In this document: positions 1 through 64,000 of the stretch, in pieces | Position numbering within the stretch: the first letter of the stretch is position 1 | How the letters are laid out: each line of letters opens with the position of its first letter | Program-made: the position numbers and the translations under genes | Notes under the pieces: model-generated | What the model saw: the letters and a program-made list of their open reading frames with translations, nothing else | Databases searched by the model: none | What the model was told of the DNA's origin: nothing | NCBI RefSeq assembly: GCF_004005945.1 | Contig: NZ_SACS01000001.1 | Coordinates: 496,001 to 560,000, forward strand | Origin: Rheinheimera riviphila | GTDB taxonomy: Bacteria; Pseudomonadota; Gammaproteobacteria; Enterobacterales; Alteromonadaceae | Length of the DNA stretch: 64,000 nucleotides | Direction: 5' to 3'

Positions 1-279
1 CTCAGCGCTGGCCTGTGTGCTATTGCTGATACTGACCACAGGCCCGCTTTGTTGGCTCCAGCGATATTGCAAAACGCCGCTGTCCGTGGCACTGCCCAAA
101 AGTGCGACTTTGGCTTTAGCACTGGCTTGCAGATCGGCACCGGCCGAAACCAGCGGCGGTTGATTGACAGCAACTGCCACCGGCGCCGGTGCGGCTTCGC
201 CACCACCACAAGCAGTTAAAGCCAACAACAATGGCCAGCCACGGCTGAGCTTTGGCAAGGTATTCATATGCATCGACAT
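1..279 (-). CDS. Lipoprotein with PKD/Ig-like repeat, N-terminal part only
   Basis: Reading leftward from position 279 the frame stays open to the window edge (93 codons visible). The N-terminus is a lipoprotein signal: a basic stretch, a Leu/Ala-rich core and a lipobox LTAC followed by three glycines, so the mature protein is probably lipid-anchored. The part after the Cys ends in a segment with the pattern of a PKD/REJ-type beta-sandwich repeat (YRWSQQSGP). Three in-frame ATGs lie at 279, 273 and 267; 279 is preferred because GGAG sits five bases before it. Such proteins are usually surface or periplasmic modules, but the functional domain lies outside the window, so no role can be given. 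Confidence 0.6.
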   Translation of the reverse strand, partial: MSMHMNTLPKLSRGWPLLLALTACGGGEAAPAPVAVAVNQPPLVSAGADLQASAKAKVALLGSATDSGVLQYRWSQQSGPVVSISNSTQASAE

Positions 280-530
280 AGTCACTCCACTGTGATTGGC
301 AACTGCTGCTCTAAACCACCTTCATCACTAAACATAGTGAAGATCGTGCTTCATCTCCAAACATTGCGGGTAAAGGTTAGGTAAAGGTGCCGTCAGCGAA
401 CATTGACCAGCCACATGTCGGACAGACGTTTTTCATCGTCTTTCTGGCAACTCGCCAGCGCAATATGGTAAAACTAGCGTTATCAACAAGGGCGAATCGT
501 CAGCTGTTATTGGCCTGACCCAGGAATATC

Positions 531-1244
531 ATGAATACCTCCACACCATCTGCGACACCACCTGTCGAAAAAAAGTCCAACGGTTTACTTGGCAATCTAC
601 TTTTTAACATTGTGCTGCCGGTCATTATTCTGAGTAAATTCAGTACGGAAGAGTACCTAGGCCCAGTTTGGGGCCTGGTGATCGCTTTGGCATTTCCGGT
701 CGGTTTTGGTCTGTGGGAACTGCTCAAATCCGGCAAAGTGAATTTCTTTTCGGTGGTCGGTATTATCAGCGTGCTGCTAACTGGCGGTATGAGTTTGCTG
801 CAACTCGACCCCAAATACATCGCGATTAAAGAAGCTGCCGTGCCTGGCATTATTGGTTTGTTGGTGTGGTTTAGTCAGCACAGTAAATTTCATCTGATTA
901 AAACCTTGCTGGAAAACGCCCAGCTGCTGAATATGGCAAAACTGCAGCAAGTGCTGGAAAGCAAACAGCTGGTGCCGCAGTTTGAACACAAGTTAGATGT
1001 CACCAACCAAATGTTAGCCGGTTCGTTTTTCCTGTCTTCGGTGCTGAATTATTTACTGGCAAAATGGATTTTAGTTAGCCCGCCCGGTACTCCAGCCTAT
1101 AACGAAGAACTGGGCACCATGACGGCATTGAGTTATCCGGTGATCGCCCTGCCCAGCATGGTGCTGATGATGGCAGCCATGTGGTACTTATTTACCCAAA
1201 TCAGCAAACTCACCGGCGAAGATATCGACAACTTCCTGCAATAA
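531..1244 (+). CDS. VC0807-family inner-membrane protein
   Basis: A 237-residue multi-spanning protein with at least five hydrophobic segments and a Pro/Ser/Thr-rich cytosolic N-terminal tail of about 18 residues. The layout (Leu-rich first helix, LWELLKSGK loop, a charged central region and paired C-terminal helices) resembles the VC0807 family, whose function is unknown. AGGA precedes the ATG at a normal distance. It stands alone: the gene ahead runs the other way and a strong terminator follows the stop. Family assignment is from recall of the sequence pattern only. Confidence 0.7.
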   Translation: MNTSTPSATPPVEKKSNGLLGNLLFNIVLPVIILSKFSTEEYLGPVWGLVIALAFPVGFGLWELLKSGKVNFFSVVGIISVLLTGGMSLLQLDPKYIAIKEAAVPGIIGLLVWFSQHSKFHLIKTLLENAQLLNMAKLQQVLESKQLVPQFEHKLDVTNQMLAGSFFLSSVLNYLLAKWILVSPPGTPAYNEELGTMTALSYPVIALPSMVLMMAAMWYLFTQISKLTGEDIDNFLQ

Positions 1245-1248
1245 CCAT

Positions 1249-1305
1249 AAAAAGGGGGCGGCGCTAATTGTTGAAAAAGCCAACAATTAGCGCCGCCCCC
1301 TTTTT
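1249..1305 (+). terminator. Intrinsic terminator, perfect 25-bp hairpin
   Basis: Arms 1249-1273 and 1281-1305 are perfectly complementary around a 7-base loop and end in a run of six T. The stem core is GGGGGCGGCGCTAATTGTTG. It starts four bases after the stop of the VC0807-family gene and isolates it from aqpZ. Nearly the same core recurs at 2091-2142. Confidence 0.9.
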
Positions 1306-1380
1306 TATTCATAATTTTCTGCTTCACTGAAATTGCACACAACCTTGCTGTGCTTCATAAAAAAGCTGAAGGGATCAACA

Positions 1381-2076
1381 ATGAATAAATATGGCGCTGA
1401 ATTTTTTGGGACTTTCTGGTTAGTGTTAGGGGGTTGCGGTAGTGCGGTGTTAGCGGCGGCCTTTCCGGAACTTGGTATTGGTTTACTTGGAGTGTCGCTG
1501 GCGTTTGGTCTGACAGTCCTCACCATGGCGTATGCGATTGGCCACATTTCTGGTTGTCATTTAAATCCGGCTGTTTCAATTGGCTTATGGGCCGGTGGCC
1601 GGTTTGAAGCCAAAGAATTACTGCCCTATATCGTGGCGCAGGTACTGGGCGGTTTGGCCGCCGGTGCCGTGCTATACCTGATTGCCAGCGGCAAAGCTGG
1701 TTTTGAGGTCAGTGCCGGTTTTGCGTCCAATGGTTTTGGTGAACATTCGCCTGGTGGTTACAGCATGCAGGCAGCGCTGATTTGTGAAGTGGTGATGACG
1801 ATGATGTTTTTGGTGGTGATTTTAGGGGCCACCGATAAACGCGCCCCACAAGGCATGGCGCCCGTTGCCATTGGTTTATGTTTAACCCTGATCCACCTGA
1901 TCAGCATTCCGGTGACCAACACTTCCGTGAACCCGGCGCGCAGTACCGGTGTGGCGATGTTTGTTGGTGACTGGGCCGTGGCGCAACTGTGGTTGTTCTG
2001 GGTGGCACCGATTGTTGGTGCCGTGCTTGGTGCTGTGGTTTATCGGGTGATTGGCAAAGAAACCACGACTTCGTAG
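1381..2076 (+). CDS. aqpZ: Aquaporin Z water channel
   Basis: A 231-residue inner-membrane channel of the MIP family. Both NPA motifs are present (residues 62-64 and 184-186), as is the narrow filter typical of water-selective AqpZ: F42, H172, T181 and R187 match the known E. coli filter residues. The usual length is 231. The frame is open further upstream, but the ATG at 1381 is chosen because AGGGA lies just before it and the protein then begins [11 protein letters not shown], as expected. It is bracketed by terminators at 1249-1305 and 2091-2142, so it is probably a single-gene transcript. Expected role: rapid osmotic water flux; it lacks the glycerol-facilitator signature, so it is not a GlpF for the glycerol genes downstream. 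Confidence 0.95.
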
Positions 2077-2090
2077 CTGATCAATTGAAA

Positions 2091-2142
2091 AAGGGGGAGG
2101 AGCTAATTGTTTGTATAGTAAACAATTAGCTCCGCCCCCTTA
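2091..2142 (+). terminator. GC-rich hairpin between aqpZ and a convergent gene
   Basis: Arms 2091-2112 and 2120-2142 form a long stem with one mismatch and a 7-base loop, followed by a T-rich stretch. The core GGAGCTAATTGTTT is close to the terminator at 1249-1305. The 3' arm overlaps the last codons and stop of the opposing binding-protein gene (its TAA is at 2128-2126), so the hairpin can serve both transcripts. Confidence 0.85.
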
Positions 2143-2941
2143 TTTTATTCAGGCTTTGATTGATCTGTTCAACACAGGTTGCATCTATGGTTTTTTTGCT
2201 CAACATCAGGTGAATATCAGCGCGGTACAGCTCAAATGGCAAAATCTGCAACTGCTGATACATTGGCTGTTCGTCAAAGCTTAGCCGGATGGATGCCTCG
2301 TCGACCAGGGTAAAATCGGCTCTTTGGCTTAACACCAGCGCCATGCGCTGCTCAGCGTCAAAAATGGCCACCGACCGATGTTGTACCACTTCAAGCTGTT
2401 TTAATTGCTCAAACTGTGCACCGTAAAAGCCTTTGGGATTAAAGGTGCCGATCAATTTGCGACGCGCCAAATCGAAAAATGCGGTTTTGCTGGTCAGTTC
2501 TGGATAACGCTGCAGCACCATTGGATGCACGATGACTACATCGACTTCGTGGCGGTAGGGTTTGCTGAACCAGGCAAACTGTGCCCTGGCGTCGGTGTAA
2601 GAGGCTCCAAACAATAAATCAACTTTGCCACTTTCTAAATCGTTTAATGCCCGTGATTCCGGCATCGATAACAACACCAGCTCGCTGCCAACATCCTGCA
2701 TCACCTGGCGGATCAGCTCGATATCGCTGCCGGTGATGGTCTCGTCGGTCACTTTGATATAGGGTAACCAGTTGCTGTTGTAGGGCAACCGGATCTGCAC
2801 CGGGCACTTTTTTACGACAGACTTAACAACAGACTGAGCGACGCCTTCAACGACGGACTGAGCAACCGCCTCAGCCGCCGTAAAACTGCCGCAGATCCCG
2901 CACAGCAATAAGCCTAACCACCGCTTGCCACCTGACTGCAT
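2126..2941 (-). CDS. Periplasmic solute-binding protein, SBP_bac_3 type
   Basis: A 271-residue exported protein: signal peptide (residues 1 to about 28), then a short repeated segment (AQSVVEGVAQSVVKSVVKK), then a two-lobed binding fold of the amino-acid ABC-transporter/extracellular sensor type (ITGSDIELIRQVMQDVG, later DLLFGASYTDAR). Many such stand-alone proteins in this group have no transporter beside them, and none is seen here. AGGTGAG precedes the ATG at 2941. The last codons and stop lie inside a terminator hairpin, so the final IRGRS residues are probably an accidental extension. The ligand cannot be told from sequence. Confidence 0.75.
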   Translation of the reverse strand: MQSGGKRWLGLLLCGICGSFTAAEAVAQSVVEGVAQSVVKSVVKKCPVQIRLPYNSNWLPYIKVTDETITGSDIELIRQVMQDVGSELVLLSMPESRALNDLESGKVDLLFGASYTDARAQFAWFSKPYRHEVDVVIVHPMVLQRYPELTSKTAFFDLARRKLIGTFNPKGFYGAQFEQLKQLEVVQHRSVAIFDAEQRMALVLSQRADFTLVDEASIRLSFDEQPMYQQLQILPFELYRADIHLMLSKKTIDATCVEQINQSLNKIRGRS

Positions 2942-3006
2942 CTTGACTCACCTGTTGGAGCGCATGCGAATCACTATAGCTGAAGCGCTTGCGCGTTGCA
3001 GCCGGG

Positions 3007-4188
3007 TTATTGAGTCACTAAAGCTTGATTAAACCGGTTGAACGCCCGCTCTAAATCAGCAATCAAATCGGCCGGGTCTTCCAGCCCAATATGCAAGCGG
3101 AGCAACGGCCCTTGATAAGGCCAGACCGTGGCGGTGCGTAGCGCCTGCACATTTAAATTGGCAATGATCAGACTCTCATACCCGCCCCAGGAAAAACCCA
3201 TCTTAAAATGCTGCATGCCTTCGATAAACGCCGCTATCGCCTTGGCATCGCCCTGATGTAACACAACGGAAAACAAACCATTGCTACCGGAAAAATCGCG
3301 CATAAATTCAGCATGCCCCGGGTTTTCCGGCAGCGCCGGATGACGGATATGCGCCACCTCCGGTCGCTGTTGCAACCATTTCACCACTTCAAGCGCATTT
3401 TGCTGATGTTGCTTGAGCCGCACACCAAGGGTACGCAGACCGCGAGCCGCCAGATAAACATCGTCTGCCGAAGCGCAATAACCCATCAGATAACCGGCTT
3501 CGCGAAGCGTAGGCCAATGTTTGGCATTGGCACTGGCGGTGCCGAGCATCGCATCTGAGTGACCAACGATATATTTGGTCGCCGCCTGAATCGAAATATC
3601 GACGCCATGCTCAAAAGGTCGGAACAACAATGGCGACGCCCAGGTGTTATCGAGCATCACCACGATGTCGTGCTGTTTAGCCACAGCGCAAATGGCCGGT
3701 ACATCCTGCACTTCCATCGTCAGTGAACCCGGTGATTCGAGGAAAATCACTTTGGTGTTGGGCTTAATCAGCGTGGCAATTCCAGCACCGATGAGCGGGT
3801 CGTAATAAGTGGTTTCAATGCCGAGGTTTTTCAGAAGCTTATCGCAGAGGCCGCGGGTTGGTTCATAAGCATTGTCGACCATTAACAAGTGGTCGCCGGT
3901 TTTCAGAAAGGCCAGCAAAGCGCCGCTGATCGCCGCCGCGCCACAAGGGTACAAAGCACAACCGCTGCCGCCTTCAAGCTCACAAATCGCATCGCTAAAG
4001 GCAAAATGGGTCTGAGTACCACGCCGGCCATAATAAGGCACCTGATCGCCCCGATGGACGGTGGCATGTTTCAGCTCGGCCATGGTATCAAACACAATGG
4101 TCGAAGCCCGCACCACCGGCACGTTGACACTGTAACCAGTCCATTTTTTACTGCGACCGGCATGGATAATTTTACTTGCGATTTTCAT
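3007..4188 (-). CDS. metC: Cystathionine beta-lyase, PLP enzyme
   Basis: A 393-residue Cys/Met-metabolism PLP enzyme expected to split cystathionine to homocysteine, pyruvate and ammonia in methionine synthesis. The PLP lysine lies in ATKYIVGHSDAM (K205), the ring-stacking region is NAYEPTRGLCDKLLK, and D180 in MLDNTWASP holds the pyridine nitrogen. The frame allows a TTG six bases earlier, but the ATG at 4188 has GAGG at the right distance. Length fits MetC (about 395). It is a single gene between divergent or unrelated neighbours. A gamma-lyase cannot be fully excluded, but SYVNVPVVRASTIVFDT-like N-terminal and VGHSDAMLGT signatures favour MetC. Confidence 0.9.
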   Translation of the reverse strand: MKIASKIIHAGRSKKWTGYSVNVPVVRASTIVFDTMAELKHATVHRGDQVPYYGRRGTQTHFAFSDAICELEGGSGCALYPCGAAAISGALLAFLKTGDHLLMVDNAYEPTRGLCDKLLKNLGIETTYYDPLIGAGIATLIKPNTKVIFLESPGSLTMEVQDVPAICAVAKQHDIVVMLDNTWASPLLFRPFEHGVDISIQAATKYIVGHSDAMLGTASANAKHWPTLREAGYLMGYCASADDVYLAARGLRTLGVRLKQHQQNALEVVKWLQQRPEVAHIRHPALPENPGHAEFMRDFSGSNGLFSVVLHQGDAKAIAAFIEGMQHFKMGFSWGGYESLIIANLNVQALRTATVWPYQGPLLRLHIGLEDPADLIADLERAFNRFNQALVTQ

Positions 4189-4379
4189 AGGCAAACCTCA
4201 GACATCCAGATGGCTTCATTCTAACCAGACTCGACCGCGTTGTCGCCTGTTAAAACAGCACTCAAACATAACATGAAGCTGCTTTTGCGGCTATAACTCG
4301 CGTCAGGCTTCGCTTGTGCGCCAGCCTCAGCTAAAATGCCTACCCGGCGTCAGCCCCACCACCCCAAAGAGCGGCACTC

Positions 4380-5135
4380 ATGTCCTTTAATGCCCTGTAC
4401 ACCGATTTATCCGGTTATTACGATTTGATGTGTGCCGACATCGATTATCAAACCCAAAGCCATGGCGTGATCAGACTACAGCAATTCTTTGGCAACGGCG
4501 GCCGGCAGCATCTGGATTTAGCCTGTGGCACCGGCCCGCATATCGAACATTTTCTGACGGCTGGTTTTCAGTGTACCGGCCTTGATCTGAACCAGCCGAT
4601 GCTCGATTTAGCCCGGCAACGTTGCCCGCAAGCGCAATTTTTACAACAAAACATCTGCGATTTTCAGCTCGAACAGCCAGTTGACCTTATCACCTGCTTT
4701 TTATATTCATTGCATTATGCTGCTGATACGCAAGGTTTAACTGCCTGTATTCGGCAAGTGCTGGCGGCATTAAAACCTGGTGGGGTATTTTGTTTTAATG
4801 CGGTGGATAAAGACCTGATTGATAACAATACCAAAGTACGTCATAGCGCCAGCCAGATTGCTAACAATGAGCAACAGGACTTTATCTTTGAATCGGGTTG
4901 GTTTTATACAGGCCTAGGCGACAAGCAAAGCCTGAACCTGAGGATTGCCAAAACCAGCCAAGGGGTCACCCAACAATGGCAGGATCAACATCCGATGGTC
5001 GCCGTCAATTTTGCACAGCTGCGTGCGCTGCTGGAACCTGCGTTTGAAGTGATTTTGCTGGAACATGATTATGAAAAAATCGTGCCCTGGAACCAGAGCT
5101 CTGGTAACGCGCTGTTTATCTGTATTAAAAAATGA
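4380..5135 (+). CDS. Class I SAM-dependent methyltransferase
   Basis: A 251-residue soluble protein with a Rossmann-type methyltransferase fold. Motif I is LDLACGTGPHIEHF (about residues 44-57), followed by GLDLNQPMLDLARQRCP (ribose-binding acidic residue), FLQQNICDF and VDLITCFLYSLHY. The general plan matches stand-alone class I methyltransferases, but the substrate is not evident. It stands between metC (divergent) and the ygjV-like gene. No convincing Shine-Dalgarno is seen, so the ATG at 4380 is provisional. Confidence 0.8.
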   Translation: MSFNALYTDLSGYYDLMCADIDYQTQSHGVIRLQQFFGNGGRQHLDLACGTGPHIEHFLTAGFQCTGLDLNQPMLDLARQRCPQAQFLQQNICDFQLEQPVDLITCFLYSLHYAADTQGLTACIRQVLAALKPGGVFCFNAVDKDLIDNNTKVRHSASQIANNEQQDFIFESGWFYTGLGDKQSLNLRIAKTSQGVTQQWQDQHPMVAVNFAQLRALLEPAFEVILLEHDYEKIVPWNQSSGNALFICIKK

Positions 5136-5262
5136 GCTGTGCTGACATGTCCTCGCATATCCTCAGCACATCCACCCGGGTTCCTGCCGCCGGTTGCGTA
5201 CATTCCGCGCCTGATTCAGTCGACCATGATTTAGCAACATGCCAGAACTGACTTTCCCATTT

Positions 5263-5388
5263 ATACCCGTCATCCTTGAAGTTGCGGGGTTGTTGGCCGC
5301 CTTCGCTCACCCCAGTCACTTAGAACTGCTAAGCTCCTGGGGATTCGTTCAGTTGCCGCCTACCCGCATCTTCAATGATTTTGGGTAT
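5263..5388 (+). repeat. MITE-like 126-bp element, copy A
   Basis: A 126-bp element that begins ATACCC and ends GGGTAT, with imperfect inverted termini: ATACCCGTCATCCTTGAAG at the left and the complement of CTTCAATGATTTTGGGTAT at the right. A full-length copy in the opposite orientation is at 21875-22000 and a copy with an internal deletion is at 17204-17280. There is no coding capacity of its own. Its right end abuts the first in-frame ATG of the ygjV-like gene. Confidence 0.85.
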
Positions 5389-5901
5389 ATGCTATCGCAA
5401 CTGCTGGCATTATTCGCCTTTGTTGCCGGTATCAGCGCTTTTCAGCTGCAACAACGTCAGCCAATATTGTTGTGCTGGTTTTTATCCGCCGCACTGAACG
5501 CCAGCCATTTTATGGTGTTAGGACAACTTGCCGCTGCGCTGTTTGTTGGTTTCACTGCCATTCGTTTTCTGGTGGCGGCTTATTATCCAAAACCCATATT
5601 GATGTGGTTGTTTATCGTGTTGTCGACCTTGCTGTTGTGGTTGACCTACCAAAGCCCGCTGCAACTACTGCCCTTTCTGGCTGCCATCGTCGGCACCATC
5701 GGTAGTTTTCAGCAAAAAGTACTGCTGGTGCGAACCTGTATGGCCATCGGCGCCTGCGCCTGGATTTATCATAATATTCTGGTGGGATCGCCAGTTGCAG
5801 TCATGATGGAATTGGCGTTTTTAGCCAGCAATTTAGTCGGATTTTTGCGCCAACGGCGAAAGGAGCAAGCGCAGCAACCCGCTCCGCAAAAACCAAAGTA
5901 G
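5389..5901 (+). CDS. YgjV-family inner-membrane protein
   Basis: A hydrophobic protein of 170 residues with five to six membrane segments. It resembles the Imp-YgjV family (length in E. coli about 183), including the LLPVIGTI-like segment (LLPFLAAIVGTIGSFQQK) and WIYHNILVGSPVAVMMELAFL near the C-terminus. The frame is open back to an ATG at 5239, but those 50 codons are the repeat element at 5263-5388, so the functional start is taken as the ATG at 5389, the first base after the repeat. Relative to E. coli the first few residues appear to have been replaced by the repeat. Function is unknown. Confidence 0.7.
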   Translation: MLSQLLALFAFVAGISAFQLQQRQPILLCWFLSAALNASHFMVLGQLAAALFVGFTAIRFLVAAYYPKPILMWLFIVLSTLLLWLTYQSPLQLLPFLAAIVGTIGSFQQKVLLVRTCMAIGACAWIYHNILVGSPVAVMMELAFLASNLVGFLRQRRKEQAQQPAPQKPK

Positions 5902-6007
5902 TCGTCGGCACAGCATAAACATCCGCTAAAAGTTCATCTTAAACCAATAAATCTGAAACAAAATAAACCCATAAATAACAAGCATTTTCTGGCTGATGGT
6001 GTTTGTG

Positions 6008-7324
6008 ATGAAAAAAATAATTTTCGGGATGGTCGCGTTGCTGCTGGTATCGAAGGCGGCTCAGGCAGACAGTTATGTCTATATAACCAACTCAACCGCC
6101 GAACATGTGGCTGTTGATGTGAACCATTTCAGCAGTGGCTCATTGTTAACGATGGGCAGTCAATGGCGGCAAGAAGCGACCGCGATTCCACCTTATGCGA
6201 CGCGCCGGGTGCTGGCGTTTAACCGCAATCAGGGCGTGAAACGCAATCAAAGTTATCTCTTCGAAACAGTGCTCACGGCCAATGGTTCGACTGTGATCGC
6301 AATGCAAAAAATGGTCGGCAGCTGGGTGGGCAGCAATATTGATCATAGTGCGCGTGCTGACGATTTTCAGGCACCATGGCGCAACGATCGGCAAATTTCC
6401 CGCCACCAGACCCGTTATCAGTTAAAGCCCACAACTGTTGGTTTTAAAGCCAACTTCACCGGTGGTTATGACGATTTTTACTACACCATCAGTCACAACA
6501 CCCAATCGGAAACTCTGGCCAGCGCCAATACGCTGAAAGTACTGTCCTACAACATTTATGCGCTGCCACTGGTGGCTTCGGATATCGAAGCACGACTGCA
6601 GGAATTACCAACACATCTGCGCGGTTATGATGTGATCCTGTTGCAAGAAGCTTTTTCGGCCGATTCTCCGGCGATGCTGCGTGCGCTGCTAAGCGAATAC
6701 CCTTATCAGACGACTATTTTGCGCAAACCACTGGATGGCGTGAATGTTTACAATGGTGGTGTTGCCATTGTCAGCCGTTATCCAATTGGCCGTACTGAGC
6801 AGGTGGTATTCCCGGATTGTACCGGCACCGACTGTTTTGCCGACAAAGGTTTTGTCTATGCCGAAGTGATTAAACAAGGCCGCGCTTATCAGGTGCTGGC
6901 AACGCATGCCGCCAGTTTTGATTCCGACGAAGCCCGGCAAATGCGCCAGTCGCAGTTCCGGCTGATGCGGCAGTTTGTGGAGCAGAAGAACTTTTCAATT
7001 GCCGATACCGTACTTTATGGTGGCGATTTTAACGTGAATAAGCTGAAATTTGCCGACGATTATCAGGCGATGCAGCAAAACCTCAATGCCACAGTACCTG
7101 CTGCCACTGGTTATACCGCCTCAACTTTTGATCCCAGAGTTAATTACTACGCAGCGAAATATGACACGGTGGAATATCTCGATTATGTGGTCTTCAGCAA
7201 AGCGCACCGGCAACCTTCATTCAGCCGGAACGAGGTCAGAGTACCCAGAACCACCGCTGACGCGCTGTGGCAACGCTGGGATTTATCCGACCATTTTCCG
7301 GTGCTAGCTGAGTTTCGCGAGTAA
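6008..7324 (+). CDS. Secreted sphingomyelinase/phospholipase C-like phosphodiesterase
   Basis: A 438-residue exported protein: signal peptide ending at AQA (residue 20), an N-terminal beta-rich domain (about 21-165), then a DNase I-fold endonuclease/exonuclease/phosphatase domain. Catalytic residues can be read: N182 in VLSYNIYALP, E214 in LLQEAF, H300 in LATHAAS, D340 and N342 in GGDFNVN, and D428-H429 in LSDHFPV. This arrangement matches bacterial neutral sphingomyelinases, which release phosphocholine from sphingomyelin. The frame also allows an ATG at 5996; 6008 gives a standard signal peptide. A lipase-foldase-like gene follows nine bases after the stop, an unusual partner. It could also act on other phospholipids or be an exported nuclease. 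Confidence 0.8.
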   Translation: MKKIIFGMVALLLVSKAAQADSYVYITNSTAEHVAVDVNHFSSGSLLTMGSQWRQEATAIPPYATRRVLAFNRNQGVKRNQSYLFETVLTANGSTVIAMQKMVGSWVGSNIDHSARADDFQAPWRNDRQISRHQTRYQLKPTTVGFKANFTGGYDDFYYTISHNTQSETLASANTLKVLSYNIYALPLVASDIEARLQELPTHLRGYDVILLQEAFSADSPAMLRALLSEYPYQTTILRKPLDGVNVYNGGVAIVSRYPIGRTEQVVFPDCTGTDCFADKGFVYAEVIKQGRAYQVLATHAASFDSDEARQMRQSQFRLMRQFVEQKNFSIADTVLYGGDFNVNKLKFADDYQAMQQNLNATVPAATGYTASTFDPRVNYYAAKYDTVEYLDYVVFSKAHRQPSFSRNEVRVPRTTADALWQRWDLSDHFPVLAEFRE

Positions 7325-7332
7325 TTGCTTTG

Positions 7333-8322
7333 ATGAAAAACAAACTTGGGGTGGCCGGACTGACGCTGCTGGCGGTGAGCGCGATGTTCTGGTGGCAACC
7401 GCCAGCCGCCGATGACCTGACAATGGACGATCCGTCGCCGGTACCGGCCACGCAGCATCAACCGGCCACAACGGTTACCCCTGCCGATCCGATGCAGAGC
7501 GCCACCACCATGGCGTTAGTACCGGAAGAGGAATCTTTGGTTTCAACCCGGGAACGCAAGGCGGAACAGCTGCGGCAGCAAGTCAGTGAATACCGCCGCC
7601 TGCATCAGGCACAACCTGGTAATCTGCAGGCATGGCTCGACCGGTTGTGGCAACAATGTCGGGACATCGAAGCCAGCAAATGTCAGCCACTGGCCGATTT
7701 GGCCAGCGAACTAAGTAGCGCAGAACTCGCGGAATTACAGCGATTGCTGAAAAACTATCAGCAGTATCAACAACAGCTAAGCCAGTTGACGATGTCGACC
7801 GATTTAACCTCATTACAACGTTTTGAGCAGGTAAAAACCTTACGTCAACAGCTGTTCGGCGCCTTGACGGAAACCCTGTTTGGCCAGGAACATCAATACG
7901 CTGCTTATCAGTTTGCGGTGCAAGATCTGCAAGACAACGAAGCGCCACACTTATCGGTTTCGCAGCGTCTGGACAAATTGGCACAGCTGCAACAACAACT
8001 TCGCAGCGCAGAACCAGGCTTGATCAGTCCGGATTCAGCCTATCAGCAAGCGCTGCTGTTACTGGGTGACTTACCTCCAGCCGAGCGCGCTGACTGGCAG
8101 CAACAATTACGCGCCCGTTACTTTGGCAAAGATGCCGCAGCTGTGGAGGCTTTTGAAACTCTGCAACATCAGCAGCAAGTCCGGATGCAGGCCTACCAGA
8201 CGGAACTGCTGCAGCTGGAACAACATTTCGCTACGCTCAAAAGCCAACAAGCCGACGCCAGTTGGCAGCACCAGTATGCACAGGCTCTAACCGCATTGCG
8301 CCTGAAACACTTTCCTGATTGA
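7333..8322 (+). CDS. Lipase-foldase (LifO)-like steric chaperone
   Basis: A 329-residue protein with one N-terminal membrane anchor (residues 5-22), a Pro/Thr-rich linker (to about 70) and a long, Gln/Leu-rich helical domain. The helical part follows lipase secretion chaperones: LLKNYQQYQQQL, VKTLRQQLFGALTETLFG, and QALTALRLKHF at the end correspond to the known order in Pseudomonas Lif. The RxxFDY(F/C)LS motif of classical Lif proteins is not evident, so this is a divergent member. In known systems the protein is anchored in the inner membrane and folds a secreted lipase in the periplasm. Here the upstream gene, nine bases away, is a sphingomyelinase-like enzyme and not an alpha/beta-hydrolase lipase. 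Confidence 0.7.
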   Translation: MKNKLGVAGLTLLAVSAMFWWQPPAADDLTMDDPSPVPATQHQPATTVTPADPMQSATTMALVPEEESLVSTRERKAEQLRQQVSEYRRLHQAQPGNLQAWLDRLWQQCRDIEASKCQPLADLASELSSAELAELQRLLKNYQQYQQQLSQLTMSTDLTSLQRFEQVKTLRQQLFGALTETLFGQEHQYAAYQFAVQDLQDNEAPHLSVSQRLDKLAQLQQQLRSAEPGLISPDSAYQQALLLLGDLPPAERADWQQQLRARYFGKDAAAVEAFETLQHQQQVRMQAYQTELLQLEQHFATLKSQQADASWQHQYAQALTALRLKHFPD

Positions 8323-8372
8323 TGATGACCCGTACAAGCGTAGCAGGAACTTGATTTTACAAAGCAAACATG

Positions 8373-9014
8373 TCAGATCCGGATCAGCAACGACAACCCA
8401 ATATTCTGCGTATGAATACCGGCTATTTTGGTTTTTTCAACATCCAGCGTGATCGCCACTTTGCTATTCAAGCCATAACCAACACCCAACCCGGCTATAG
8501 CCGAGACGCCGTTATCACTGGTTTTTTTGGGTTCAGGCGTCGCCACACTTCCAGCCAATGTTGTCAATTCATTGTTCCAAAGCAGCGCCCCAAGATTGGC
8601 TTTTAAATAGAAACTGTCACTGATGGGGTAAGTACCGACCACCCGTAGATCACCGGCCGAGGTCTCAAAACCACCACTTTGTACCGTCTTGTAACTTGGT
8701 TTGCCATCGGCACCGGTGGTTTCCTGCGTCACACGAAAGTCGGCTTTGCCATAAAAGTTAACACCAGCTTCCAGGGCAACATAATGATTAAACTGATGAC
8801 CAATAAAACCACGGAACCCGGTACCGGAGAGGGTCTCTTTGTAGGTTAAGGGTGCCAATGCGACGGGGTTGATTTGCGGTAAAAACTGGATATTCTGGTA
8901 GCTGCTTTTTTGAATGTTCAGCCCAAAATAATCAAATTGATTGTGATCATTTGCCAGTGCCGGTAACGAGCACAAGCCCAGCACGCCGAACATGGTTTTA
9001 CGGAAGAATTGCAT
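8373..9014 (-). CDS. Small outer-membrane beta-barrel protein
   Basis: A 213-residue protein with a signal peptide (cleavage after ALA, about residue 21) and alternating amphipathic strands with turns such as GFRGFIGHQFNHYVALEAGVNFYG and GVSAIAGLGVGYGLNSKVAITLDVEK. It ends in an aromatic-poor strand, LSLLIRI. The plan matches eight-stranded OmpA-/porin-like barrels of the outer membrane. It is convergent with the foldase-like gene. No binding or enzymatic function can be deduced. Confidence 0.7.
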   Translation of the reverse strand: MQFFRKTMFGVLGLCSLPALANDHNQFDYFGLNIQKSSYQNIQFLPQINPVALAPLTYKETLSGTGFRGFIGHQFNHYVALEAGVNFYGKADFRVTQETTGADGKPSYKTVQSGGFETSAGDLRVVGTYPISDSFYLKANLGALLWNNELTTLAGSVATPEPKKTSDNGVSAIAGLGVGYGLNSKVAITLDVEKTKIAGIHTQNIGLSLLIRI

Positions 9015-9359
9015 CAGGTTTTTACATCCTTATGAGAGTTTTCCAGCAGCATCCGCTGCTGAGGTCACGACTTACTGCGCGTCAGATAACATGGTTCTGC
9101 TCGCTTGCGACGGCGAATAGCCACCACCAGCATTGCCATCATCATTTTTGTGGCAAGGGTGTATTTTGGCATTATTGGAAACTAATACAATCGTGCTGCG
9201 GAGTGTGGTTGTTGTTACGCTTACTGTTTAAACCTCTTGAAATAAAAGAAGCCCACTTTGCTGAGAGCACGCTATGGACTATCTTATTTAGACAAAATAT
9301 CTAATACCCTCATCTAAGCTTAAAGGGTAGCTTAGTCATCTATTTTGATGACCCGTTAT
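9015..9359. other. AT-rich intergenic stretch
   Basis: No convincing gene is seen in these 345 bases. They become clearly richer in A and T toward 9359 than the housekeeping DNA on either side. A short inverted repeat (CTAAGC...GCTTAG) lies near 9315-9335, just beyond the stop of the minus-strand gene that ends at 9360, and could be its terminator, though it lacks a long T run. Confidence 0.4.
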
Positions 9360-9800
9360 TTAGAATGATAAACCACCATTTATCGAGATGCTGAATGCTT
9401 GGGTTTGTACACTGTTTGTATAATATCCATGAGCAACTAAAAATACCTGACCTGCATCAGAATCAACTGCTTGGCTTTCAATTACACCATAACCTGGAGC
9501 GCTGCTGCCGCCAGTGGTCATACAAAAGGACGCTGTTGTTTTTGGTTCTAGTGTAAAAGGAACACCTAGTTGATTAATAATATGTTTTGAAGCTACAGTG
9601 CCATTAAATGGTACGCCTGCGCGATCGTACATTTTAACATTAACTTGGGCACTTGCGGGGGATATATTCGAAATTTTAAAACACGATTTCCCTCCACCAT
9701 CCCATATATTATATGACGGGATTATCGCAGTTCCGGCAAACACCTTTGGTAAGAATATTGAACTTGCACAGAACAAAACAGTAGCTATACTTTTTTTCAT
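9360..9800 (-). CDS. Orphan secreted protein of unknown function
   Basis: A 146-residue protein with a clear signal peptide (MKKSIATVLFCASSIFLPKVFAG, cleavage near residue 22). The mature part of about 124 residues is beta-rich and Gly/Ser/Thr-rich, with two Cys (in SCFKISN and FCMTT) that may form a disulfide. Its composition, including phrases such as NISPASAQVNVKMYDRAG, recalls periplasmic or surface immunoglobulin-like proteins. I do not recognise a family. Its base composition is more AT-rich than its neighbours, which suggests recent acquisition. AGAGAGGT (minus strand) lies before the ATG at 9800. Confidence 0.6.
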   Translation of the reverse strand: MKKSIATVLFCASSIFLPKVFAGTAIIPSYNIWDGGGKSCFKISNISPASAQVNVKMYDRAGVPFNGTVASKHIINQLGVPFTLEPKTTASFCMTTGGSSAPGYGVIESQAVDSDAGQVFLVAHGYYTNSVQTQAFSISINGGLSF

Positions 9801-10291
9801 ATGTACCTCTCTAGGTTAGGGGAATTTTAATTTTCAGTGATTATTTAATAATATGATTGATTGATATAATTGCTCGCAAAAACAAATTTAACAGATAAGA
9901 AACGGATAAAGCAAGGAGTTGCCGATTTTTACTGTTCAAAAATAAACCACATAATACCGAAAGCACATTATAGCTACTTGCTAAATAAGTGATCGTAACT
10001 CTGATACATACGCATGATCTTTAGGATTTGCGGAACGAATGGGGTCGGGGAACGAATGGGGTCGCGTCTTGCCTTTTCTGTTAAAAGCTAAAACTAACCG
10101 CTGGTGGCATCATCTGGGCTTACTATGCCTCGTTAGCGCTGGTCGCTTTGGAACAACCAAAGTTTTCTGCCACAAGGGCTTTTATCTCCCGCTGAAACTC
10201 GCATCTTTAGACTGTTTGGGTATAATGCCAGCATTCTCTCCAAATCAAGTTTTCTGCTGGCACTCAGCAGTCAAAAAACCTGTGGAAGCTC
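9801..10291. other. Intergenic region with short direct repeat
   Basis: These 491 bases carry no supported gene; an open frame at 10039-10302 has no family resemblance and overlaps ubiD. The left half is AT-rich. A 16-base unit, GGAACGAATGGGGTCG, occurs at 10032-10047 and again at 10049-10064. Tails of this kind are often seen beside REP-associated transposases, so this may be a scar. TATAAT at 10221-10226 is a possible -10 element for ubiD, although no good -35 sits at the right distance. Confidence 0.45.
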
Positions 10292-11788
10292 ATGAAATAT
10301 AAAGATTTGCGTGACTTTATCGCCCAGCTGGAGCAACGGGGTTTACTCACCCGTATCAAGCAGGAAATCGACCCGATGCTGGAAATGACCGAAATTGCCG
10401 ATCGCACGCTGCGTGCCGGTGGCCCTGCCTTATTATTCGAAAATCCAAAAGGTTATGATATTCCGGTGCTGGCCAATTTATTTGGCACCCCAGAGCGGGT
10501 GGCGCTTGGTATGGGTCAACCCGATGTCAGTGCTTTGCGCGAAGTCGGTAAATTGCTGGCGTTTTTAAAAGAGCCGGAGCCACCAAAAGGCTTAAAAGAC
10601 GCCTGGGACAAACTGCCGATTTTTAAGCAAGTGCTGAATATGGCAGCCAAGGTGGTGAAAAAAGCCCCTTGCCAGCAAATCGTATTACAGGGCGACCAGG
10701 TCGATTTAACCAAATTACCGGTGATGACGTGTTGGCCTGGCGACGCCGCGCCGCTGATCACCTGGGGTTTAACTGTGACCCGGGGTCCACACAAAGAGCG
10801 GCAGAACCTGGGCATTTACCGCCAGCAGGTGCTGGGTAAAAACAAAGTCATTATGCGTTGGTTGTCGCATCGCGGCGGTGCTTTAGATTTTCTGGAATGG
10901 CAAAAAGCCCATCCGGGCGAGCGTTTCCCGGTGGCAGTGGCTTTAGGTGCTGACCCGGCGACGATTTTGGGCGCCGTCACACCAGTGCCGGATACTTTGT
11001 CTGAATACGCCTTTGCCGGTCTGCTGCGCGGTGACAACACCGAAGTAGTGAAATGTCTGAGCAACGACTTACAAGTACCGGCCAGCGCTGAATTTGTGCT
11101 GGAAGGTTATCTGGAACCGGGCGAAATGGCACCGGAAGGCCCTTACGGTGACCACACCGGCTATTACAATGAAGTCGATTCCTTCCCGGTATTGACGGTG
11201 ACCCATATCACCCATCGCGAAAACCCAATTTATCACAGCACTTACACCGGAAGGCCGCCAGATGAACCGGCCATTTTAGGCGTGGCGCTGAATGAAGTCT
11301 TTGTGCCGATTTTGCAAAAACAATTTCCGGAAATTGTCGACTTTTATCTGCCGCCTGAAGGTTGTTCCTATCGCCTGGCAGTCGTCACCATGAAAAAACA
11401 ATATCCGGGCCATGCCAAGCGCGTGATGATGGGTGTTTGGTCATTCTTGCGCCAGTTTATGTACACCAAGTTTGTGATTGTCTGCGACGATGACGTCAAT
11501 GCCCGCGACTGGCAGGACGTGATTTGGGCCATCACCACGCGGATGGATCCGGCGCGCGACACCACTTTGATTGAAAACACGCCGATTGATTATCTGGACT
11601 TTGCTTCGCCGGTATCAGGTTTAGGCTCAAAAATGGGCATGGACGCGACCAATAAATGGCCGGGCGAAACCAGCCGCGAATGGGGCGTGCCGATTGAAAT
11701 GACCCCTGCGGTGAAGCAAAAAATTGATGATATCTGGGATGAACTGGGGATCGATTTACCGGCAACCAGCAAAGGTTTATTAAGATGA
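10292..11788 (+). CDS. ubiD: UbiD decarboxylase (3-octaprenyl-4-hydroxybenzoate carboxy-lyase)
   Basis: A 498-residue decarboxylase using prenylated FMN, removing the carboxyl group from the polyprenyl-hydroxybenzoate intermediate in ubiquinone synthesis. Family signatures are seen throughout: [17 protein letters not shown] at the start, [11 protein letters not shown], the HRGGAL segment, [12 protein letters not shown] with the catalytic Glu region, and TRMDPARDT near the C-terminus. Length matches E. coli UbiD (497). It overlaps the ferredoxin gene by four bases (ATGA), so the two are translationally coupled, with fre next: an expanded version of the E. coli ubiD-fre pair. Confidence 0.96.
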
Positions 11789-12066
11789 GCAACCATCGGG
11801 TGACAGTGTTGCCAAGTGGCGTTACTTTTGAGGTAACAGCCGGGCAAACTATCCTCGATGCAGCCCTGGCGCATGGCATCGATTTTCCATTTCGCTGTCG
11901 TCAGGGCGTCTGTACGTCCTGCGTCTGCCGGCTAAAAAGCGGCACTGTGCACTACCTGCCACCGGAACCAGTCGCTGATATCGACAAAACCATGAATTTT
12001 ACCTACTGTTGTCTGGCTTATCCGGACAGCGATCTGGTATTACAGCATCCATTTATTCGCGGTTGA
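11785..12066 (+). CDS. Plant-type 2Fe-2S ferredoxin
   Basis: A 93-residue ferredoxin with the plant-type cluster motif: Cys residues in [13 protein letters not shown] (CxxxxCxxC) and the distal Cys in YCCLAYP. Single-domain length and no transit or signal sequence indicate a soluble electron carrier. It starts inside the ubiD stop region (four-base overlap) and is followed after 25 bases by the flavin reductase. In many proteins these two modules are fused (2Fe-2S domain followed by an FNR-like domain), so here they look like a split two-component reductase. Confidence 0.9.
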
Positions 12067-12091
12067 TACCGCCAGCACAAGAACTGAACTT

Positions 12092-12841
12092 ATGACTGAA
12101 GCTCAACAAAAAGCCGCCTCCAACAAAGTGTTATGCACCGTTAGTCGCATTAGCCCGCTGACGCCAACGGTGCAGCAAGTCATTTTGACCCCAAAAGCGC
12201 CGGTGGAATTTAAAGCCGGCCAATATCTGCAAATTTACTTATCCGACACCGATAAACGCCCTTTTTCCATCGCCTGTGCACCGGGTTTTAGCTGTGACGG
12301 TCAGCCAGCATTGGAATTACAAATTGGCGGCGCGGTCACTGACGCTTACGCCAGTCAGGCGTTGGCGCATTTAACCGAGCATTTAAATGCCGGCAGCGAA
12401 GTGCTGGTGCAAGTGGGTTTAGGTGAAGCCTTTTGGCGCGAAGAAAGCCCAAGACCAATTATTTTACTGGCCGGTGGCACCGGCTTTTCTTATGTACACA
12501 GTATCGCCAGCGCCATCGCCAATGCCGATATCAAACGACCGGTACAGCTGTACTGGGGTTTACGCCATTCACAGGCTGGTTATGCCGAAGCTGAACTCGC
12601 TGCCTGGCAAGCCGCCCACCCGGAATATCAGCTGCATATGGTGGTACAGGAACCTGGCGCTGACTGGCAAGGCCGCACCGGATTTGTCCATCAGGCGGTG
12701 CTGGACGACCATGCCAACCTGGCTGGTTTTGATATTTACATCGCTGGTCCTTTTGCCATGGTTGGTGTGGTGCGGGACGCTTTTCTGGCGCAAGGTGCGG
12801 TGCGGGAGCAGATGTATGCCGACGCTTTTGCCTGGCTCTAA
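12092..12841 (+). CDS. fre: NAD(P)H-flavin reductase, FNR-like
   Basis: A 249-residue reductase of the ferredoxin-NADP reductase fold. The flavin-binding motif RPFSIACAP (about residues 53-61) and the nucleotide-binding GGTGFSYVHSI (about 128-138) are clear, and a C-terminal GPFAMVGVVRDAFLAQG follows. It corresponds to Fre, which reduces free flavins and, in E. coli, sits after ubiD. The reduced flavin could feed UbiX/UbiD prenyl-FMN chemistry or other oxidoreductases. With the ferredoxin directly upstream, electrons may also pass from NAD(P)H to the 2Fe-2S protein. Confidence 0.9.
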   Translation: MTEAQQKAASNKVLCTVSRISPLTPTVQQVILTPKAPVEFKAGQYLQIYLSDTDKRPFSIACAPGFSCDGQPALELQIGGAVTDAYASQALAHLTEHLNAGSEVLVQVGLGEAFWREESPRPIILLAGGTGFSYVHSIASAIANADIKRPVQLYWGLRHSQAGYAEAELAAWQAAHPEYQLHMVVQEPGADWQGRTGFVHQAVLDDHANLAGFDIYIAGPFAMVGVVRDAFLAQGAVREQMYADAFAWL

Positions 12842-12916
12842 AATGCCCGTCATCCTTGCTGCTGTCGCTGATTTCGGTCACAATCGGCGAAACAGGTCTT
12901 ACCAGAGGGAGCAAAG

Positions 12917-13324
12917 ATGCCGCATCTGACCCAGATTAAAGTTCGTGGTTACCATTTAGATATTTACCAACACGTCAACAACGCCCGTTATCTGGAGTTT
13001 CTGGAAGAAGCGCGCTGGAGCTATCTGGAAGATGGCGGTGATGTCGAGTTTTTCGCTCAAATGCGGCTGGCCTGGGTGATAGTGAACATCAATATCAATT
13101 ATCGCCACGCCGCCACCAATGGCCAAACACTACAAATTGCTACCCAGTTCAGCAAAGTCGGCGGTAAAAGCGCAGTGATCCATCAGGTGATCAGCGTGGC
13201 AGGCAGCGACACAGTGGTCGCTGATGCCGATATTACCTTTGTCTGCCTCGACCAAAAAACCGGTAAAGCAGTGCCGATTGAAGGTGAACTGCTGCAGCGG
13301 TTGGCCAAACATCTGACGGATTAA
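12917..13324 (+). CDS. Acyl-CoA thioesterase, 4HBT/FadM-like
   Basis: A 135-residue hot-dog-fold thioesterase. The signature VRGYHLDIYQHVNNARYLEFLEEARW carries the Asp (residue 14) and His-Val-Asn-Asn of 4-hydroxybenzoyl-CoA thioesterase relatives. Length and the strand INYRHAATNGQ fit FadM (YbaW), a long-chain acyl-CoA thioesterase. AGGGAG precedes the ATG. A fragment of the repeat element (12843-12858) lies just upstream. It is convergent with the DUF1761 gene, separated by a hairpin. Confidence 0.85.
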   Translation: MPHLTQIKVRGYHLDIYQHVNNARYLEFLEEARWSYLEDGGDVEFFAQMRLAWVIVNININYRHAATNGQTLQIATQFSKVGGKSAVIHQVISVAGSDTVVADADITFVCLDQKTGKAVPIEGELLQRLAKHLTD

Positions 13325-13343
13325 CAACAATTGACCTGAAAGC

Positions 13344-13370
13344 TTTGGATCAGCAAACGGCTGATCCAAA
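13344..13370 (+). terminator. Hairpin between convergent genes
   Basis: TTTGGATCAG at 13344-13353 pairs with CTGATCCAAA at 13361-13370 around a 7-base loop. It lies between the stops of the thioesterase and the DUF1761 genes and could end both transcripts. There is no T run on either side, so it is only a candidate. Confidence 0.45.
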
Positions 13371-13385
13371 TCGGAATGTGTTCAC

Positions 13386-13781
13386 TCAGTGCCAAAGCCC
13401 GAAGATCAGGCCATACAGGGTAAATTGCACCGTGCAATAACCGCCGTTGATCAAAAATAACGCGATGGAGCGGCGCTCAAACAGATAACAGACGCCAAAA
13501 CTGGCAGCGACCCAACAAAATCCAGCAGCAAAACCGGCGCCAACTCCCAGCATTAAACTCGGCGCCGGGCCTAAAAACAGTGCAAACATCGCCGCGCTCA
13601 GCAAATTGAACAACAGCGCACCACCAAAAATCACTTTCATATTGCCATGCTGTAATTGTTGCTCAGTAAGCCCCACTTCCTGCATCCAACGCTTGCCAAA
13701 CAACACCGGGCTATACCACAAACCACCGAGCATAAAAGCCGAAATTGCCGCAACCACCACCGCTAAATAATTGATGTCCAT
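13386..13781 (-). CDS. DUF1761-family membrane protein
   Basis: A 131-residue protein with four predicted membrane helices. The opening segment (MDINYLAVVVAAISAFMLGGLWYSP) with Gly-Leu-Trp-Tyr-Ser-Pro and the following FGKRWMQEVGL are hallmarks of the DUF1761 family. Function is unknown. It is transcribed away from the cyanophycinase gene's 3' end and toward the thioesterase gene. Confidence 0.85.
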   Translation of the reverse strand: MDINYLAVVVAAISAFMLGGLWYSPVLFGKRWMQEVGLTEQQLQHGNMKVIFGGALLFNLLSAAMFALFLGPAPSLMLGVGAGFAAGFCWVAASFGVCYLFERRSIALFLINGGYCTVQFTLYGLIFGLWH

Positions 13782-13908
13782 CTGGTTATCCTTCGAGTTA
13801 TGTCAAATGACCCAAAGACTATAGCTAAGGATTTATCGAAATAAAACTGCCGCTAAATTCAGCAGCAAGCCAATCTCGGCCTACTGCTGCGTTCAACTAA
13901 AACGGTGT

Positions 13909-15309
13909 TCAGTACGGCGAAGCCGGAATATAAAAACTAGTACTGCGGCCATCAATACTTAAGCGGGTCGGAGCGATGCTGGTGCTATTGGTCGACAGAT
14001 TGTAACTATCGCCAGGCATCAGCTTGTAACGCAGTAAATCGGTGATCCGCACCGGTTGGCCGCACACAATTTGGGTGTACTGGGTTTGGGCATCAGCGCG
14101 TAATACATAAACTTCACTGGCCCCGTCAACCACACCAACGCCGTTTGCTGTGACAAACAACGAAGTCGCTTCCGAGACTGCAATCACCCGGGCACTGGCA
14201 CCCGCTGTACCATAAAGTTTAGCCTGAAACACCGCAGAGCGTCCCATCCGGTCACGTTGCCGGAAATGGGTGTCGGTGATGGTATTGGCCAACAGCGGGA
14301 AGTTGAGGAAATTAGTGCTGATATTGATGGTGTTATGGCAATAGTTGGTCACCACTTCGCTACTAACAGCGCCAGCTACGCCATCCGGATCATATACAAA
14401 CTTACCCAGCACATGGTTACCGGCCGAGGTTCCACCGACCACCCCACCTTTACTGTAAACATGTTCCAGCGCGGTGGCCACTTTGGTGCCTTGCCAGGCG
14501 TTTAAATACGCAGACTGGTCACCACCGGCAATAAATACCGCTTCCGCCGCTTTGATCGCCCATTCCACATAAGCAGAATTGGCTTTCGTGACGGTGTCGA
14601 TAATCAAGGTTTCCACGGAAGCGGCATTGGTCAGCCCCTGCAGATAGCTATTGTAAGCATTGGTGCCGGAAGTACGCAGCACCACCACATTACCGCCTTT
14701 CATTTGTGGGCTGACGCGCAGACTAAAAGCCGCGTCCACATCAGCGCCACCGCCCATCAGCAGCAACGAGCCTTGCCCTGCCGTTAATGCCGGGCAATTG
14801 TCTGCACTGGCGCCGGTTAAATAAGTGGTTAAACCAGAAGGTTTGGCTGGCCTGCTGCCATAGGTGCAACTGGTGGTTGGCGGCGGTTCAGTGCCACCGG
14901 TCGCGCCCTGAAAAGTCACGGTCAGCTGGTAGCTACCCGTGCCGCTGTAACGACTGACTTTCACAAAGTGCTTACCGGCTGCCGCCGCATTGTAGGTGGC
15001 TGTTTCAGGGTTACTGCTGCTTTGACCGGACAAAATATAACTGCCGCTGCTGCGATAGAGATAAAAATCAAAATCGGCATTGCTGCCATGGCTTAATTGC
15101 ACCGAAATATTACCGGTGCTGGTACTGTCAAAACTGTACCAATCGACATCACTGCTATTGCCAATGGCGCCAGCGACTTGCTGGTTGCTGCATAAACCGC
15201 TGTCAGCAGTCGCTTCTGCATTGTTGCTCTCGGATTCTTGTAACAGACAGGCCTGCGCATTGCTTGATAGCAATAACGCAACAGCGCCTAAAAGGACGTG
15301 TGCTTTCAT
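13909..15309 (-). CDS. Secreted cyanophycinase-like S51 peptidase with PPC domain
   Basis: A 466-residue exported protein. After a signal peptide (to about residue 20) comes a bacterial pre-peptidase C-terminal (PPC) beta domain (about 25-130: YSFDSTSTGNISVQLSH...FVKVSRYSGTGSYQLTV), then a Ser/Gly/Thr-rich linker, then a peptidase S51 domain. The nucleophile elbow is GVVGGTSAG, preceded by a glycine-rich GGGADVDAAF and IAGGDQSAY, all usual in cyanophycinases. Expected role: extracellular cleavage of beta-Asp-Arg peptides (cyanophycin) or isoaspartyl peptides. It is a single gene with its own 5' region. A PPC domain ahead of S51 is less common than the bare enzyme. Confidence 0.85.
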   Translation of the reverse strand: MKAHVLLGAVALLLSSNAQACLLQESESNNAEATADSGLCSNQQVAGAIGNSSDVDWYSFDSTSTGNISVQLSHGSNADFDFYLYRSSGSYILSGQSSSNPETATYNAAAAGKHFVKVSRYSGTGSYQLTVTFQGATGGTEPPPTTSCTYGSRPAKPSGLTTYLTGASADNCPALTAGQGSLLLMGGGADVDAAFSLRVSPQMKGGNVVVLRTSGTNAYNSYLQGLTNAASVETLIIDTVTKANSAYVEWAIKAAEAVFIAGGDQSAYLNAWQGTKVATALEHVYSKGGVVGGTSAGNHVLGKFVYDPDGVAGAVSSEVVTNYCHNTINISTNFLNFPLLANTITDTHFRQRDRMGRSAVFQAKLYGTAGASARVIAVSEATSLFVTANGVGVVDGASEVYVLRADAQTQYTQIVCGQPVRITDLLRYKLMPGDSYNLSTNSTSIAPTRLSIDGRSTSFYIPASPY

Positions 15310-15891
15310 TTTTGTGATCCTGCTTTATTGTAGTTTTAAAAGTTTTTTAAATGTTGATGGCATTCATCCGTCAGCCTTGAAACCTGGTTTCAGGGATATG
15401 GGTTATCGCCAGTGGGGTCACATCACGTCCGGGTGATTAACAATGCATCCTGCAAGTTTTTTAGCAGTCAGACCCGCAAAAGCCTGAACACCAAAAATTG
15501 GGGGATGTCGAAGGGAGATCTACTCGTCGAACCACTCAGAGAGGTGGTAATCGGCCGCAACACAATGCAGATTGGCAGGCTTGGGTGCCTGCACTAATGA
15601 TTTGTCGATGTGCTGATTGCTCAGAATCGTCATTTCAAACCTGCATAAAATTGCTGAATTAGTGAACATTAATATGATGCGGCGGCGGTGCGCTGTCAAT
15701 CTGCCAAATTCGGAAAAAATGTAAACATAAAAATAATTATTTGCAATAAAATGGCAATCTATTTAGGCTATTCATCTCATCACGCTAATAGAACCCGCGT
15801 TTTTGATACGCAGGTTCGATCACCGCAAACGTCAAACCATGGCTTCGAGACCCAAATATCGTTGAGTTGTCAGCTGTCTAAAGGGATTTTT
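15310..15891. other. Intergenic region, divergent promoters
   Basis: 582 bases between two divergently transcribed genes, with no recognised gene. It must hold the promoters of the cyanophycinase-like gene (leftward) and the TonB-C/Sel1 gene (rightward); the stretch 15720-15775 is AT-rich. An open frame of 61 codons at 15412-15597 shows no convincing family. A stem GCAGGC...GCCTGC lies near 15575-15592. AACCCGCGT and ACGCAGGTT at about 15790-15815 form an inverted repeat resembling a tRNA T-arm, but no cloverleaf can be built. Confidence 0.5.
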
Positions 15892-17202
15892 ATGTTTCGC
15901 AAACTACTACTTACGGTATTGGTACTCCACCACACCGCCGCTTACGCTAACTTTCTGACCGGATTGCAGGCGTATGAGAAAAAAGACTACGCCACAGCGC
16001 AATATGAGTTCTCAGCACTCCTGCCCATTGCCAATGAACAGGCAGCTTTTAACCTCGCCGCAATGGCAATTAATGGTGAGGGTCAAGCTACAGATAAAGT
16101 CAAAGCGCTGGCATATTTTGAACTGGCCGTTGCCCTCGGGCACCCGGAAGCAGCAACGATGGTGACCAAAATTAAACCCAAGCTGAGCGCAGCCCAATCT
16201 GCCGCTGCGACCGCCTTACTGGCAAAATTAACCCAAGGCGTGATGATCAACAAAAACTTGCCTGACGAAAATCCGGTTGAACTGGAAGCGATAAAACGGG
16301 TGTCGCCGGAATATCCGGAGGATGCTGCTCGGAATGGCTGGTTTGGCTACGTCACCATTCGTTATATGGTTGATGAGCAAGGTGCGGTGATTGCCGTTGA
16401 TACACTGGATTCATTTCCGGAAAAAGTGTTTGAGCGAGCGGCGATGAAAGCCGTCAAGCGCTGGCGTTATCAGCCAACCGGCAAAAAACAACTTGGCACC
16501 GTAAAAATGACCTTCACTATGGGTCCATTGCAACAGCATGCAATGCAAAAATGGCTGAAACAATACAACGTCTGGTCTTATGCCATTGCCGGCTCGCCAC
16601 AACATCAGGAAGCGCTTGGTAGCTTGTTGCACCTCGTCAACAACAATTCCGGATTAATCCTGGAGGAAAATGAAGCCGCCACCTTCAATGCTGAAGCATT
16701 GCCAGTTGAGTTGTTCAGGGAAAAAGCCGGCATCCGTTCACAAGTCATCGAACACTTTCATGGCTATGCCAAAGTTGAAGTAAACGATCAGGGCGTGGTG
16801 ACTAAAATCCTCGAAGCAAAACATCAACAGGCCCGGTCGGCGAAAGATATTTTACTCAATAAGCCACTGCCCAAGGCCGACACTGCCGGTATTTACAGTC
16901 TGACATCCCAGCTCGACAACAAAGTCGTCATTAACAAAGTGTTGGCGATAAACCCGCTGTATTCCTATTACTATTGGTGGAAGACCGCGGCCAAAAACGG
17001 CGATCTCAGAGCACAACGCTTTCTTGCCGCACATGATAAAGAGTGGGAAAACTACCTGTTAACGAAAGATGATCCACAGGTGCAAACCTGGGTTGGCGCC
17101 CGGATGATACTGGATGGCGACACGGCCAACGGCAAAGCGCTGCTGGCCAAAGCGCGCGAGCAGAATTATGCTTTGGCTCAGGAATTAACCGACACCTTGT
17201 AA
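15892..17202 (+). CDS. Exported Sel1-repeat protein with TonB C-terminal domain
   Basis: A 436-residue protein with a signal peptide (MFRKLLLTVLVLHHTAAYA) and a mosaic of domains: two tetratricopeptide/Sel1-like repeats (about 20-100; GLQAYEKKDYATAQYEFSALL, AYFELAVALGHPEAATMV), a TonB C-terminal fold (about 120-200; RVSPEYPEDAARNGWFGYVTIRYMVDEQGAV...ERAAMKAVKRWRYQPTG), then an uncharacterised C-terminal half. The ATG at 15892 is chosen over the earlier frame opening because AAGGGA precedes it and a signal peptide follows. There is no N-terminal membrane helix or Pro-rich spacer as in energy-transducing TonB, so it is not a classical TonB. Its role is unknown. Confidence 0.75.
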   Translation: MFRKLLLTVLVLHHTAAYANFLTGLQAYEKKDYATAQYEFSALLPIANEQAAFNLAAMAINGEGQATDKVKALAYFELAVALGHPEAATMVTKIKPKLSAAQSAAATALLAKLTQGVMINKNLPDENPVELEAIKRVSPEYPEDAARNGWFGYVTIRYMVDEQGAVIAVDTLDSFPEKVFERAAMKAVKRWRYQPTGKKQLGTVKMTFTMGPLQQHAMQKWLKQYNVWSYAIAGSPQHQEALGSLLHLVNNNSGLILEENEAATFNAEALPVELFREKAGIRSQVIEHFHGYAKVEVNDQGVVTKILEAKHQQARSAKDILLNKPLPKADTAGIYSLTSQLDNKVVINKVLAINPLYSYYYWWKTAAKNGDLRAQRFLAAHDKEWENYLLTKDDPQVQTWVGARMILDGDTANGKALLAKAREQNYALAQELTDTL

Positions 17203-17203
17203 T

Positions 17204-17280
17204 ATACCCTTCATCGTTGAAGATGCGGGGTTGTTGCCTTCGCTCGTTCGCCTACCCGAATCTTCAATGATTTTGGGTAT
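17204..17280 (+). repeat. MITE-like element, internally deleted copy B
   Basis: A 77-bp copy of the element at 5263-5388: both ends (ATACCC...GGGTAT) are kept but about 50 central bases are missing. It begins one base after the stop of the TonB-C/Sel1 gene and ends eight bases before the stop of the opposing DNA glycosylase gene, so it fills the convergent gap and could fold as a terminator. Confidence 0.8.
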
Positions 17281-17288
17281 ATGCAAAG

Positions 17289-17840
17289 TCAGGCGTTACT
17301 TGATACCAACGCCTGACGCCACAACTCCAGCTTTGCAGCAAAAGTTAAACTGGCGTGCGCCGGGCTGGTGGAAGGTAGTTCATGCACGGTAATGGTGCTA
17401 TCTGGCCAGGAAGTTGATTGTTGCCGCTGATACTGCCGGAAGCTTTGCACTGCTTTGCCACCATTTAGCCAAATCTTTTGTAAATCAGGAAGCTGCTGAC
17501 AAAGTTCAACCAGCGGATTAAAACGAATACTACTGCCAACAATGGCACTGTCGAGGCTGCCCTGACGCTGGCAGTTGCCAATCACATCCCACAACGCCAC
17601 CTTGGCCGCCAGCGCCTGCTGACACCGGCTCGGGTAATCCAGACTGGCATCAACGCCAAACAGCTGCTGCAACAAAGGCCACAACTGATTGCGCGGGTGA
17701 CCATAATATTGCTGACTATCTAAGGACGCCTGACCCGGCATACTGCCGAGGATCAGGACCTTGGCATTGGGCTGATACAAAGGCGCCAAGCCCTGTAACA
17801 AAGGTAGCTCAGGTAGCACCGGCAACATCATCGCCGCCAT
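17289..17840 (-). CDS. DNA-deoxyinosine glycosylase, UDG superfamily
   Basis: A 183-residue enzyme of the uracil-DNA glycosylase fold. The motif A region VLILGSMPGQASLDSQQYYGHPRNQLWPLL and the closing ELPSTSPAHAS are those of family 6 hypoxanthine-DNA glycosylases, which remove deaminated adenine (hypoxanthine) from DNA. WDVIGNCQRQGSLDSAI is also typical. The frame is open farther upstream, into hemY, but the ATG at 17840 lies two bases after the hemY stop and gives the usual family length, so this is the last gene of the heme operon transcript. Confidence 0.85.
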   Translation of the reverse strand: MAAMMLPVLPELPLLQGLAPLYQPNAKVLILGSMPGQASLDSQQYYGHPRNQLWPLLQQLFGVDASLDYPSRCQQALAAKVALWDVIGNCQRQGSLDSAIVGSSIRFNPLVELCQQLPDLQKIWLNGGKAVQSFRQYQRQQSTSWPDSTITVHELPSTSPAHASLTFAAKLELWRQALVSSNA

Positions 17841-17842
17841 GC

Positions 17843-18946
17843 TCAGGCCTTCGCTTGACTGCCGATGGCCACTAATTCCGGTTGATACTGCAAGGCTTTT
17901 TGCCAGCTGGCAGCGGCTTGTTCGGCCTCGCCTTCTTGCGCCGCGCAATAACTTAACATCGCATATAAATAAGCATTGTTGCTGTGATCGCGTAACCAGT
18001 GCTGAATTTGTTTGCGCAGTTGCAACACGGAACGGCCGAGCGGGATCTGCTGGATCACATTCCAAGCCAGCGGTAAATCGGCCAGCGCCAAAGTTTCTAA
18101 CAGCAATTTTTCGGCTTGCTCGACCTGGCCACTCACCGCCATCGCCCAGACTTTACCCAAAGTTGCCGCGACCGATTTACGCTCTTTGGCGCTTAAGTTT
18201 TGCCAGTAACTGGCTTGTTCATCAAACAAACCTTGTTGCGCCAGCGCACTAATTGCTTGCGGGTAAACCTGATAACGATGCTGTGCCCATAGAACTTTGC
18301 TAAACCACTGATATTTCAGCGCTTGTGGCACTTGTTCCAACAAAGTTTGCCACTGTCCGGCTTGCTGCAGCGCGGCCAGATAACTGCGGCCTAACGGCTG
18401 ATTTTTAGGCTCCGCCGCAATTTTTGGTGTTAACACCGCAACTGCTTTGAGCGCATCCCCTTGCGCCAGCCATAAATCAGCCAGCAACAAACTGGTGTCC
18501 GGATCATCGGGATCTAATTCAGCCGCACGCTGATTCGCTTTGGCAAATTCACCGGCGCGCAGGGCGCTGTAACTGGCCATGGTTAAACGGGCTTTGTCCC
18601 ACAAGGGTTCGGATTTAGCAATTTCAAATAGCTGATGCGCGTTTTGCCAATCCTGCCGGGCAAAGGCCAACACACCTTGCTGTAAGGCTTGACGGGCACG
18701 CCGCTCTTTACGCGAGCGTAAAAAACTAAAGCTGATGCGTGGGAAATGGAATAAGCGTTTTAATAACCACCACAATCCCCACCACGCCAGACCACCCCCA
18801 AGGATCACCAAAATGAGGCCGACAAAAGTGGCTTCGATGGTGACACCGGCCACCACAATCATCACATAACCGGGGTGATTGGCCAGCACCGGCCCGAGCA
18901 GCATCGCCAGCCCGAGCACAATGACAAATAAGGCCAGCCGGATCAT
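17843..18946 (-). CDS. hemY: HemY, inner-membrane TPR protein of heme synthesis locus
   Basis: A 367-residue protein with two N-terminal transmembrane helices (about 3-24 and 42-65) and a helical tetratricopeptide domain. The sequence LANHPGYVMIVVAGVTIEATFVG and RRARQALQQGVLAFARQDWQNAHQLF match the HemY_N family. In enterobacteria HemY is a membrane protein of the hemCDXY operon that is thought to help handling of late heme intermediates. It overlaps hemX by four bases. It is not the protoporphyrinogen oxidase that shares the name. Confidence 0.92.
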   Translation of the reverse strand: MIRLALFVIVLGLAMLLGPVLANHPGYVMIVVAGVTIEATFVGLILVILGGGLAWWGLWWLLKRLFHFPRISFSFLRSRKERRARQALQQGVLAFARQDWQNAHQLFEIAKSEPLWDKARLTMASYSALRAGEFAKANQRAAELDPDDPDTSLLLADLWLAQGDALKAVAVLTPKIAAEPKNQPLGRSYLAALQQAGQWQTLLEQVPQALKYQWFSKVLWAQHRYQVYPQAISALAQQGLFDEQASYWQNLSAKERKSVAATLGKVWAMAVSGQVEQAEKLLLETLALADLPLAWNVIQQIPLGRSVLQLRKQIQHWLRDHSNNAYLYAMLSYCAAQEGEAEQAAASWQKALQYQPELVAIGSQAKA

Positions 18947-20064
18947 AACGCCAGCTCCGCAGCAGCAGTACCCTGACGATAAGCTTCAAACAGCTGCGGG
19001 CTTTTCAGTGGTGCCAATAACGGCAAGCTGACCTGTAACGCGGATAATGCAATTAAATCATCGGCCATCAGCTGCACCGCAGGCTCAGTCGCGGCAAAAT
19101 AACGTTGCAGGCTGTCCGCACTTTGCTGAATAGCCGCGGCATACACCGCCTGGTTGTGCTGCATTGCTGCCAGCTCTGCCAGCAGCAGTTGTTGGGTTAA
19201 GGTATTGCGCACGCTGATTTGCTGCTCAGCAGTCAGACTCACCCCATCTTCCGGCAAACTGGCGCGCACCTGCACCAACCCACGCCAGAAATTGCCCCAA
19301 TACAGCTGTAAATTTGACTGCCAGTCGGCAGCATCGTCAGTGACTTCTTCTTCCGACTGATTATCCATCGCCCGCTCGGATTGACGCAGCGGCAATGTCT
19401 GGCTTTGCTGGCGTAAATTCGACAACGTCAGGTGCAGCTGATGCATATCCGGGGTATTGAGTTCTGACAACATATGCTTGTCCTGGCTGATGGCTTCGCG
19501 CACTGCCACCAAGCTGGCATCCTGCATTTGTTTCAGACGTTGGTCGGCTAAATCCAGCACCTGCGCTACGCCGCTGACATTCTGCTCCAGAAACAGTTTT
19601 TGCTCGGCTAACCGCAGGAAATATTCAACTTCTAATAGCTGCCAGCCTTTGACGTTGCCACTTTGCTGCTCCAGCTGCAGCTGTAATTTATTCAGCTCCA
19701 GCTGGTTTTGTTCTGCCTGCTGCTGCGCTTTGCTGTCCCAGTTCGCGACCACATCCACCAGTTGTTGCTGCATTTCCTGCTGCAATTCCAGCTGTTTACT
19801 CTGAAACAAGGTGGTTTGGGTTTGTTGTTGATTGGATAAGGTTTGCTGTTGCTGTTGCAGCGCTGCTAATTGCGGTTGCCAGATATAGAAAAACCAACCG
19901 ACCAGTACCGCACTACCAAGGGCTACCAATAACGAAATCACCGCTAATACGGTCGAGCCAGAGGCGCGTGGCCGTATTGCTGGCGACGGTGTCACCGGTG
20001 GAACCTTAGCTTCATTGGCCGGACGAATAACCTCGTTATTCAGCGCTGGACTGAGCTCGCTCAT
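18943..20064 (-). CDS. hemX: HemX membrane protein of hemCDXY operon
   Basis: A 373-residue protein: short Pro-rich cytosolic N-terminus, one transmembrane helix (about 38-60), then a Gln/Leu-rich coiled-coil region (about 65-140) and a conserved globular domain (LLEVEYFLRLAEQKLFLEQNV, then SLPEDGVSLTAEQQ). This is the HemX plan. AAGGAA precedes the ATG at 20064, which lies inside hemD, giving a 29-base overlap. The biochemical role is unclear; older annotation as a uroporphyrin-III methyltransferase is not supported by any visible SAM-binding motif. Confidence 0.9.
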   Translation of the reverse strand: MSELSPALNNEVIRPANEAKVPPVTPSPAIRPRASGSTVLAVISLLVALGSAVLVGWFFYIWQPQLAALQQQQQTLSNQQQTQTTLFQSKQLELQQEMQQQLVDVVANWDSKAQQQAEQNQLELNKLQLQLEQQSGNVKGWQLLEVEYFLRLAEQKLFLEQNVSGVAQVLDLADQRLKQMQDASLVAVREAISQDKHMLSELNTPDMHQLHLTLSNLRQQSQTLPLRQSERAMDNQSEEEVTDDAADWQSNLQLYWGNFWRGLVQVRASLPEDGVSLTAEQQISVRNTLTQQLLLAELAAMQHNQAVYAAAIQQSADSLQRYFAATEPAVQLMADDLIALSALQVSLPLLAPLKSPQLFEAYRQGTAAAELAL

Positions 20065-20821
20065 GGAATTTCCTTCTTAACTGGCAAATGGCGTCCAACA
20101 ACGCCTGGTCATTGGCACTGGCGGCCAGAACAATGTTGGTCGCCGGGATCCCCATCGCGACGGCAGTTTCTGCCATACGCTGGCTGACCATAATCCATTG
20201 CCGTTGTTGCAACCAGGGCAAGGCAACATCAGGCAACGAGGTCAACAGCAGGGATAAAATTTCATTACTGGTCACTACGATACATTGAATTTGCTGCGCA
20301 CGCCACTGGTCAGACAAGCGCTGACCATCAAGCGGCAGTGGTACTCTTTTGTAACTTTGCACATAAGTAACTTTAGCCCCACGCGCCAGCAAACCTTGTT
20401 TAATCAGTTCACGTCCGCCGTTACCGCGAATAATCACGATGTCGCGATTTGCCACGTCCTGTAATTGCGGTAATGCCAGCACCCCTTCGCTGCGCTGATC
20501 AACAGGTGCCACCACCGAATGGCCACAACTGCGTTCCAGCGCCGAGGCCGTAGTCGCACCAACGGCCAATAACGGCTGGGTCAGGCTTTTTAAATCAAAT
20601 TGTTGTTCCAGACAAGTGACAGCCGACACGCTGACAAAAATAATCAGTTCGGCGTTTTGAATGTGCTGAATGTCGCGAGCACGCAGCGGCATCAACTGGG
20701 TGGTGATCAGCGGCTGATAGGTATAACTCATTGCCAGTTCATCCAGCCCGGCCAGCAAATTATCGGCTTTGCCGGCTGGTCGGGTGATCAGTACACCAAA
20801 TTCATTGGCTGGCAAGTTCAT
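20036..20821 (-). CDS. hemD: Uroporphyrinogen-III synthase
   Basis: A 261-residue enzyme that closes hydroxymethylbilane with D-ring inversion to uroporphyrinogen III. Its sequence is loosely conserved as in all HemD, but GVLITRPAGKADNLLAGL at the start, IVIIRGNGGRELIKQGLLARGAKVTYVQSYKR in the middle and IQCIVVTSNEILSLLL toward the C-terminus are recognisable. It follows hemC by three bases and overlaps hemX, confirming a single transcript. Confidence 0.92.
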   Translation of the reverse strand: MNLPANEFGVLITRPAGKADNLLAGLDELAMSYTYQPLITTQLMPLRARDIQHIQNAELIIFVSVSAVTCLEQQFDLKSLTQPLLAVGATTASALERSCGHSVVAPVDQRSEGVLALPQLQDVANRDIVIIRGNGGRELIKQGLLARGAKVTYVQSYKRVPLPLDGQRLSDQWRAQQIQCIVVTSNEILSLLLTSLPDVALPWLQQRQWIMVSQRMAETAVAMGIPATNIVLAASANDQALLDAICQLRRKFHERAQSSAE

Positions 20822-20824
20822 AGG

Positions 20825-21757
20825 CTACTCAGCTGCCTGATAAACAGCGGCCAAAATCTGATCAGCGCCCATCGACAGCAATTGCTCTGCGAGCTGCACA
20901 CCGAGTGCTTCACCATCAATTGCACTGCCCCGCACTTCGGCTTGTAAAATCTGTTTGCCGTCAAGTTGACCGACCAAGCCACGCAACCATAATTGATCGC
21001 CCTGATGAATAGCAAAAGCGCCAATCGGCACCTGACAACCCCCTTGCAAACGGCGGTTCATCGCACGCTCGGCTAACACCGCCTGCCTTGTTGGCAGATG
21101 TTCCAGCGGTGCTAACCATTGCTGAACTTGCACATCGTCACTACGACATTCAATGCCGACTGCGCCCTGGCCATTGGCTGGCAGGCTTTGACCGACGTCG
21201 ATAAAAGTGGCAATACGTGCTTCAAAGCCTAACCGGATCAAACCAGCCGCCGCCAGAATAATGGCATCGTATTCGCCTTGATCCAGCTTGGTTAAACGGG
21301 TGTTGACGTTGCCACGCAAATCGCGGATTTGGAGATCGGGACGCAGCGCTTTGAGCTGACACTGGCGGCGTAAACTGGAGGTTCCGACCACGGCGCCATG
21401 CGGTAAAGCTTCGATGGAAACATATTGATTGGAGACAAAAGCATCACGCGGATCTTCGCGCTCGCAGATAGTTTGCAGCTGTAAACCTTCAGGAAATTCG
21501 ACCGGCACATCTTTCATACTGTGCACGGCGATATCGGCGCGACCTTCCAGAATGGCAGTTTCGAGCTCTTTAACAAACAAACCTTTGCCGCCGATTTTGG
21601 CTAACGGGGTATCAAGAATTTTATCGCCCTGAGTCGACATCGGGACTAATTCAACTTCGAGTTGGGGAAAAAAATGTTGTAAGCGGGCTTTGACATACTC
21701 CGCTTGCCACAAAGCGAGAGCGCTTTTGCGGGTGGCAATCCGAATTCGTTGCGTCAT
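20825..21757 (-). CDS. hemC: Porphobilinogen deaminase (hydroxymethylbilane synthase)
   Basis: A 310-residue enzyme that links four porphobilinogens. [18 protein letters not shown] at the N-terminus, [14 protein letters not shown], the [11 protein letters not shown] loop and the cofactor-carrying Cys in [11 protein letters not shown] are all present. The frame opens upstream to 21808, but the ATG at 21757 begins [13 protein letters not shown], the standard start. First gene of hemC-hemD-hemX-hemY-glycosylase. The 5' region carries two repeat elements, so the promoter must lie within or between them. Confidence 0.95.
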
Positions 21758-21829
21758 GATAAGAACCTGTTTTTGAAGACCGGACCGGTCGCGGCCTGTC
21801 ACGCCCACCGGTTAAAAACTGGCGCTATT

Positions 21830-21876
21830 ATACCCAAACCTCCTGAAGAAGCGAGTTTCAAGTAGATTGGGTGTAT
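21830..21876 (+). repeat. Short inverted-repeat element next to copy C
   Basis: A 47-base element starting ATACCCAAAC and ending TTGGGTGTAT, with CCTGAAG and TTTCAAG as inner complementary parts. It resembles a small relative of the 126-bp element and overlaps its end by two bases. It sits upstream of hemC. Confidence 0.55.
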
Positions 21877-22000
21877 ACCCAAAATCATTGAAGATTCGGG
21901 TAGGCGGCAACTGAACGAATCCCCAGGAGCATAGCTGTTCTATGTGACTGGGGTGAGTGAAGGCGGCCAACAACCCCGAATCTTCAAGGATGAAGGGTAT
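21875..22000 (-). repeat. MITE-like 126-bp element, copy C
   Basis: A full-length 126-bp copy, inverted relative to the one at 5263-5388 and of identical length, with ATACCC and GGGTAT ends and the same internal GGCGGCAACTGAACGAATCC (and complement in copy A). It fills the space between the hemC promoter region and the stop of the DUF2914 gene at 22003. Confidence 0.85.
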
Positions 22001-22002
22001 TG

Positions 22003-22776
22003 CTATTGATATTGAAAGTCGTGCTGATACAACACATTTTGCTGCTGATCAACAATTTCGACCCGCCAGCTACCGAGCTGATCTGGTAGTAACCACTTCT
22101 CGCTGTAGGTTCGCCACGGCGAATCTTCAATCGTCAGCAGTGCTTCGGTTTGCACTTGTCCGGCAAAAGACCAACGATGAATAAGCTGCTGACCGGCATA
22201 GCCCTGCAGTTCAGTAAATAAATACAAACGTTGGATCTGTTGTTGTGCCACAAGTGTATCAATTGCAGCACCGGGCTCCAGTTGCTCCATGGTGGCGGCT
22301 AGTACAATCCGGCTAAAGCCTTTGGGCAAGCTGCGACCGGTCTTTGGTATTGCGGCCTGAGTTTGTGTTTGCCCGGTGGTCGCGACTTCGGCCTGGGCAG
22401 TCGTTCCTATTGTGTCTTCTACTGTCTTTTCGGTCACAATATTTTGCTGCGCTGCGGCTGGGGCGGATGCTTGTTCCCCGTCCGTAGCCGGATTTTGCAC
22501 CAGCTCATCAGGTGTAGGAATAACGACCATCTCTTCGGTCGCTACCGCTGAAACCTCGATAGCCTGAAGATGATCAGCGGCAACAGCACTCGGTACTTTA
22601 CCGACAAATTGTTGCCACAATAGATAACCAGCCGCCGTCAGCAGCACCAGCAGCAATAAACCCAAAGTCACTTTCATTTTGGAAAGCCTTGCCGGTGCCG
22701 CAGCGGTGGGTAATACCACCGGTTGCGCCGCATGCAGCTTAACTTTTACAGTGAGTTTGGCAGCTTGTTCCGTCAC
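22003..22776 (-). CDS. DUF2914 membrane-anchored protein
   Basis: A 257-residue protein with a cytosolic N-terminus, one transmembrane helix (about residues 35-57), a long low-complexity Ala/Thr/Gln/Glu-rich periplasmic linker (to about 145) and a C-terminal DUF2914 beta domain (about 150-257; IQRLYLFTELQGYAGQQLIHRW...YSEKWLLPDQLGSWRVEIVD). The role is unknown. It lies on the same strand as hemC but is separated from it by repeats, so it is not part of that operon. Confidence 0.8.
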   Translation of the reverse strand: MTEQAAKLTVKVKLHAAQPVVLPTAAAPARLSKMKVTLGLLLLVLLTAAGYLLWQQFVGKVPSAVAADHLQAIEVSAVATEEMVVIPTPDELVQNPATDGEQASAPAAAQQNIVTEKTVEDTIGTTAQAEVATTGQTQTQAAIPKTGRSLPKGFSRIVLAATMEQLEPGAAIDTLVAQQQIQRLYLFTELQGYAGQQLIHRWSFAGQVQTEALLTIEDSPWRTYSEKWLLPDQLGSWRVEIVDQQQNVLYQHDFQYQ

Positions 22777-22898
22777 AGCACACTCTCTTTCAAATAACGT
22801 TCTGCAAAAATAGCGTTAAAAGCAGCCATTACATTTAGCTGCAGTCAGTCCGTTCAATCCATTGCCCGAAAACTTCTGTCACTGTGGTACGGGTTTCA

Positions 22899-23579
22899 CT
22901 AAACGCTGGTTTCTACTAACAGTTGCTGTTGAATAAACCGGCTGAGATCCGCCACTTCCTGCGCGCAAACACTATGTTCCATCCGGTAATCCTGCCAGCG
23001 CACATTAAAACCGGCATATTTTAGAGCGTTAAAAGCCAGCTGACCAGCCTGCATCGGTACCACCGGATCGGCAGTGCCATGCGCCACCAGCACCGGCGTT
23101 GTTTTATTGAGCGTGTTCATTTCAGTTTTTAAGCTGTCCGGAACCGCCATATAAGTCGATAGCGCCATCACCCCGGCAATTTTGTATGGCAGCCGTGGTA
23201 ATAAATGTAGCGCAATCACCCCGCCCTGACTAAAACCCGCGAGGATAATTTTTTCTGAAGGAATACCACTGGCAATCACTTTATCCAACAGATTCTGCAC
23301 CAGCAGTGCTGATTGTCTGACGCCGGCTTCGTCAGCGCGGTTTTGTAAATCCCAGGTTTTAATGTCGTACCAGGCCCGCATCACCATGCCATTGTTGATG
23401 GTGACCCGCTGCTCTGGTGCATGTGGAAACAAAAACCGGATGCCATGACCGGCAGGTAACCGCAGCTCTGGCACTATCGGTGAAAATCCATGACCGGAAT
23501 CGCCAAGGCCATGCAACCACACCACAGCCGCTTTGACTTCACCACTGGCTGGAACATCGACAAAAGGTAACTGATTCAT
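22899..23579 (-). CDS. Carboxylesterase/phospholipase-type alpha/beta hydrolase
   Basis: A 226-residue cytosolic hydrolase of the acyl-protein-thioesterase/carboxylesterase II group. The oxyanion segment is VVWLHGLGDSGHGF, the nucleophile lies in GFSQGG (Ser at about 115), the acid in HGTADPVVPMQ and the histidine in RMEHSVC. Typical length is about 220. These enzymes cleave short carboxyl esters and thioesters. It lies just after cyaY on the same strand with an 18-base gap and may share its transcript. Confidence 0.9.
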   Translation of the reverse strand: MNQLPFVDVPASGEVKAAVVWLHGLGDSGHGFSPIVPELRLPAGHGIRFLFPHAPEQRVTINNGMVMRAWYDIKTWDLQNRADEAGVRQSALLVQNLLDKVIASGIPSEKIILAGFSQGGVIALHLLPRLPYKIAGVMALSTYMAVPDSLKTEMNTLNKTTPVLVAHGTADPVVPMQAGQLAFNALKYAGFNVRWQDYRMEHSVCAQEVADLSRFIQQQLLVETSV

Positions 23580-23597
23580 TGCTTTACTCTACTGATT

Positions 23598-23915
23598 TTA
23601 ACTAACTAAATTAACCACAGCACCCGCTTGTTTTGACGCTGCGTCATTCAGCAACTGCCAGAATTCACTGCCGGTGCGGTTATCAATCCACTGCCCGTCG
23701 CGGTATTCAAAATGATGGCCATTAAATTTGGTCGCCACCCACAGCTGATGCAAAGGCGGTTGTTTATTAATGATTATTTTACTGCGATCCGGAAAGGTGA
23801 TGCTGAGCAGGCCACCGTGGCTCTCATAATCGAGATCCAACTCCAGTTTTTCAATGGCCTCTTCCACTGCCAGCAAAACACTATCGGTCAACTCATCATA
23901 TTCTACGTCATTCAT
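23598..23915 (-). CDS. cyaY: CyaY, frataxin-like iron protein
   Basis: A 105-residue frataxin homologue, an iron-binding regulator of the IscS/IscU iron-sulphur assembly complex. The acidic first helix (MNDVEYDELTDSVLLAVEEAIEKL) and the strand sequence TFPDRSKIIINKQPPLHQLWVATK, with GHHFEYRDGQWIDNRTG, are diagnostic. A GTG at 23924 is in frame, but the ATG at 23915 has AGGTGA at a good distance and gives the usual length. It is divergent from lptM, as in E. coli. Confidence 0.95.
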   Translation of the reverse strand: MNDVEYDELTDSVLLAVEEAIEKLELDLDYESHGGLLSITFPDRSKIIINKQPPLHQLWVATKFNGHHFEYRDGQWIDNRTGSEFWQLLNDAASKQAGAVVNLVS

Positions 23916-23987
23916 CGGCTTCACCTGTTTGCTTTTGCTGCTAAGGATGCGATTATAGAGCGCTCAAAAATTAAAGAAACAGAAACG

Positions 23988-24215
23988 ATGAAAGCGGTGA
24001 TGCAAACTCTGTTCGTGTTGATGCTGGCCAGCCTTGGGCTCGCCGGTTGTGGTCAAAAAGGTGACTTATTTTTGCCAACTGAAAAACCGCCGGTGGCGAC
24101 GCCCGCCGAACCAGCCGCTGAACCTGCATCAACGCAGCCAGAACAACAGCAGCCCGCAGCTACCGGGACTACTGCTGATCCAGCTCAGCACAGTACAAGC
24201 AACACAAAAAGGTAA
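23988..24215 (+). CDS. lptM: LptM (YifL)-like lipoprotein
   Basis: A 75-residue lipoprotein: signal peptide, lipobox LAGC at about residue 21, then the short conserved GQKGDLFLP motif that defines the YifL/LptM family, followed by a Pro/Ala/Gln-rich tail. In E. coli LptM helps assemble the LptDE lipopolysaccharide translocon in the outer membrane. An alternative ATG at 24000 would still leave a lipobox. It lies five bases ahead of lysA and divergent from cyaY, a common neighbourhood. Confidence 0.85.
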   Translation: MKAVMQTLFVLMLASLGLAGCGQKGDLFLPTEKPPVATPAEPAAEPASTQPEQQQPAATGTTADPAQHSTSNTKR

Positions 24216-24220
24216 CGCCG

Positions 24221-25474
24221 GTGGATTATTTTAATTATCAGGGGCCACAGTTACAGGCCGAACAAGTCAGTTTAGCCGCCATTGCCAGCCAATTCGGCAC
24301 CCCAACGTATGTTTATTCCCGCGCCACATTAGAGCGCCATTATCGTGCTTTCACTGATGCCGCCGGTTCTCAGCCGCATTTAGTCTGTTATGCCGTTAAA
24401 GCCAATAGCAATATCGCTTTATTAAACCTGTTGGCTCGTCTGGGCAGTGGCTTTGATATTGTGTCTGAAGGCGAATTACGCCGCGTGCTACAAGCCGGTG
24501 GCAACCCAGCCAAAGTGGTATTTTCCGGTGTTGGTAAATCGGAAGCAGAAATTGAGTTTGCGCTGCATACCGGCATCAAATGTTTTAACGTCGAATCCGA
24601 ACCTGAATTACATCGCATTGCGCAAATCGCCGCCCGGCTTGGCAAAGTGGCGCCAATCTCCATTCGGGTGAACCCGGATATTGACGCCAAAACCCATCCC
24701 TATATTTCAACTGGTCTTAAAGCCAATAAATTTGGCATCGACATCAACAGTGCCCTCTCGATTTATCAACAAGCAGCGGCATACCCACAGTTAAAAGTCT
24801 GTGGTGTTGATTGTCACATCGGCTCACAACTGACTGAAACCCAACCGTTTTTAGATGCACTGGATAAATTGTTGCTGCTGATCGACAAGCTGGCGGCTGC
24901 CGGTATTGTGCTGTCGCATATCGACATCGGCGGTGGTCTTGGTGTGACTTATCTGGATGAAACGCCACCGCATCCGGCCGAATATGCCGCCGAAGTGGTG
25001 AAACGACTGGCTGCTTATCCACATTTAACATTGTTGTTTGAACCGGGCCGCGCCATTATGGCCAATGCTGGTGTGCTGCTGACCAAAGTCGAATATTTAA
25101 AACCAGGTCAGGAAAAGAATTTCGCCATTGTCGACGCGGCAATGAACGATTTAATTCGCCCGGCACTCTACAGTGCCTGGATGAATATTGTGCCGGCTCA
25201 GTTGAAACCAGAACTTAGCGCGCAAACCTATGATGTGGTTGGGCCTGTTTGTGAAACCGGTGATTTCCTCGGTAAAGATCGTGCTTTAGCGATTGAACCT
25301 GGCGATTTACTGGTGGTGCGCTCTGCCGGCGCCTATGGTTTTACTATGAGTTCCAACTACAACAGTCGCTTACGTGCAGCTGAAGTACTGGTGGACGGCG
25401 ATCAAGTACATCTGGTGCGGCAACGGGAACAATGGCAAGACTTATGGCGCGGCGAACAGCTGCTGCCCGCTTAA
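24221..25474 (+). CDS. lysA: Diaminopimelate decarboxylase
   Basis: A 417-residue PLP enzyme catalysing the last step of lysine synthesis. The PLP lysine lies in VCYAVKANSN (K60), with the phosphate-binding GGGLGV loop, HIGSQL and VGPVCETGDFLGKDR (Cys at the dimer active site). The start is GTG with AAGGT upstream. It is the first enzyme gene of a tight run lptM-lysA-dapF-DUF484-xerC, which places both last steps of lysine synthesis together. Confidence 0.95.
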   Translation: MDYFNYQGPQLQAEQVSLAAIASQFGTPTYVYSRATLERHYRAFTDAAGSQPHLVCYAVKANSNIALLNLLARLGSGFDIVSEGELRRVLQAGGNPAKVVFSGVGKSEAEIEFALHTGIKCFNVESEPELHRIAQIAARLGKVAPISIRVNPDIDAKTHPYISTGLKANKFGIDINSALSIYQQAAAYPQLKVCGVDCHIGSQLTETQPFLDALDKLLLLIDKLAAAGIVLSHIDIGGGLGVTYLDETPPHPAEYAAEVVKRLAAYPHLTLLFEPGRAIMANAGVLLTKVEYLKPGQEKNFAIVDAAMNDLIRPALYSAWMNIVPAQLKPELSAQTYDVVGPVCETGDFLGKDRALAIEPGDLLVVRSAGAYGFTMSSNYNSRLRAAEVLVDGDQVHLVRQREQWQDLWRGEQLLPA

Positions 25475-25495
25475 CCAACAATAGATAAGGTTGGC

Positions 25496-26326
25496 ATGTT
25501 ATTACAGTTTTCTAAAATGCACGGGCTTGGCAACGATTTTATGGTGGTTGATGCCGTCAGCCAAAACGTGTTTCTGACCAAAGAGCAGATCAAGCAACTG
25601 GCTGATCGCAACTTTGGCGTGGGTTTTGACCAACTGCTGATGGTCGAACCACCTTATGATCCGGATCTGGATTTTCACTACCGTATTTTTAACTCCGATG
25701 GTTCGGAAGTAGAACAATGTGGCAATGGCGCCCGCTGTTTTGCCAAGTTTGTCCGTACTAAAGGCCTGACCAATAAGTACAAAATTAACGTCAGTACTAA
25801 ATCTGGCAAAATTGTGCTTTATATCGAACAGGATGGTCAGGTCACGGTCAATATGGGTATTCCGCAATTTGAACCGGCCAAGGTGCCGTTTAAAGCGCAA
25901 AAGCAGGAAATTAATTACATTCTGCACGCCGAAAACGCGACTACTTTGTGTGGTGTGGTGTCGATGGGCAATCCGCATGCGGTGATCACGGTCGATGATG
26001 TTGATGTTGCACCCGTCTTAAGCTGGGGCCCGGAATTTGAACTGCATGAGCGGTTTCCGGAACGCGCCAATATCGGTTTTATGCAGGTGCTGGATCAGAC
26101 ACATATCAAATTACGGGTTTGGGAGCGCGGTGCAGGCGAAACTTTAGCTTGTGGCACCGGAGCTTGCGCCGCAGCGGTGATTGGGCAAATGCAAAAAACG
26201 CTGGGGCCAAACGTCAGGGTTGATTTACCAGGCGGAACCTTGCATATTCGTTGGAACGGTCCTGGCCAACCGGTGAAAATGACCGGCCCGGCCGAGCATG
26301 TTTATGATGGGCAGCTGGTCTTGTGA
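25496..26326 (+). CDS. dapF: Diaminopimelate epimerase
   Basis: A 276-residue cofactor-free epimerase converting LL- to meso-diaminopimelate for lysine and peptidoglycan. The two catalytic cysteines are in [13 protein letters not shown] and [31 protein letters not shown] is the standard N-terminus. It follows lysA by 21 bases and overlaps the possible earliest start of the DUF484 gene. Confidence 0.97.
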
Positions 26327-26352
26327 ATGAAGGCTTTGTAAATAAAGGTGGC

Positions 26353-27042
26353 ATGAGCGAAGGTGTAATGACAGATCTGCCGGAATTAAAAGAAGAAGAA
26401 AAAGCGCTGCTGCACGATCAGTTCGTGTACCAGTACTTGCTGGAACATCCGGCATTTTTTCAGCATCATCCGGAACTGCTCAATCGTTTACGGTTACCTC
26501 ACGCTCAGCGCGGCGCGGTGTCTTTAGTGGAACGTCAGCTGGAAATGCAGCGAGAACGTATTCGCGGCATGGAAGAAGACATCACCCGGCTGATGAGCAT
26601 CGCCCGCCAGAATGAACATATTTTCTTTGCGTTAAACCAGCTTCATCTGGATTTATTGTCGGCGCGCCAGCGTACCGATATCACCATTGCGCTGAGCACT
26701 TTCGCTAACCGGATGCCACATGTGCATGCCTGTACCCTGCTCGATTTTAACCACGAAGCGATGGGTGACAACTTCAGCGGCCTGCAACTGGTACTGCAGC
26801 ATCGATTGCAACACCGCAGTTATTATTTTGGCCGCCTCAACAAAGACGAAATGGCAACCGTGTTTCCTTCCAGCATTCACTCGGTGGCGCTGCTGCAAAT
26901 CAGTCAGGGTGATAAACCGCTAGCGTTATTGGCCTTTGGCAGCGAACTGGACGACCATTTTCAACCCAGCATGGACACTTTGTTTATCGACCATATCGCA
27001 AAATTACTGGCCGTGGTGTTACCACGTTATGACCAGCGCTGA
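26353..27042 (+). CDS. DUF484-family protein
   Basis: A 229-residue soluble protein of the DUF484 (YigA) family with a GAF-like fold. FVYQYLLEHPAFFQHHPELLNRLRLPHAQRGAVSLVERQLEMQRERIRGME is the family hallmark near the N-terminus. Members always sit between dapF and xerC, and so does this one. The frame opens at GTG 26323, overlapping the dapF stop, but the ATG at 26353 has AAAGGTG before it. The 3' end overlaps xerC by 14 bases. Function is unknown. Confidence 0.9.
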   Translation: MSEGVMTDLPELKEEEKALLHDQFVYQYLLEHPAFFQHHPELLNRLRLPHAQRGAVSLVERQLEMQRERIRGMEEDITRLMSIARQNEHIFFALNQLHLDLLSARQRTDITIALSTFANRMPHVHACTLLDFNHEAMGDNFSGLQLVLQHRLQHRSYYFGRLNKDEMATVFPSSIHSVALLQISQGDKPLALLAFGSELDDHFQPSMDTLFIDHIAKLLAVVLPRYDQR

Positions 27043-27982
27043 TCCCATTCCCTCCTCAGTTGCCACCAACACCGGCAACAACGAAGCGGACGCTCTGGCG
27101 GCTTTTACGCCCTGGCTGAGCCAATTTTTAGACTATCTCAAATTTGAACGCGCTTATAGCAAGCAGACGTTATCAACCTACCAGCAACAACTTGATAGTG
27201 TGGCGCGGCAGTTGGCGGCAAGCCACAGCCATTGGCGCGAATTAACCCAGCAGCATTTACAACAACATTTATTGTCCTGTCGCGCCAGCTTAAAGCCACG
27301 CAGTTTGGCCCTGCGCGCTGCCGCCCTGCGTAGTTTTTATCGGTATTTACAGCAGCAAAAACTGATCGAGCAAAACCCGGCTTTGTATTTAAAAGTGCCG
27401 AAGTTTGATAAACCGCTGCCAAAAAATCTCGATGTTGATCAAATGCATAAGCTGCTGGATTTACCGAAAGAAGATGAACTGGCTTGTCGCGATCAAGCCA
27501 TTTTGGAGCTGTTTTATAGCTCAGGCTTACGGTTGGAAGAACTGGTCAGCGCCAATATTGGCGATATAACCTGGAGCGAAAAAATAATCCGGGTGCGCGG
27601 TAAAGGCAACAAAGAACGGGTACTACCGATTGGCAGGCTGGCCGTCACCGCCTTGCAGCGCTGGTTGCAAATCCGGCCGGATTTTATTGGCACTGAACCA
27701 GAGGCTTTGTTTTTAAGTCGGCAGAAACTGCGCATTTCCGCCCGCCATGTCCGCAATAGAGTCAAGCTGTGGGCCAAACGTCAGGGCATGGATCAAAACG
27801 TGCACCCGCATATGTTGCGTCACTCTTTTGCCAGTCATCTGCTGGAATCCAGCGGCGATTTACGGGCAGTGCAGGAACTGCTCGGCCACGCCAATTTAAG
27901 TACCACCCAGGTTTACACCCATCTTGATTTTCAGCATCTGGCAAAAGTCTATGATGCCGCCCACCCCAGAGCAAAAAAATAG
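27029..27982 (+). CDS. xerC: XerC site-specific tyrosine recombinase
   Basis: A 317-residue recombinase that, with XerD, resolves chromosome dimers at dif. The N-terminal SAM-like domain (FLDYLKFERAYSKQTLSTYQQQL) is followed by the catalytic domain with the first Arg in SSGLRLEELV, the Lys-containing RVRGKGNKERVLPI, HMLRHSFASHLL, LLGHANLSTTQ and the nucleophile Tyr in VYTHLDF. The frame is open earlier, but ATG 27029 gives the usual length of about 300. No dif site was looked for successfully here. In E. coli yigB and uvrD would follow; here they start at 56944 and 59039. Confidence 0.95.
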   Translation: MTSADPIPSSVATNTGNNEADALAAFTPWLSQFLDYLKFERAYSKQTLSTYQQQLDSVARQLAASHSHWRELTQQHLQQHLLSCRASLKPRSLALRAAALRSFYRYLQQQKLIEQNPALYLKVPKFDKPLPKNLDVDQMHKLLDLPKEDELACRDQAILELFYSSGLRLEELVSANIGDITWSEKIIRVRGKGNKERVLPIGRLAVTALQRWLQIRPDFIGTEPEALFLSRQKLRISARHVRNRVKLWAKRQGMDQNVHPHMLRHSFASHLLESSGDLRAVQELLGHANLSTTQVYTHLDFQHLAKVYDAAHPRAKK

Positions 27983-28096
27983 CCACACCAACCTCTTTTA
28001 ATTCTTACACCACATTCGTAAACGCAAATAAATTAGTTGTTAACGCAACTTTACTAAGATATGTTTTAGCCATATTTTCAAAAGGATTTGATATTT

Positions 28097-30079
28097 ATGC
28101 ACAGTTTTCGCTTAGGCAAGTCAGTTACCGCCGCTATTTCACTGCTTGCTTTATCCTTATTCAGCACGCTGCTGTTGCCTTCCGCTCATGCCAACGAAAA
28201 CTGGCCGGCCTTACTGGCGAAAAACCCAAGCTTTTTTGACTTCACCATCTCGCCGGATGGCAAACACCTGGCGGCAAAAATATTTAGCGAAGGCAAACGC
28301 ACGCTGGTGTTTTTCGACAGCGCGACGATGCAAACCGTGGGTGCGGTGAGCATGGGTGGATTTAAAGAAGTCGGTGAATATCGCTGGGTCAATAATGAGC
28401 GGGTGGTATTTCAACTGGTTGAATCCAAAGCCTGGGAAAAACAACCTTTTTATTACGGCGAACTGTTTGGTGTGAATATCGACGGTAGTCGCAGTCAGTT
28501 GCTATTTGGCTTTCAAGCCGGAGACGCCAAAGGCGGTTCGCGCCTTAAAGTACGCGAATCCCGCAATGCCTGGGCTGATTTTATTGATACCGAATTGGAT
28601 AAAGACGACCAGATCCTGATCCTGAGCACACCGGCAGATAAAGTCGGCGCTAAGACCGCTGAAATCCTGAAAATGAACGTTTATACCGGTCAAACCATCG
28701 GCCAAGGCAAAGTGCCGGTATCCTATGCCAACGTGTTAGTCGACAGTGATGGCAAGCCACGGGTGGTCACGGGTACCAACAAAAAGGGTGAAACAGAAGT
28801 TTATATTCGCTCCTTAGCATCAGAAGAGTGGCAAGAACTACCGCAGCAGCTATTTGGCTCATCATTTGACCCAATTGCCGTGGCCAAAGATAACAAATCA
28901 CTGTATGTATTTGATAACCAAGGGCAAGATAAAACTGGCGTTTTTAAGTTAGATTTAGCAAGTGGCAAATATGAAGCTGTGTATACCGATCCGTTGGTCG
29001 ATGTGACAATGGTCAGCAGAACGGCAGATTTACGTTCTGTTTATGGTTTAAGGGTCGACGATGGTTTTCCTACTTATGCATTACTAACCTCGGCGTTTGA
29101 AGAAGCAAAAGTGTTTAAAAAACTGTTGGCGGCCTTCCCAAGTGAACAGGTGACCATTACCAGCAGCACCAACGATGGCAAAAAGTGGTTGGCAGCCGTC
29201 AGTTCCGACATTAATCCTGGCACGTATTATCTGTATGATCATGACAAGGTATCGTTAACCAAGCTCGCTGATCGCAACCCGCATCTGGCCGGTAAAACCA
29301 TGGCAATGATGGACCCAATTAAATTCCCTTCGTTTGACGGCAAAGAAATTCACGGTTACCTGACGCTCACCGAACAGCAGTCCGCGGCCAAACCAATGGT
29401 GGTGCTGGTCCACGGAGGTCCGCACGGTGTGCGCGATCGGTGGGGTTATGATTCAGAAGTACAGCTGCTGGCGAAATCAGGCTACAACGTCTTGCAGGTG
29501 AACTATCGTGGTTCGGGCGGATATGGTTCGGATTTCCTGCAAGCCGGTCATCGGCAATGGGGTGATGCCATTCAAAAAGATATCATCGCCGGTACCGAAT
29601 GGGCAATTGCTCAGGGGCATGGTAAAGCAGGAAATGTCTGTATTATGGGCGGATCGTTTGGTGGATATTCGGTGGTACAAGCTGCCACCCTCAAACCGGA
29701 TCTGTATCGTTGTGGCGTTGCGGTCGCTGGTATTTACGATTTAGCCTTGATGTCAAAACTGGGAGATATTCCACGTTTGGGATATGGCAAAGCATATTTA
29801 CAAAAGGTGATCGGTAAAGACCCGGCACAGCTAGCGGCTTTCTCGCCTGTGAACCGGGTTGACCAACTCAAGGCGCATTTGCTGATCGCCCACGGCAGAC
29901 ACGACGAACGAGCGCCGATGGAACATGCCACCGCACTCAAAAAGGCGCTGGACAAAGCCGGCAAACCTTACGAGTGGCTGGAGTTTACCGATGAAACCCA
30001 CGGTTTTTACTCAGAAACCAATCAAGAGCTATATTTCACTAAAGTGCAGCAGTATCTGGCGCAGCACTTAACTAAATAA
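28097..30079 (+). CDS. Exported S9 prolyl oligopeptidase-family peptidase
   Basis: A 660-residue protein with a signal peptide (to about residue 33, cleavage near AHAN), a beta-propeller region (about 40-390) and a C-terminal alpha/beta hydrolase domain (from about 395). The serine lies in IMGGSFGGYSV, the Asp region in LLIAHGRHDERAP and the His in DETHGFYSE. This is the S9 acylaminoacyl-peptidase-like group common in marine gammaproteobacteria, acting on short peptides in the periplasm. It is the first gene after xerC in the inserted block. A TTG at 28088 is also in frame; the ATG at 28097 follows AAGGA. Confidence 0.9.
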   Translation: MHSFRLGKSVTAAISLLALSLFSTLLLPSAHANENWPALLAKNPSFFDFTISPDGKHLAAKIFSEGKRTLVFFDSATMQTVGAVSMGGFKEVGEYRWVNNERVVFQLVESKAWEKQPFYYGELFGVNIDGSRSQLLFGFQAGDAKGGSRLKVRESRNAWADFIDTELDKDDQILILSTPADKVGAKTAEILKMNVYTGQTIGQGKVPVSYANVLVDSDGKPRVVTGTNKKGETEVYIRSLASEEWQELPQQLFGSSFDPIAVAKDNKSLYVFDNQGQDKTGVFKLDLASGKYEAVYTDPLVDVTMVSRTADLRSVYGLRVDDGFPTYALLTSAFEEAKVFKKLLAAFPSEQVTITSSTNDGKKWLAAVSSDINPGTYYLYDHDKVSLTKLADRNPHLAGKTMAMMDPIKFPSFDGKEIHGYLTLTEQQSAAKPMVVLVHGGPHGVRDRWGYDSEVQLLAKSGYNVLQVNYRGSGGYGSDFLQAGHRQWGDAIQKDIIAGTEWAIAQGHGKAGNVCIMGGSFGGYSVVQAATLKPDLYRCGVAVAGIYDLALMSKLGDIPRLGYGKAYLQKVIGKDPAQLAAFSPVNRVDQLKAHLLIAHGRHDERAPMEHATALKKALDKAGKPYEWLEFTDETHGFYSETNQELYFTKVQQYLAQHLTK

Positions 30080-30096
30080 GTCAAAATTTTGTCTGT

Positions 30097-30124
30097 CGCG
30101 GCAGTTTTGTCTGGAACTGCCGCG
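30097..30124 (+). terminator. Hairpin after the S9 peptidase gene
   Basis: CGCGGCAGTT at 30097-30106 pairs with AACTGCCGCG at 30115-30124 around an 8-base loop, 18 bases after the stop. There is no long T run, so termination strength is uncertain. Confidence 0.5.
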
Positions 30125-30283
30125 CATCATTCGTTGCTCCAACCGCCATTTTTTATCCGTCCTCACTTTTACAAACTTATGTGACCGCTGATCATTTTAT
30201 GACTTTCGGCACTATGGGCGTTACCGCAAAACGCTCAGACTGCAACTACAGCAACTCCTACTTCTTAACATACAAGGACGACG

Positions 30284-31357
30284 ATGAAATTATTCACGGT
30301 ACTGACCAACCTGATACTCAGCGGTTTTATGGCGACGGCACTTGCTCCTGCCCAGGTATGGGCCGCTCAGCCATCCGTCGCTGCTGCCGCCAAACCAGCA
30401 AATACTGTGCAAGTCACCGAACTTGATTTATATGACAACAAACGCCAGCGACCAGTAAAAATTACCCTCTGGTACCCGGCGCAAGCAAGCTGTAAAGACG
30501 CCAGCATTTGTCTGGCAGAGCGCACCAAACTGAACAAAGCGGTGGTGTTTTCACATGGTGCGATGGGCGCCGCCAAAGGTTATAGCTGGATTGGTAAGAT
30601 GTTCGCGGCGCAGGGATATGTCACTGTGGGTGTCAATCATTATGGTGAATCCTGGATCTATGGACCGGAGCATGTGAACCCGGCGGCAGCGCTGCAATTT
30701 TGGGAAAGGCCAGTCGATATCAGCTTTGTGCTTGATCAACTCAGCACCAATCAACAGTCAGTGCCGTCAGCAACCACCGCCCCCTCAAAACCTTCACAAC
30801 GGATCTTTAACCGTGAAATCGCCTGGGATCACATCATTGCCGTCGGCCATTCGTCTGGAGGTGCGACTGTATTGACGATGGCTGGCAGCAAATTGGCTTT
30901 TGCTGATGCCGCGACCTACTGCGCCACTGCCGCTGCTGCGCCGGATAGAAGCTGTCATTATCTGAAATTTCAAACCGAAGCCAATACCAAAGGTTACAAC
31001 CCGGCACAAAACTTTTTTGATGCCCGGATTCAAAGCGTAATTGCATTGGATCCGGCGCTGGGCCACGCCACCACAGCGCAAAGTTTGCAGGCAATGACGA
31101 TTCCGGTGCTGGTGATTGGCTCCAGCCAAAACGATTTTTTACCTTATGAACGGCATGCCGGTTTCTACGCTGCAACCATCCCGGCGGCCGAAAGCCTGGT
31201 CTTTGCCGCTGGTGAAGGCCATTTTGTTTATCTGGACCGCTGCAAACACCAATATCAGGCGATGGGTGTCGCACTTTGCACTGACCGGCCAGGTATCGAC
31301 CGCACGCTGGTACATCAGAAAGCTGGCGCGGCGATGCTGAAGTTTATTCAGGGTTGA
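30284..31357 (+). CDS. Exported alpha/beta hydrolase, dienelactone-hydrolase-like
   Basis: A 357-residue protein with a signal peptide (cleavage near VWAAQ, residue 28). The hydrolase core shows AVVFSHGAMGAAKGYSW (oxyanion region), the nucleophile Ser in VGHSSGGATVL, an acidic/Asn-Asp segment IGSSQNDFLPYERH and the His in AAGEGHFVYLD. The layout is that of the PAF-acetylhydrolase/dienelactone hydrolase families, which act on esters. AGGA lies just before the ATG. Its position directly before the gal genes, and a second such gene inside the gal operon, raise the possibility of a galactolipid-deacylating role; this is inference. Confidence 0.75.
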   Translation: MKLFTVLTNLILSGFMATALAPAQVWAAQPSVAAAAKPANTVQVTELDLYDNKRQRPVKITLWYPAQASCKDASICLAERTKLNKAVVFSHGAMGAAKGYSWIGKMFAAQGYVTVGVNHYGESWIYGPEHVNPAAALQFWERPVDISFVLDQLSTNQQSVPSATTAPSKPSQRIFNREIAWDHIIAVGHSSGGATVLTMAGSKLAFADAATYCATAAAAPDRSCHYLKFQTEANTKGYNPAQNFFDARIQSVIALDPALGHATTAQSLQAMTIPVLVIGSSQNDFLPYERHAGFYAATIPAAESLVFAAGEGHFVYLDRCKHQYQAMGVALCTDRPGIDRTLVHQKAGAAMLKFIQG

Positions 31358-31481
31358 CGTCAGGTCACAGGGTCAAAGCAGTTGGATCCTGGATCCGGCT
31401 GCTGCTCGTCTTTCTCCTCCTCAACGCTGATCCTGGCGGCGCTGCAAATTCTGCATTTCAGATCTTGTAATCAATCACGGC

Positions 31482-31516
31482 CAATAGTAGTATTTATCAT
31501 ATAAATATAACTATTG
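31482..31516. promoter_or_regulatory. Candidate operator ahead of the galT operon
   Basis: A 35-base near-perfect palindrome: outer arms CAATAGT (31482-31488) and ACTATTG (31510-31516), inner arms TATTTAT (31491-31497) and ATAAATA (31501-31507) around CAT. It lies 40 bases ahead of the galE remnant/galT unit. Sites of the same inner design recur at 36571, 38333, 41705, 41859, 44942, 55577 and 56765 near galactose- and glycerol-related genes. The likely binder is the FadR/GntR protein encoded at 41892. Confidence 0.6.
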
Positions 31517-31555
31517 CGTTATTTCTGATTGTTGGCGCGTGGAAAGGATTGCTGA

Positions 31556-31741
31556 ATGAAAGTTTTGGTCACCAGTGGGAAGGGCTGTATCAGCAGTCAC
31601 CGTGGTATTGCCTTGATGCCGGCTGGCATCACACCAGGGAATTTTGATCGTTTGAGCAACACCAGCGCCAAAATGCTGCATCGACGGCAAGCCTTTAGCG
31701 GCCAGCATGGTGAATTTACGACGGAGTCTGCTGATGAATAA
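31556..31741 (+). pseudogene. galE: Decayed galE (UDP-glucose 4-epimerase) N-terminal remnant
   Basis: A 61-codon open frame whose product tracks the first 60 residues of GalE: MKVLVTSGKGCISSH corresponds to the MKVLVTGGAGYIGSH opening, and FDRLSNTSAKML to the LDNLSNSS segment. The NAD-binding glycine motif is damaged (GGAGYIG became SGKGCIS), and the rest of the roughly 340-residue enzyme is missing, so it cannot be an epimerase. It still has a good Shine-Dalgarno (GGAAAGGA) and its TAA (31739-31741) overlaps the galT ATG (31734), so it may now act as a translated leader coupled to galT. The identity rests on remembered GalE sequence, not on a search. Confidence 0.75.
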
Positions 31742-32813
31742 CGGCAAAGCTGCATCCCTTGATGTATTGCCCTTAACCCAAACGCATCGCCGGAAAAATC
31801 CGTTATCCGGCGATTGGGTGCTGGTGTCGCCGCACCGCAATAACCGCCCCTGGCTCGGCGCCACCGAAGCACTGGCCGAAGACCAGTTGCCGCAACATGA
31901 TCCGGCTTGCCCTTTGTGTCCACGTAATCAAAGGGCCAATGGCGAAACCAATCCCGATTACGCCTACACCCATGTTTTTGTGAATGATTTTGGCGCTTTA
32001 ACGCCGGGTGTGACCGAGATTGCCGAAAGCGACGATGCGCTATTTAGTTATACCGCCGCCAGCGGTGAATGCCGGGTGATTTGTTTTTCGCCGGATCACA
32101 ATAAGACCTTGCCGGACCTGTCTTTAACTGAGCTCTCTGCGGTCATCAGCACCTGGCAGCAACATTATCAGGAGCTAAGCCAGCACTATGCCTGCATCCA
32201 GGTGTTTGAAAATAAAGGCGCTATCATGGGCTGCTCGCAACCGCACCCGCATGGCCAAATCTGGGCGCATCCGCATTTATCCACCGAAATCAGCCGCGAA
32301 GATGACCAGCAACGGGCGTATTTTCAGCAACATGGCCGGGCATTACTCGCTGACTACGCGGGGCGGGAAAGCCTTGATGGCAGCAGAACGGTGTTTGAAA
32401 ACCAGCATTGGCTGGTGGTGGTGCCGTTTTGGGCGGCCTGGCCTTTTGAAACCCTGGTACTGCCGAAGGACAATCTACAGGCATTACATGAGCTCAATCA
32501 GGCGCAAAACCAGGCGCTGGCTGAAGCTTTAAAAGTGCTGACCACCAAATACGACAATTTGTTTCGCTGTAGTTTTCCGTACTCGATGGGCTGGCACAAT
32601 GCGCCGGCCGGTTTCGCCGAACCTCAGTTACATTGGCGCTTACACGCCCATTTTTATCCGCCGTTGCTGCGCTCAGCCACAGTCAAAAAACATATGGTGG
32701 GTTATGAGATGTTGGCAGAAAGTCAGCGCGATTTAACCCCGGAAACAGCCGCTGCCATTTTACGGGCCGCGTCGACCCTGCATTACACACAAGGAACCCC
32801 TGATGACGTATGA
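31734..32813 (+). CDS. galT: Galactose-1-phosphate uridylyltransferase
   Basis: A 359-residue Leloir enzyme that swaps UMP between UDP-glucose and galactose-1-phosphate. The catalytic HPHGQ (171-175) lies in SQPHPHGQIW, the zinc Cys pair is CPLC (59-62), and WHNAPAG, QLHWRLHAHFYPP complete the C-terminal half. The frame extends upstream, but the ATG at 31734 follows GGAG. It overlaps the galE remnant's stop and overlaps galK by 11 bases, so these are tightly coupled. Confidence 0.96.
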   Translation: MNNGKAASLDVLPLTQTHRRKNPLSGDWVLVSPHRNNRPWLGATEALAEDQLPQHDPACPLCPRNQRANGETNPDYAYTHVFVNDFGALTPGVTEIAESDDALFSYTAASGECRVICFSPDHNKTLPDLSLTELSAVISTWQQHYQELSQHYACIQVFENKGAIMGCSQPHPHGQIWAHPHLSTEISREDDQQRAYFQQHGRALLADYAGRESLDGSRTVFENQHWLVVVPFWAAWPFETLVLPKDNLQALHELNQAQNQALAEALKVLTTKYDNLFRCSFPYSMGWHNAPAGFAEPQLHWRLHAHFYPPLLRSATVKKHMVGYEMLAESQRDLTPETAAAILRAASTLHYTQGTPDDV

Positions 32814-33975
32814 ATCGTTACAACAACAGTTTCAGGCACTGTATCAGCGGCCAGCGCAAGGCGTGGCCAGCGCGCCGGGACGCGTGAATTTGATTGGTGA
32901 ATTTACCGATTACAATCAAGGCTTTGTATTTCCTTGCTCACTGGATTTTCGCACTGTGGTGTTATTTGCCGCACGTTCGGATCAGCAATTAGTGGTGCAT
33001 TCGGTGAATTATCCGGGCGAGCATGACTCTTTTGCGCTGGATCAACCCGTAGTGACCGGCCCTTCGCAGTGGGGCAATTATATTCGCGCCATGGTGTATG
33101 TGCTCAAAGGTGCAGGCCTGCAACTGGGCGGTGCCGATTTGCTCATTAGTAGCAATGTGCCACAAGGCGCCGGTTTGTCGTCCTCAGCAGCGCTGGAAGT
33201 AGCGATTGGCGGCGCTTTTAATCAGCTGAATACGCTGGGTTTATCGTTACAGCAAATCGCCTTATTCGGCCAACAAGCTGAAAACGATTTTATGGATTGT
33301 CAGTGCGGCATTATGGACCAGCTGATATCGGCCAAAGGTGCACAAGGCTATGCGCTGCTGATCGACTGCCGCGATTTACAGACCACAGCCGTCGCGCTGC
33401 CAGCGGACTTGAAGCTGGTGATTATTAATTCTAACTATCCACGAAAACTGGTTGATAGCGAATACAATCAGCGGCGGATTGATTGTGAACAAGCGGCACA
33501 AAAGATGGGCCTGCAAAGTTTGCGTGATGGCACCTTAGCGTTACTGCAAGCGACCAAACCGCAATTAACCGATACCGAATATCGCCGTGCGCGGCATGTG
33601 ATCAGCGAGAACAACCGGGTGCTGGCGACCCAACAGGCGCTTGCCGCTAATGATATGGCGGCGCTGAGTGCGCTGATGCGTGCTTCGCACCTGTCGCTGC
33701 GCGATGATTTTGAAGTGACAGTGCCGCCGGTTGACGGTTTGGTCGATATTTGCCGCGAAACCCTCGGAGATGAAATTGCGGTGCGGATGACCGGCGGCGG
33801 TTTTGGTGGGGCTATTGTTTGTTTATGCCGCGACGAGCATGTGCCTTTACTGCGCGAAGCTTTAACTAACAACTATCAGCAGCGTTTTGCTTTGCACGCC
33901 GATTTTTATCTCTGTAGCGCCGGTGGCGGCTTGCAGATTGAATTATTCAACGCGCTGCCTGCTGCAAATGCATGA
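32803..33975 (+). CDS. galK: Galactokinase
   Basis: A 390-residue GHMP-family kinase that phosphorylates galactose at C1. Signatures: APGRVNLIGEFTDYN (about residues 24-38), the phosphate-binding NVPQGAGLSSSAAL, DFMDCQCGIMDQ carrying the catalytic Asp, and GGGFGGAIV near the C-terminus. The usual GEHTDYN here reads GEFTDYN, a variant I recall in other gammaproteobacterial GalK proteins. It follows galT with an overlap and is followed after 34 bases by an exported hydrolase on the same transcript. Confidence 0.95.
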   Translation: MTYESLQQQFQALYQRPAQGVASAPGRVNLIGEFTDYNQGFVFPCSLDFRTVVLFAARSDQQLVVHSVNYPGEHDSFALDQPVVTGPSQWGNYIRAMVYVLKGAGLQLGGADLLISSNVPQGAGLSSSAALEVAIGGAFNQLNTLGLSLQQIALFGQQAENDFMDCQCGIMDQLISAKGAQGYALLIDCRDLQTTAVALPADLKLVIINSNYPRKLVDSEYNQRRIDCEQAAQKMGLQSLRDGTLALLQATKPQLTDTEYRRARHVISENNRVLATQQALAANDMAALSALMRASHLSLRDDFEVTVPPVDGLVDICRETLGDEIAVRMTGGGFGGAIVCLCRDEHVPLLREALTNNYQQRFALHADFYLCSAGGGLQIELFNALPAANA

Positions 33976-34009
33976 CCGACAAGCGATTGATCACAAAAAG
34001 GAATACAGC

Positions 34010-35377
34010 ATGACCGCTTTCACATCTTCCCTCAGTCGCCGCAATGCTCTGGCGCTTGGCTTGTTGCTGGTGACCAGCCCGCTGGCCGTATCAGCCAAGC
34101 AAACGATACCTGAGCAGCTTTATCCGGCATTATCGGCAGAAGTTTTGCCAGAGCTGGCCGCTGCCGGCCGTTTTGCTGTGGGCGTGAAAACATTGCAGGT
34201 GACCGATCCTGCACGGTTTGACCCGCTCACTCAAGGTCCCAAAGCCCGTAAGCTGACGCTGGAAATCTGGTATCCGGCAGCGGCAGACGCCTCCAAAGCT
34301 TTGACATCCTATGAAAATCAAAGCCGTAGCGGCGTGCCGTTTAGCTTGCAGGCAAGTGCGATGCGCGACGTGCCGGTGCTGAAAAATGGGAAGGAAAAAT
34401 ACCCGCTGGTGGTGCTGTCACACGGTTACACCGGCTATCGCACCATTATGTTTTATCTGGCCGAGCATTTAGCGTCGCAGGGGTACATTGTGGTGGGCAT
34501 CGACCACACCGATTCCACCAATGCTGAAATTGATATGAAAGCCGCGCCTTTTGCCGGTTTTGTCAGCACGCTGCTTAATCGTTCGCGCGATCAACAATTT
34601 GTGCTGGAGCATTTGCGTCGTGAATCAGCGCTCACCGGTTCACAACTGGATGGCAGCAAAGCGGCGGTGATTGGCTATTCGATGGGCGGATTTGGCGCGC
34701 TCAGCACCATTGGCGCTTGTTATGATTTTAATCCGATGACCACAGCGGCTTTTACCGGCTTAAAAGATCCGGCGCAGCTTGCCGCAATGCAGCAGTTATT
34801 GAATAGTTGTGCCGGTGGTCAGTACCCGGCGGCAGCTGAAAAACCGTCACAAGCCTCTGGCGCCACGCCAACTCCAGATCCAGCCTGGCAAGCCGCAATT
34901 GCGCTGGCGCCCTGGGGTGGTCAGCATCAATTATTCTCTGCTTCCTCGCTGGCATCGTTAAAAGTGCCAGTGCTTTATGTGGCGGGCGATTTGGATGATG
35001 TGTCGGGCTATGCCGGTATGCAATCGCTGTATCAACAAAGTGGCAGCAAAGCCAAGTATTTACTGACTTACCACAACGCCCGGCACAATATAGCCCCGCA
35101 TCCGGCACCTGCTGTTGCCAGCAGCAGCGAACTCGATGTCGGTCATTATCATGAACCGGCCTGGTCGGTGCGCACCCTGAACGAAGTGAATAAACATTTT
35201 GCACTGGCGATGCTGGATTGCCACGTTAAACAACAAAAAGCGCGTTGTGCTTATCTGGATTTACCGGCCAGCCCGGATCAAAAACCAGTGGATGGCAAAA
35301 CACCGGACACCTGGCGCGGCTTTGACCATCGTTATGCGACCGGGATGTCATGGCAGCAAGGCGCTGCCAAGCCATAA
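34010..35377 (+). CDS. Exported (Tat-like signal) alpha/beta hydrolase in the gal operon
   Basis: A 455-residue protein with an N-terminal signal bearing SRRNALALG, a plausible twin-arginine motif, and cleavage near residue 29. The hydrolase core shows PLVVLSHGYTGYRTIMFYLAEHLASQGYIVVGIDHTDS, the nucleophile Ser in GYSMGGFGAL, the Asp region in VLYVAGDLDDVSGY and a late His in HNARHNIAPH. The family is PAF-acetylhydrolase/dienelactone-hydrolase-like. The gene starts 34 bases after galK, so it is probably co-transcribed with galT-galK. A role in freeing a galactosyl compound from an ester or lipid is inferred from context only. Confidence 0.75.
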   Translation: MTAFTSSLSRRNALALGLLLVTSPLAVSAKQTIPEQLYPALSAEVLPELAAAGRFAVGVKTLQVTDPARFDPLTQGPKARKLTLEIWYPAAADASKALTSYENQSRSGVPFSLQASAMRDVPVLKNGKEKYPLVVLSHGYTGYRTIMFYLAEHLASQGYIVVGIDHTDSTNAEIDMKAAPFAGFVSTLLNRSRDQQFVLEHLRRESALTGSQLDGSKAAVIGYSMGGFGALSTIGACYDFNPMTTAAFTGLKDPAQLAAMQQLLNSCAGGQYPAAAEKPSQASGATPTPDPAWQAAIALAPWGGQHQLFSASSLASLKVPVLYVAGDLDDVSGYAGMQSLYQQSGSKAKYLLTYHNARHNIAPHPAPAVASSSELDVGHYHEPAWSVRTLNEVNKHFALAMLDCHVKQQKARCAYLDLPASPDQKPVDGKTPDTWRGFDHRYATGMSWQQGAAKP

Positions 35378-35453
35378 AGAGCGCATGCGGTTGGCTCTGG
35401 CAGTTAACACGGATGATTTCAAAGCAGCGGCTGGATTTCTATCTACGCCGCTT

Positions 35454-36380
35454 TTACAACAACCACTGCGGCGATAAATCGCAGTGGTTTTCAAGCACTC
35501 CCTGAACACCATGCAGCTGATAAATAAACAAATTTCCTGCAAGCGGCTGCTGCGCAAGCTGCGCTTCGGATAACCCCAGCCTGGATGAAGTGATGAATAA
35601 CAAATCCAGATTGGGACCACCAATGGCCACACTGGACGGTTGTGACACCGGCAGGGTTAATTCCAGATCGATACTGCCATCAGGGCGATAACGCACCACT
35701 TTTCCAGCCCCCCAATGGGCATTCCACAGATAACCAGCCGCATCAATGGTTGAACCATCCGGATGGGCATTATGCGGCGTATCGGCAAACAACACAGCAT
35801 CGCCGACAGTGCCGGTGGCAGCATCATAAGGGTATTGCTTGATTTGATGTTTGGGCGAATCGGCATGATACAAAGTGCGACCATCGAGGCTCCAGCACAA
35901 ACCGTTGGAAATGCATAAACTGCCTAAAACCGGTTGTGCCTGGCCTGTGGCATCAAGCCGGTACAAAGCGGCTTGCGTGTCAGAAATGGCTGCGTTTTCG
36001 ACCATAGTCCCGGCCCAGAATTCACCTTGCCGATTAACACGGCCATCATTAAAGCGGTGTCCGGCCAGCTGAACTTCCGGCTGACTGAGCCATTTCAATG
36101 CTTTGGTCTGTGGGTTGTACAGGGCAAAACCTTCGGCAAAAGCGACAATCAGCTGGAAATCCTGCTGTGGCCCTGGCTGCAAAAAGGCAAAACTGCCAAT
36201 GCGCTGTGGCAACGCAAAGACGCTGTATGCGGCATCGGTGAGGCTGTAGCGCTGCAGCAATGCTGCTTCAATATCAATCCAGTAAATGGCCTGATCTTCG
36301 TGATGCCAAAGCACATTTTCGCCGAGAATATTTTGCGACGCGATGCTGGTTAACAGCGCACCCACGGTAGCAGTGTTCAC
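35454..36380 (-). CDS. SMP-30/gluconolactonase-family sugar lactonase
   Basis: A 308-residue six-bladed propeller lactonase. Metal-site and family motifs: LGENVLWHHEDQAIYWIDI (Glu ligand), HRFNDGRVNRQGEFWAGTM (Asn/Asp), SNGLCWSLDGRTLYHADS and HPDGSTIDAAGYLWNAHWGAGKVVRYRPDG. Such enzymes open galactono- or other aldonolactones made by sugar dehydrogenases. It converges with the hydrolase gene and diverges from glpK across the region with the 36571 operator. With the SDR and DgoK genes it forms part of an oxidative galactose route. Confidence 0.9.
   Translation of the reverse strand: MNTATVGALLTSIASQNILGENVLWHHEDQAIYWIDIEAALLQRYSLTDAAYSVFALPQRIGSFAFLQPGPQQDFQLIVAFAEGFALYNPQTKALKWLSQPEVQLAGHRFNDGRVNRQGEFWAGTMVENAAISDTQAALYRLDATGQAQPVLGSLCISNGLCWSLDGRTLYHADSPKHQIKQYPYDAATGTVGDAVLFADTPHNAHPDGSTIDAAGYLWNAHWGAGKVVRYRPDGSIDLELTLPVSQPSSVAIGGPNLDLLFITSSRLGLSEAQLAQQPLAGNLFIYQLHGVQGVLENHCDLSPQWLL
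35461..35489 (-). terminator. Hairpin in the 3' end of the lactonase gene
   Basis: AACCACTGCG (35461-35470) pairs with CGCAGTGGTT (35480-35489) around a 9-base loop, inside the last codons of the lactonase and between convergent genes. On the plus strand it is followed by TTTTC. It may end the gal operon or the lactonase transcript, or both. Confidence 0.5.
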
Positions 36381-36570
36381 CTTTCCCAGTCCTTTTCCCG
36401 AAACAGCAGATGGCCGAGCTTATCACAGCGCTGACCGGGATCAGACAAAATTTGCGATGATTGCACCAACGCAAAGCGCTGCTCGCCTGGTGTTGGTGCA
36501 TTCCTCGCCAGTGGTTGGCTTTTTTGCAAAAATTCAGTTGCCAAACCGCATTTTTCCCGTCAATCTGACT

Positions 36571-36587
36571 ATATTATAAGATATATA
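36571..36587. promoter_or_regulatory. Candidate operator ahead of glpK
   Basis: Read on the minus strand this is TATATAT CTT ATAATAT, matching the TATTTAT CTT ATAAATA site ahead of the TonB receptor gene. It ends 12 bases before the glpK start and about 190 bases from the divergent lactonase start. AT-rich, so chance resemblance is possible. Confidence 0.5.
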
Positions 36588-36599
36588 TGAATTATAAAC

Positions 36600-38081
36600 A
36601 TGAAAACGCGTTATTTGCTGTCGATTGATCAGGGCACCACCAGCTCCAGAGCTGTGGTTTTTTCCGTTGATGGCAAACCTGTAGCTTGTGTCCATGAAGA
36701 ATTTACCCAGCATTATCCGGACAACGGCTGGGTCGAACATGATCCAGCCGACATCTGGCGGACTGTGCTCAGCACCTGCAAAAAAGCTTTGGCGCAGCTG
36801 CATTTGAACGCCGCGGATATTATCGCCATTGGCATTACCAATCAGCGCGAAACGACGTTGGTGTGGGACAGAACCACCGGCGAGCCGCTGTACAATGCCA
36901 TTGTCTGGCAGGACCGACGCACTACGGCTTATTGTGAATCAATCTATAGCGAACAGACCGAAGCTTTGATCACCGCCAAAACCGGTCTACTGCTGGACCC
37001 GTATTTTTCCGCCAGTAAAATCCGCTGGATTTTAGATCAGGTGCCAGGGGCGCGGGAACGTGCTGAACGCGGTGAATTAGCCTTTGGCACCGTCGATACC
37101 TTTTTACTGTGGCAGCTGACGCAAGGCCAGGTACACCGCACCGATGCCACTAATGCCTCCCGCACCATGTTATTTAATATTCATACCCAACAATGGGATG
37201 AACAATTATTGAACCTGTTTGATATTCCAGCATCGATGCTGCCAGAAGTGCTGGATTCATCCGCCGATTTTGGCATGACTGCCGCAGAATTACTGGGCGG
37301 CGCGATACCGGTGTATGGCATGGCAGGCGATCAGCAGGCGGCGCTGTTTGGCCACGCTTGTTTTGAGCAAGGTATGGCCAAAAGCACCTATGGTACTGGT
37401 TGTTTCCTGATGCTCAATACCGGCGACATGCCGTTAAAATCGGCCAACCGGTTGCTGACCACCGTAGCCTATCGGCTCAACGGCAAAGTCACCTACGCCA
37501 TCGAAGGCAGTATTTTTATGGCCGGCGCCACCATGCAGTGGATAGTTGAAGGGCTGAAATTATTGCGCCATGCCGGTGAAAGCGAAGCCATGGTCAAAGA
37601 TGTACCACTGGATCACGGCGTGTTTTTAGTCCCCTCTTTCACCGGTCTTGGTGCGCCCTACTGGGATCCCAATGCCCGTGGCGCCATTTTAGGCTTAACC
37701 CGCGATTCGGGCATCAGCACTATTGTCGCCGCGGCTTTGCAATCCGTGGGTTACCAGACCAAAGATTTACAAAAAGCGATGGAGCGTGATGGCTTAAGAC
37801 CCAAAGTGCTGCGGGTTGATGGTGGCATGGTGAAAAACAACTGGGTGCTAAGTTTCCTGGCTGATATTTTAGGCGCCGTAGTCGAACGGCCGCAAATTAT
37901 TGAAACCACTGCGCTTGGTGCAGCTTATCTGGCCGGATTACACGCCGGTGTTTACCACTCCACCAGCGAACTCGCCGCCATGTGGCACTGCGAACGCCGC
38001 TTTGAACCTAACATCTGTACCGAACAACGCAATCATTTATATGCGCAGTGGCAACATGCGGTGGCGCAAGTGCGGCTTTGA
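36600..38081 (+). CDS. glpK: Glycerol kinase
   Basis: A 493-residue FGGY-family kinase making glycerol-3-phosphate. The phosphate loop [14 protein letters not shown] (residues 8-21), [30 protein letters not shown] and the [21 protein letters not shown] region are all canonical GlpK. Length fits E. coli GlpK (502). It sits in a block of galactose genes, has its own candidate operator and ends at a strong terminator. No glpF is found in the window. The gene's company suggests that glycerol arises inside the cell from a galactosyl-glycerol compound. Confidence 0.96.
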
Positions 38082-38083
38082 TA

Positions 38084-38121
38084 AAAAGGGGGCGGAGCAC
38101 ATTTACACTCCGCCCCCTTTT
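38084..38121 (+). terminator. Intrinsic terminator after glpK
   Basis: Arms 38084-38097 and 38108-38121 (AAAAGGGGGCGGAG and its complement) flank a 10-base loop, ending in TTTT. It starts three bases after the stop. The GGGGGCGGAG core is shared with the terminators at 1249 and 2091. Confidence 0.9.
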
Positions 38122-38332
38122 ACAATCCCTCACTGTGATAATAATCAATCGCATTGCTGTACGTGAAAATAACTAATTTCACTGACAGCTCAATTACTCC
38201 AGCACAGCGGACACTCGTCGTTTCGCGAGCGGCAGCTGGCCAAGCTCTGGCCTTACCACCAACCTTTTTCCCACCTTCTGCCCAAATGCCGCTTGTCAGT
38301 GAAGCAGGATCGCCATATCATGAGATATATAC

Positions 38333-38349
38333 TATTTGTCTGATTTATT
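38333..38349. promoter_or_regulatory. Candidate operator ahead of glpD
   Basis: TATTTGT CTG ATTTATT, preceded by ATAC; the stretch ATACTATTTGTC is one base from ATACTATTTATC at the galM site (56761). It is a weaker palindrome than the others. It ends 14 bases before the chosen glpD start, so a bound repressor would block initiation. Confidence 0.4.
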
Positions 38350-38363
38350 AATTGGTGATGGCG

Positions 38364-39914
38364 ATGAGCGAAACTGCGCAAATCTATGATGTGCTGGTGG
38401 TTGGAGGGGGCATCAATGGGACGGGTATTGCGGCGGATTGTGCGGGTCGGGGGTTGGATGTGTTGTTGTGTGAACAGCAGGATCTGGCCTCTGCAACATC
38501 GTCCAACAGCAGTAAATTGATCCATGGTGGTTTGCGTTATTTAGAGCATTACGAGTTCCGGCTGGTAAAAGAAGCGCTGGCCGAACGGGAAGTGCTGTTA
38601 AAAAATGCGCCGCATATTATGTGGCCGATGATTTTCCGGCTGCCGCACCAGCCAAATTTACGCCCAGCCTGGCTTATCCGCACCGGGTTGTTTTTATATG
38701 ACCATCTGGCAAAACGGGTCACCTTACCGGCGTCGCGCGGTATTCGTTTTGGTGCGGATAGCCCGCTGCAAAGTCAATTTAAAAAAGGTTTTGAATATGC
38801 CGATGGCTGGGTCGACGATTCCAGGCTGGTGGTCAGCAATGCATTGGCTGCAGCGCAGTATGGGGCAACCATTGCTACCCGCACCCGCTGTATTCTGGCG
38901 CGGCGCGAACAGGATCATTGGCTGGTGACCTTACAGCCAGCACAACAAGCGGCTTATCAAATCAAAACCCGCGCCATCGTCAATGCCGGTGGCCCCTGGG
39001 TTGCCAGGTTATTTGATGAAGCTTTAGAAGACAAATCGCCGCAGAATGTCCGTCTGGTCAAAGGCAGTCATATTGTGGTGCCACGCCTACACACACAGCC
39101 GCACGCTTATATGCTGCAAAATCAGGATCAGCGGATTGTGTTTGTGATCCCATTTGAAGATAACTTTACCTTGATTGGTACCACCGATGTCGAGTATCAG
39201 GGCGATCCGGGAAAGGTGCAGATCAGTAGCGAGGAAATCAGTTATTTGCTGGACATCAGCAACCACTATTTTAATCAACAGCTCAAGCCAGAAGACATCG
39301 TCAGCTCGTTTTCCGGGGTGCGGCCGTTATTGGATGATGAGTCGGCCAGCGCGCAAACTGTCACCCGCGACTATAAACTAGAACTCAGTACGCAAAACGG
39401 CCAACTGCCTTTGTTGTCAGTGTTCGGCGGCAAAATTACCACCTACCGCAAACTGGCCGAAGCGGCGACCGACAAACTGGTCGAGTTTTTCCCGGGCGCC
39501 AGTGGTCGTTGGACCGCCAGCCAACCGCTGCCAGGTGGCGAATTTAGGTCAGTCGAGGCACTTTCCAGCGAACTTCGCCAAGCCTACCCCTGGCTGCCGG
39601 AACAACTATTGCGGCGTTATCTGCGCAGTTACGGCAGTCGCAGTCGGCTTGTTTTGCAGCAAGCGGAGACGTTGGCTGATTTAGGCCAGGATTTTGGCCA
39701 TGGATTGTTTGCCGCTGAAGTAACCTATTTGATGGCGCACGAATGGGCACAAAGTGCCGAAGATGTTTTATGGCGACGCAGCAAGCTTGGCTTGTATTTT
39801 AGTCCGGCACAAACCGCCACATTGGCCGGTTTTATGGCACAGCACCTGGCCGGAATTCCTGCTACCGCTGATGAAGCAACGGCACATAGAGTAGCCGACA
39901 CAACCCCGGCTTGA
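38364..39914 (+). CDS. glpD: Glycerol-3-phosphate dehydrogenase, FAD, quinone-linked
   Basis: A 516-residue flavoprotein that oxidises glycerol-3-phosphate to dihydroxyacetone phosphate and passes electrons to quinone at the inner membrane. The FAD fingerprint VVGGGINGTGIAADCAGRGLDVLLCE (from about residue 11), SSKLIHGGLRYLE and the GGKITTYRKLAE segment are typical of GlpD. Several ATGs cluster; 38364 has GGTG before it and gives the usual MSE start. It is separated from glpK by a terminator, so the two have separate promoters. Together they convert glycerol to DHAP. Confidence 0.95.
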   Translation: MSETAQIYDVLVVGGGINGTGIAADCAGRGLDVLLCEQQDLASATSSNSSKLIHGGLRYLEHYEFRLVKEALAEREVLLKNAPHIMWPMIFRLPHQPNLRPAWLIRTGLFLYDHLAKRVTLPASRGIRFGADSPLQSQFKKGFEYADGWVDDSRLVVSNALAAAQYGATIATRTRCILARREQDHWLVTLQPAQQAAYQIKTRAIVNAGGPWVARLFDEALEDKSPQNVRLVKGSHIVVPRLHTQPHAYMLQNQDQRIVFVIPFEDNFTLIGTTDVEYQGDPGKVQISSEEISYLLDISNHYFNQQLKPEDIVSSFSGVRPLLDDESASAQTVTRDYKLELSTQNGQLPLLSVFGGKITTYRKLAEAATDKLVEFFPGASGRWTASQPLPGGEFRSVEALSSELRQAYPWLPEQLLRRYLRSYGSRSRLVLQQAETLADLGQDFGHGLFAAEVTYLMAHEWAQSAEDVLWRRSKLGLYFSPAQTATLAGFMAQHLAGIPATADEATAHRVADTTPA

Positions 39915-39927
39915 CGCTTTACCTACG

Positions 39928-40929
39928 TCAGGCTAGATCCGGACAAGTCGGGTTGTGTTGCTGTTGAGGTTGCTGTTGAAACAAAAATTCAGTGGCAAAA
40001 CCACGCAAGGTGCAGGTTGTGACATCAGCCATCGTCGGTTCGATACCAACAGCCTGCAATACCCTGCTAAAACAATCCAATAACGGATAACCGCCAATCA
40101 CCACCACGCTGGAATCGGCATTGAGCTGCCAGTCCGTGGCATGTAGCGCTGCCCGCACATCACTGCCAATCAACATCCCCGACAGATAAGAGCAGGCCTG
40201 AACGCTATTTTCACCACCAAACAGCTGCCGGGTACGCACGCTAAACAAACCATGCACTAAATTACCGGCATCCGCTGTTAAGGTGAAGTCACTTCCCTGG
40301 GTAAAAGCCGTCCAGTCTAACTGTTCCGGTGGACAAGGTTGCTGAATGAGCACACTGTGACGACTTAATAAATCATATAACTCGCCGGTCATCGCGGTTT
40401 TAAAATATTCAATCACCCCATCGCGCAGCAGCACCCATTTAGTATGGGTACCCGGCAAACAGAGCAGATGTTCGCCTTGGCGAAACTGCGGATTGAGCTG
40501 CAAAAACCCAAGAATTTGCAGCTCTTCACCACGCATCACATCAAATTGCTGGCTTGCCAATCGACAACATAAGCCCGGCAGAATGGTCAGTTGCATCTCA
40601 GCGTAACTAAACTTGAAACCATTTCCCAAAATTTGTTGCGGTACAATGGGGCAAGGCAAATACGCGGTTTCGTGCCAGCCGATGCTGGAGCCAATTTGTC
40701 CGGCCAGCAGCACCGGCAGATTGCCAAATTCCGCCAGCCAGGGCGCGATTGCTTGTTGTAATGTTTGAGCAAAATCGGTGTTTCGTTTGCCAACCCCAGG
40801 CCCTGCCGCTTGGTCTTGCAACACAACTTGTAGACCGACTTGAGCTTGTTGATCGCACTGGATCTGGCATAAATAAGCGCGCAGATGACTGGTACCCCAG
40901 TCCACGGCAATATAACGGCTATTGATCAA
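39928..40929 (-). CDS. dgoK: 2-dehydro-3-deoxygalactonokinase
   Basis: A 333-residue kinase of the DgoK family, phosphorylating 2-keto-3-deoxygalactonate in the De Ley-Doudoroff route. RYIAVDWGTSHLRAYL, LLAGQIGSSIGW, PGLCCRLA, VMRGEELQILG, LPGTHTKWVLL, TAMTGELYDLL and SGMLIGSDV match the E. coli protein in order. The start is TTG at 40929, five bases after the SDR stop region, with GGAGG upstream. The aldolase (DgoA) and galactonate dehydratase (DgoD) that should go with it are not in the window. Confidence 0.9.
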   Translation of the reverse strand: MINSRYIAVDWGTSHLRAYLCQIQCDQQAQVGLQVVLQDQAAGPGVGKRNTDFAQTLQQAIAPWLAEFGNLPVLLAGQIGSSIGWHETAYLPCPIVPQQILGNGFKFSYAEMQLTILPGLCCRLASQQFDVMRGEELQILGFLQLNPQFRQGEHLLCLPGTHTKWVLLRDGVIEYFKTAMTGELYDLLSRHSVLIQQPCPPEQLDWTAFTQGSDFTLTADAGNLVHGLFSVRTRQLFGGENSVQACSYLSGMLIGSDVRAALHATDWQLNADSSVVVIGGYPLLDCFSRVLQAVGIEPTMADVTTCTLRGFATEFLFQQQPQQQHNPTCPDLA

Positions 40930-40932
40930 ACC

Positions 40933-41691
40933 TCAGGTCCTCCCACCATCCACACAGATGGCCTGCCCTGTGATCAATGCACTTTGATCGGATGCTAAAA
41001 ACAACGCCAGATTGGCGACATCCTGTGGGGTAATAATTCGTTTCAGCACCGCCGAATCCAGCCATTTTTGCTGCTCTTCTGCGGTAAACCAACTGGCGAG
41101 CTGGCGCTCAGTGGCGACCCAACCCGGTAATATCGCATTGACCCGAATGCCGTTATCGCCATAATCTTTAGCCAGCGCTTTGGTCATGCCAATAATACCC
41201 GCCTTGGCGGTGACATAACCTGCCATCTGCTGTTGCCCGGTTAAAGCATTGATAGAACTGAAATTAATAATGCAGCCTTGCTGCTTGGGCTGCATCAGCG
41301 CAAAGGCCTGTTGCGAGGCGAAAAACGCTGGATCCAGATTCACCTGCATGCATTGTTGCCAGTCCTGTGCTGTCACTTGCTCAGTTGGTTGACGGCTATC
41401 GTTGGCAACATTATTGATCAGCACATCGAGACCACCCAGTTCAGCCGCCGCCTGTCGCATGGCTTGTTGCAGCTGCTGAGGTTCACGCACATCAACCTGT
41501 TGAAACCAAACCTTGCTACCGGATAATTCAACCTGCAAAGCGGTAGCGGCATCAGCATTGATGTCGATAAACGCCACCTGTGCCTGCTGCGCGGCAAAAG
41601 CACGCACCATCGCCGCACCAATGCCAGTTGCACCGCCGGTGATAAACACAATTTTCTGCGCAAGACTGGGATAAAAGGTCGTTGCAGTCAC
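40933..41691 (-). CDS. SDR-family sugar dehydrogenase, probably galactose 1-dehydrogenase
   Basis: A 252-residue short-chain dehydrogenase: NAD(P)-binding TGGATGIGAAM (about 18-28), NNVAND, active-site Ser in INFSSINAL, Tyr-Lys in MAGYVTAKAG, and PGWVATERQ. The VAND and PGWVATERQ signatures resemble SDR sugar 1-dehydrogenases acting on galactose or arabinose. The gene runs just before dgoK and divergent from the regulator, with two or more candidate operators between them. Expected reaction: galactose to galactonolactone, which the SMP-30 protein would open. Substrate choice is inference. Confidence 0.8.
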   Translation of the reverse strand: MTATTFYPSLAQKIVFITGGATGIGAAMVRAFAAQQAQVAFIDINADAATALQVELSGSKVWFQQVDVREPQQLQQAMRQAAAELGGLDVLINNVANDSRQPTEQVTAQDWQQCMQVNLDPAFFASQQAFALMQPKQQGCIINFSSINALTGQQQMAGYVTAKAGIIGMTKALAKDYGDNGIRVNAILPGWVATERQLASWFTAEEQQKWLDSAVLKRIITPQDVANLALFLASDQSALITGQAICVDGGRT

Positions 41692-41704
41692 CTGAAAGAC
41701 TCCA

Positions 41705-41721
41705 ATATTATCTGATTTAAT
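41705..41721. promoter_or_regulatory. Candidate operator ahead of SDR-dgoK
   Basis: ATATTAT CTG ATTTAAT, overlapping the exact palindrome TCTGATTTAATCAGA (41711-41725). It lies 14 bases upstream of the SDR start. It is the least typical member of the operator family, but the local palindrome is perfect. Confidence 0.45.
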
Positions 41722-41858
41722 CAGAAGGTTGCTGCGATGAGGATACTGCAGCCAATGCTGCGGCAGCGCAGTAATTAAGCCGTCTTCAGCTTGATCCGGG
41801 CTAGATATTCGCCCCTGATCAGCGACAGTGGAAAAAAGTTATATCATATCTGTACGTA

Positions 41859-41875
41859 TTTTAATATGATATATT
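41859..41875. promoter_or_regulatory. Candidate operator(s) ahead of the regulator gene
   Basis: Read on the minus strand: AATATAT CAT ATTAAAA. A second, weaker site GTTATAT CAT ATCTGTA lies at 41838-41854. Together they form a long inverted pair (TATATCATAT and ATATGATATA). They end 16 bases before the regulator start, as expected for autoregulation. Confidence 0.5.
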
Positions 41876-41891
41876 ATGTTAACAATCATTG

Positions 41892-42608
41892 ATGAATCGC
41901 AGCCCTATGAGTAACCCTCCAATCCAGAATCTGACCCATCAGCTCACATATGATTTAGGTTTAGCCATAGTGCAGGGTGTGTACCCTGTGGGCACCGGTT
42001 TACCCTCTGAAGCCGATTTATGCATTGAATATAATGTCAGTCGCAGTTCAACCCGCGAAGCGGTGAAAATGCTGTCGGCCAAGGGCCTGATTTCCTCCAG
42101 ACCAAAACAAGGTATTCGCGTGCTGCCGGAAAGCAGCTGGAATATGTTTGATACCGACGTATTAAAGTGGATTTTAAGCAGCAAACCTTCGCTGGCATTA
42201 CTCAAAGAATTTACCGAAGTGCGGGTGGCGTTAGAGCCTAAAGCGGCGGCGCTGGCGTCTTTGTCGGCCTCTTACCAACAACTGGAAGTGATTGAAAAAG
42301 CCCTGGCAAGAATGGTTGATGCTGATCGCGGCCTCGATGATCCACTGGAAGCCGATATTGCTTTTCATACCGCCGTGCTTGCCGCCAGTAACAACAGATT
42401 TTTTCTGCAGCTGACTGAATTTATCAGCACCGCCTTGCGGGTCAGTATCCGTTACACCAATAAAATCAAAGGGGTGCCGGGCGCCGACGTGCAAAAACAC
42501 GCCGAAATCCTCAACACCATCAAATCAAGAAACCCGGAGCGGGCGAAAAAAGCCGTCGAAGCTATTTTAGATGAAGCGCTGGAATTGATTGAATCCAGAT
42601 TGGAATAA
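41892..42608 (+). CDS. FadR/GntR-family transcriptional regulator
   Basis: A 238-residue regulator: winged-helix DNA-binding domain (about 10-75; LPSEADLCIEYNVSRSSTREAVKMLSAKGLISSRPKQGIRVLP) followed by a FadR-type all-helical FCD effector domain with Asp/His positions seen in DIAFHTAVLAASNNRFF. Members such as DgoR, LldR and UxuR sense sugar acids or small organic acids and repress neighbouring catabolic genes. Divergent from SDR-dgoK, it is the only regulator in the block and the likely binder of the shared palindromes. The start could instead be the ATG at 41907; no strong Shine-Dalgarno decides it. An effector such as galactonate or 2-keto-3-deoxygalactonate is guesswork. Confidence 0.9.
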   Translation: MNRSPMSNPPIQNLTHQLTYDLGLAIVQGVYPVGTGLPSEADLCIEYNVSRSSTREAVKMLSAKGLISSRPKQGIRVLPESSWNMFDTDVLKWILSSKPSLALLKEFTEVRVALEPKAAALASLSASYQQLEVIEKALARMVDADRGLDDPLEADIAFHTAVLAASNNRFFLQLTEFISTALRVSIRYTNKIKGVPGADVQKHAEILNTIKSRNPERAKKAVEAILDEALELIESRLE

Positions 42609-42639
42609 GCAGCCGGCCAAGTCTAATTGTCTTTGACTT

Positions 42640-42667
42640 GTGGTGGCGCTTCGCTTATCCACCCTAC
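42640..42667 (+). repeat. Single REP sequence
   Basis: A 28-base REP unit (GTGGTGGCGCTTCGCTTATCCACCCTAC with three bases missing relative to the REPIN arms at 47073 and 47831). It lies between the stops of the convergent regulator and GH36 genes. Its sequence matches the REPs beside the transposase at 47224-47751. Confidence 0.75.
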
Positions 42668-42688
42668 AAAAATATATAAATCAATACG

Positions 42689-44857
42689 TTAAACCGCCAA
42701 CAACTCAAACACCAACGAACTTTGCGGATGCACTATCGGCAATTGCATCCCAAATTGCAGCAAGGCTTCACCACTGAAAATCTGCCCTTCAATCTGATCC
42801 AGAATTGACGCCGAGTATTCTTTAAAACTGCCCCGCGCTGGCCACAGCAGCTTGATCTGGTAACGCAGTTCTGGCTCCAAACCGGTAAACCGGTAGCGCG
42901 GCGGTAAAGTCCGGGCCGTTTCACGCACCGAGTTATAAGCAAATAGCGCCTTGGTTTTGCCTGGGCTCACCAGCCCGAAATTAATCGAATCGCCGTCGCT
43001 GTCCAGCCGGTATAAATCGGCATGGTGAATAAATTCACGTTGCTTTTTATGCAGCGCAATCGCTGCTTTGAGCGCGGTTTTTTCGGCGACGGTCAGCTCA
43101 CGCGGATCCATTTCAATGCCCATATGACCAAACATCGCCACTGCAGCACGCATCTCTAAACTCACCCGACGCCCGGTAATATGGCAATCCCGTGGCCCAA
43201 CATGCGCGCCCATTACATCCGATGGGAAGAAAAACGAACAGCCGCGCTGGATATTTAACCTGTCTAGTGCATCGTTCGAATCTGAAGTCCAAACCCTATC
43301 GGTATGTGCCAGCACGCCGTAATCAACCCGCGCGCCACCAGAGGAACAGCTTTCGATTTCCAGCCCTGGATGCGCGGCTTTGATCCGATCCACCAGCGCA
43401 TAAAGCGCCAGCGTCTGCTGATGCACCGCCGGTTTCCCCGCAAAATTGCCCGGATGATTCAGGTCGCGGTTAATGTCCCATTTGATGTAACGAATAAGCG
43501 GATATTCGCGCAAAATCGCATCAATGGCGCCAAACAAATACTCGGTTACTGCCGCGCGGGTTAAATCCAGCACCAGCTGATTGCGAAATTTCAGTTGCGG
43601 ATTACCGGCGGTTTGTAGCACCCAGTCCGGATGCGCGCGGTATAAGTCGCTGTCTGGATTAACCATTTCCGGTTCAAACCACAGGCCAAACTCCATCCCC
43701 AGTGCGTTGACATGGTCAATTAACGGCGATAACCCATCCGGATACACGGTTTTATCGACCGTCCAGTCGCCGAGTCCTGCATAATCACCGCGCCGACCTT
43801 TAAACCAACCATCATCCAGTACAAACCGCTCCACGCCAAGCGCTGCCACTTCATCCGCCAATGCTGTTAACGTCGGCACATCATGCTGAAAATAAATACC
43901 TTCCCAGGTGTTGTAGTGCACCGGCCTTGGCTTTTGGCGCTGCGCTTTACTCAACAAATGCTCGCGGACAAAACCATGGAAATTGCGTGATAAGGCACTA
44001 AAACCGCTGTCAGACCAAGAAGCATATAAGGTCGGGCTTTGATAACTGTCGCCGCTTTGCAGCGTCAGCTCACCCGGCAGCAATAACTCACCCATTTGCA
44101 GATAACTGCGCCCTTCGGCCAACAGCTCAACGCGGCTGCGATGATTGCCCGACCAGCCTAAATGAAAACCATAACATTCGCCTTGTTGCTCACCGGTGTG
44201 TTTGCTGTGTACCAGCAGGCCAGGGAAATTATCGTGTGAGGTTTTGCCTTTGCGGTTTTCGCGCACAAAGCTGCCTAAAAACAAATCGACTGAACGGCGC
44301 TGAAATTCATTTGACCAACGGCCTTCAAAACTGGTGAGCTGGGTGAGATGATCCGGCAACAACAGCGTCGGCGCGGCGCACCACTGCAGTTGCATTGGCT
44401 CTTTGGTTAAATTACGAAGTGCGGTGCTGGCTTGCAGCACATTGTGTGTGGCATCAAGCGCCAATACATGCGTCAGCTCAACACCCCGCTCGCTATCCAC
44501 ACTCACCAATTCCACCTGCTGCGCCGATAGTTGCCGCACTTCCGTGAGCTGCGGACCGGCAGACCAGGCTTGTTGACCGTTAAAAAGTTCCAGGCCGGGC
44601 GCACCGGTAAATCCTTCGCCGTTTAATGGGGTCAGCGACACCGGCGCTTCAATCACCACCGAACACTTCGCTTCCTGGCGGGCACTGAGCAGCGTCAACA
44701 TCGCGCCTTCAGTGGCGGCAGTGAGTTTTTTGCCAAAATACAACATTGCGGGTGTGCGGTTACGGCAATCCAGTAACAGCGTCAGGGTTTGGCTTTCCAG
44801 CCGAACGTACAAAGGCCGCGCAGTTTCAGACGGCGAAGACGATGGAATTACAGACAT
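42689..44857 (-). CDS. GH36 alpha-galactosidase, cytosolic
   Basis: A 722-residue family GH36 enzyme with the N-terminal beta-supersandwich, TIM barrel and C-terminal beta domain. The catalytic nucleophile is D461 in YIKWDINRD and the acid/base D512 in SCSSGGARVDYG; FVLDDGWFKGRRGDYAGLGDW and GLWFEPEMVNPDSDLYRAHPDW are also hallmarks. There is no signal peptide, so it acts inside the cell on imported alpha-galactosides (melibiose, raffinose, digalactosylglycerol or floridoside). It is divergent from the GH42 gene and shares the promoter region with the 44942 operator. Confidence 0.95.
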   Translation of the reverse strand: MSVIPSSSPSETARPLYVRLESQTLTLLLDCRNRTPAMLYFGKKLTAATEGAMLTLLSARQEAKCSVVIEAPVSLTPLNGEGFTGAPGLELFNGQQAWSAGPQLTEVRQLSAQQVELVSVDSERGVELTHVLALDATHNVLQASTALRNLTKEPMQLQWCAAPTLLLPDHLTQLTSFEGRWSNEFQRRSVDLFLGSFVRENRKGKTSHDNFPGLLVHSKHTGEQQGECYGFHLGWSGNHRSRVELLAEGRSYLQMGELLLPGELTLQSGDSYQSPTLYASWSDSGFSALSRNFHGFVREHLLSKAQRQKPRPVHYNTWEGIYFQHDVPTLTALADEVAALGVERFVLDDGWFKGRRGDYAGLGDWTVDKTVYPDGLSPLIDHVNALGMEFGLWFEPEMVNPDSDLYRAHPDWVLQTAGNPQLKFRNQLVLDLTRAAVTEYLFGAIDAILREYPLIRYIKWDINRDLNHPGNFAGKPAVHQQTLALYALVDRIKAAHPGLEIESCSSGGARVDYGVLAHTDRVWTSDSNDALDRLNIQRGCSFFFPSDVMGAHVGPRDCHITGRRVSLEMRAAVAMFGHMGIEMDPRELTVAEKTALKAAIALHKKQREFIHHADLYRLDSDGDSINFGLVSPGKTKALFAYNSVRETARTLPPRYRFTGLEPELRYQIKLLWPARGSFKEYSASILDQIEGQIFSGEALLQFGMQLPIVHPQSSLVFELLAV

Positions 44858-44941
44858 TTCAGCATTCCTTTAAAGCTGCCCGGCTTCGCTCAGCAACAGT
44901 TTGCTGAGACAACATTAGACAGAAATGACAAACAATAATAG

Positions 44942-44958
44942 TATATATCATATAATTA
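44942..44958. promoter_or_regulatory. Candidate operator between GH36 and GH42 genes
   Basis: TATATAT CAT ATAATTA, preceded by AATAG as at the galT-operon site. It lies 85 bases from both divergent starts (GH36 at 44857, GH42 at 45044), so one bound regulator could control both genes. Confidence 0.55.
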
Positions 44959-45043
44959 ATTGACGAACAGTTTCAACCATGGCGAGACGTACCAACGACG
45001 CTTTGTTGACATTTAATCTTAGAACCTCAGGCAAGGAGAATTC

Positions 45044-47035
45044 ATGTTAGGTGTATGTTATTACCCAGAGCACTGGCCGGAAACGATGTGGGCTGACGAT
45101 GCCCGCGAAATGGCCGAACTTGGTCTGAAATACGTGCGGATCGGCGAATTTGCCTGGTCTCGTTTAGAATCATCGCCAGGGGTGTTTCATTTTGACTGGC
45201 TGGATCGCGCTATTGAAACCCTCGCCAGCGCCGGCTTAAAAGTCATTATGTGTACCCCAACGGCCACGCCGCCGAAGTGGCTGATTGATTTGTACCCGGA
45301 TATTTTGCCGGTCGATATTAAAACCGGCACCGTGCGTGGTTTTGGTTCGCGCCGCCACTGTGACTTTTCCAGTGAGAACTACCGGCGTGAATCGATGCGC
45401 ATCTCTGAAGTGCTGGCCAAACGTTACGGCCAGCATCCGGCGATTTGTGGCTGGCAAACCGACAATGAAATTGCTTGCCACGACACCGCCCATAGCGGTA
45501 GCCACAACGCCAAAGTCGCTTTCCAACGCTGGTGTGAAGCGCGTTATGGCGATGTCGACACGCTCAATAGCGCCTGGGGTAATGTGTTTTGGTCGATGGA
45601 ATATCAAACCTTCGGGCAAATTGAACTGCCGATGTTAGCCGTCACCGAAACCAGCCCGGCGCATCAATTGGCCTACCGGCGTTTTAGCTCGGATATGGTG
45701 GTGAAGTTTCACGATGAAATGGTCGATATTATCCGTGCCCATGCACCGAACCAGTTTGTGACGCACAACTTTATTCCGATGCACGACACCCAAACCGATA
45801 ACTTTGCGCTGTCGAAAAAACTCGATTTTGTCAGCTACGACAACTACCCGCTTGGTCGCACCGATTTGTTTTTTGCCGATGCGCCCACCGCGCAATTTAA
45901 AAAATATATGCGCACCGGCCACCCGGATTTTTCCAGTTATGCCTTTGACCAAAGCCGCGGCATTAGCAACCGTGGTTTTTGGGTGATGGAGCAACAACCA
46001 GGCCCGGTGAACTGGGCAAGGCATAACCCGCGGCCAGAAGCAGGCATGGTGCGGTTATGGTCCTGGCAAGCCTTTGCCCACGGTGCTGAAGCGGTGTGTT
46101 ATTTCCGCTGGCGTCAGGTGCCGTTTGCGCAGGAGCAAATGCATGCCGGTATTAAAAGAACCGATAACTCGCGGGCAGCGGCGCATCAAGAAGTGGCGCA
46201 AGTGCGCGATGAGCTGAAATTATTAGCACCTTTCACCGAGCATTTTAACGGCGATTTAGCCACGCTGCCATTACAGGCAAAAGTAGCCATTGTGATGACC
46301 ACCGAGAATCAGTGGGTCACCGAAATTGAACGCCAGGGCGATAGTTTTAACCAGCATCAGGTCGAATTTAGCTGGTACAGCGCCTTGCGCCAACTCGGAT
46401 TGGCAGTTGATTTTGTCTCACCAGCGCACGATTTAACGCCTTATCAGCTGGTGATTGCGCCGTGCATGCCGATTGTCAGCCCGGCTTTTGTCGAACGTTG
46501 TAAAGCAACATCTGCGACCTTAGTGTTTGGCCCGCGCAGTGGCGCCAAAACCGCTGAACTGAGCGCAGTGCCAAATCTCGGTCCTGGTTTATTGCAGCAG
46601 CTGATTGATGTCAAAGTGCTCAGTACCGAAACCATCCGACCGGATTGTTATGCCGAATTGTTGCTCAACGGCGACCAGACCAGCTATCAAAGCAGCCGCT
46701 GGCGCGAAGAATTAGCACCAGGTGCGCAAGTAGCGATTCTGGCCAAAGACGAATACCAACAACCTGCCGTCGTCCAGCAAGGTAAGGTGGTGTATGTCGG
46801 GACTCTAAGCTGCGAAGGGTTTTTAATCGCGTTGTTCCGCCAGTTGGCAACTCAACTTGGGTTACCGGTGTGGCAACTGGGTAGCGATCTTCGCACCATG
46901 CAACGCGGTGAGCTGCAGTTTGTGTTTAACTACGGCGCCACTGCACAGCAGTTTGTCGCACCAGCGAATGCAGAATTTATCATCGGCAGCAGCACCTTGC
47001 AGCCTTATGATGTGGCGGTATTGCGGCTGAGCTAA
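45044..47035 (+). CDS. GH42 beta-galactosidase, cytosolic
   Basis: A 663-residue GH42 enzyme. MLGVCYYPEHWPETMW is the family start; the acid/base is E142 in GWQTDNEIACHD and the nucleophile E316 in FWVMEQQPGPVNW. Trimerisation and C-terminal beta domains follow. There is no signal peptide. GH42 enzymes often prefer beta-galactosides other than lactose, such as galactan oligomers or galactosyl-glycerol. AAGGAG lies before the ATG. It is divergent from the GH36 gene, so the two galactosidases form a co-regulated pair. Confidence 0.95.
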   Translation: MLGVCYYPEHWPETMWADDAREMAELGLKYVRIGEFAWSRLESSPGVFHFDWLDRAIETLASAGLKVIMCTPTATPPKWLIDLYPDILPVDIKTGTVRGFGSRRHCDFSSENYRRESMRISEVLAKRYGQHPAICGWQTDNEIACHDTAHSGSHNAKVAFQRWCEARYGDVDTLNSAWGNVFWSMEYQTFGQIELPMLAVTETSPAHQLAYRRFSSDMVVKFHDEMVDIIRAHAPNQFVTHNFIPMHDTQTDNFALSKKLDFVSYDNYPLGRTDLFFADAPTAQFKKYMRTGHPDFSSYAFDQSRGISNRGFWVMEQQPGPVNWARHNPRPEAGMVRLWSWQAFAHGAEAVCYFRWRQVPFAQEQMHAGIKRTDNSRAAAHQEVAQVRDELKLLAPFTEHFNGDLATLPLQAKVAIVMTTENQWVTEIERQGDSFNQHQVEFSWYSALRQLGLAVDFVSPAHDLTPYQLVIAPCMPIVSPAFVERCKATSATLVFGPRSGAKTAELSAVPNLGPGLLQQLIDVKVLSTETIRPDCYAELLLNGDQTSYQSSRWREELAPGAQVAILAKDEYQQPAVVQQGKVVYVGTLSCEGFLIALFRQLATQLGLPVWQLGSDLRTMQRGELQFVFNYGATAQQFVAPANAEFIIGSSTLQPYDVAVLRLS

Positions 47036-47072
47036 AGACGTAACTGTTTTGAAGAATATGCTTAAGACGTTT

Positions 47073-47198
47073 GTGGTGGATGATGCTTCGCTTATCCACC
47101 CTACGCGAAACTAGCAAAACCACTTCTCAAAACATCAGAATCAAAAGAACATATTTAATTGCCGTAGGGTGGATAAGCGCAGCGTCATCCACCATCTA
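47073..47198 (+). repeat. REPIN, left copy beside the transposase gene
   Basis: A 126-base unit made of two REP arms in inverted orientation (GGTGGATGATGCTTCGCTTA near the left, and GTGGATAAGCGCAGCGTCAT near the right) with about 60 bases between. A copy in the same orientation is at 47831-47951. Between them sits the REP-associated transposase, the usual arrangement for these elements. Confidence 0.85.
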
Positions 47199-47231
47199 CT
47201 CAAGCACCTACTCAAGCACCTACTCAAGCAT
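47196..47231 (+). repeat. 12-bp tandem repeat, three units
   Basis: CTACTCAAGCAC occurs twice and then CTACTCAAGCAT once, running from the left REPIN into the stop codon region of the minus-strand transposase gene. The unit length is a multiple of three, so copy changes would keep the reading frame. Confidence 0.8.
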
Positions 47232-47751
47232 CTCCATGAATGGACATATTGGTATCACCACACCAATCTAAGGCGTAATAACCTTGCGCCACGTAACGAT
47301 GAAAAGTTGAATAGGGCCAATCTTGTACCCGGGTTACCCAACCATGTTTTAACGGATTTTGGTGGATGTAATCCAGATGACGCAAATAATCAGCGTCATC
47401 GCGGATCTGATGCTCCCAAAAACGTCGTTGCCAAATGCCACGTTCCCCTCGTTGCAGCTGGCTGGCCGTTCGATATTCAGTGCTAGCCAAAGCGCGGGAA
47501 AAAGCTTTTTTTATCGCCCGCCAGCGACCAGAATAATCTTCATCACCATCTGGCAAAGTCCACAAACAGTGCATATGCTCCGGCAAAATGACCCAAGCGT
47601 TAATCGTAAATGGTTGAAGTTGATGCACTTGTTTAATACAGAGTTTTAAAAGGTAAATTTCGTCTATCAACAAAGTTTGCTGACGTTGTTGCAAGTTGAC
47701 GGTAAAAAACCAACATGCCCCCTTTACATGAAGACGTCGGTAGTCAGGCAT
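47224..47751 (-). CDS. REP-associated tyrosine transposase (RAYT)
   Basis: A 175-residue Y1-type HUH transposase. The HUH motif reads as the His pair in PEHMHCLWTLP, the catalytic Tyr lies in DADYLRHLDYIHQNPLKHG, and YRRLHVKGACWFFTVNL is a typical RAYT opening. The frame is open to 47805, but ATG 47751 gives the normal start. It is flanked by REPINs at 47073-47198 and 47831-47951, which such enzymes are thought to maintain and spread. These genes are usually single-copy and domesticated, not mobile in the ordinary sense. Confidence 0.88.
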   Translation of the reverse strand: MPDYRRLHVKGACWFFTVNLQQRQQTLLIDEIYLLKLCIKQVHQLQPFTINAWVILPEHMHCLWTLPDGDEDYSGRWRAIKKAFSRALASTEYRTASQLQRGERGIWQRRFWEHQIRDDADYLRHLDYIHQNPLKHGWVTRVQDWPYSTFHRYVAQGYYALDWCGDTNMSIHGDA

Positions 47752-47830
47752 TCCGTTGCCTCCCACAATGAAAGTTTTTAATGACACGGCATCGTTAATA
47801 AACAAGACGCATTGTGTTGCCCTAAATAAA

Positions 47831-47951
47831 GTGGTGGATGACGCTTCGCTTATCCACCCTACGCCAAACTAGCAAAACCACTTCTCAAAACATCAGAATC
47901 AAAAGAACATATTTAATTGCGGTGGATAAGCGCAGCATCATCCACCATCTA
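47831..47951 (+). repeat. REPIN, right copy beside the transposase gene
   Basis: A 121-base direct repeat of the left REPIN, with a five-base deletion (CGTAG) and a few substitutions. It starts 80 bases from the transposase start codon and thus lies in its promoter region. Confidence 0.85.
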
Positions 47952-47976
47952 ACATCCACCAACCTCCATGAAATCA

Positions 47977-48705
47977 TCAGCGCCCACTTACATTCACCGG
48001 CAGACCTTGTGAAGCCTGCTGCTCAACCGCAGTTCGAAGTTGTTCCAACAGCACTGGATCCGTTTGTGGATGCGCGGCCAAATATAACTGAATTTTCTGC
48101 ACGACCTGACGGGAAGCAAAAAACTGGGTTTGCCGCACTTTCAGGTCCGCCAGCGCTTTAAAATCAGGCTCAAACGCCAGCGTCAGCTGTGCCCGCTGGA
48201 TCTGCAACATTTTCCACTGCGCGTTGACGTCTTTGACATGAATAAGGTTTTGCTCGGGGACAAAACCCAATTGTTGCAAGGCGCTGTCCATCATGCTGCC
48301 GGCCACCGCCACGGCGATAAAGTCCAGCGGTGATTGACCTTGTTGGATCTGTTCTATCACTTTGTGATCGGCGGAAAAGAAGCGGTAATCTGCCTGGATC
48401 AGCGGCGCCAACCAGACAAACAAATGTTCGCGTGCCGGCAAACGGGCCAGCGAATAAATCAAGGTATTGGGCTGACTGCGGGCTAGTTCAAAGGACCGGG
48501 CCCAGGGTAACACTTCGGTACGACAAGGCAGACCGGCACTGCGCAAAATTGCTTCCACCTGTAAATAGGCTGAACCTGCCACTACCTGATGGTTCTTGAC
48601 GACTTGATAAGGCGGCAAATCCTCGGTCAGCACCCGCAACCCACAAGCTGCACTTGGCATTGCCAGCAGAGCGCACCCAAACACACTGAAAATCCATTTC
48701 GTCAT
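47977..48705 (-). CDS. Periplasmic solute-binding protein, SBP_bac_3 type
   Basis: A 242-residue exported protein: signal peptide (cleavage near SAA, residue 19), then a binding fold with LRVLTEDLPPYQVVKNHQVVAG, the LPWARSFELARSQPNTLIYSLARLPARE segment and a C-terminal helix. A close relative in type is encoded at 2126-2941. No ABC transporter permease is nearby, so it may be a stand-alone scavenger or sensor. It follows the symporter gene on the same strand but beyond a terminator. Confidence 0.75.
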   Translation of the reverse strand: MTKWIFSVFGCALLAMPSAACGLRVLTEDLPPYQVVKNHQVVAGSAYLQVEAILRSAGLPCRTEVLPWARSFELARSQPNTLIYSLARLPAREHLFVWLAPLIQADYRFFSADHKVIEQIQQGQSPLDFIAVAVAGSMMDSALQQLGFVPEQNLIHVKDVNAQWKMLQIQRAQLTLAFEPDFKALADLKVRQTQFFASRQVVQKIQLYLAAHPQTDPVLLEQLRTAVEQQASQGLPVNVSGR

Positions 48706-48744
48706 GTCAGCCTCCAGATTAAGATTTCAGTATAGTCAGCCCAT

Positions 48745-48782
48745 AAAAAAAGCCAGTCACCGGGGGAAACCGGAAACTGGCT
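48745..48782 (-). terminator. Intrinsic terminator after the symporter gene
   Basis: On the minus strand AGCCAGT pairs with ACTGGCT (arms 48776-48782 and 48751-48757) with an inner CCGG/CCGG stem, followed by seven T. It ends the transcript that contains the TonB receptor, halogenase, SapC and symporter genes. Confidence 0.85.
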
Positions 48783-48802
48783 AAACACACAACGCAGGAG
48801 AA

Positions 48803-50257
48803 CTATTTTTCCAGTACCGCCTCAAACCGGCCGGCCCAACGGGTTTGCTGGCCAAAGGCGAATTTATTCAGCAGTAGCGCAAAAGCGACACAGCTAAACA
48901 AAGTGACGGGCATTAAATGGATGTAATGCACAGTGGTGTAAAAAGGTGAGAAACTAAAGGTCAGCGAACCGTACAGCAGCACGCCAAAAATCACTGCGGC
49001 AATCGCAGCGCGGGCATCCACATTGGTAAACAGCAGGCCAACAATAAAAATCGACAGAATAGGCATGCTCAGCAGGCCATTCAGTTGCTGCAGCAAATTG
49101 ATAATACTGTCGGCTTGCTGATACACCGGCACCAATACTAAGGTCAGTATCGTTAAACCCAACGTCACGTAACCACTGAGCTTAAATACGTTCGGGTTTT
49201 TCTCGAAATAAGCCTCATGAATATCACAGACATATAAGGCCGTGGCGGAATTGAGCAGGCTGTTATACGTCGAAAGTACGGCGGCGGCCATGGCGGCGGC
49301 AAACACACCACTGAGCCAACCCGGCATTAAATCACCGACAATCCGGCCGTATGCCGCATCACCGATATCACCATAAAGTTTGTACGAAACAATGCCTGGC
49401 ACCACCACAATTGCCGGCACAATCAGGATCCGGATGATGGCCGCAGCAAACACACCTTTTTGCGCCTCTTTGACGTTTGGTGCTGCCATCGCGCGTTGGG
49501 TGATCGTCTGATTGGTGCCCCAATAATACATCTGAATAAACACCATCCCGGTGAGCAGTGTTTGCCAGGGCAGTGGTGAGTCAGCATCGCCAATCAGGGT
49601 TAACCGTTCAGCCGGAATACCAGAAAAGTCAAAATCAATGGCAAATAACGCCAGGATCACCACCAGTACCGCCATGCCGAGCACCAACACACCGTTGTAA
49701 GTATCGGACACCGCCACCGCACGCAAGCCGCCAAAAAAGGCGTACATGGCACCCACCAATGCAAAAATCAGCGCGATATACATCAGCGGAATATCCACTT
49801 TAAACATGGTTTGCATCAGCAGTGCACCGGAGTAAGTCACTGCCGGCATATAGATCAAAGCATTCCCAAGGAAAAACAAACCACCAATCACCGCACGGAT
49901 GTGCTTGTTGTGATAGCGTTTTTCCAGAAGTTCGGTGGTGGTGGTGCACTGATAACGGTAATACACCGGAATAAATACTTTGGCCAGAATAATCAGACCG
50001 ATCACCGCCGCCAGCTCCCACCACACCAGCAACATCATCTGGTTGCCGTTCATACCAACCAGCTGATCAGTACTTAAATTGGTTAAGGTGATGGAGCCTG
50101 CGACAAAAATCCAGCTCAACCCCCCACCTGCCAGAAAGTACTCTTTGTTCTGGCTGTTATGATCGCGTTTCTGGCCACGGCATTTGACGTACGTCAGGCC
50201 GCCTATCAAAGCACTGACGATAATAAACACCGCCAGCTGTATCATGTTATCGGACAT
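48803..50257 (-). CDS. SSS-family sodium/sugar symporter
   Basis: A 484-residue inner-membrane transporter of the SLC5/SSS family, with about 13 membrane helices. The first part (YFLAGGGLSWIFVAGSITLTNLSTDQLVGMNG) and the LYGGLRAVAVSDTYNGVLVL-like segment resemble the Vibrio galactose symporter vSGLT. Expected role: sodium-driven uptake of galactose or a galactoside after passage through the outer-membrane receptor. It is the last gene before the terminator at 48745, after TonB receptor, halogenase and SapC genes. Substrate is inferred from context. Confidence 0.88.
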   Translation of the reverse strand: MSDNMIQLAVFIIVSALIGGLTYVKCRGQKRDHNSQNKEYFLAGGGLSWIFVAGSITLTNLSTDQLVGMNGNQMMLLVWWELAAVIGLIILAKVFIPVYYRYQCTTTTELLEKRYHNKHIRAVIGGLFFLGNALIYMPAVTYSGALLMQTMFKVDIPLMYIALIFALVGAMYAFFGGLRAVAVSDTYNGVLVLGMAVLVVILALFAIDFDFSGIPAERLTLIGDADSPLPWQTLLTGMVFIQMYYWGTNQTITQRAMAAPNVKEAQKGVFAAAIIRILIVPAIVVVPGIVSYKLYGDIGDAAYGRIVGDLMPGWLSGVFAAAMAAAVLSTYNSLLNSATALYVCDIHEAYFEKNPNVFKLSGYVTLGLTILTLVLVPVYQQADSIINLLQQLNGLLSMPILSIFIVGLLFTNVDARAAIAAVIFGVLLYGSLTFSFSPFYTTVHYIHLMPVTLFSCVAFALLLNKFAFGQQTRWAGRFEAVLEK

Positions 50258-50300
50258 CTTGTACCCACAATAGTTATAATTTTAAAACGAATGCTCAGAC

Positions 50301-51074
50301 TCAGCCATGAACGGAGCGGCTGATTTCCAGCTTGATATTTTTAAGTGGCGGATGGTCAGAATGCTGCCCAGCAAGTCGAACGTTATGCAATTGAATCAAC
50401 CGGTTCAGCCTGGAAATCGACAACAACATGGCATGCAATAACAACAGATAACCCTGTTGTTGCAGCTGATGTAACGTTTCGGCACTGACTAACTGCAGCT
50501 TGTCTTCATCAACCGTTGCCAGACCTTTAATCAGCTGACTGCTGCCATCCGCATGCAGCAGATGCAGGTCTAACTCTTTGATCAGCCCCAGCTCATTCAC
50601 TGCCTTCACAAACTGAAAGGTCAGATATTCCTGTTGTAAGTCTTTATCCAACATGGCTTTTTGCTGACGCAGGTAATCTGTGGGTTGACCATTTTCACTA
50701 AATAACGGCATGGCACCTGCCGCGGCGCCCTTTTTCAGCACCCGCGAGTCCGCCACCAACATCAGCTGCGCAGGATCAGTACCCAACAGCAGCGGATAGG
50801 TCTGCATACCAACCGGCTGATAACTGCCAAGCCATTGGCCTTGTGGCAGCCACAAATTCTGCGCCGGTGTGAAGCTATATAAGCCCGACAATAACCATTG
50901 CCCGGTCTGCTGATGACGACTGAAAAATACCGGCACATCGGCCATCACCTGGCCAATTTCGCCAAGCCGCACATTAAGCAAATGCTGCGAAGCGGCGTAG
51001 ATCAGAGCGGCATCAGTGGTCACAGCGGTATCCAGATGGCTGGCAACGGATAACGGGATCAACGAGTTCATCAT
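50301..51074 (-). CDS. SapC-family protein
   Basis: A 257-residue soluble protein of the SapC family: VPVFFSRHQQTGQWLLSGLYSFTPAQNLW, then a segment resembling the YPLLLGTDPAQLMLVAD part of that family, and a C-terminal ISRLNRLIQLHN. These proteins occur beside TonB receptors and tryptophan halogenases in sugar-utilisation loci, but their role is not known. AGGGGGTAA precedes the ATG; the start abuts the halogenase stop, indicating coupling. Confidence 0.8.
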   Translation of the reverse strand: MMNSLIPLSVASHLDTAVTTDAALIYAASQHLLNVRLGEIGQVMADVPVFFSRHQQTGQWLLSGLYSFTPAQNLWLPQGQWLGSYQPVGMQTYPLLLGTDPAQLMLVADSRVLKKGAAAGAMPLFSENGQPTDYLRQQKAMLDKDLQQEYLTFQFVKAVNELGLIKELDLHLLHADGSSQLIKGLATVDEDKLQLVSAETLHQLQQQGYLLLLHAMLLSISRLNRLIQLHNVRLAGQHSDHPPLKNIKLEISRSVHG

Positions 51075-52631
51075 TTACCCCCTACTCCCGGCTAGCCAGC
51101 GGTTGATGTAGTCACGATGCGACGGCAAGGTTTGCAGCATTTGTGTCGTCAGTTGCTGGTTGCGACGAATAATTTGCTGCGCTTGCCCCTGCTGTTGATA
51201 CAGATAAGCCTGCGCACTGAAATCCGGTTTAAAACCCATGCCATACAACACATATTGGTAACTGGCTGCCGGAAATAGCTCCAGCGCCCCGTTAAAATCA
51301 GCGATCTGCGGCCCGCGATGCCGCCACAGCTGTAAATCATCTTGCAGACTCTGCGGAATAGTGGCTGGGTCCAAATGTGCCTGCCAATAAGGCTCTGGCC
51401 TTTTGGTCAACATATAATGCAATTTCAGAAAATCCAGAATACGTTGCCAGCGATACAACATTTGCTGGTTAAAACGCCGCGCCACTAACGGCATGGTCGC
51501 TTGATCGGCCGGTAAGTTATCGGCAACAAACCGCGCTGAAATTTCCACCAGCATAATGGCCGTCGCTTCCAAAGGCTCGACAAAACCAGCCGCCATGCCA
51601 ATCGCTACACAATTGTGCTGCCAGAATTTAGTGCGGTGGCCAGTCGCAAAACTGATTTTGCGGACTGCAACGCCTTCGGCAGCTTTGCCGATGTAACGAC
51701 GCAAATTAAACTCCGCTTCGTCATCACTTAAATATTTCGCGGCGTAAACATGCCCGACACCACGACGATGAGTCAGGCCAATATCCCAGATCCAGCCAGC
51801 ATTTTGCGCTGTGGCGATGGTATGGCAAGGAATAGGTGCATCCGGATTATCGTAAGGCACCTGCATCGCCAATGCGCTGTCGTTAAACAATAAATGATCA
51901 ACGCTCTCAAAAGGCACGCCCAGGGTTTTGCCCAGTAATAACGAGGCAAAACCGGTGCAGTCGACAAACAAATCGGCTTCGATAGGCTCAGAGCCATCGG
52001 TCAGATGCAAGGCTTTAATCTGGCCATCGGCAGTTAATTCGCAGCGCTCCACGGTGCCGATGCGCTGCTCGACACCCAGTTTGGTTTTACAGTGTTGTTT
52101 GAGTAAATCGGCAAAAGCGCCGGCATCCAGATGATAAGCGTAATTGCACTGGCCCTGATATTCGCCCTCGGCCAAAGTGCGGGGTGCCAGTCCGGCTTCA
52201 CAAATCTGATGCTGAAAATTACTGTCGATGGCGAACTGACTGACATCATCGACATAAGGTGCCAGATCAATCCGACCGTATCCCATCGGAACGGTAAACG
52301 GATGGTAATAGAATTCTTGCTCAGGGCCTGAATCGCTGCTGAGTTGGGCGGCGGAGCGTACCCAATTGACAAACTTGCCACCTTGTTTAAACACGGCATG
52401 GCAATGGGCAAACACATCGGCTTCCTTCAAGCCAATTTGCTGCAGGGTATTTTTCATTGTTGGCCAGGTGCCTTCACCGACACCGATGGTCGGAATATCG
52501 GCCGACTCCACCAACATCACCTGCAATCCTTCTGCGGTATTGCTGCGATGCTGTGCGGCGATAATAGCGGCACTTAACCAGCCGGCGGTACCACCACCAA
52601 CGATAACCAGTTTCTTGACTGCTGTTGTCAT
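51075..52631 (-). CDS. Flavin-dependent tryptophan halogenase-like protein
   Basis: A 518-residue flavoprotein of the tryptophan halogenase family. IVGGGTAGWLSAA binds FAD, GVGEGTWPTMKN follows and the second motif reads GWIWDIGLTHRRG; classical halogenases have WxWxIP, so a Pro to Gly change is present, as I recall in the sugar-locus branch. It is encoded between the TonB receptor and SapC genes. Its true substrate is not known; activity on tryptophan is not assured. A hairpin at 52672-52705 lies between it and the receptor gene. Confidence 0.85.
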   Translation of the reverse strand: MTTAVKKLVIVGGGTAGWLSAAIIAAQHRSNTAEGLQVMLVESADIPTIGVGEGTWPTMKNTLQQIGLKEADVFAHCHAVFKQGGKFVNWVRSAAQLSSDSGPEQEFYYHPFTVPMGYGRIDLAPYVDDVSQFAIDSNFQHQICEAGLAPRTLAEGEYQGQCNYAYHLDAGAFADLLKQHCKTKLGVEQRIGTVERCELTADGQIKALHLTDGSEPIEADLFVDCTGFASLLLGKTLGVPFESVDHLLFNDSALAMQVPYDNPDAPIPCHTIATAQNAGWIWDIGLTHRRGVGHVYAAKYLSDDEAEFNLRRYIGKAAEGVAVRKISFATGHRTKFWQHNCVAIGMAAGFVEPLEATAIMLVEISARFVADNLPADQATMPLVARRFNQQMLYRWQRILDFLKLHYMLTKRPEPYWQAHLDPATIPQSLQDDLQLWRHRGPQIADFNGALELFPAASYQYVLYGMGFKPDFSAQAYLYQQQGQAQQIIRRNQQLTTQMLQTLPSHRDYINRWLAGSRG

Positions 52632-52671
52632 CAGGTTCTGACTCTTATCCGGGATTTTTACAACCTAACAT

Positions 52672-52705
52672 GCCGGATGAGCCTGCAACAACAGGCTGAT
52701 CCGGC
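52672..52705 (-). promoter_or_regulatory. Hairpin between TonB receptor and halogenase genes
   Basis: GCCGGATGAGCCTG (52672-52685) and its complement up to 52705 form a stem of 14 bp with one mismatch and a 6-base loop. No T run follows on the minus strand, so it is more likely a processing or stability hairpin giving less downstream expression than a full terminator. A second palindrome (CACCGGG...CCCGGTG) lies near 52726-52754. Confidence 0.5.
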
Positions 52706-52760
52706 AACGTCAGTCACAGATCGCACCGGGACAGCGCAAATGCACGGCCCGGTGTTTTCA

Positions 52761-55523
52761 TCAGAACGAACCGCGTACGCCAACAGAATAACGGGAACCG
52801 TTATCTTCGACTGAGTAGATCTGGTTCTTGAAGCGACCGGTTTGCACCAGCTCTTCTTCAGTGATGTTGATCCCCTCGATAAAGAACGTCAGATACTCGT
52901 TGTAGTCATAGCTGGCACTGATATCCCACTGGCCAAAGGTTTCGGTGTTAATCGGCTCGCCGTTAAAACCGTTATCCAGCGCGCGCAGGAAACCTTCCCG
53001 GTTGTTAAAGGCGATCCGCGCCTGCCACACGTCCTGCTCATAGAACACCACCAGGTTTTGTGAATCGCCGAGTCCTTCCAGCGCAAAACTCTGGGTGCTG
53101 TCGGCCGTAACCGACAAATCGCTGTCGACCACTGTGGCGTTGACAGAAGCGCCAAAACCGTTGTCAAACATATGCGTCAGCGCCACTTCATAACCGGTAA
53201 TTCGCGCCGATTCGCCGTTCTGCGGCCGGGTCACAGTGTAGATTTCCGATGAACCGTTTAGCTCATTGGTCGTGCCGACCACTGCGCCGCTACAAAGAGC
53301 AGAATTGGTGATGCTACAACCAAAACCAGGACCGGTGCGGCTGGTCATGTTGTAAGTTTCAGTGCCGGTCAGGGTCACAATAAAGTCTTCCACTTCTTTA
53401 TTAAACACCGCGAAACTGAACATGCTGGCGTCGTTGTAATACCACTCGTAGGAAATATCCCAGTTTTCTGCCTGGAACGGTTTTAATGCCGGGTTACCGC
53501 CGCTGGCCGTCAGGTTCTGCCGGCGTGGTTCGTTAAAAGTGGTGGCCGGTGACATCTGATCCATGGTTGGACGGGTGATGGTGTCGTAGCTGGCAAAACG
53601 CAGCACCATATCGTCGGCGATGCCGAGTTTGATATTCAGGTTTGGCAGCAGGTTGGAATAGCTGGTGCCCTGATGAATGGTGGTCGCAGGACCAAACACG
53701 TTGGCAAACAAGGTGGCATCTGCTGTTGGCACGATGTCGGTGACAAAACTCTGGATCGCCATCACCGACACATCCGTCGACGCATAACGCGCGCCCAGGT
53801 TCACCGTTAACGGCATTTCACCCAAATCATATTGCAGGGTGAAATCCATATACAAACTGGTGATATCTTCGTTGATGGTGTACCTGTTGTTTTGCAAAGT
53901 TGGCACTATCGGGAAACCAGAATCGGCCAGATACTGGTTCATCTTGTCACCATCATAGGTATAGAAGGTGTCAATTAAACCAGGGAAAAAGTTGTTCGCG
54001 GTGTAGGACCTAAAATCGATTTTATCCAGTGGTGCGGCAGTGCCATAACCACAAAACCGGCATTGTGAACCAGAAATTTGAAACGCAGATTTTTCGCGCT
54101 CCTGACGGTAAGCACCAAAATTGGCTTTTTCAAACACGCCATTTTCTGCGGTGTATTCAAAATCGGCTTTAAATTCATCGATATCATCGGTGTTGCTTGG
54201 CTGATTACCTTTTTCGTTATAGTGCATCCGCGCGCGGCTGGCATTCGGCAAGCTGCCGTTTACAAAACCGTCGTGGGCGACTGTTGGTAAACCGCCGGTG
54301 GCATCAAAGGTATAGTTGTTGATCATGCCCACCACGTTAAAGCGGTCGCGACCGGCGCGGTCGTTTTCAGCACTGGTGGTAGAAATATCAAAATCAGCTT
54401 TCAGTTTTTCGTTGATGATCCATTCAACATTTAACCCAAAAGCATCGTTGGTCACATCCCGCGAATTACGGGTATGCGACACAAAATCCGTTGCCGGATC
54501 ACCGCTGCCCTGGTGTAAACCGACTTCCTGAGTAAACCGCAACAAGGTGCCGGTGGTTGGATCAATGTCGGCGCTGCCAACCCGATCCGGTTCAAACCAG
54601 GATGCTAAGTCAGTGACCTGAGAATCGACTTCAAATTTTGACACCAGACCGTCCAAAGTCACAGTCACATCTTCTGAAGGCGCAAATTGCAGCACTAAGC
54701 TGGCGTTGGTGCGTTTGCGATCTTGCTCGTCGATGATCTGATCCCAGTTCCGCGGGATATAAGCATTGCTAAACAGCACGCCATCTTCTTTGTTCGAAAT
54801 GGTCTGACCGCCGCGCCAACCAGCCGTCGCAATTTGATTGACCTGGACTTTGCGCTGCTGCTGACTAACCGCCAGCAACACGCCAAACATATCGTCGTTA
54901 AAGGTGTTGCTAATCAGGAAGGAGCCCGAAGGCGAGGTTTCTTCTGACAGGCTTTCGTACATGCCTTTGATGGAGCCGGCGATCCGTAAGTCGTCGTAAT
55001 CAAAAGGCCGCGCTGTGCTTACATTAATAGTGCCGCCGATGCCACCTTCCTGCAATTTGGCCGACGTACTTTTATACACGTCAGCGCCGGAAATTTGATC
55101 GGCCGCCAGCACATCAAAGTTAAATTCACGACCGGCACTGTCGGTCGCTAGTTGTCGGCCATTGACCAGCACGGTGTTAAACTGCGGACCAAAACCACGA
55201 ATGGTCACCGCTTGACCTTCACCACCACTGCGGTCAATCGACACCCCGGTGATCCGTTGCAGCGATTCCGCTACGTTTAAATCCGGGAATTTACCCAGAT
55301 CTTCTGCTTTGATCCCATCCGATACCACGGAGGATGATTTTTTATCTTCCATCGAAGATTTCAGACTGCTGCGAATACCTGACACCGCAATCACTTCAAT
55401 TTGTTCCTGCTCTGCTGCAGGCTGCTGCGCCTGCTGTGCCATCGCCTGAGTGCTGAACAGACTGGCAATCGCAACGCTTAACGCGGTTCTTTTACTGATA
55501 GTTGATATTTTATAGTTATGCAT
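52761..55523 (-). CDS. TonB-dependent outer-membrane receptor
   Basis: A 920-residue outer-membrane receptor. Signal peptide (cleavage near AMAQ), then the TonB-box region, a plug domain (about 60-190: ESLQRITGVSIDRSGGEGQAVTIRGFGPQFNTVLVNGRQLATD, GGIGGTINVSTARPFD) and a 22-strand barrel ending in SVGVRGSF with terminal Phe. The plug sequence is of the Xanthomonas/Caulobacter sugar-receptor type. It is the first gene of the receptor-halogenase-SapC-symporter set and has a candidate operator at 55577. It likely imports a galactoside-containing oligomer or galactosylglycerol. Confidence 0.95.
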   Translation of the reverse strand: MHNYKISTISKRTALSVAIASLFSTQAMAQQAQQPAAEQEQIEVIAVSGIRSSLKSSMEDKKSSSVVSDGIKAEDLGKFPDLNVAESLQRITGVSIDRSGGEGQAVTIRGFGPQFNTVLVNGRQLATDSAGREFNFDVLAADQISGADVYKSTSAKLQEGGIGGTINVSTARPFDYDDLRIAGSIKGMYESLSEETSPSGSFLISNTFNDDMFGVLLAVSQQQRKVQVNQIATAGWRGGQTISNKEDGVLFSNAYIPRNWDQIIDEQDRKRTNASLVLQFAPSEDVTVTLDGLVSKFEVDSQVTDLASWFEPDRVGSADIDPTTGTLLRFTQEVGLHQGSGDPATDFVSHTRNSRDVTNDAFGLNVEWIINEKLKADFDISTTSAENDRAGRDRFNVVGMINNYTFDATGGLPTVAHDGFVNGSLPNASRARMHYNEKGNQPSNTDDIDEFKADFEYTAENGVFEKANFGAYRQEREKSAFQISGSQCRFCGYGTAAPLDKIDFRSYTANNFFPGLIDTFYTYDGDKMNQYLADSGFPIVPTLQNNRYTINEDITSLYMDFTLQYDLGEMPLTVNLGARYASTDVSVMAIQSFVTDIVPTADATLFANVFGPATTIHQGTSYSNLLPNLNIKLGIADDMVLRFASYDTITRPTMDQMSPATTFNEPRRQNLTASGGNPALKPFQAENWDISYEWYYNDASMFSFAVFNKEVEDFIVTLTGTETYNMTSRTGPGFGCSITNSALCSGAVVGTTNELNGSSEIYTVTRPQNGESARITGYEVALTHMFDNGFGASVNATVVDSDLSVTADSTQSFALEGLGDSQNLVVFYEQDVWQARIAFNNREGFLRALDNGFNGEPINTETFGQWDISASYDYNEYLTFFIEGINITEEELVQTGRFKNQIYSVEDNGSRYSVGVRGSF

Positions 55524-55576
55524 GATGTAACACCCTGTCCTTTTTTTGGTTTTATCTGTCGTCTATCTTATTAGCC

Positions 55577-55593
55577 TATTTATCTTATAAATA
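55577..55593. promoter_or_regulatory. Candidate operator ahead of the TonB receptor gene
   Basis: TATTTAT CTT ATAAATA, a perfect 7-3-7 palindrome that differs from the galT-operon site in one base of the spacer. It lies about 55 bases upstream of the receptor ATG. Confidence 0.6.
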
Positions 55594-55676
55594 CTTCAAT
55601 TATGATTAAACTTCAACCTTTTTTACGTCTTTTGCCGTCTGAGGGTCGGTAGCCGGTTGTTGCTACCCCGGTCTGG

Positions 55677-56741
55677 TTATTCGAAACTCCGATCTCTGCC
55701 AAAGGCATAGACGATTTGCTGCTGCCAGATTTGTCCGGCAACCAGCAACGCCGATGGAAAATCCGGACGATTGGGGGCATCTGGCCAATGCTGCGCTTCC
55801 AGGCATAATCCCTGCCGCGGCGAAAAAGGCGCGGTCAATCCATGCCCGGCGTAAAACTGCAAACCGGGCAAGGTACTGCTGACCGTCAGGCTAATGTTGC
55901 TCAGTGGGGAACTTAAGGTGGCCATCTGCTGTAACGCTGGCAACGGTTGGATTGGTTCATCAGTCGCTGACCCGTTCAGTTGCTGCGGGAACAGATAACA
56001 ATGATCAAAACCACCGGTCTGCTGCAGCTGCGGATCGGCTACGGCCAGCTGGCTTGCAATCGAAATGGGCTGGCGAAAATCAAAGGCTGTGTCTGCGACC
56101 AACTGACGCTGGCCAGTGGGAATAAGACTGGCATCTACCGGCAAAAAAGCATCAGCATGGATCTGCAGCTGATGGCCGCCGATATCAGCGCTGCCATCCA
56201 AGTTAAAATAACAATGATTGGTCAGGCTGATCACGGTACTGCTGTTGGTGGTGGCTCTGAAGTGGATGTGCACAGTTGTCCCTTCGAGGCGGATCTGTTG
56301 CCACACCAACAAATCCCCCGGAAAACCGCAGTCGCCATCATGACTGTGTAAAAACAGCAACAGCTGGTCCGCCGATTGCTGTTGTACTTGCCACAGCCGG
56401 TGACTAAAACCCTTGCCACCATGCAAACAATGTTCGCCGCCTGCGGTCTCCAACTGGTGGATCTGTGCGCCAAACCGCAACAGCCCACCGGCAATCCGAT
56501 TGGCATAACGGCCAACGGTTGAACCCAAATAACCATTATTTTCAAGATAATCAGAGATCTGCGGATGTTGTAACGTGAGCTCTTGCCCATCGAGCTGAAT
56601 CGAACGAATAGTGGCGCCATAAGGCAATACTTCGACCCGCAAGCCAGTCGGACTTTGCAAAATGACAGGTTCCAGCCCCTGCTGTCGCAGCAAAGATTGC
56701 GTGTTCAGGTCCTCGGACATCCCGAAAGAAAGGCTGAGCAT
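55677..56741 (-). CDS. galM: Aldose 1-epimerase (galactose mutarotase)
   Basis: A 354-residue mutarotase interconverting alpha- and beta-galactose. Binding and catalytic residues appear in GRYANRIAGG (Arg), NHCYFNLDG (His), FDHCYL (Asp) and the Glu in GLCLEAQHWPDAPNRPDFP. The ATG at 56741 follows AGGGGGTGG; a GTG nine bases earlier is also in frame. It supplies alpha-galactose to GalK after beta-galactosidase action. It is the last galactose gene of the block, with an operator at 56765. Confidence 0.95.
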   Translation of the reverse strand: MLSLSFGMSEDLNTQSLLRQQGLEPVILQSPTGLRVEVLPYGATIRSIQLDGQELTLQHPQISDYLENNGYLGSTVGRYANRIAGGLLRFGAQIHQLETAGGEHCLHGGKGFSHRLWQVQQQSADQLLLFLHSHDGDCGFPGDLLVWQQIRLEGTTVHIHFRATTNSSTVISLTNHCYFNLDGSADIGGHQLQIHADAFLPVDASLIPTGQRQLVADTAFDFRQPISIASQLAVADPQLQQTGGFDHCYLFPQQLNGSATDEPIQPLPALQQMATLSSPLSNISLTVSSTLPGLQFYAGHGLTAPFSPRQGLCLEAQHWPDAPNRPDFPSALLVAGQIWQQQIVYAFGRDRSFE

Positions 56742-56764
56742 CGGTTCCACCCCCTAAAATATAC

Positions 56765-56781
56765 TATTTATCAGACAATAT
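56765..56781. promoter_or_regulatory. Candidate operator ahead of galM
   Basis: TATTTAT CAG ACAATAT within CTATTTATCAGACAATATAG (56764-56783), 24 bases ahead of the galM start. Preceding ATAC makes ATACTATTTATC, matched at the glpD site except for one base. Confidence 0.5.
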
Positions 56782-56943
56782 AGCATCAATTTAGAGGGGG
56801 AAAGCAAGCCCGTTACCGAAAAATTGCCAAAGCCTGCTATCGATTGACGAGCGTTAGTAAATGAAGGTTTATACCCAAAATCATGTTCCGATAGCTACTT
56901 TCGGGGTTATTATCATGTCAGTTTTAACCTGACAGATATTTAA

Positions 56944-57648
56944 ATGCGCATTTACAAAGCCCTCTCTCCCATCAAAGCTTTGTCGTTTGATTTGGATGAC
57001 ACGCTTTACCCAAATTCCGATGTGATCAGCAAAGCTGAACTGGCGATGCAGCGGCGATTGCGGCAGCTGCTCGGTGATGTTGCCTACAATCAACCGGACT
57101 TTTGGTGGCAGCAGCGCAAAATGTTGGCAGCGGTGCAGCCGGACATTCGCCATGATGTTAGCAGTTGGCGTTTATTGGCGCTGGAACAGGGTTTAGTGGA
57201 GCAAGGCATCAGTCGGTGTGAAGCTGCGGAAATCGCTGAGCTGGCGATGACGGCTTTTTTAGCTGCCCGCACCGATATCAAACTACCAGCGCAGATCCGG
57301 CCTTTGCTGGAACAACTGGCAACACGTTTTCCACTGGTCGCGATCACCAACGGCAATGCCGATATTCAGCAGATGGGCATTGGGGACTTGTTCCAGTTTG
57401 CGCTGCGGGCAGGGCCGGATGGCCGGATGAAACCTTATCCGGATTTGTTCTTAAATGCCGCCACGCGCTTACAGGTTGAACCTTGCGAGATACTGCATAT
57501 CGGCGACCACATTAAATCTGATGTATTGGGTGCATTGCATGCCGGTTGCCAGAGCGCCTGGCTGAATCTGACACCAGGATCAGTTAAAGCGCTAAAAACC
57601 CTGCCGCATCTGGAAATTAGTGATGTGCTGGAATTGAAAGATTTGTGA
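56944..57648 (+). CDS. yigB: YigB-like HAD phosphatase
   Basis: A 234-residue haloacid-dehalogenase hydrolase. Motif I is SFDLDDTLYPNSD, motif II AITNGNADIQ, motif III KPYPDLF and motif IV HIGDHIKSDVLGA. The E. coli relative YigB (5-amino-6-(5-phospho-ribitylamino)uracil phosphatase and others) lies between xerC and uvrD, which is the ancestral position of this gene as well. Here a block of about 29 kb separates it from xerC. A 14-base fragment of the repeat-element end (ATACCCAAAATCAT) lies at 56871. Confidence 0.88.
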   Translation: MRIYKALSPIKALSFDLDDTLYPNSDVISKAELAMQRRLRQLLGDVAYNQPDFWWQQRKMLAAVQPDIRHDVSSWRLLALEQGLVEQGISRCEAAEIAELAMTAFLAARTDIKLPAQIRPLLEQLATRFPLVAITNGNADIQQMGIGDLFQFALRAGPDGRMKPYPDLFLNAATRLQVEPCEILHIGDHIKSDVLGALHAGCQSAWLNLTPGSVKALKTLPHLEISDVLELKDL

Positions 57649-57672
57649 TGGCAATTGCCGTAGTCGGCGGGA

Positions 57673-58254
57673 TTATTCCGGTACTTTTGGCAGCAGCAAC
57701 CAGTTCGCAATGGTCGTTGCGATAGTTGTACTGGCACCGTGATCGGTAATGAGCAGATCGCAGTTGGCAGCCACTTGCAAAACTGTTGCCTGATAGACCT
57801 GATGCAGATAGTCATCATAACGTTGCAGGTAATTTTGGATTTGCGCCGCAGCATCGGCAGGGGTGTTTTGAGTGAGATTGCGCTGAATCACCCTCGATAA
57901 ACAAATCGCCAGCGGCGGCTGCAACAACACCACTTTATCAACTAATGCTGCAAGTTCCGGTCGTTGCCGGCCAAATGGTTCTTCCAACAACAAAAACTGC
58001 GGAGCGCACGGCTTCCGTTCAGTCTCGGCGATGGCTTGTTGTAGCGCAGTGACCAGCCTCGGCGTGCGAATAACAGCCGGATCCGCACCTGCATCTAACC
58101 AGCTGCGCATCGAAGCCGGATAACTTTCGGCATCGATAAAATCATCAAAGTGCAGATAATTGCAATTGAGCATCAAAGCCAACTGTTCAATCACCGCAGA
58201 CTTACCACTGCCGGAGGCGCCGCTGATGGCTATGATGGTGAGGTTATTGATCAA
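57673..58254 (-). CDS. P-loop kinase/ATPase, uridine-kinase-like
   Basis: A 193-residue soluble protein with a Walker A motif, ISGASGSGKSAVIEQL (about residues 9-24), followed by HFDDFIDAESYP, an acidic substrate-binding segment, and LLLEEPFGRQRPEL, a Walker-B-like region. The plan fits small nucleoside/shikimate-kinase-like proteins. The substrate is unknown. It is followed on the same strand, ahead in transcription order, by the GNAT gene (18-base gap), so the two form a small operon between yigB and uvrD. Confidence 0.7.
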   Translation of the reverse strand: MINNLTIIAISGASGSGKSAVIEQLALMLNCNYLHFDDFIDAESYPASMRSWLDAGADPAVIRTPRLVTALQQAIAETERKPCAPQFLLLEEPFGRQRPELAALVDKVVLLQPPLAICLSRVIQRNLTQNTPADAAAQIQNYLQRYDDYLHQVYQATVLQVAANCDLLITDHGASTTIATTIANWLLLPKVPE

Positions 58255-58272
58255 AAAACTGCGCTCGCTTGA

Positions 58273-58770
58273 TCATAGCTGCTTCACCATAAACACACTA
58301 TTTGGGTCCAGCACATAGTCGGCAAAAGGGTCACAATATTCAAAACCAAAGCGCTGATACAAAGCGCGGGCCGGTGCAAAGTAGGCCATTGAACCTGTTT
58401 CCAGATACAGCTGCTGATAACCACGTTCCGTTGCGACTGCAATCAGATGCGTCAACATAGCGGCGGCAATGCCTTGGCGGCGAAAATGATCTGCGGTGCG
58501 CATCGACTTAATTTCGGCGCTTTGGGCGTCTAACTGTTTTAGTGCGCCACAACCGGCTAATTGCAGCTCGTCCTGAGTTTGTGCGGATTGTTTTTGCCCG
58601 GCAGGAAGCGGCAGCCACAAAGTCCAAAAACTAACATCGGCGGCGCGCAGGCCGGTGAGATCCAACGCATGCACACTTTCCGGCGGCGACGTCAGATGCA
58701 TATCGTGCAGATGTTGTTGCAGCAGGGCGATGATGGCGTCGCCGGTCAGGTTGTCAGATTTAATCAGCAT
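58273..58770 (-). CDS. GNAT-family N-acetyltransferase
   Basis: A 165-residue acetyltransferase. The acetyl-CoA-binding motif is FRRQGIAAAMLTHLIAVATERGYQQLYLETG, and YQRFGFEYCDPFADY is the usual C-terminal tail of YafP/ElaA-like members. It is the first gene of a two-gene unit with the P-loop kinase. The substrate cannot be predicted. Confidence 0.85.
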   Translation of the reverse strand: MLIKSDNLTGDAIIALLQQHLHDMHLTSPPESVHALDLTGLRAADVSFWTLWLPLPAGQKQSAQTQDELQLAGCGALKQLDAQSAEIKSMRTADHFRRQGIAAAMLTHLIAVATERGYQQLYLETGSMAYFAPARALYQRFGFEYCDPFADYVLDPNSVFMVKQL

Positions 58771-58991
58771 TGATCACCAGCGCAGTTGTCTTCATAACGT
58801 CCCTCAAATTCGCTTCTTAATCAGACTCGTTTTGTCGCAGCATACCCAAAACTCTACCTGAACACCATTGGCCGATATTGGTGGCATTGATGATAAATAT
58901 GGCAGTGCTACGCTTGGTCACCACGATGAAAAACTGCAAACGGGTTTAGCCCATCGCCAAGCCCTGATATACTGCCTTTATCTGAAAACCA

Positions 58992-59007
58992 CTGTACATA
59001 TATATAC
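58992..59007 (+). promoter_or_regulatory. Possible LexA box ahead of uvrD
   Basis: CTGTACATATATATAC lies 32 bases ahead of the uvrD ATG. The left half matches the LexA consensus CTGT exactly and the AT-alternating core is typical; the right half (ATAC) differs from ACAG in two places. uvrD is LexA-regulated in E. coli, which makes the placement plausible. Confidence 0.45.
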
Positions 59008-59038
59008 CTCTTTACCGGTATAGCGATAGGCTGCCTCA

Positions 59039-61207
59039 ATGGACGTTTCTTTATTACTCGATGGTTTAAACGACAAACAACGGGATGCCGTGGCGGCGCC
59101 GAGTCAGCATATGCTGATTTTAGCCGGTGCCGGTTCGGGCAAAACCCGGGTGCTGGTGCATCGGTTGGCCTGGCTGATGCAGGTCGAACGCGTTGCGCCG
59201 TACAGCTTATTGGCGGTAACGTTCACCAATAAAGCGTCGCAGGAAATGCGGGCACGGATTGAACAAACCGTTGGCGTCAGCCTGAATAATCTGTGGATGG
59301 GCACCTTTCACGGTTTGTCGCACCGCATGTTACGGGCGCATTTTGTTGAAGCCAACTTGCCGCAAACCTTTCAAATTATTGATTCGGACGACCAATACCG
59401 CTTGGTACGCCGGGTGCTGAAAGCGCTGAACCTCGATGAAAAACACTGGCCGCCAAAACAAATTCAGTGGTTTATCAATGGTCGCAAAGACGAAGGTGAA
59501 CGGCCGGGCAAAATGGCGCATGGCGGTGATTTTAATCTGGAAACGATGATTAAAATTTACGCCGCTTATCAGGAGATGTGCGACCGCGCCGGTTTAGTCG
59601 ATTTTGCGGAAATTCTGCTTAGAAGCTTTGAACTGCTGAAAAACAACAGTGAAATCCGCAGCCATTATCAGCAGCGCTTCCGGCAAATTCTGGTCGACGA
59701 GTTTCAGGATACCAACGCCATTCAATATCAGTGGTTGCGTCTGCTGGCTGGCAACCATGCGCGGGTGATGATTGTCGGTGACGATGACCAGTCGATTTAC
59801 GGCTGGCGCGGCGCCAAGGTTGAAAATATTCAGACCTTCCTGAAAGATTTCCCGGAGCCGGTGACTATTCGTCTTGAGCAAAACTACCGCTCCACCTCCA
59901 CTATTTTAAAAGCCGCCAACGCGGTGATTGCCAACAATCAGGGTCGGCTTGGCAAAGATTTATGGACTGACGGCGAAGCCGGTGAAGCCATTTCGCTGTA
60001 CAGCGCTTTTAACGAACTGGACGAAGCGCGGTTTATTGTCAGCCGCATTCGTGAGTGGCGCCGGCAAGGTGGCAAGTTGATTGAAGCGGCGATTTTGTAC
60101 CGTAATAACGCCCAGTCGCGGGTATTAGAAGAAGCGCTTATTCAGGATGGCATCAATTACCGCATTTACGGCGGACTGCGCTTTTATGAACGGCAGGAAA
60201 TTAAAGACTCGCTGGCTTATTTGCGGCTCATCAACAACCGGCAGGACGACGCGGCGCTGGAGCGGATCATCAATACGCCAACCCGCGGTATCGGCGATTC
60301 CAGCATGGATAAAGTGCGTGAATTTGCCAAACGCGAGCAACAAACGCTGTGGCAAAGCTTGCAGCAGATGGTATTCCAGAAAGAGCTGACCGGCCGCGCC
60401 GCCAATGCCATCAGTGCTTTTATGGAGCTGATTAATAAGCTCGATGATGAAATTCGTGATTTGTCACTCGACGAACAGGCTGACCACGTCATTCATCAAT
60501 CGGGCTTGCATGCGATGTATCAGGCGGAGAAAGGCGAAAAAGCCCAGACCCGGATTGAGAACTTAAACGAGCTGGTCAACGCCTGTGCTAACCAGAATTT
60601 TACCGCCAACGAGGAAATGAGCCCGCTATCGGCGTTTTTATCACAAGCTGCGCTGGAAGCCGGTGAATATCAGGCGGAAGAACATTCGGATGCAGTGCAA
60701 CTGATGACGCTGCACAGCGCCAAAGGTCTGGAATTCCCGTTGGTGTTTATCTGTGGTTTGGAAGAAGGCATGTTCCCGAGTCAACAGTCCGGTGACGACC
60801 CAACCCGGATGGAAGAAGAACGCCGCCTTTGTTATGTCGGCATGACCCGCGCCATGCAAAAGCTGTATTTATGCCACGCCGAAAGCCGTCGTTTATATGG
60901 GCAAGAGCAATACAACAAACCATCGCGGTTTTTACGCGAAGTGCCATCCGAGTATATCGAAGAAATCCGCCTGACCACCTCGGTCAGCAAACCAACCCAA
61001 TTTAACCGGTTTGGCAGCGCCGCTACCCATAGCGCTTTTGAAAATACCGGCTTTAAGCTGGGGCAACGGGTGCTGCACGACAAATTCGGCGAAGGCACAG
61101 TGCTGAATTATGAAGGCACCGGCAGCCAGTCGCGTATTCAGGTCAACTTTGATGATCTCGGTAGCAAATGGCTGGTGACGTCTTATGCCAGGTTAGAGGC
61201 GATTTAA
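59039..61207 (+). CDS. uvrD: DNA helicase II
   Basis: A 722-residue superfamily 1 helicase for nucleotide excision and mismatch repair. Walker A GAGSGKT at 30-36, VTFTNKASQEMRARI, motif II VDEFQDTN, motif III IVGDDDQSIYGWRGA, and motif VI region VGMTRAMQKLYL are all present, and the C-terminal LGQRVLHDKFGEGTVLNYEG segment is the known Tudor-like tail. Length is 720 in E. coli. It is followed by tmcA after one base. Confidence 0.97.
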   Translation: MDVSLLLDGLNDKQRDAVAAPSQHMLILAGAGSGKTRVLVHRLAWLMQVERVAPYSLLAVTFTNKASQEMRARIEQTVGVSLNNLWMGTFHGLSHRMLRAHFVEANLPQTFQIIDSDDQYRLVRRVLKALNLDEKHWPPKQIQWFINGRKDEGERPGKMAHGGDFNLETMIKIYAAYQEMCDRAGLVDFAEILLRSFELLKNNSEIRSHYQQRFRQILVDEFQDTNAIQYQWLRLLAGNHARVMIVGDDDQSIYGWRGAKVENIQTFLKDFPEPVTIRLEQNYRSTSTILKAANAVIANNQGRLGKDLWTDGEAGEAISLYSAFNELDEARFIVSRIREWRRQGGKLIEAAILYRNNAQSRVLEEALIQDGINYRIYGGLRFYERQEIKDSLAYLRLINNRQDDAALERIINTPTRGIGDSSMDKVREFAKREQQTLWQSLQQMVFQKELTGRAANAISAFMELINKLDDEIRDLSLDEQADHVIHQSGLHAMYQAEKGEKAQTRIENLNELVNACANQNFTANEEMSPLSAFLSQAALEAGEYQAEEHSDAVQLMTLHSAKGLEFPLVFICGLEEGMFPSQQSGDDPTRMEEERRLCYVGMTRAMQKLYLCHAESRRLYGQEQYNKPSRFLREVPSEYIEEIRLTTSVSKPTQFNRFGSAATHSAFENTGFKLGQRVLHDKFGEGTVLNYEGTGSQSRIQVNFDDLGSKWLVTSYARLEAI

Positions 61208-61208
61208 C

Positions 61209-63437
61209 TTGCCTGCCGACTTGGGTCTGCGCCAGCAACTGGCTGAACTGCAACAGCAATACCGGCAACGGCGCTGGCGTTTGCCGTTGTGGTTGCAGAT
61301 TGCTGACTCAATGGAGTGTCACTGGTTGTCGCAAACCATGGCAGAACTGCTGGCCACTCAGCACGAAGGTGCTGGTTTTTGGCTAGGTGAGTGCTCAGCC
61401 GACTTGCCATTACCGGCACGGACAACGCAGATTAAACACAAAGGCCAGTTACTAGGCCTTGAAGCCGACTGGATTGTGATCAACGGTTTAGCTGGTATTG
61501 ATTGGGATTTGTTCGCCGCCAGCAGTGGTTGTTTACGCGCCGGTGGCCTGTGGTTATTGATCACCACCACGCCGGAGCAATTTGCGCTACAACCCAATCC
61601 TCAAGCACAACGGATGTTGTCTTATCCGCTGCAAGCACATGATCAGGCAAGCAATTTTCAGCAGTTTTGGCTGTCGCAGCAACAAGATTGGTGGTTGTAT
61701 AACAACGAACTTGGTTTACACCGCCAGCCCAATTACCATCCGCACCCAGCAAATCCAAAGGTTCCAACCTTTCCAGCCGAAGAATCGGCTGCTGTTGCCG
61801 CAGGATCGGCACCAGCGCCCTTTTCAACGCTGGAGCAACAACAAGCCGTTGCCGCCATCTTAAAAGTGGTTTCAGGTCATCGCCGCCGACCGCTGTTGCT
61901 AACCGCCCATCGCGGTCGCGGTAAATCCGCAGCGCTGGGTATTGCCGCCGCACAGTTGCAACAACAAGGTAAGCAAAAACTCATTATCACAGCGCCGAAT
62001 CCAGCAGCGGCCGCCGTTGCTTTACAGCATGCAACAGCCTATCTGGCCGAATTGCAGCCAAATGCACCGCTGGCGCTACAGTTTTGGCCAATCGATTTGT
62101 TATTGCAGGAAAAACCAACCGCCGATTTAGTGCTGGTCGATGAAGCTGCCGCCATTCCTTTGCCGCAATTACAACAGCTGACGCAGCAATACAGTCGACT
62201 GGTGTTTGCGACCACTGAGCATGGTTACGAAGGCACCGGTCGTAGTTTCAGTTTAAAATTTCAGCCGTATTTACAACAACATTGTCCCGGCTGGCAGCAA
62301 CTGCGGCTGCACACCCCCATTCGTTATACCATCGACGATCCGCTAGAGCAGCAAATTTTCCGCAGTTTTCTACTGGCCTGCGAGCAGCCAACACCTGTTT
62401 ATAACCCGTCAGTGCCGTTAGTCACCAAGTTGCATCCAGCGTCAGAATTGTTGGCACAACCGGCCTTGCTGGCCAACATTTTTGGGCTGTTAAGCCTGGC
62501 GCATTATCAAACTGAAGTGACGGATTTATGGGCTTTGCTCGATAACCCACAGCTACAGGTAATGGCGTTGTATCAGGACTCAACGCAAGAACAGACCTCA
62601 GCATCACAACTGCTCGGCTGCGCCGTGATAAGCCTGGAAGGACTTTTACCACCGCAACTAGCCACTCAGGTTTATCAGGGCGAAAGAAGGGTACAAGGTC
62701 ATTTATTGGCGCAAAGTCTGGCCTTTCATCTGGCAACATCGGAATTGGCAACCTTGCCACTGGCGCGGGTGCAGCGGATTGTGATCCATCCGGCCTGGCA
62801 GAACAGCTGGCTTGGCCAGTATTTACTCAAACAAGTGCAACAACATTGCCAGCAGCAGAGTATTGCCGCAATCGGCAGCAGTTTTGGCGCCACGCCGACG
62901 TTATTGCGTTTTTGGACTAGCCAGGGTTTTCTGCCAGTGAAACTCAGTGCGCAAGCCGAACAAGCCAGTGGTGAGCCTTCGGTTTTAATGATCAAAGCCT
63001 GCGACAACACACTGGCACCGACCATTGTGCAGTTACACCAGCAGTTCGCCGCCAACTTGTACCTGCAATTGGCTGACAGCCAGCGTCAGTTAAACCCACG
63101 ACTGGCGCTACAGCTATGTCAGCCGCCCGCGACCACAGTGGACGCCCTTGCAAAACACCAACTGGCATTGTTCGTGGCTGGTCAACGGCCCTATGAACTG
63201 GTCGAGCTTCTGTTACTGAATTGGTTTAATCAGTGCGCTCACCGCCTACCGGTCGACGAAACCCGGTTATTGGTCCAAAAACTCTGGCAAAAACACAGCT
63301 GGGCCGAACTCACAAAACAACAAAGTGCTTATGGTAAAGCACAATTGATCAATCAGATACGCCAGTTGCTAGCCACTTTTGGCTTGGAACAACCGCCAAC
63401 GAGTTCACCCGATAGACCTTCAATAGACCTTCAATAG
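61209..63437 (+). CDS. tmcA: tRNA(Met) cytidine acetyltransferase
   Basis: A 742-residue RNA-modifying enzyme that makes N4-acetylcytidine at the wobble position of elongator tRNA(Met). An N-terminal domain is followed by an ATPase/helicase module (TAHRGRGKSAALGIAAA, then LVLVDEAAAIPLPQL, then FATTEHGYEGTGRSF) and a GNAT domain (VQRIVIHPAWQNSWLGQYLL, GATPTLLRFW). The start is TTG, one base after the uvrD stop, with no obvious Shine-Dalgarno, so translation is probably coupled to uvrD. Three 11-base repeat units overlap the stop codon. Confidence 0.92.
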   Translation: MPADLGLRQQLAELQQQYRQRRWRLPLWLQIADSMECHWLSQTMAELLATQHEGAGFWLGECSADLPLPARTTQIKHKGQLLGLEADWIVINGLAGIDWDLFAASSGCLRAGGLWLLITTTPEQFALQPNPQAQRMLSYPLQAHDQASNFQQFWLSQQQDWWLYNNELGLHRQPNYHPHPANPKVPTFPAEESAAVAAGSAPAPFSTLEQQQAVAAILKVVSGHRRRPLLLTAHRGRGKSAALGIAAAQLQQQGKQKLIITAPNPAAAAVALQHATAYLAELQPNAPLALQFWPIDLLLQEKPTADLVLVDEAAAIPLPQLQQLTQQYSRLVFATTEHGYEGTGRSFSLKFQPYLQQHCPGWQQLRLHTPIRYTIDDPLEQQIFRSFLLACEQPTPVYNPSVPLVTKLHPASELLAQPALLANIFGLLSLAHYQTEVTDLWALLDNPQLQVMALYQDSTQEQTSASQLLGCAVISLEGLLPPQLATQVYQGERRVQGHLLAQSLAFHLATSELATLPLARVQRIVIHPAWQNSWLGQYLLKQVQQHCQQQSIAAIGSSFGATPTLLRFWTSQGFLPVKLSAQAEQASGEPSVLMIKACDNTLAPTIVQLHQQFAANLYLQLADSQRQLNPRLALQLCQPPATTVDALAKHQLALFVAGQRPYELVELLLLNWFNQCAHRLPVDETRLLVQKLWQKHSWAELTKQQSAYGKAQLINQIRQLLATFGLEQPPTSSPDRPSIDLQ

Positions 63438-63443
63438 ACCTTT
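63412..63443 (+). repeat. 11-bp tandem repeat over the tmcA stop
   Basis: ATAGACCTTCA occurs at 63412-63422 and 63423-63433, and most of a third unit follows. The tmcA TAG (63435-63437) lies within the third unit. The unit is not a multiple of three, so a change in number would alter the reading frame and stop position. Confidence 0.8.
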
Positions 63444-63530
63444 AGCATGAGCTAAATCAAAACACCGCCCGTACCTACCAGCTAAGCTATAGTTGAACCA
63501 CTTCGGTGTCTTTTACAGGGACTTACGTTA

Positions 63531-64000
63531 ATGTGCCGATATCTTAAGCTGTTTTCGTGCATCTTGGTTGGTGTTTCACTGCAGGCGCTGGCGGCCGCGC
63601 CGATTAAAGTCGGCATGTCAGCACCTTTTTCCGGTCGTGCTGAACGGTTAGGACTGGATTATCGTGCTGGAGCGCAGCTGGCATTTAATCAAATAAATCA
63701 ACAAGGTGGCATTGCCGGGCAACAGCTTGAACTGATCACGCTGGACGATGGTTACGAGCCACTTCGTACCGTCGATAACACCCGGCAACTGGTGTTTCAC
63801 GACAAAGTGCTGGCATTGTTTGGTTATGTTGGCACACCCACGTCCAACGCCGTGCTGCCGTTGTTACGCCATGAGCAAATTCCCTTTATTGCGCCTTTTA
63901 GTGGCGCCGATTTACTGCGCCAACCAGCAGATCACTTTATCTATAATTTTCGCGCCAGTTATGCGCAGGAAGCCAGTGCGCAAATTCAGTATTTGGTGGA
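63531..64000 (+). CDS. Branched-chain-type periplasmic binding protein, N-terminal part
   Basis: An open frame from the ATG at 63531 to the window end (156 codons). A signal peptide (cleavage near ALAAA, about residue 22) precedes IKVGMSAPFSGRAERLGLDYRAGAQLAFNQINQ, the opening of the Peripla_BP_6 (LivJ-like) fold, and LFGYVGTPTSNAVLPLLR. The ligand is unknown and the C-terminus lies outside. TACAGGGA lies before the start. Confidence 0.8.
   Translation, partial: MCRYLKLFSCILVGVSLQALAAAPIKVGMSAPFSGRAERLGLDYRAGAQLAFNQINQQGGIAGQQLELITLDDGYEPLRTVDNTRQLVFHDKVLALFGYVGTPTSNAVLPLLRHEQIPFIAPFSGADLLRQPADHFIYNFRASYAQEASAQIQYLV

Follow-up and report, generated by a model that had tools for sequence, protein, structure and literature searches.

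Glycerol and galactosidase genes behind a common operator-like site in Rheinheimera riviphila: a candidate locus for galactosylglycerol catabolism

Why genes for glycerol breakdown should lie interleaved with those for two galactosidases and for galactose catabolism, and what substrate such an arrangement would serve, is the question raised by this locus. In the window (the whole 64,000-nucleotide stretch of DNA that was analysed), a preliminary description had drawn the galactose and glycerol genes into one block, and the Pfam and NCBIfam profile models used for the gene-family calls find the families it named at the places it gave. The block limits it proposed, 31482-56783, coincide with the outermost of seven operator-like sites (31491-31507 and 56765-56781).

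The two glycosidases are a GH36 alpha-galactosidase (42689..44857, minus strand; PF02065, 417 bits; nearest solved structure AgaB, 4fnq) and a GH42 beta-galactosidase (45044..47035, plus strand; PF02449, 463 bits; nearest solved structure 1kwg). Both domains exceed their family cut-offs, and both proteins, as had been claimed, have no evident signal peptide when their N-termini are judged by eye. The block holds genes of one galactose route and candidate genes of a second. The Leloir pathway is represented by galM, encoding aldose 1-epimerase (55677..56750, minus; NF008277, 258 bits, cut-off 240), galK, encoding galactokinase (32803..33975, plus; TIGR00131, 360 bits, cut-off 227), and galT, encoding galactose-1-phosphate uridylyltransferase (31707..32813, plus; NF008724, 538 bits, cut-off 448). 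Of galE there is only a degraded remnant, some 54 N-terminal codons between operator 1 and galT (31556..31717, plus), detected by tblastn with GalE queries from related clusters and 54% identical to the GalE of locus L007 (E 1.6e-10). Candidates for steps of the De Ley-Doudoroff route are an SDR (40933..41691, minus), an SMP-30/gluconolactonase-like lactonase (35454..36380, minus; PF08450, 244 bits) and dgoK, of the 2-keto-3-deoxygalactonokinase family (39928..40929, minus; PF05035, 252 bits). The SDR is closest to the D-xylose 1-dehydrogenase model, below its cut-off (NF053674, 264 bits vs. 400), and we infer that it is likely a galactose dehydrogenase. A candidate dehydratase outside the block exceeds two cut-offs, that of the model for ManD mannonate dehydratase and that of the model named "D-galactonate dehydratase family", and falls below that for DgoD (249 vs. 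311). The two aldolases in the genome both exceed the Eda cut-off and fall below that for KDPGal aldolase (89 and 109 vs. 207), and the ILVD/EDD model is matched by just two of its proteins, IlvD and Edd.

A de novo motif search found a 17-bp, operator-like palindrome upstream of each of the seven units given to it, among them glpK and glpD. The sites, all exact matches to the resulting pattern, lie before the galT-galK-esterase unit (operator 1, 31491..31507, minus strand, 24.9 bits), between the lactonase gene and glpK (operator 2, 36571..36587, plus, 25.3 bits), before glpD (operator 3, 38315..38331, plus, 21.2 bits), between the SDR and regulator genes (operator 4, 41859..41875, plus, 21.4 bits), between GH36 and GH42 (operator 5, 44942..44958, minus, 25.7 bits), before the unit of TonB receptor, halogenase-like protein, SapC and SSS symporter (operator 6, 55577..55593, minus, 24.6 bits) and before galM (operator 7, 56765..56781, minus, 20.9 bits). 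The log-likelihood of the motif is 106.3, against a mean of 81.5 and a maximum of 88.1 in 30 Markov shuffles. The seven sites score 20.9-25.7 bits, the next best in the window 14.2, and the exact pattern built from them matches seven times in the 4.75-Mb genome, each time inside the block. In the held-out genomes G003, G014 and G018 the site recurs before glpK (21.2, 25.3 and 21.2 bits, respectively) and before glpD (24.6, 16.7 and 24.6 bits), G003 and G018 being close kin that carry the same operator sites. None of 49 non-cluster upstream regions in the genus loci reaches 16.7 bits, the highest being 16.1; G025 has a weak site of 12.0 bits before glpK. The held-out check and the negative control both point to a regulatory site common to the galactosidase and glycerol genes, which would agree with induction of the two sets together, as the preliminary description required. 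Its presumed ligand is the GntR/FCD regulator encoded within the block (41889..42608, plus; PF00392 and PF07729), probably a repressor, which is 78-100% identical among the genus clusters.

The glycerol genes themselves, glpK for glycerol kinase (36600..38081, plus; TIGR01311, 693 bits, cut-off 590; nearest solved chain 4e1j) and glpD for glycerol-3-phosphate dehydrogenase (38352..39914, plus; NF008899, 785 bits, cut-off 360), both exceed their curated cut-offs. The block has glpK and glpD in common with the Glp regulon and, as in that regulon, a GlpR-type gene rather than a GntR one stands beside glpK in many relatives; the block differs in having no glpF and, in this genus, in its GntR/FCD regulator and galactoside operator. 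A search of the genome for MIP channels gave a single match, AqpZ (422 bits, cut-off 256) and not GlpF, and no MIP channel was found in G003, G014 or G018. The missing facilitator fits with glycerol being released inside the cell. That these are merely the genome's only glycerol genes is countered by a second glpK (C28), 48% identical, which has no operator; in four genus genomes the region upstream of this second gene scores only 3.3-7.2 bits. Such a reading nonetheless stays partly true, since the only PF16901 GlpD match of this genome is that of the block. A divergent, GlpD-like type (27%) occurs in G030 and G032. In a tree with selective sampling, the five cluster GlpKs of the genus form one clade (96/93), apart from its other GlpK.

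Full-length GH42 is present in five of 22 genus genomes, this one included, and the same five hold a glpK of 680-697 bits; GlpD, by PF16901, is found in all five and in none of the 17 without a full-length GH42. The distance from glpK to GH42 is about 7-10 kb in four of the five, the two genes lying on different short contigs in G018. Across the 147 genomes of the family, counted singly with no correction for kinship, GH36 is present in 31, and glpK lies within 20 kb of it in 19 of these, from nine genera, against about 0.3 expected; the remaining 12 have glpK on another contig (nine) or 208-260 kb away on the same one (three). The expectation that most relatives would keep the glycerol genes in the block was thus borne out. 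In G032 the galactoside cluster is present and glpK is not in it. Some arrangements elsewhere are tighter still: Hirschia maritima has the run GH36, 10 bp, glpD, 18 bp, glpK, galactonate dehydratase, dgoK, dgoA, lactonase; an uncultured Erythrobacter has GH36, glpD, galT and galK as overlapping ORFs; and in Ca. Phycosocius the SSS gene and glpK overlap by 4 bp. Chance neighbourhood is ruled out by the co-occurrence in the genus, the linkage in the family and the held-out operators.

The third element is an ester hydrolase. The alpha/beta hydrolase abh2 (34010..35377, plus; PETase, PAF-AH and Hydrolase_4 matches) is predicted to be exported: its ORF opens at 33887, its likely start is at 34010, and its N-terminus reads, by eye, as a signal peptide. 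The motifs GYSMGG, AGD.DD and ARHN are conserved. The solved structures closest to it, among the best 60 of 102 matches, comprise an esterase, PET hydrolases or cutinases and PAF acetylhydrolase; no galactolipase is among those 60, and the predicted structure model of abh2 is poor (pLDDT 54). It is the company the family keeps that makes abh2 a candidate galactolipase and lends support to the ester-hydrolase step proposed earlier: of the 147 family genomes, 27 have both esterase and GH36, four GH36 only, two the esterase only and 114 neither. The two genes are not found within 20 kb in 11 of the 27, so neighbourhood alone is insufficient to explain the pairing. Two ester hydrolases had been assigned to the system; the one at 34010 belongs, while membership of the other, at 30284, could not be upheld, its operator score being at most 7.8 bits and its only match among the compared loci being in G013, the nearest relative.

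A joint block, a common putative site and an ester hydrolase, predicted to be exported and tied to the galactosidases, are the features expected of a galactosylglycerol or galactolipid system, and all are found here at the level of sequence. Linkage, shared operator and esterase-GH36 co-occurrence lend support to the system that the preliminary description proposed. We consider it probable that the whole block forms a single regulon through which galactosylglycerols, most likely head groups left by deacylation of the galactolipids MGDG and DGDG, are taken up and fully broken down. Abh2 would first strip the lipids of their fatty acids, either at the outer membrane or beyond it, and mono- or digalactosylglycerol would then cross this membrane by way of the TonB-dependent receptor (52761..55523, minus; TIGR01782, 634 bits, cut-off 310). 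The SSS-family sodium symporter (48803..50257, minus; TIGR00813, above cut-off, and PF00474; nearest solved structure vSGLT, 2xq2) is the proposed carrier of galactosylglycerol, or of galactose, across the inner membrane. It keeps four of the seven positions that we take to be the galactose contacts of vSGLT, and could carry the free sugar. In the cytoplasm, the alpha-(1,6)-linked galactose would be cleaved off by GH36 and the beta-linked one by GH42. The galactose would pass to GalM, GalK and GalT, along with a GalE of which no intact gene was seen in the block, and the released glycerol to dihydroxyacetone phosphate through GlpK and GlpD.

The chief rival substrate is floridoside or isofloridoside, the red-algal alpha-galactosylglycerols, which would need only GH36 with GlpK and GlpD, leaving the esterase and GH42 for other galactosides. 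Several Alphaproteobacteria (L060, L062, L064, L066 and L074) have just SSS, GH36 and glpK, with no adjoining GH42 or esterase; a GH36 enzyme has been described that forms isofloridoside in reverse (PMC8509150), and the locus is found in Catenovulum agarivorans and Thalassotalea algicola. Yet the esterase, unneeded for floridoside, goes almost one-to-one with GH36 in the family, and here GH42 and GH36 have a common divergent promoter region and operator. Moreover, two carrier MAGs (L049 and L064) are titled "pond", where red-algal floridoside would be less likely. No floridoside locus is described in the literature searched. We regard this substrate as rather unlikely, and galactolipid is tentatively favoured over it. 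Among 52 clustered loci or locus halves, 38 have GH36, 16 have GH42 and 11 have a member of the esterase family, so DGDG need not be the substrate of every locus.

It is much less probable that the block is an ordinary galactoside locus, for melibiose, raffinose or galactans, with the glycerol genes as passengers. The galactose genes do belong to standard families, and Rhodobacteraceae-type loci (GH36-SDR-dgoK-lactonase-GH42), which share GH36, GH42 and the oxidative galactose genes with the block, have no close glpK or glpD, and no SSS of the block's kind. However, passengers would hardly be expected behind the block's own operator, as glpK and glpD both are, nor in a linkage that recurs in varied arrangements in nine family genera and in Alphaproteobacteria; and in a control set of 80 GH36 loci, glp genes accompany 15 of the 23 with this SSS vs. 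two of the 57 without it. Least probable of all is a general regulon for scavenging glycerol and lipid, with the esterase acting on triglyceride or phospholipid and galactosides a separate second substrate under the same regulator. In its favour, the core of the esterase is similar to PAF acetylhydrolase and to cutinases, and the GlpR-type gene adjoins glpK in many relatives. Yet the esterase tracks GH36 and not glpK: of the 147 genomes, 96 have glpK and 29 the esterase, and GH36 is present in 27 of those 29.

If galactolipid head groups are indeed the substrate, the material is plentiful, MGDG and DGDG being held to be Earth's most abundant membrane lipids. Gene clusters for sulfoquinovose, the head group of SQDG, bring together sulfoquinovosidase, a sulfosugar and sulfoglycolysis. 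There too, a glycosidase leads the breakdown of a glycosylglycerol that derives from a lipid of photosynthetic membranes (PMC10755693). The block differs in that its sugar is galactose rather than a sulfosugar, and in its two galactosidases and its glpK and glpD under one operator. The E. coli lac operon has a beta-galactosidase and LacY and, to our knowledge, no alpha-galactosidase, esterase or glp genes, all of which the block has. Egel (1979, 1988, cited in PMC8333865) regarded it as a galactosylglycerol system with its substrate coming from galactolipids, the same natural substrate as proposed here. A further parallel is the TonB receptor MASE_00935 of Alteromonas macleodii ATCC 27126, which adjoins an alpha-galactosidase, the pairing also seen here, has "Galactolipids" as its predicted substrate and is up under carbon limitation (log2 1.35; PMC7190382, Table 1). 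That prediction is one table entry made from gene neighbourhood, and section 8 of the paper has no argument on glycerol genes, operator or esterase. Within the portions of the literature that our search covered, this entry and the lac-operon idea (PMC8333865) are what was found, and no bacterial gene system for the galactosylglycerol head groups of MGDG or DGDG is described.

We put at about an even chance the wider proposal that aquatic Gamma- and Alphaproteobacteria consume galactolipid head groups through a widespread system, assembled repeatedly, of which the block is one version. In that proposal the system would be to galactolipids what sulfoquinovose catabolism is to SQDG, abh2 would stand for a family of secreted galactolipases not yet described, and the SSS protein would be a symporter for galactosylglycerol. 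Carriers include Hirschia maritima, Caulobacter vibrioides OR37, Catenovulum agarivorans DS-2, Alteromonas abrolhosensis, Thalassotalea algicola and Candidatus Phycosocius bacilliformis. A conserved locus with a common regulatory site and named carriers makes the galactolipid question directly testable, and supplies a marker set for genome surveys.

The block also has members that the preliminary description had left off its list: besides the GntR regulator, a SapC-family protein (50301..51074, minus; PF07277, 148 bits) and a tryptophan-halogenase-like flavoprotein (51075..52631, minus; PF04820, 398 bits).

A near-palindrome of 17 bp, TATTTATATGATAAATA-like, was recovered by de novo motif search from each of seven intergenic regions of the block, the galactose and glycerol catabolic locus at window 31482-56783. 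Its total log-likelihood was 106.3, compared with a mean of 81.5 (s.d. 2.4, maximum 88.1) for 30 first-order Markov shuffles. These putative operators, which lie before galT, glpK/lactonase, glpD, SDR/GntR, GH36/GH42, the TonB-receptor unit and galM, score 20.9-25.7 bits, the next best site in the window reaching 14.2 bits, and the first and last of them coincide with the ends that the preliminary description had assigned to the block. Across the 4.75-Mb genome, the pattern fitting all seven sites is matched without mismatch at just seven places, each inside the block; those seven hold by construction, as the pattern was built on them, but the absence of an eighth does not. One mismatch admits 40 further matches, of which three read a block site a second time or lie next to one, and the reversed-pattern control gives 15 at no more than one mismatch. 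A strong inverted repeat followed by TTTT, read from the sequence directly 3' of glpK (window 38082-38125), resembles a terminator and suggests that glpD probably has its own transcript, with its own operator.

The operator was also scored in held-out genomes, with a matrix from the window sites alone. In three congeners, G003, G014 and G018, it gives 21.2, 25.3 and 21.2 bits before glpK, 24.6, 16.7 and 24.6 bits before glpD, 15.7, 21.0 and 15.7 bits before the galE-galT-galK-esterase unit, and 19.2-23.4 bits before GH36/GH42 and GntR/SDR; before the TonB receptor it gives 24.9 (G003) and 24.6 (G014) bits. As G003 and G018 are closely related and share their site sequences, the set amounts to about two independent cases rather than three. 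Among 49 upstream regions of non-cluster ORFs at the genus loci, none reached 16.7 bits (top 16.1), and the genus' second glpK gives 7.2, 7.2, 3.3 and 3.9 bits in G000 (the genome under study), G013, G015 and G008, in that order. In another genus, G025 has 23.0 (GH36), 18.8 (GntR) and 20.4 (galT) bits but only 12.0 before glpK. G030 has 17.2 bits before an SDR-dgoK-lactonase-GntR-glpK-galM run and at most 9.3 at its other scored cluster genes. The scores of G032 (13.2-14.8 bits at cluster promoters, 18.1 before a distant glpK) are not relied on, its DNA being 45-46% G+C against 51% in the window.

Full-length GH42 occurs in five of the 22 genus genomes, our own included. The same five have a glpK of 680-697 bits and a GlpD by PF16901, a search that found no match in the other 17. 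In the four relatives gene order is largely conserved, at protein identities of 36-100%, and in the stretches read from G003 and G014 none of the genes flanking the window's block is present, galE aside, so that the block is coherent across different surroundings. G014 has neither lactonase nor dgoK, the SDR alone being retained of the three. In the GlpK tree the cluster kinases of the five genomes form one clade (96/93), apart from the other GlpK of the genus; the second glycerol kinase of the genome itself (G000:C28:62799-64253, L001) is 48% identical and adjoins neither a glpD of the window type nor an operator.

In a family sample of 147 genomes, GH36 (E up to 1e-100) is found in 31 and glpK (E up to 1e-100) in 96. 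The two lie within 20 kb of each other in 19 of the 31, from nine genera, where about 0.95% would be expected per genome (binomial tail 5e-31, uncorrected for kinship); in the other 12, glpK is on another contig (9 genomes) or 208-260 kb off on the same one (3). The candidate exported esterase abh2 (window 34010-35377; E up to 1e-40) is present in 29 genomes, 27 with GH36 and two without (G002 and, as a partial match, G179); four have GH36 without abh2 (G098, G156, G162, G170), and 114 have neither. A shared neighbourhood does not explain this pairing, since 16 of the 27 genomes have abh2 no more than 20 kb from GH36, and the other 11 have it farther off or on another contig. The tie between a predicted exported ester hydrolase and an alpha-galactosidase is our main reason for preferring galactolipid over floridoside as the probable source of the substrate. 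The Ser of GYSMGG, the Asp of AGD.DD and the His of ARHN are retained in the abh2 product.

Among the matches listed in a literature search, which covered few subscription papers, none describes a locus of the galactosidase-plus-glp kind. In the portions available, Table 1 of PMC7190382 enters 'Galactolipids' for MASE_00935, from gene neighbourhood; PMC8027193 mentions galactolipids once, for a Stenotrophomonas hydrolase; PMC8509150 has a GH36 enzyme making isofloridoside in reverse; PMC8333865 cites Egel 1979 and 1988; and PMC10755693 concerns sulfoquinovose catabolism.

When scanned with Pfam and NCBIfam models, the larger ORFs in window 30,284-57,648 bore out the earlier list of galactosidases, galactose and glycerol enzymes and transporters, and added a GntR/FCD regulator (from 41889), SapC (from 50301) and a tryptophan-halogenase-like protein (from 51075). 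Apart from the block the surroundings are ordinary, with hemC, hemD, hemX, hemY, lysA, dapF and a YigB-like gene nearby, and the MIP gene at window 1333 encodes AqpZ. The alignment of GlpK with glycerol kinases of bacteria (4e1j, E. coli) spans its length, and R-E, Y and D-Q, which we take to be the glycerol-site residues, are kept. The SSS symporter is nearest vSGLT; of seven positions presumed to contact galactose, as read by eye from the alignment, Q69, E88, Y263 and Q428 are retained, S91 is A, N260 is Q, and 294, presumably K in the wild type, is R. The retained contacts indicate that it should recognise galactosyl groups, whether free or bound.

A degraded N-terminal remnant of galE (window 31556-31717) separates the first operator from galT; the gene is open there in G003, G014 and G018 and likewise only a remnant in G013. 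Within window 47036-47976, between GH42 and a 242-aa protein that matched no family, a REP-associated tyrosine transposase (47224-47805) has repeated GTGGATAAGCG/CGCTTATCCACC palindromes on either side; it found no match in the relatives' clusters. The one candidate dehydratase is a ManD-family protein, above the cut-offs of mannonate dehydratase and of the 'D-galactonate dehydratase family' and below that of DgoD, and the genome's two aldolases are both Eda-type. DgoK and SDR (39928-41691) and the lactonase (35454-36380) are kept despite these aldolases and the uncertain dehydratase. As a guess, SDR and lactonase may also produce a sugar acid that acts as effector for the FCD regulator.

Beyond the family, a GH36-alignment scan of species genomes was taken to its best 80 loci, with thresholds chosen after a first view of the matches (at least 44% identity for glpK or glpD, at least 50% for SSS). 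Either glp gene accompanies GH36 in 15 of 23 loci with a block-type SSS and in two of 57 without. Below threshold are GlpD-like matches of 31-33% in Actinomycetes (L097, L100, L103, L113, L115, L117) and, in L055, of 27%, together with kinase matches in L083 (36%) and L125 (25%). Among the eight SSS loci scored without glp genes, L051 and L055 (Thalassotalea algicola and Aliiglaciecola sp. M165, by their coordinates identical with G125 and G143 of the family sample) have glpK 14 and 11 kb off, the MAG of L049 has glpK and glpD on another contig (L008), and the genome of L069 has glpK close to a contig end; L059, L067, L070 and L080 still have none at threshold. The two loci that have glpK without a block-type SSS are from a Gammaproteobacteria MAG (L099, glpK 55%) and Demequina oxidasica (L113, glpK 47%), and could be further forms of the system with other transporters.

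The arrangements differ among relatives, which suggests repeated assembly. Several Alteromonadaceae have the order GlpR-glpK-TonB receptor-halogenase-SapC-SSS-GH36; G030 and Aliiglaciecola M165 have SDR-dgoK-(dgoA)-lactonase-GntR-glpK-galM, and G098 and G192 lactonase-GntR-glpK-galM, the compared stretch stopping at or just past the lactonase. Hirschia maritima has GH36-10 bp-glpD-18 bp-glpK-34 bp-galactonate dehydratase-dgoK-dgoA-lactonase, an uncultured Erythrobacter has overlapping ORFs for GH36, glpD, galT and galK, and a Parvularcula MAG has GH36-galT-galK-GlpR-glpD-GH42. In L060, L062, L064, L066 and L074, SSS and glpK diverge from GH36, and in L066 the two share 4 bp; each ORF was taken from its most upstream possible start, and true overlaps may be smaller. 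Caulobacter vibrioides OR37 brings together SSS, a relative of abh2 (35%), GH42, GH36, TonB receptor, glpD and glpK. A triosephosphate isomerase gene adjoins glpD in the G162 cluster (L143:9030-9806) and, as judged by eye, also in that of Catenovulum agarivorans DS-2 (L053:19834-20733). Of 52 clustered loci or locus halves, 19 contain SapC and 23 a tryptophan-halogenase-like protein.
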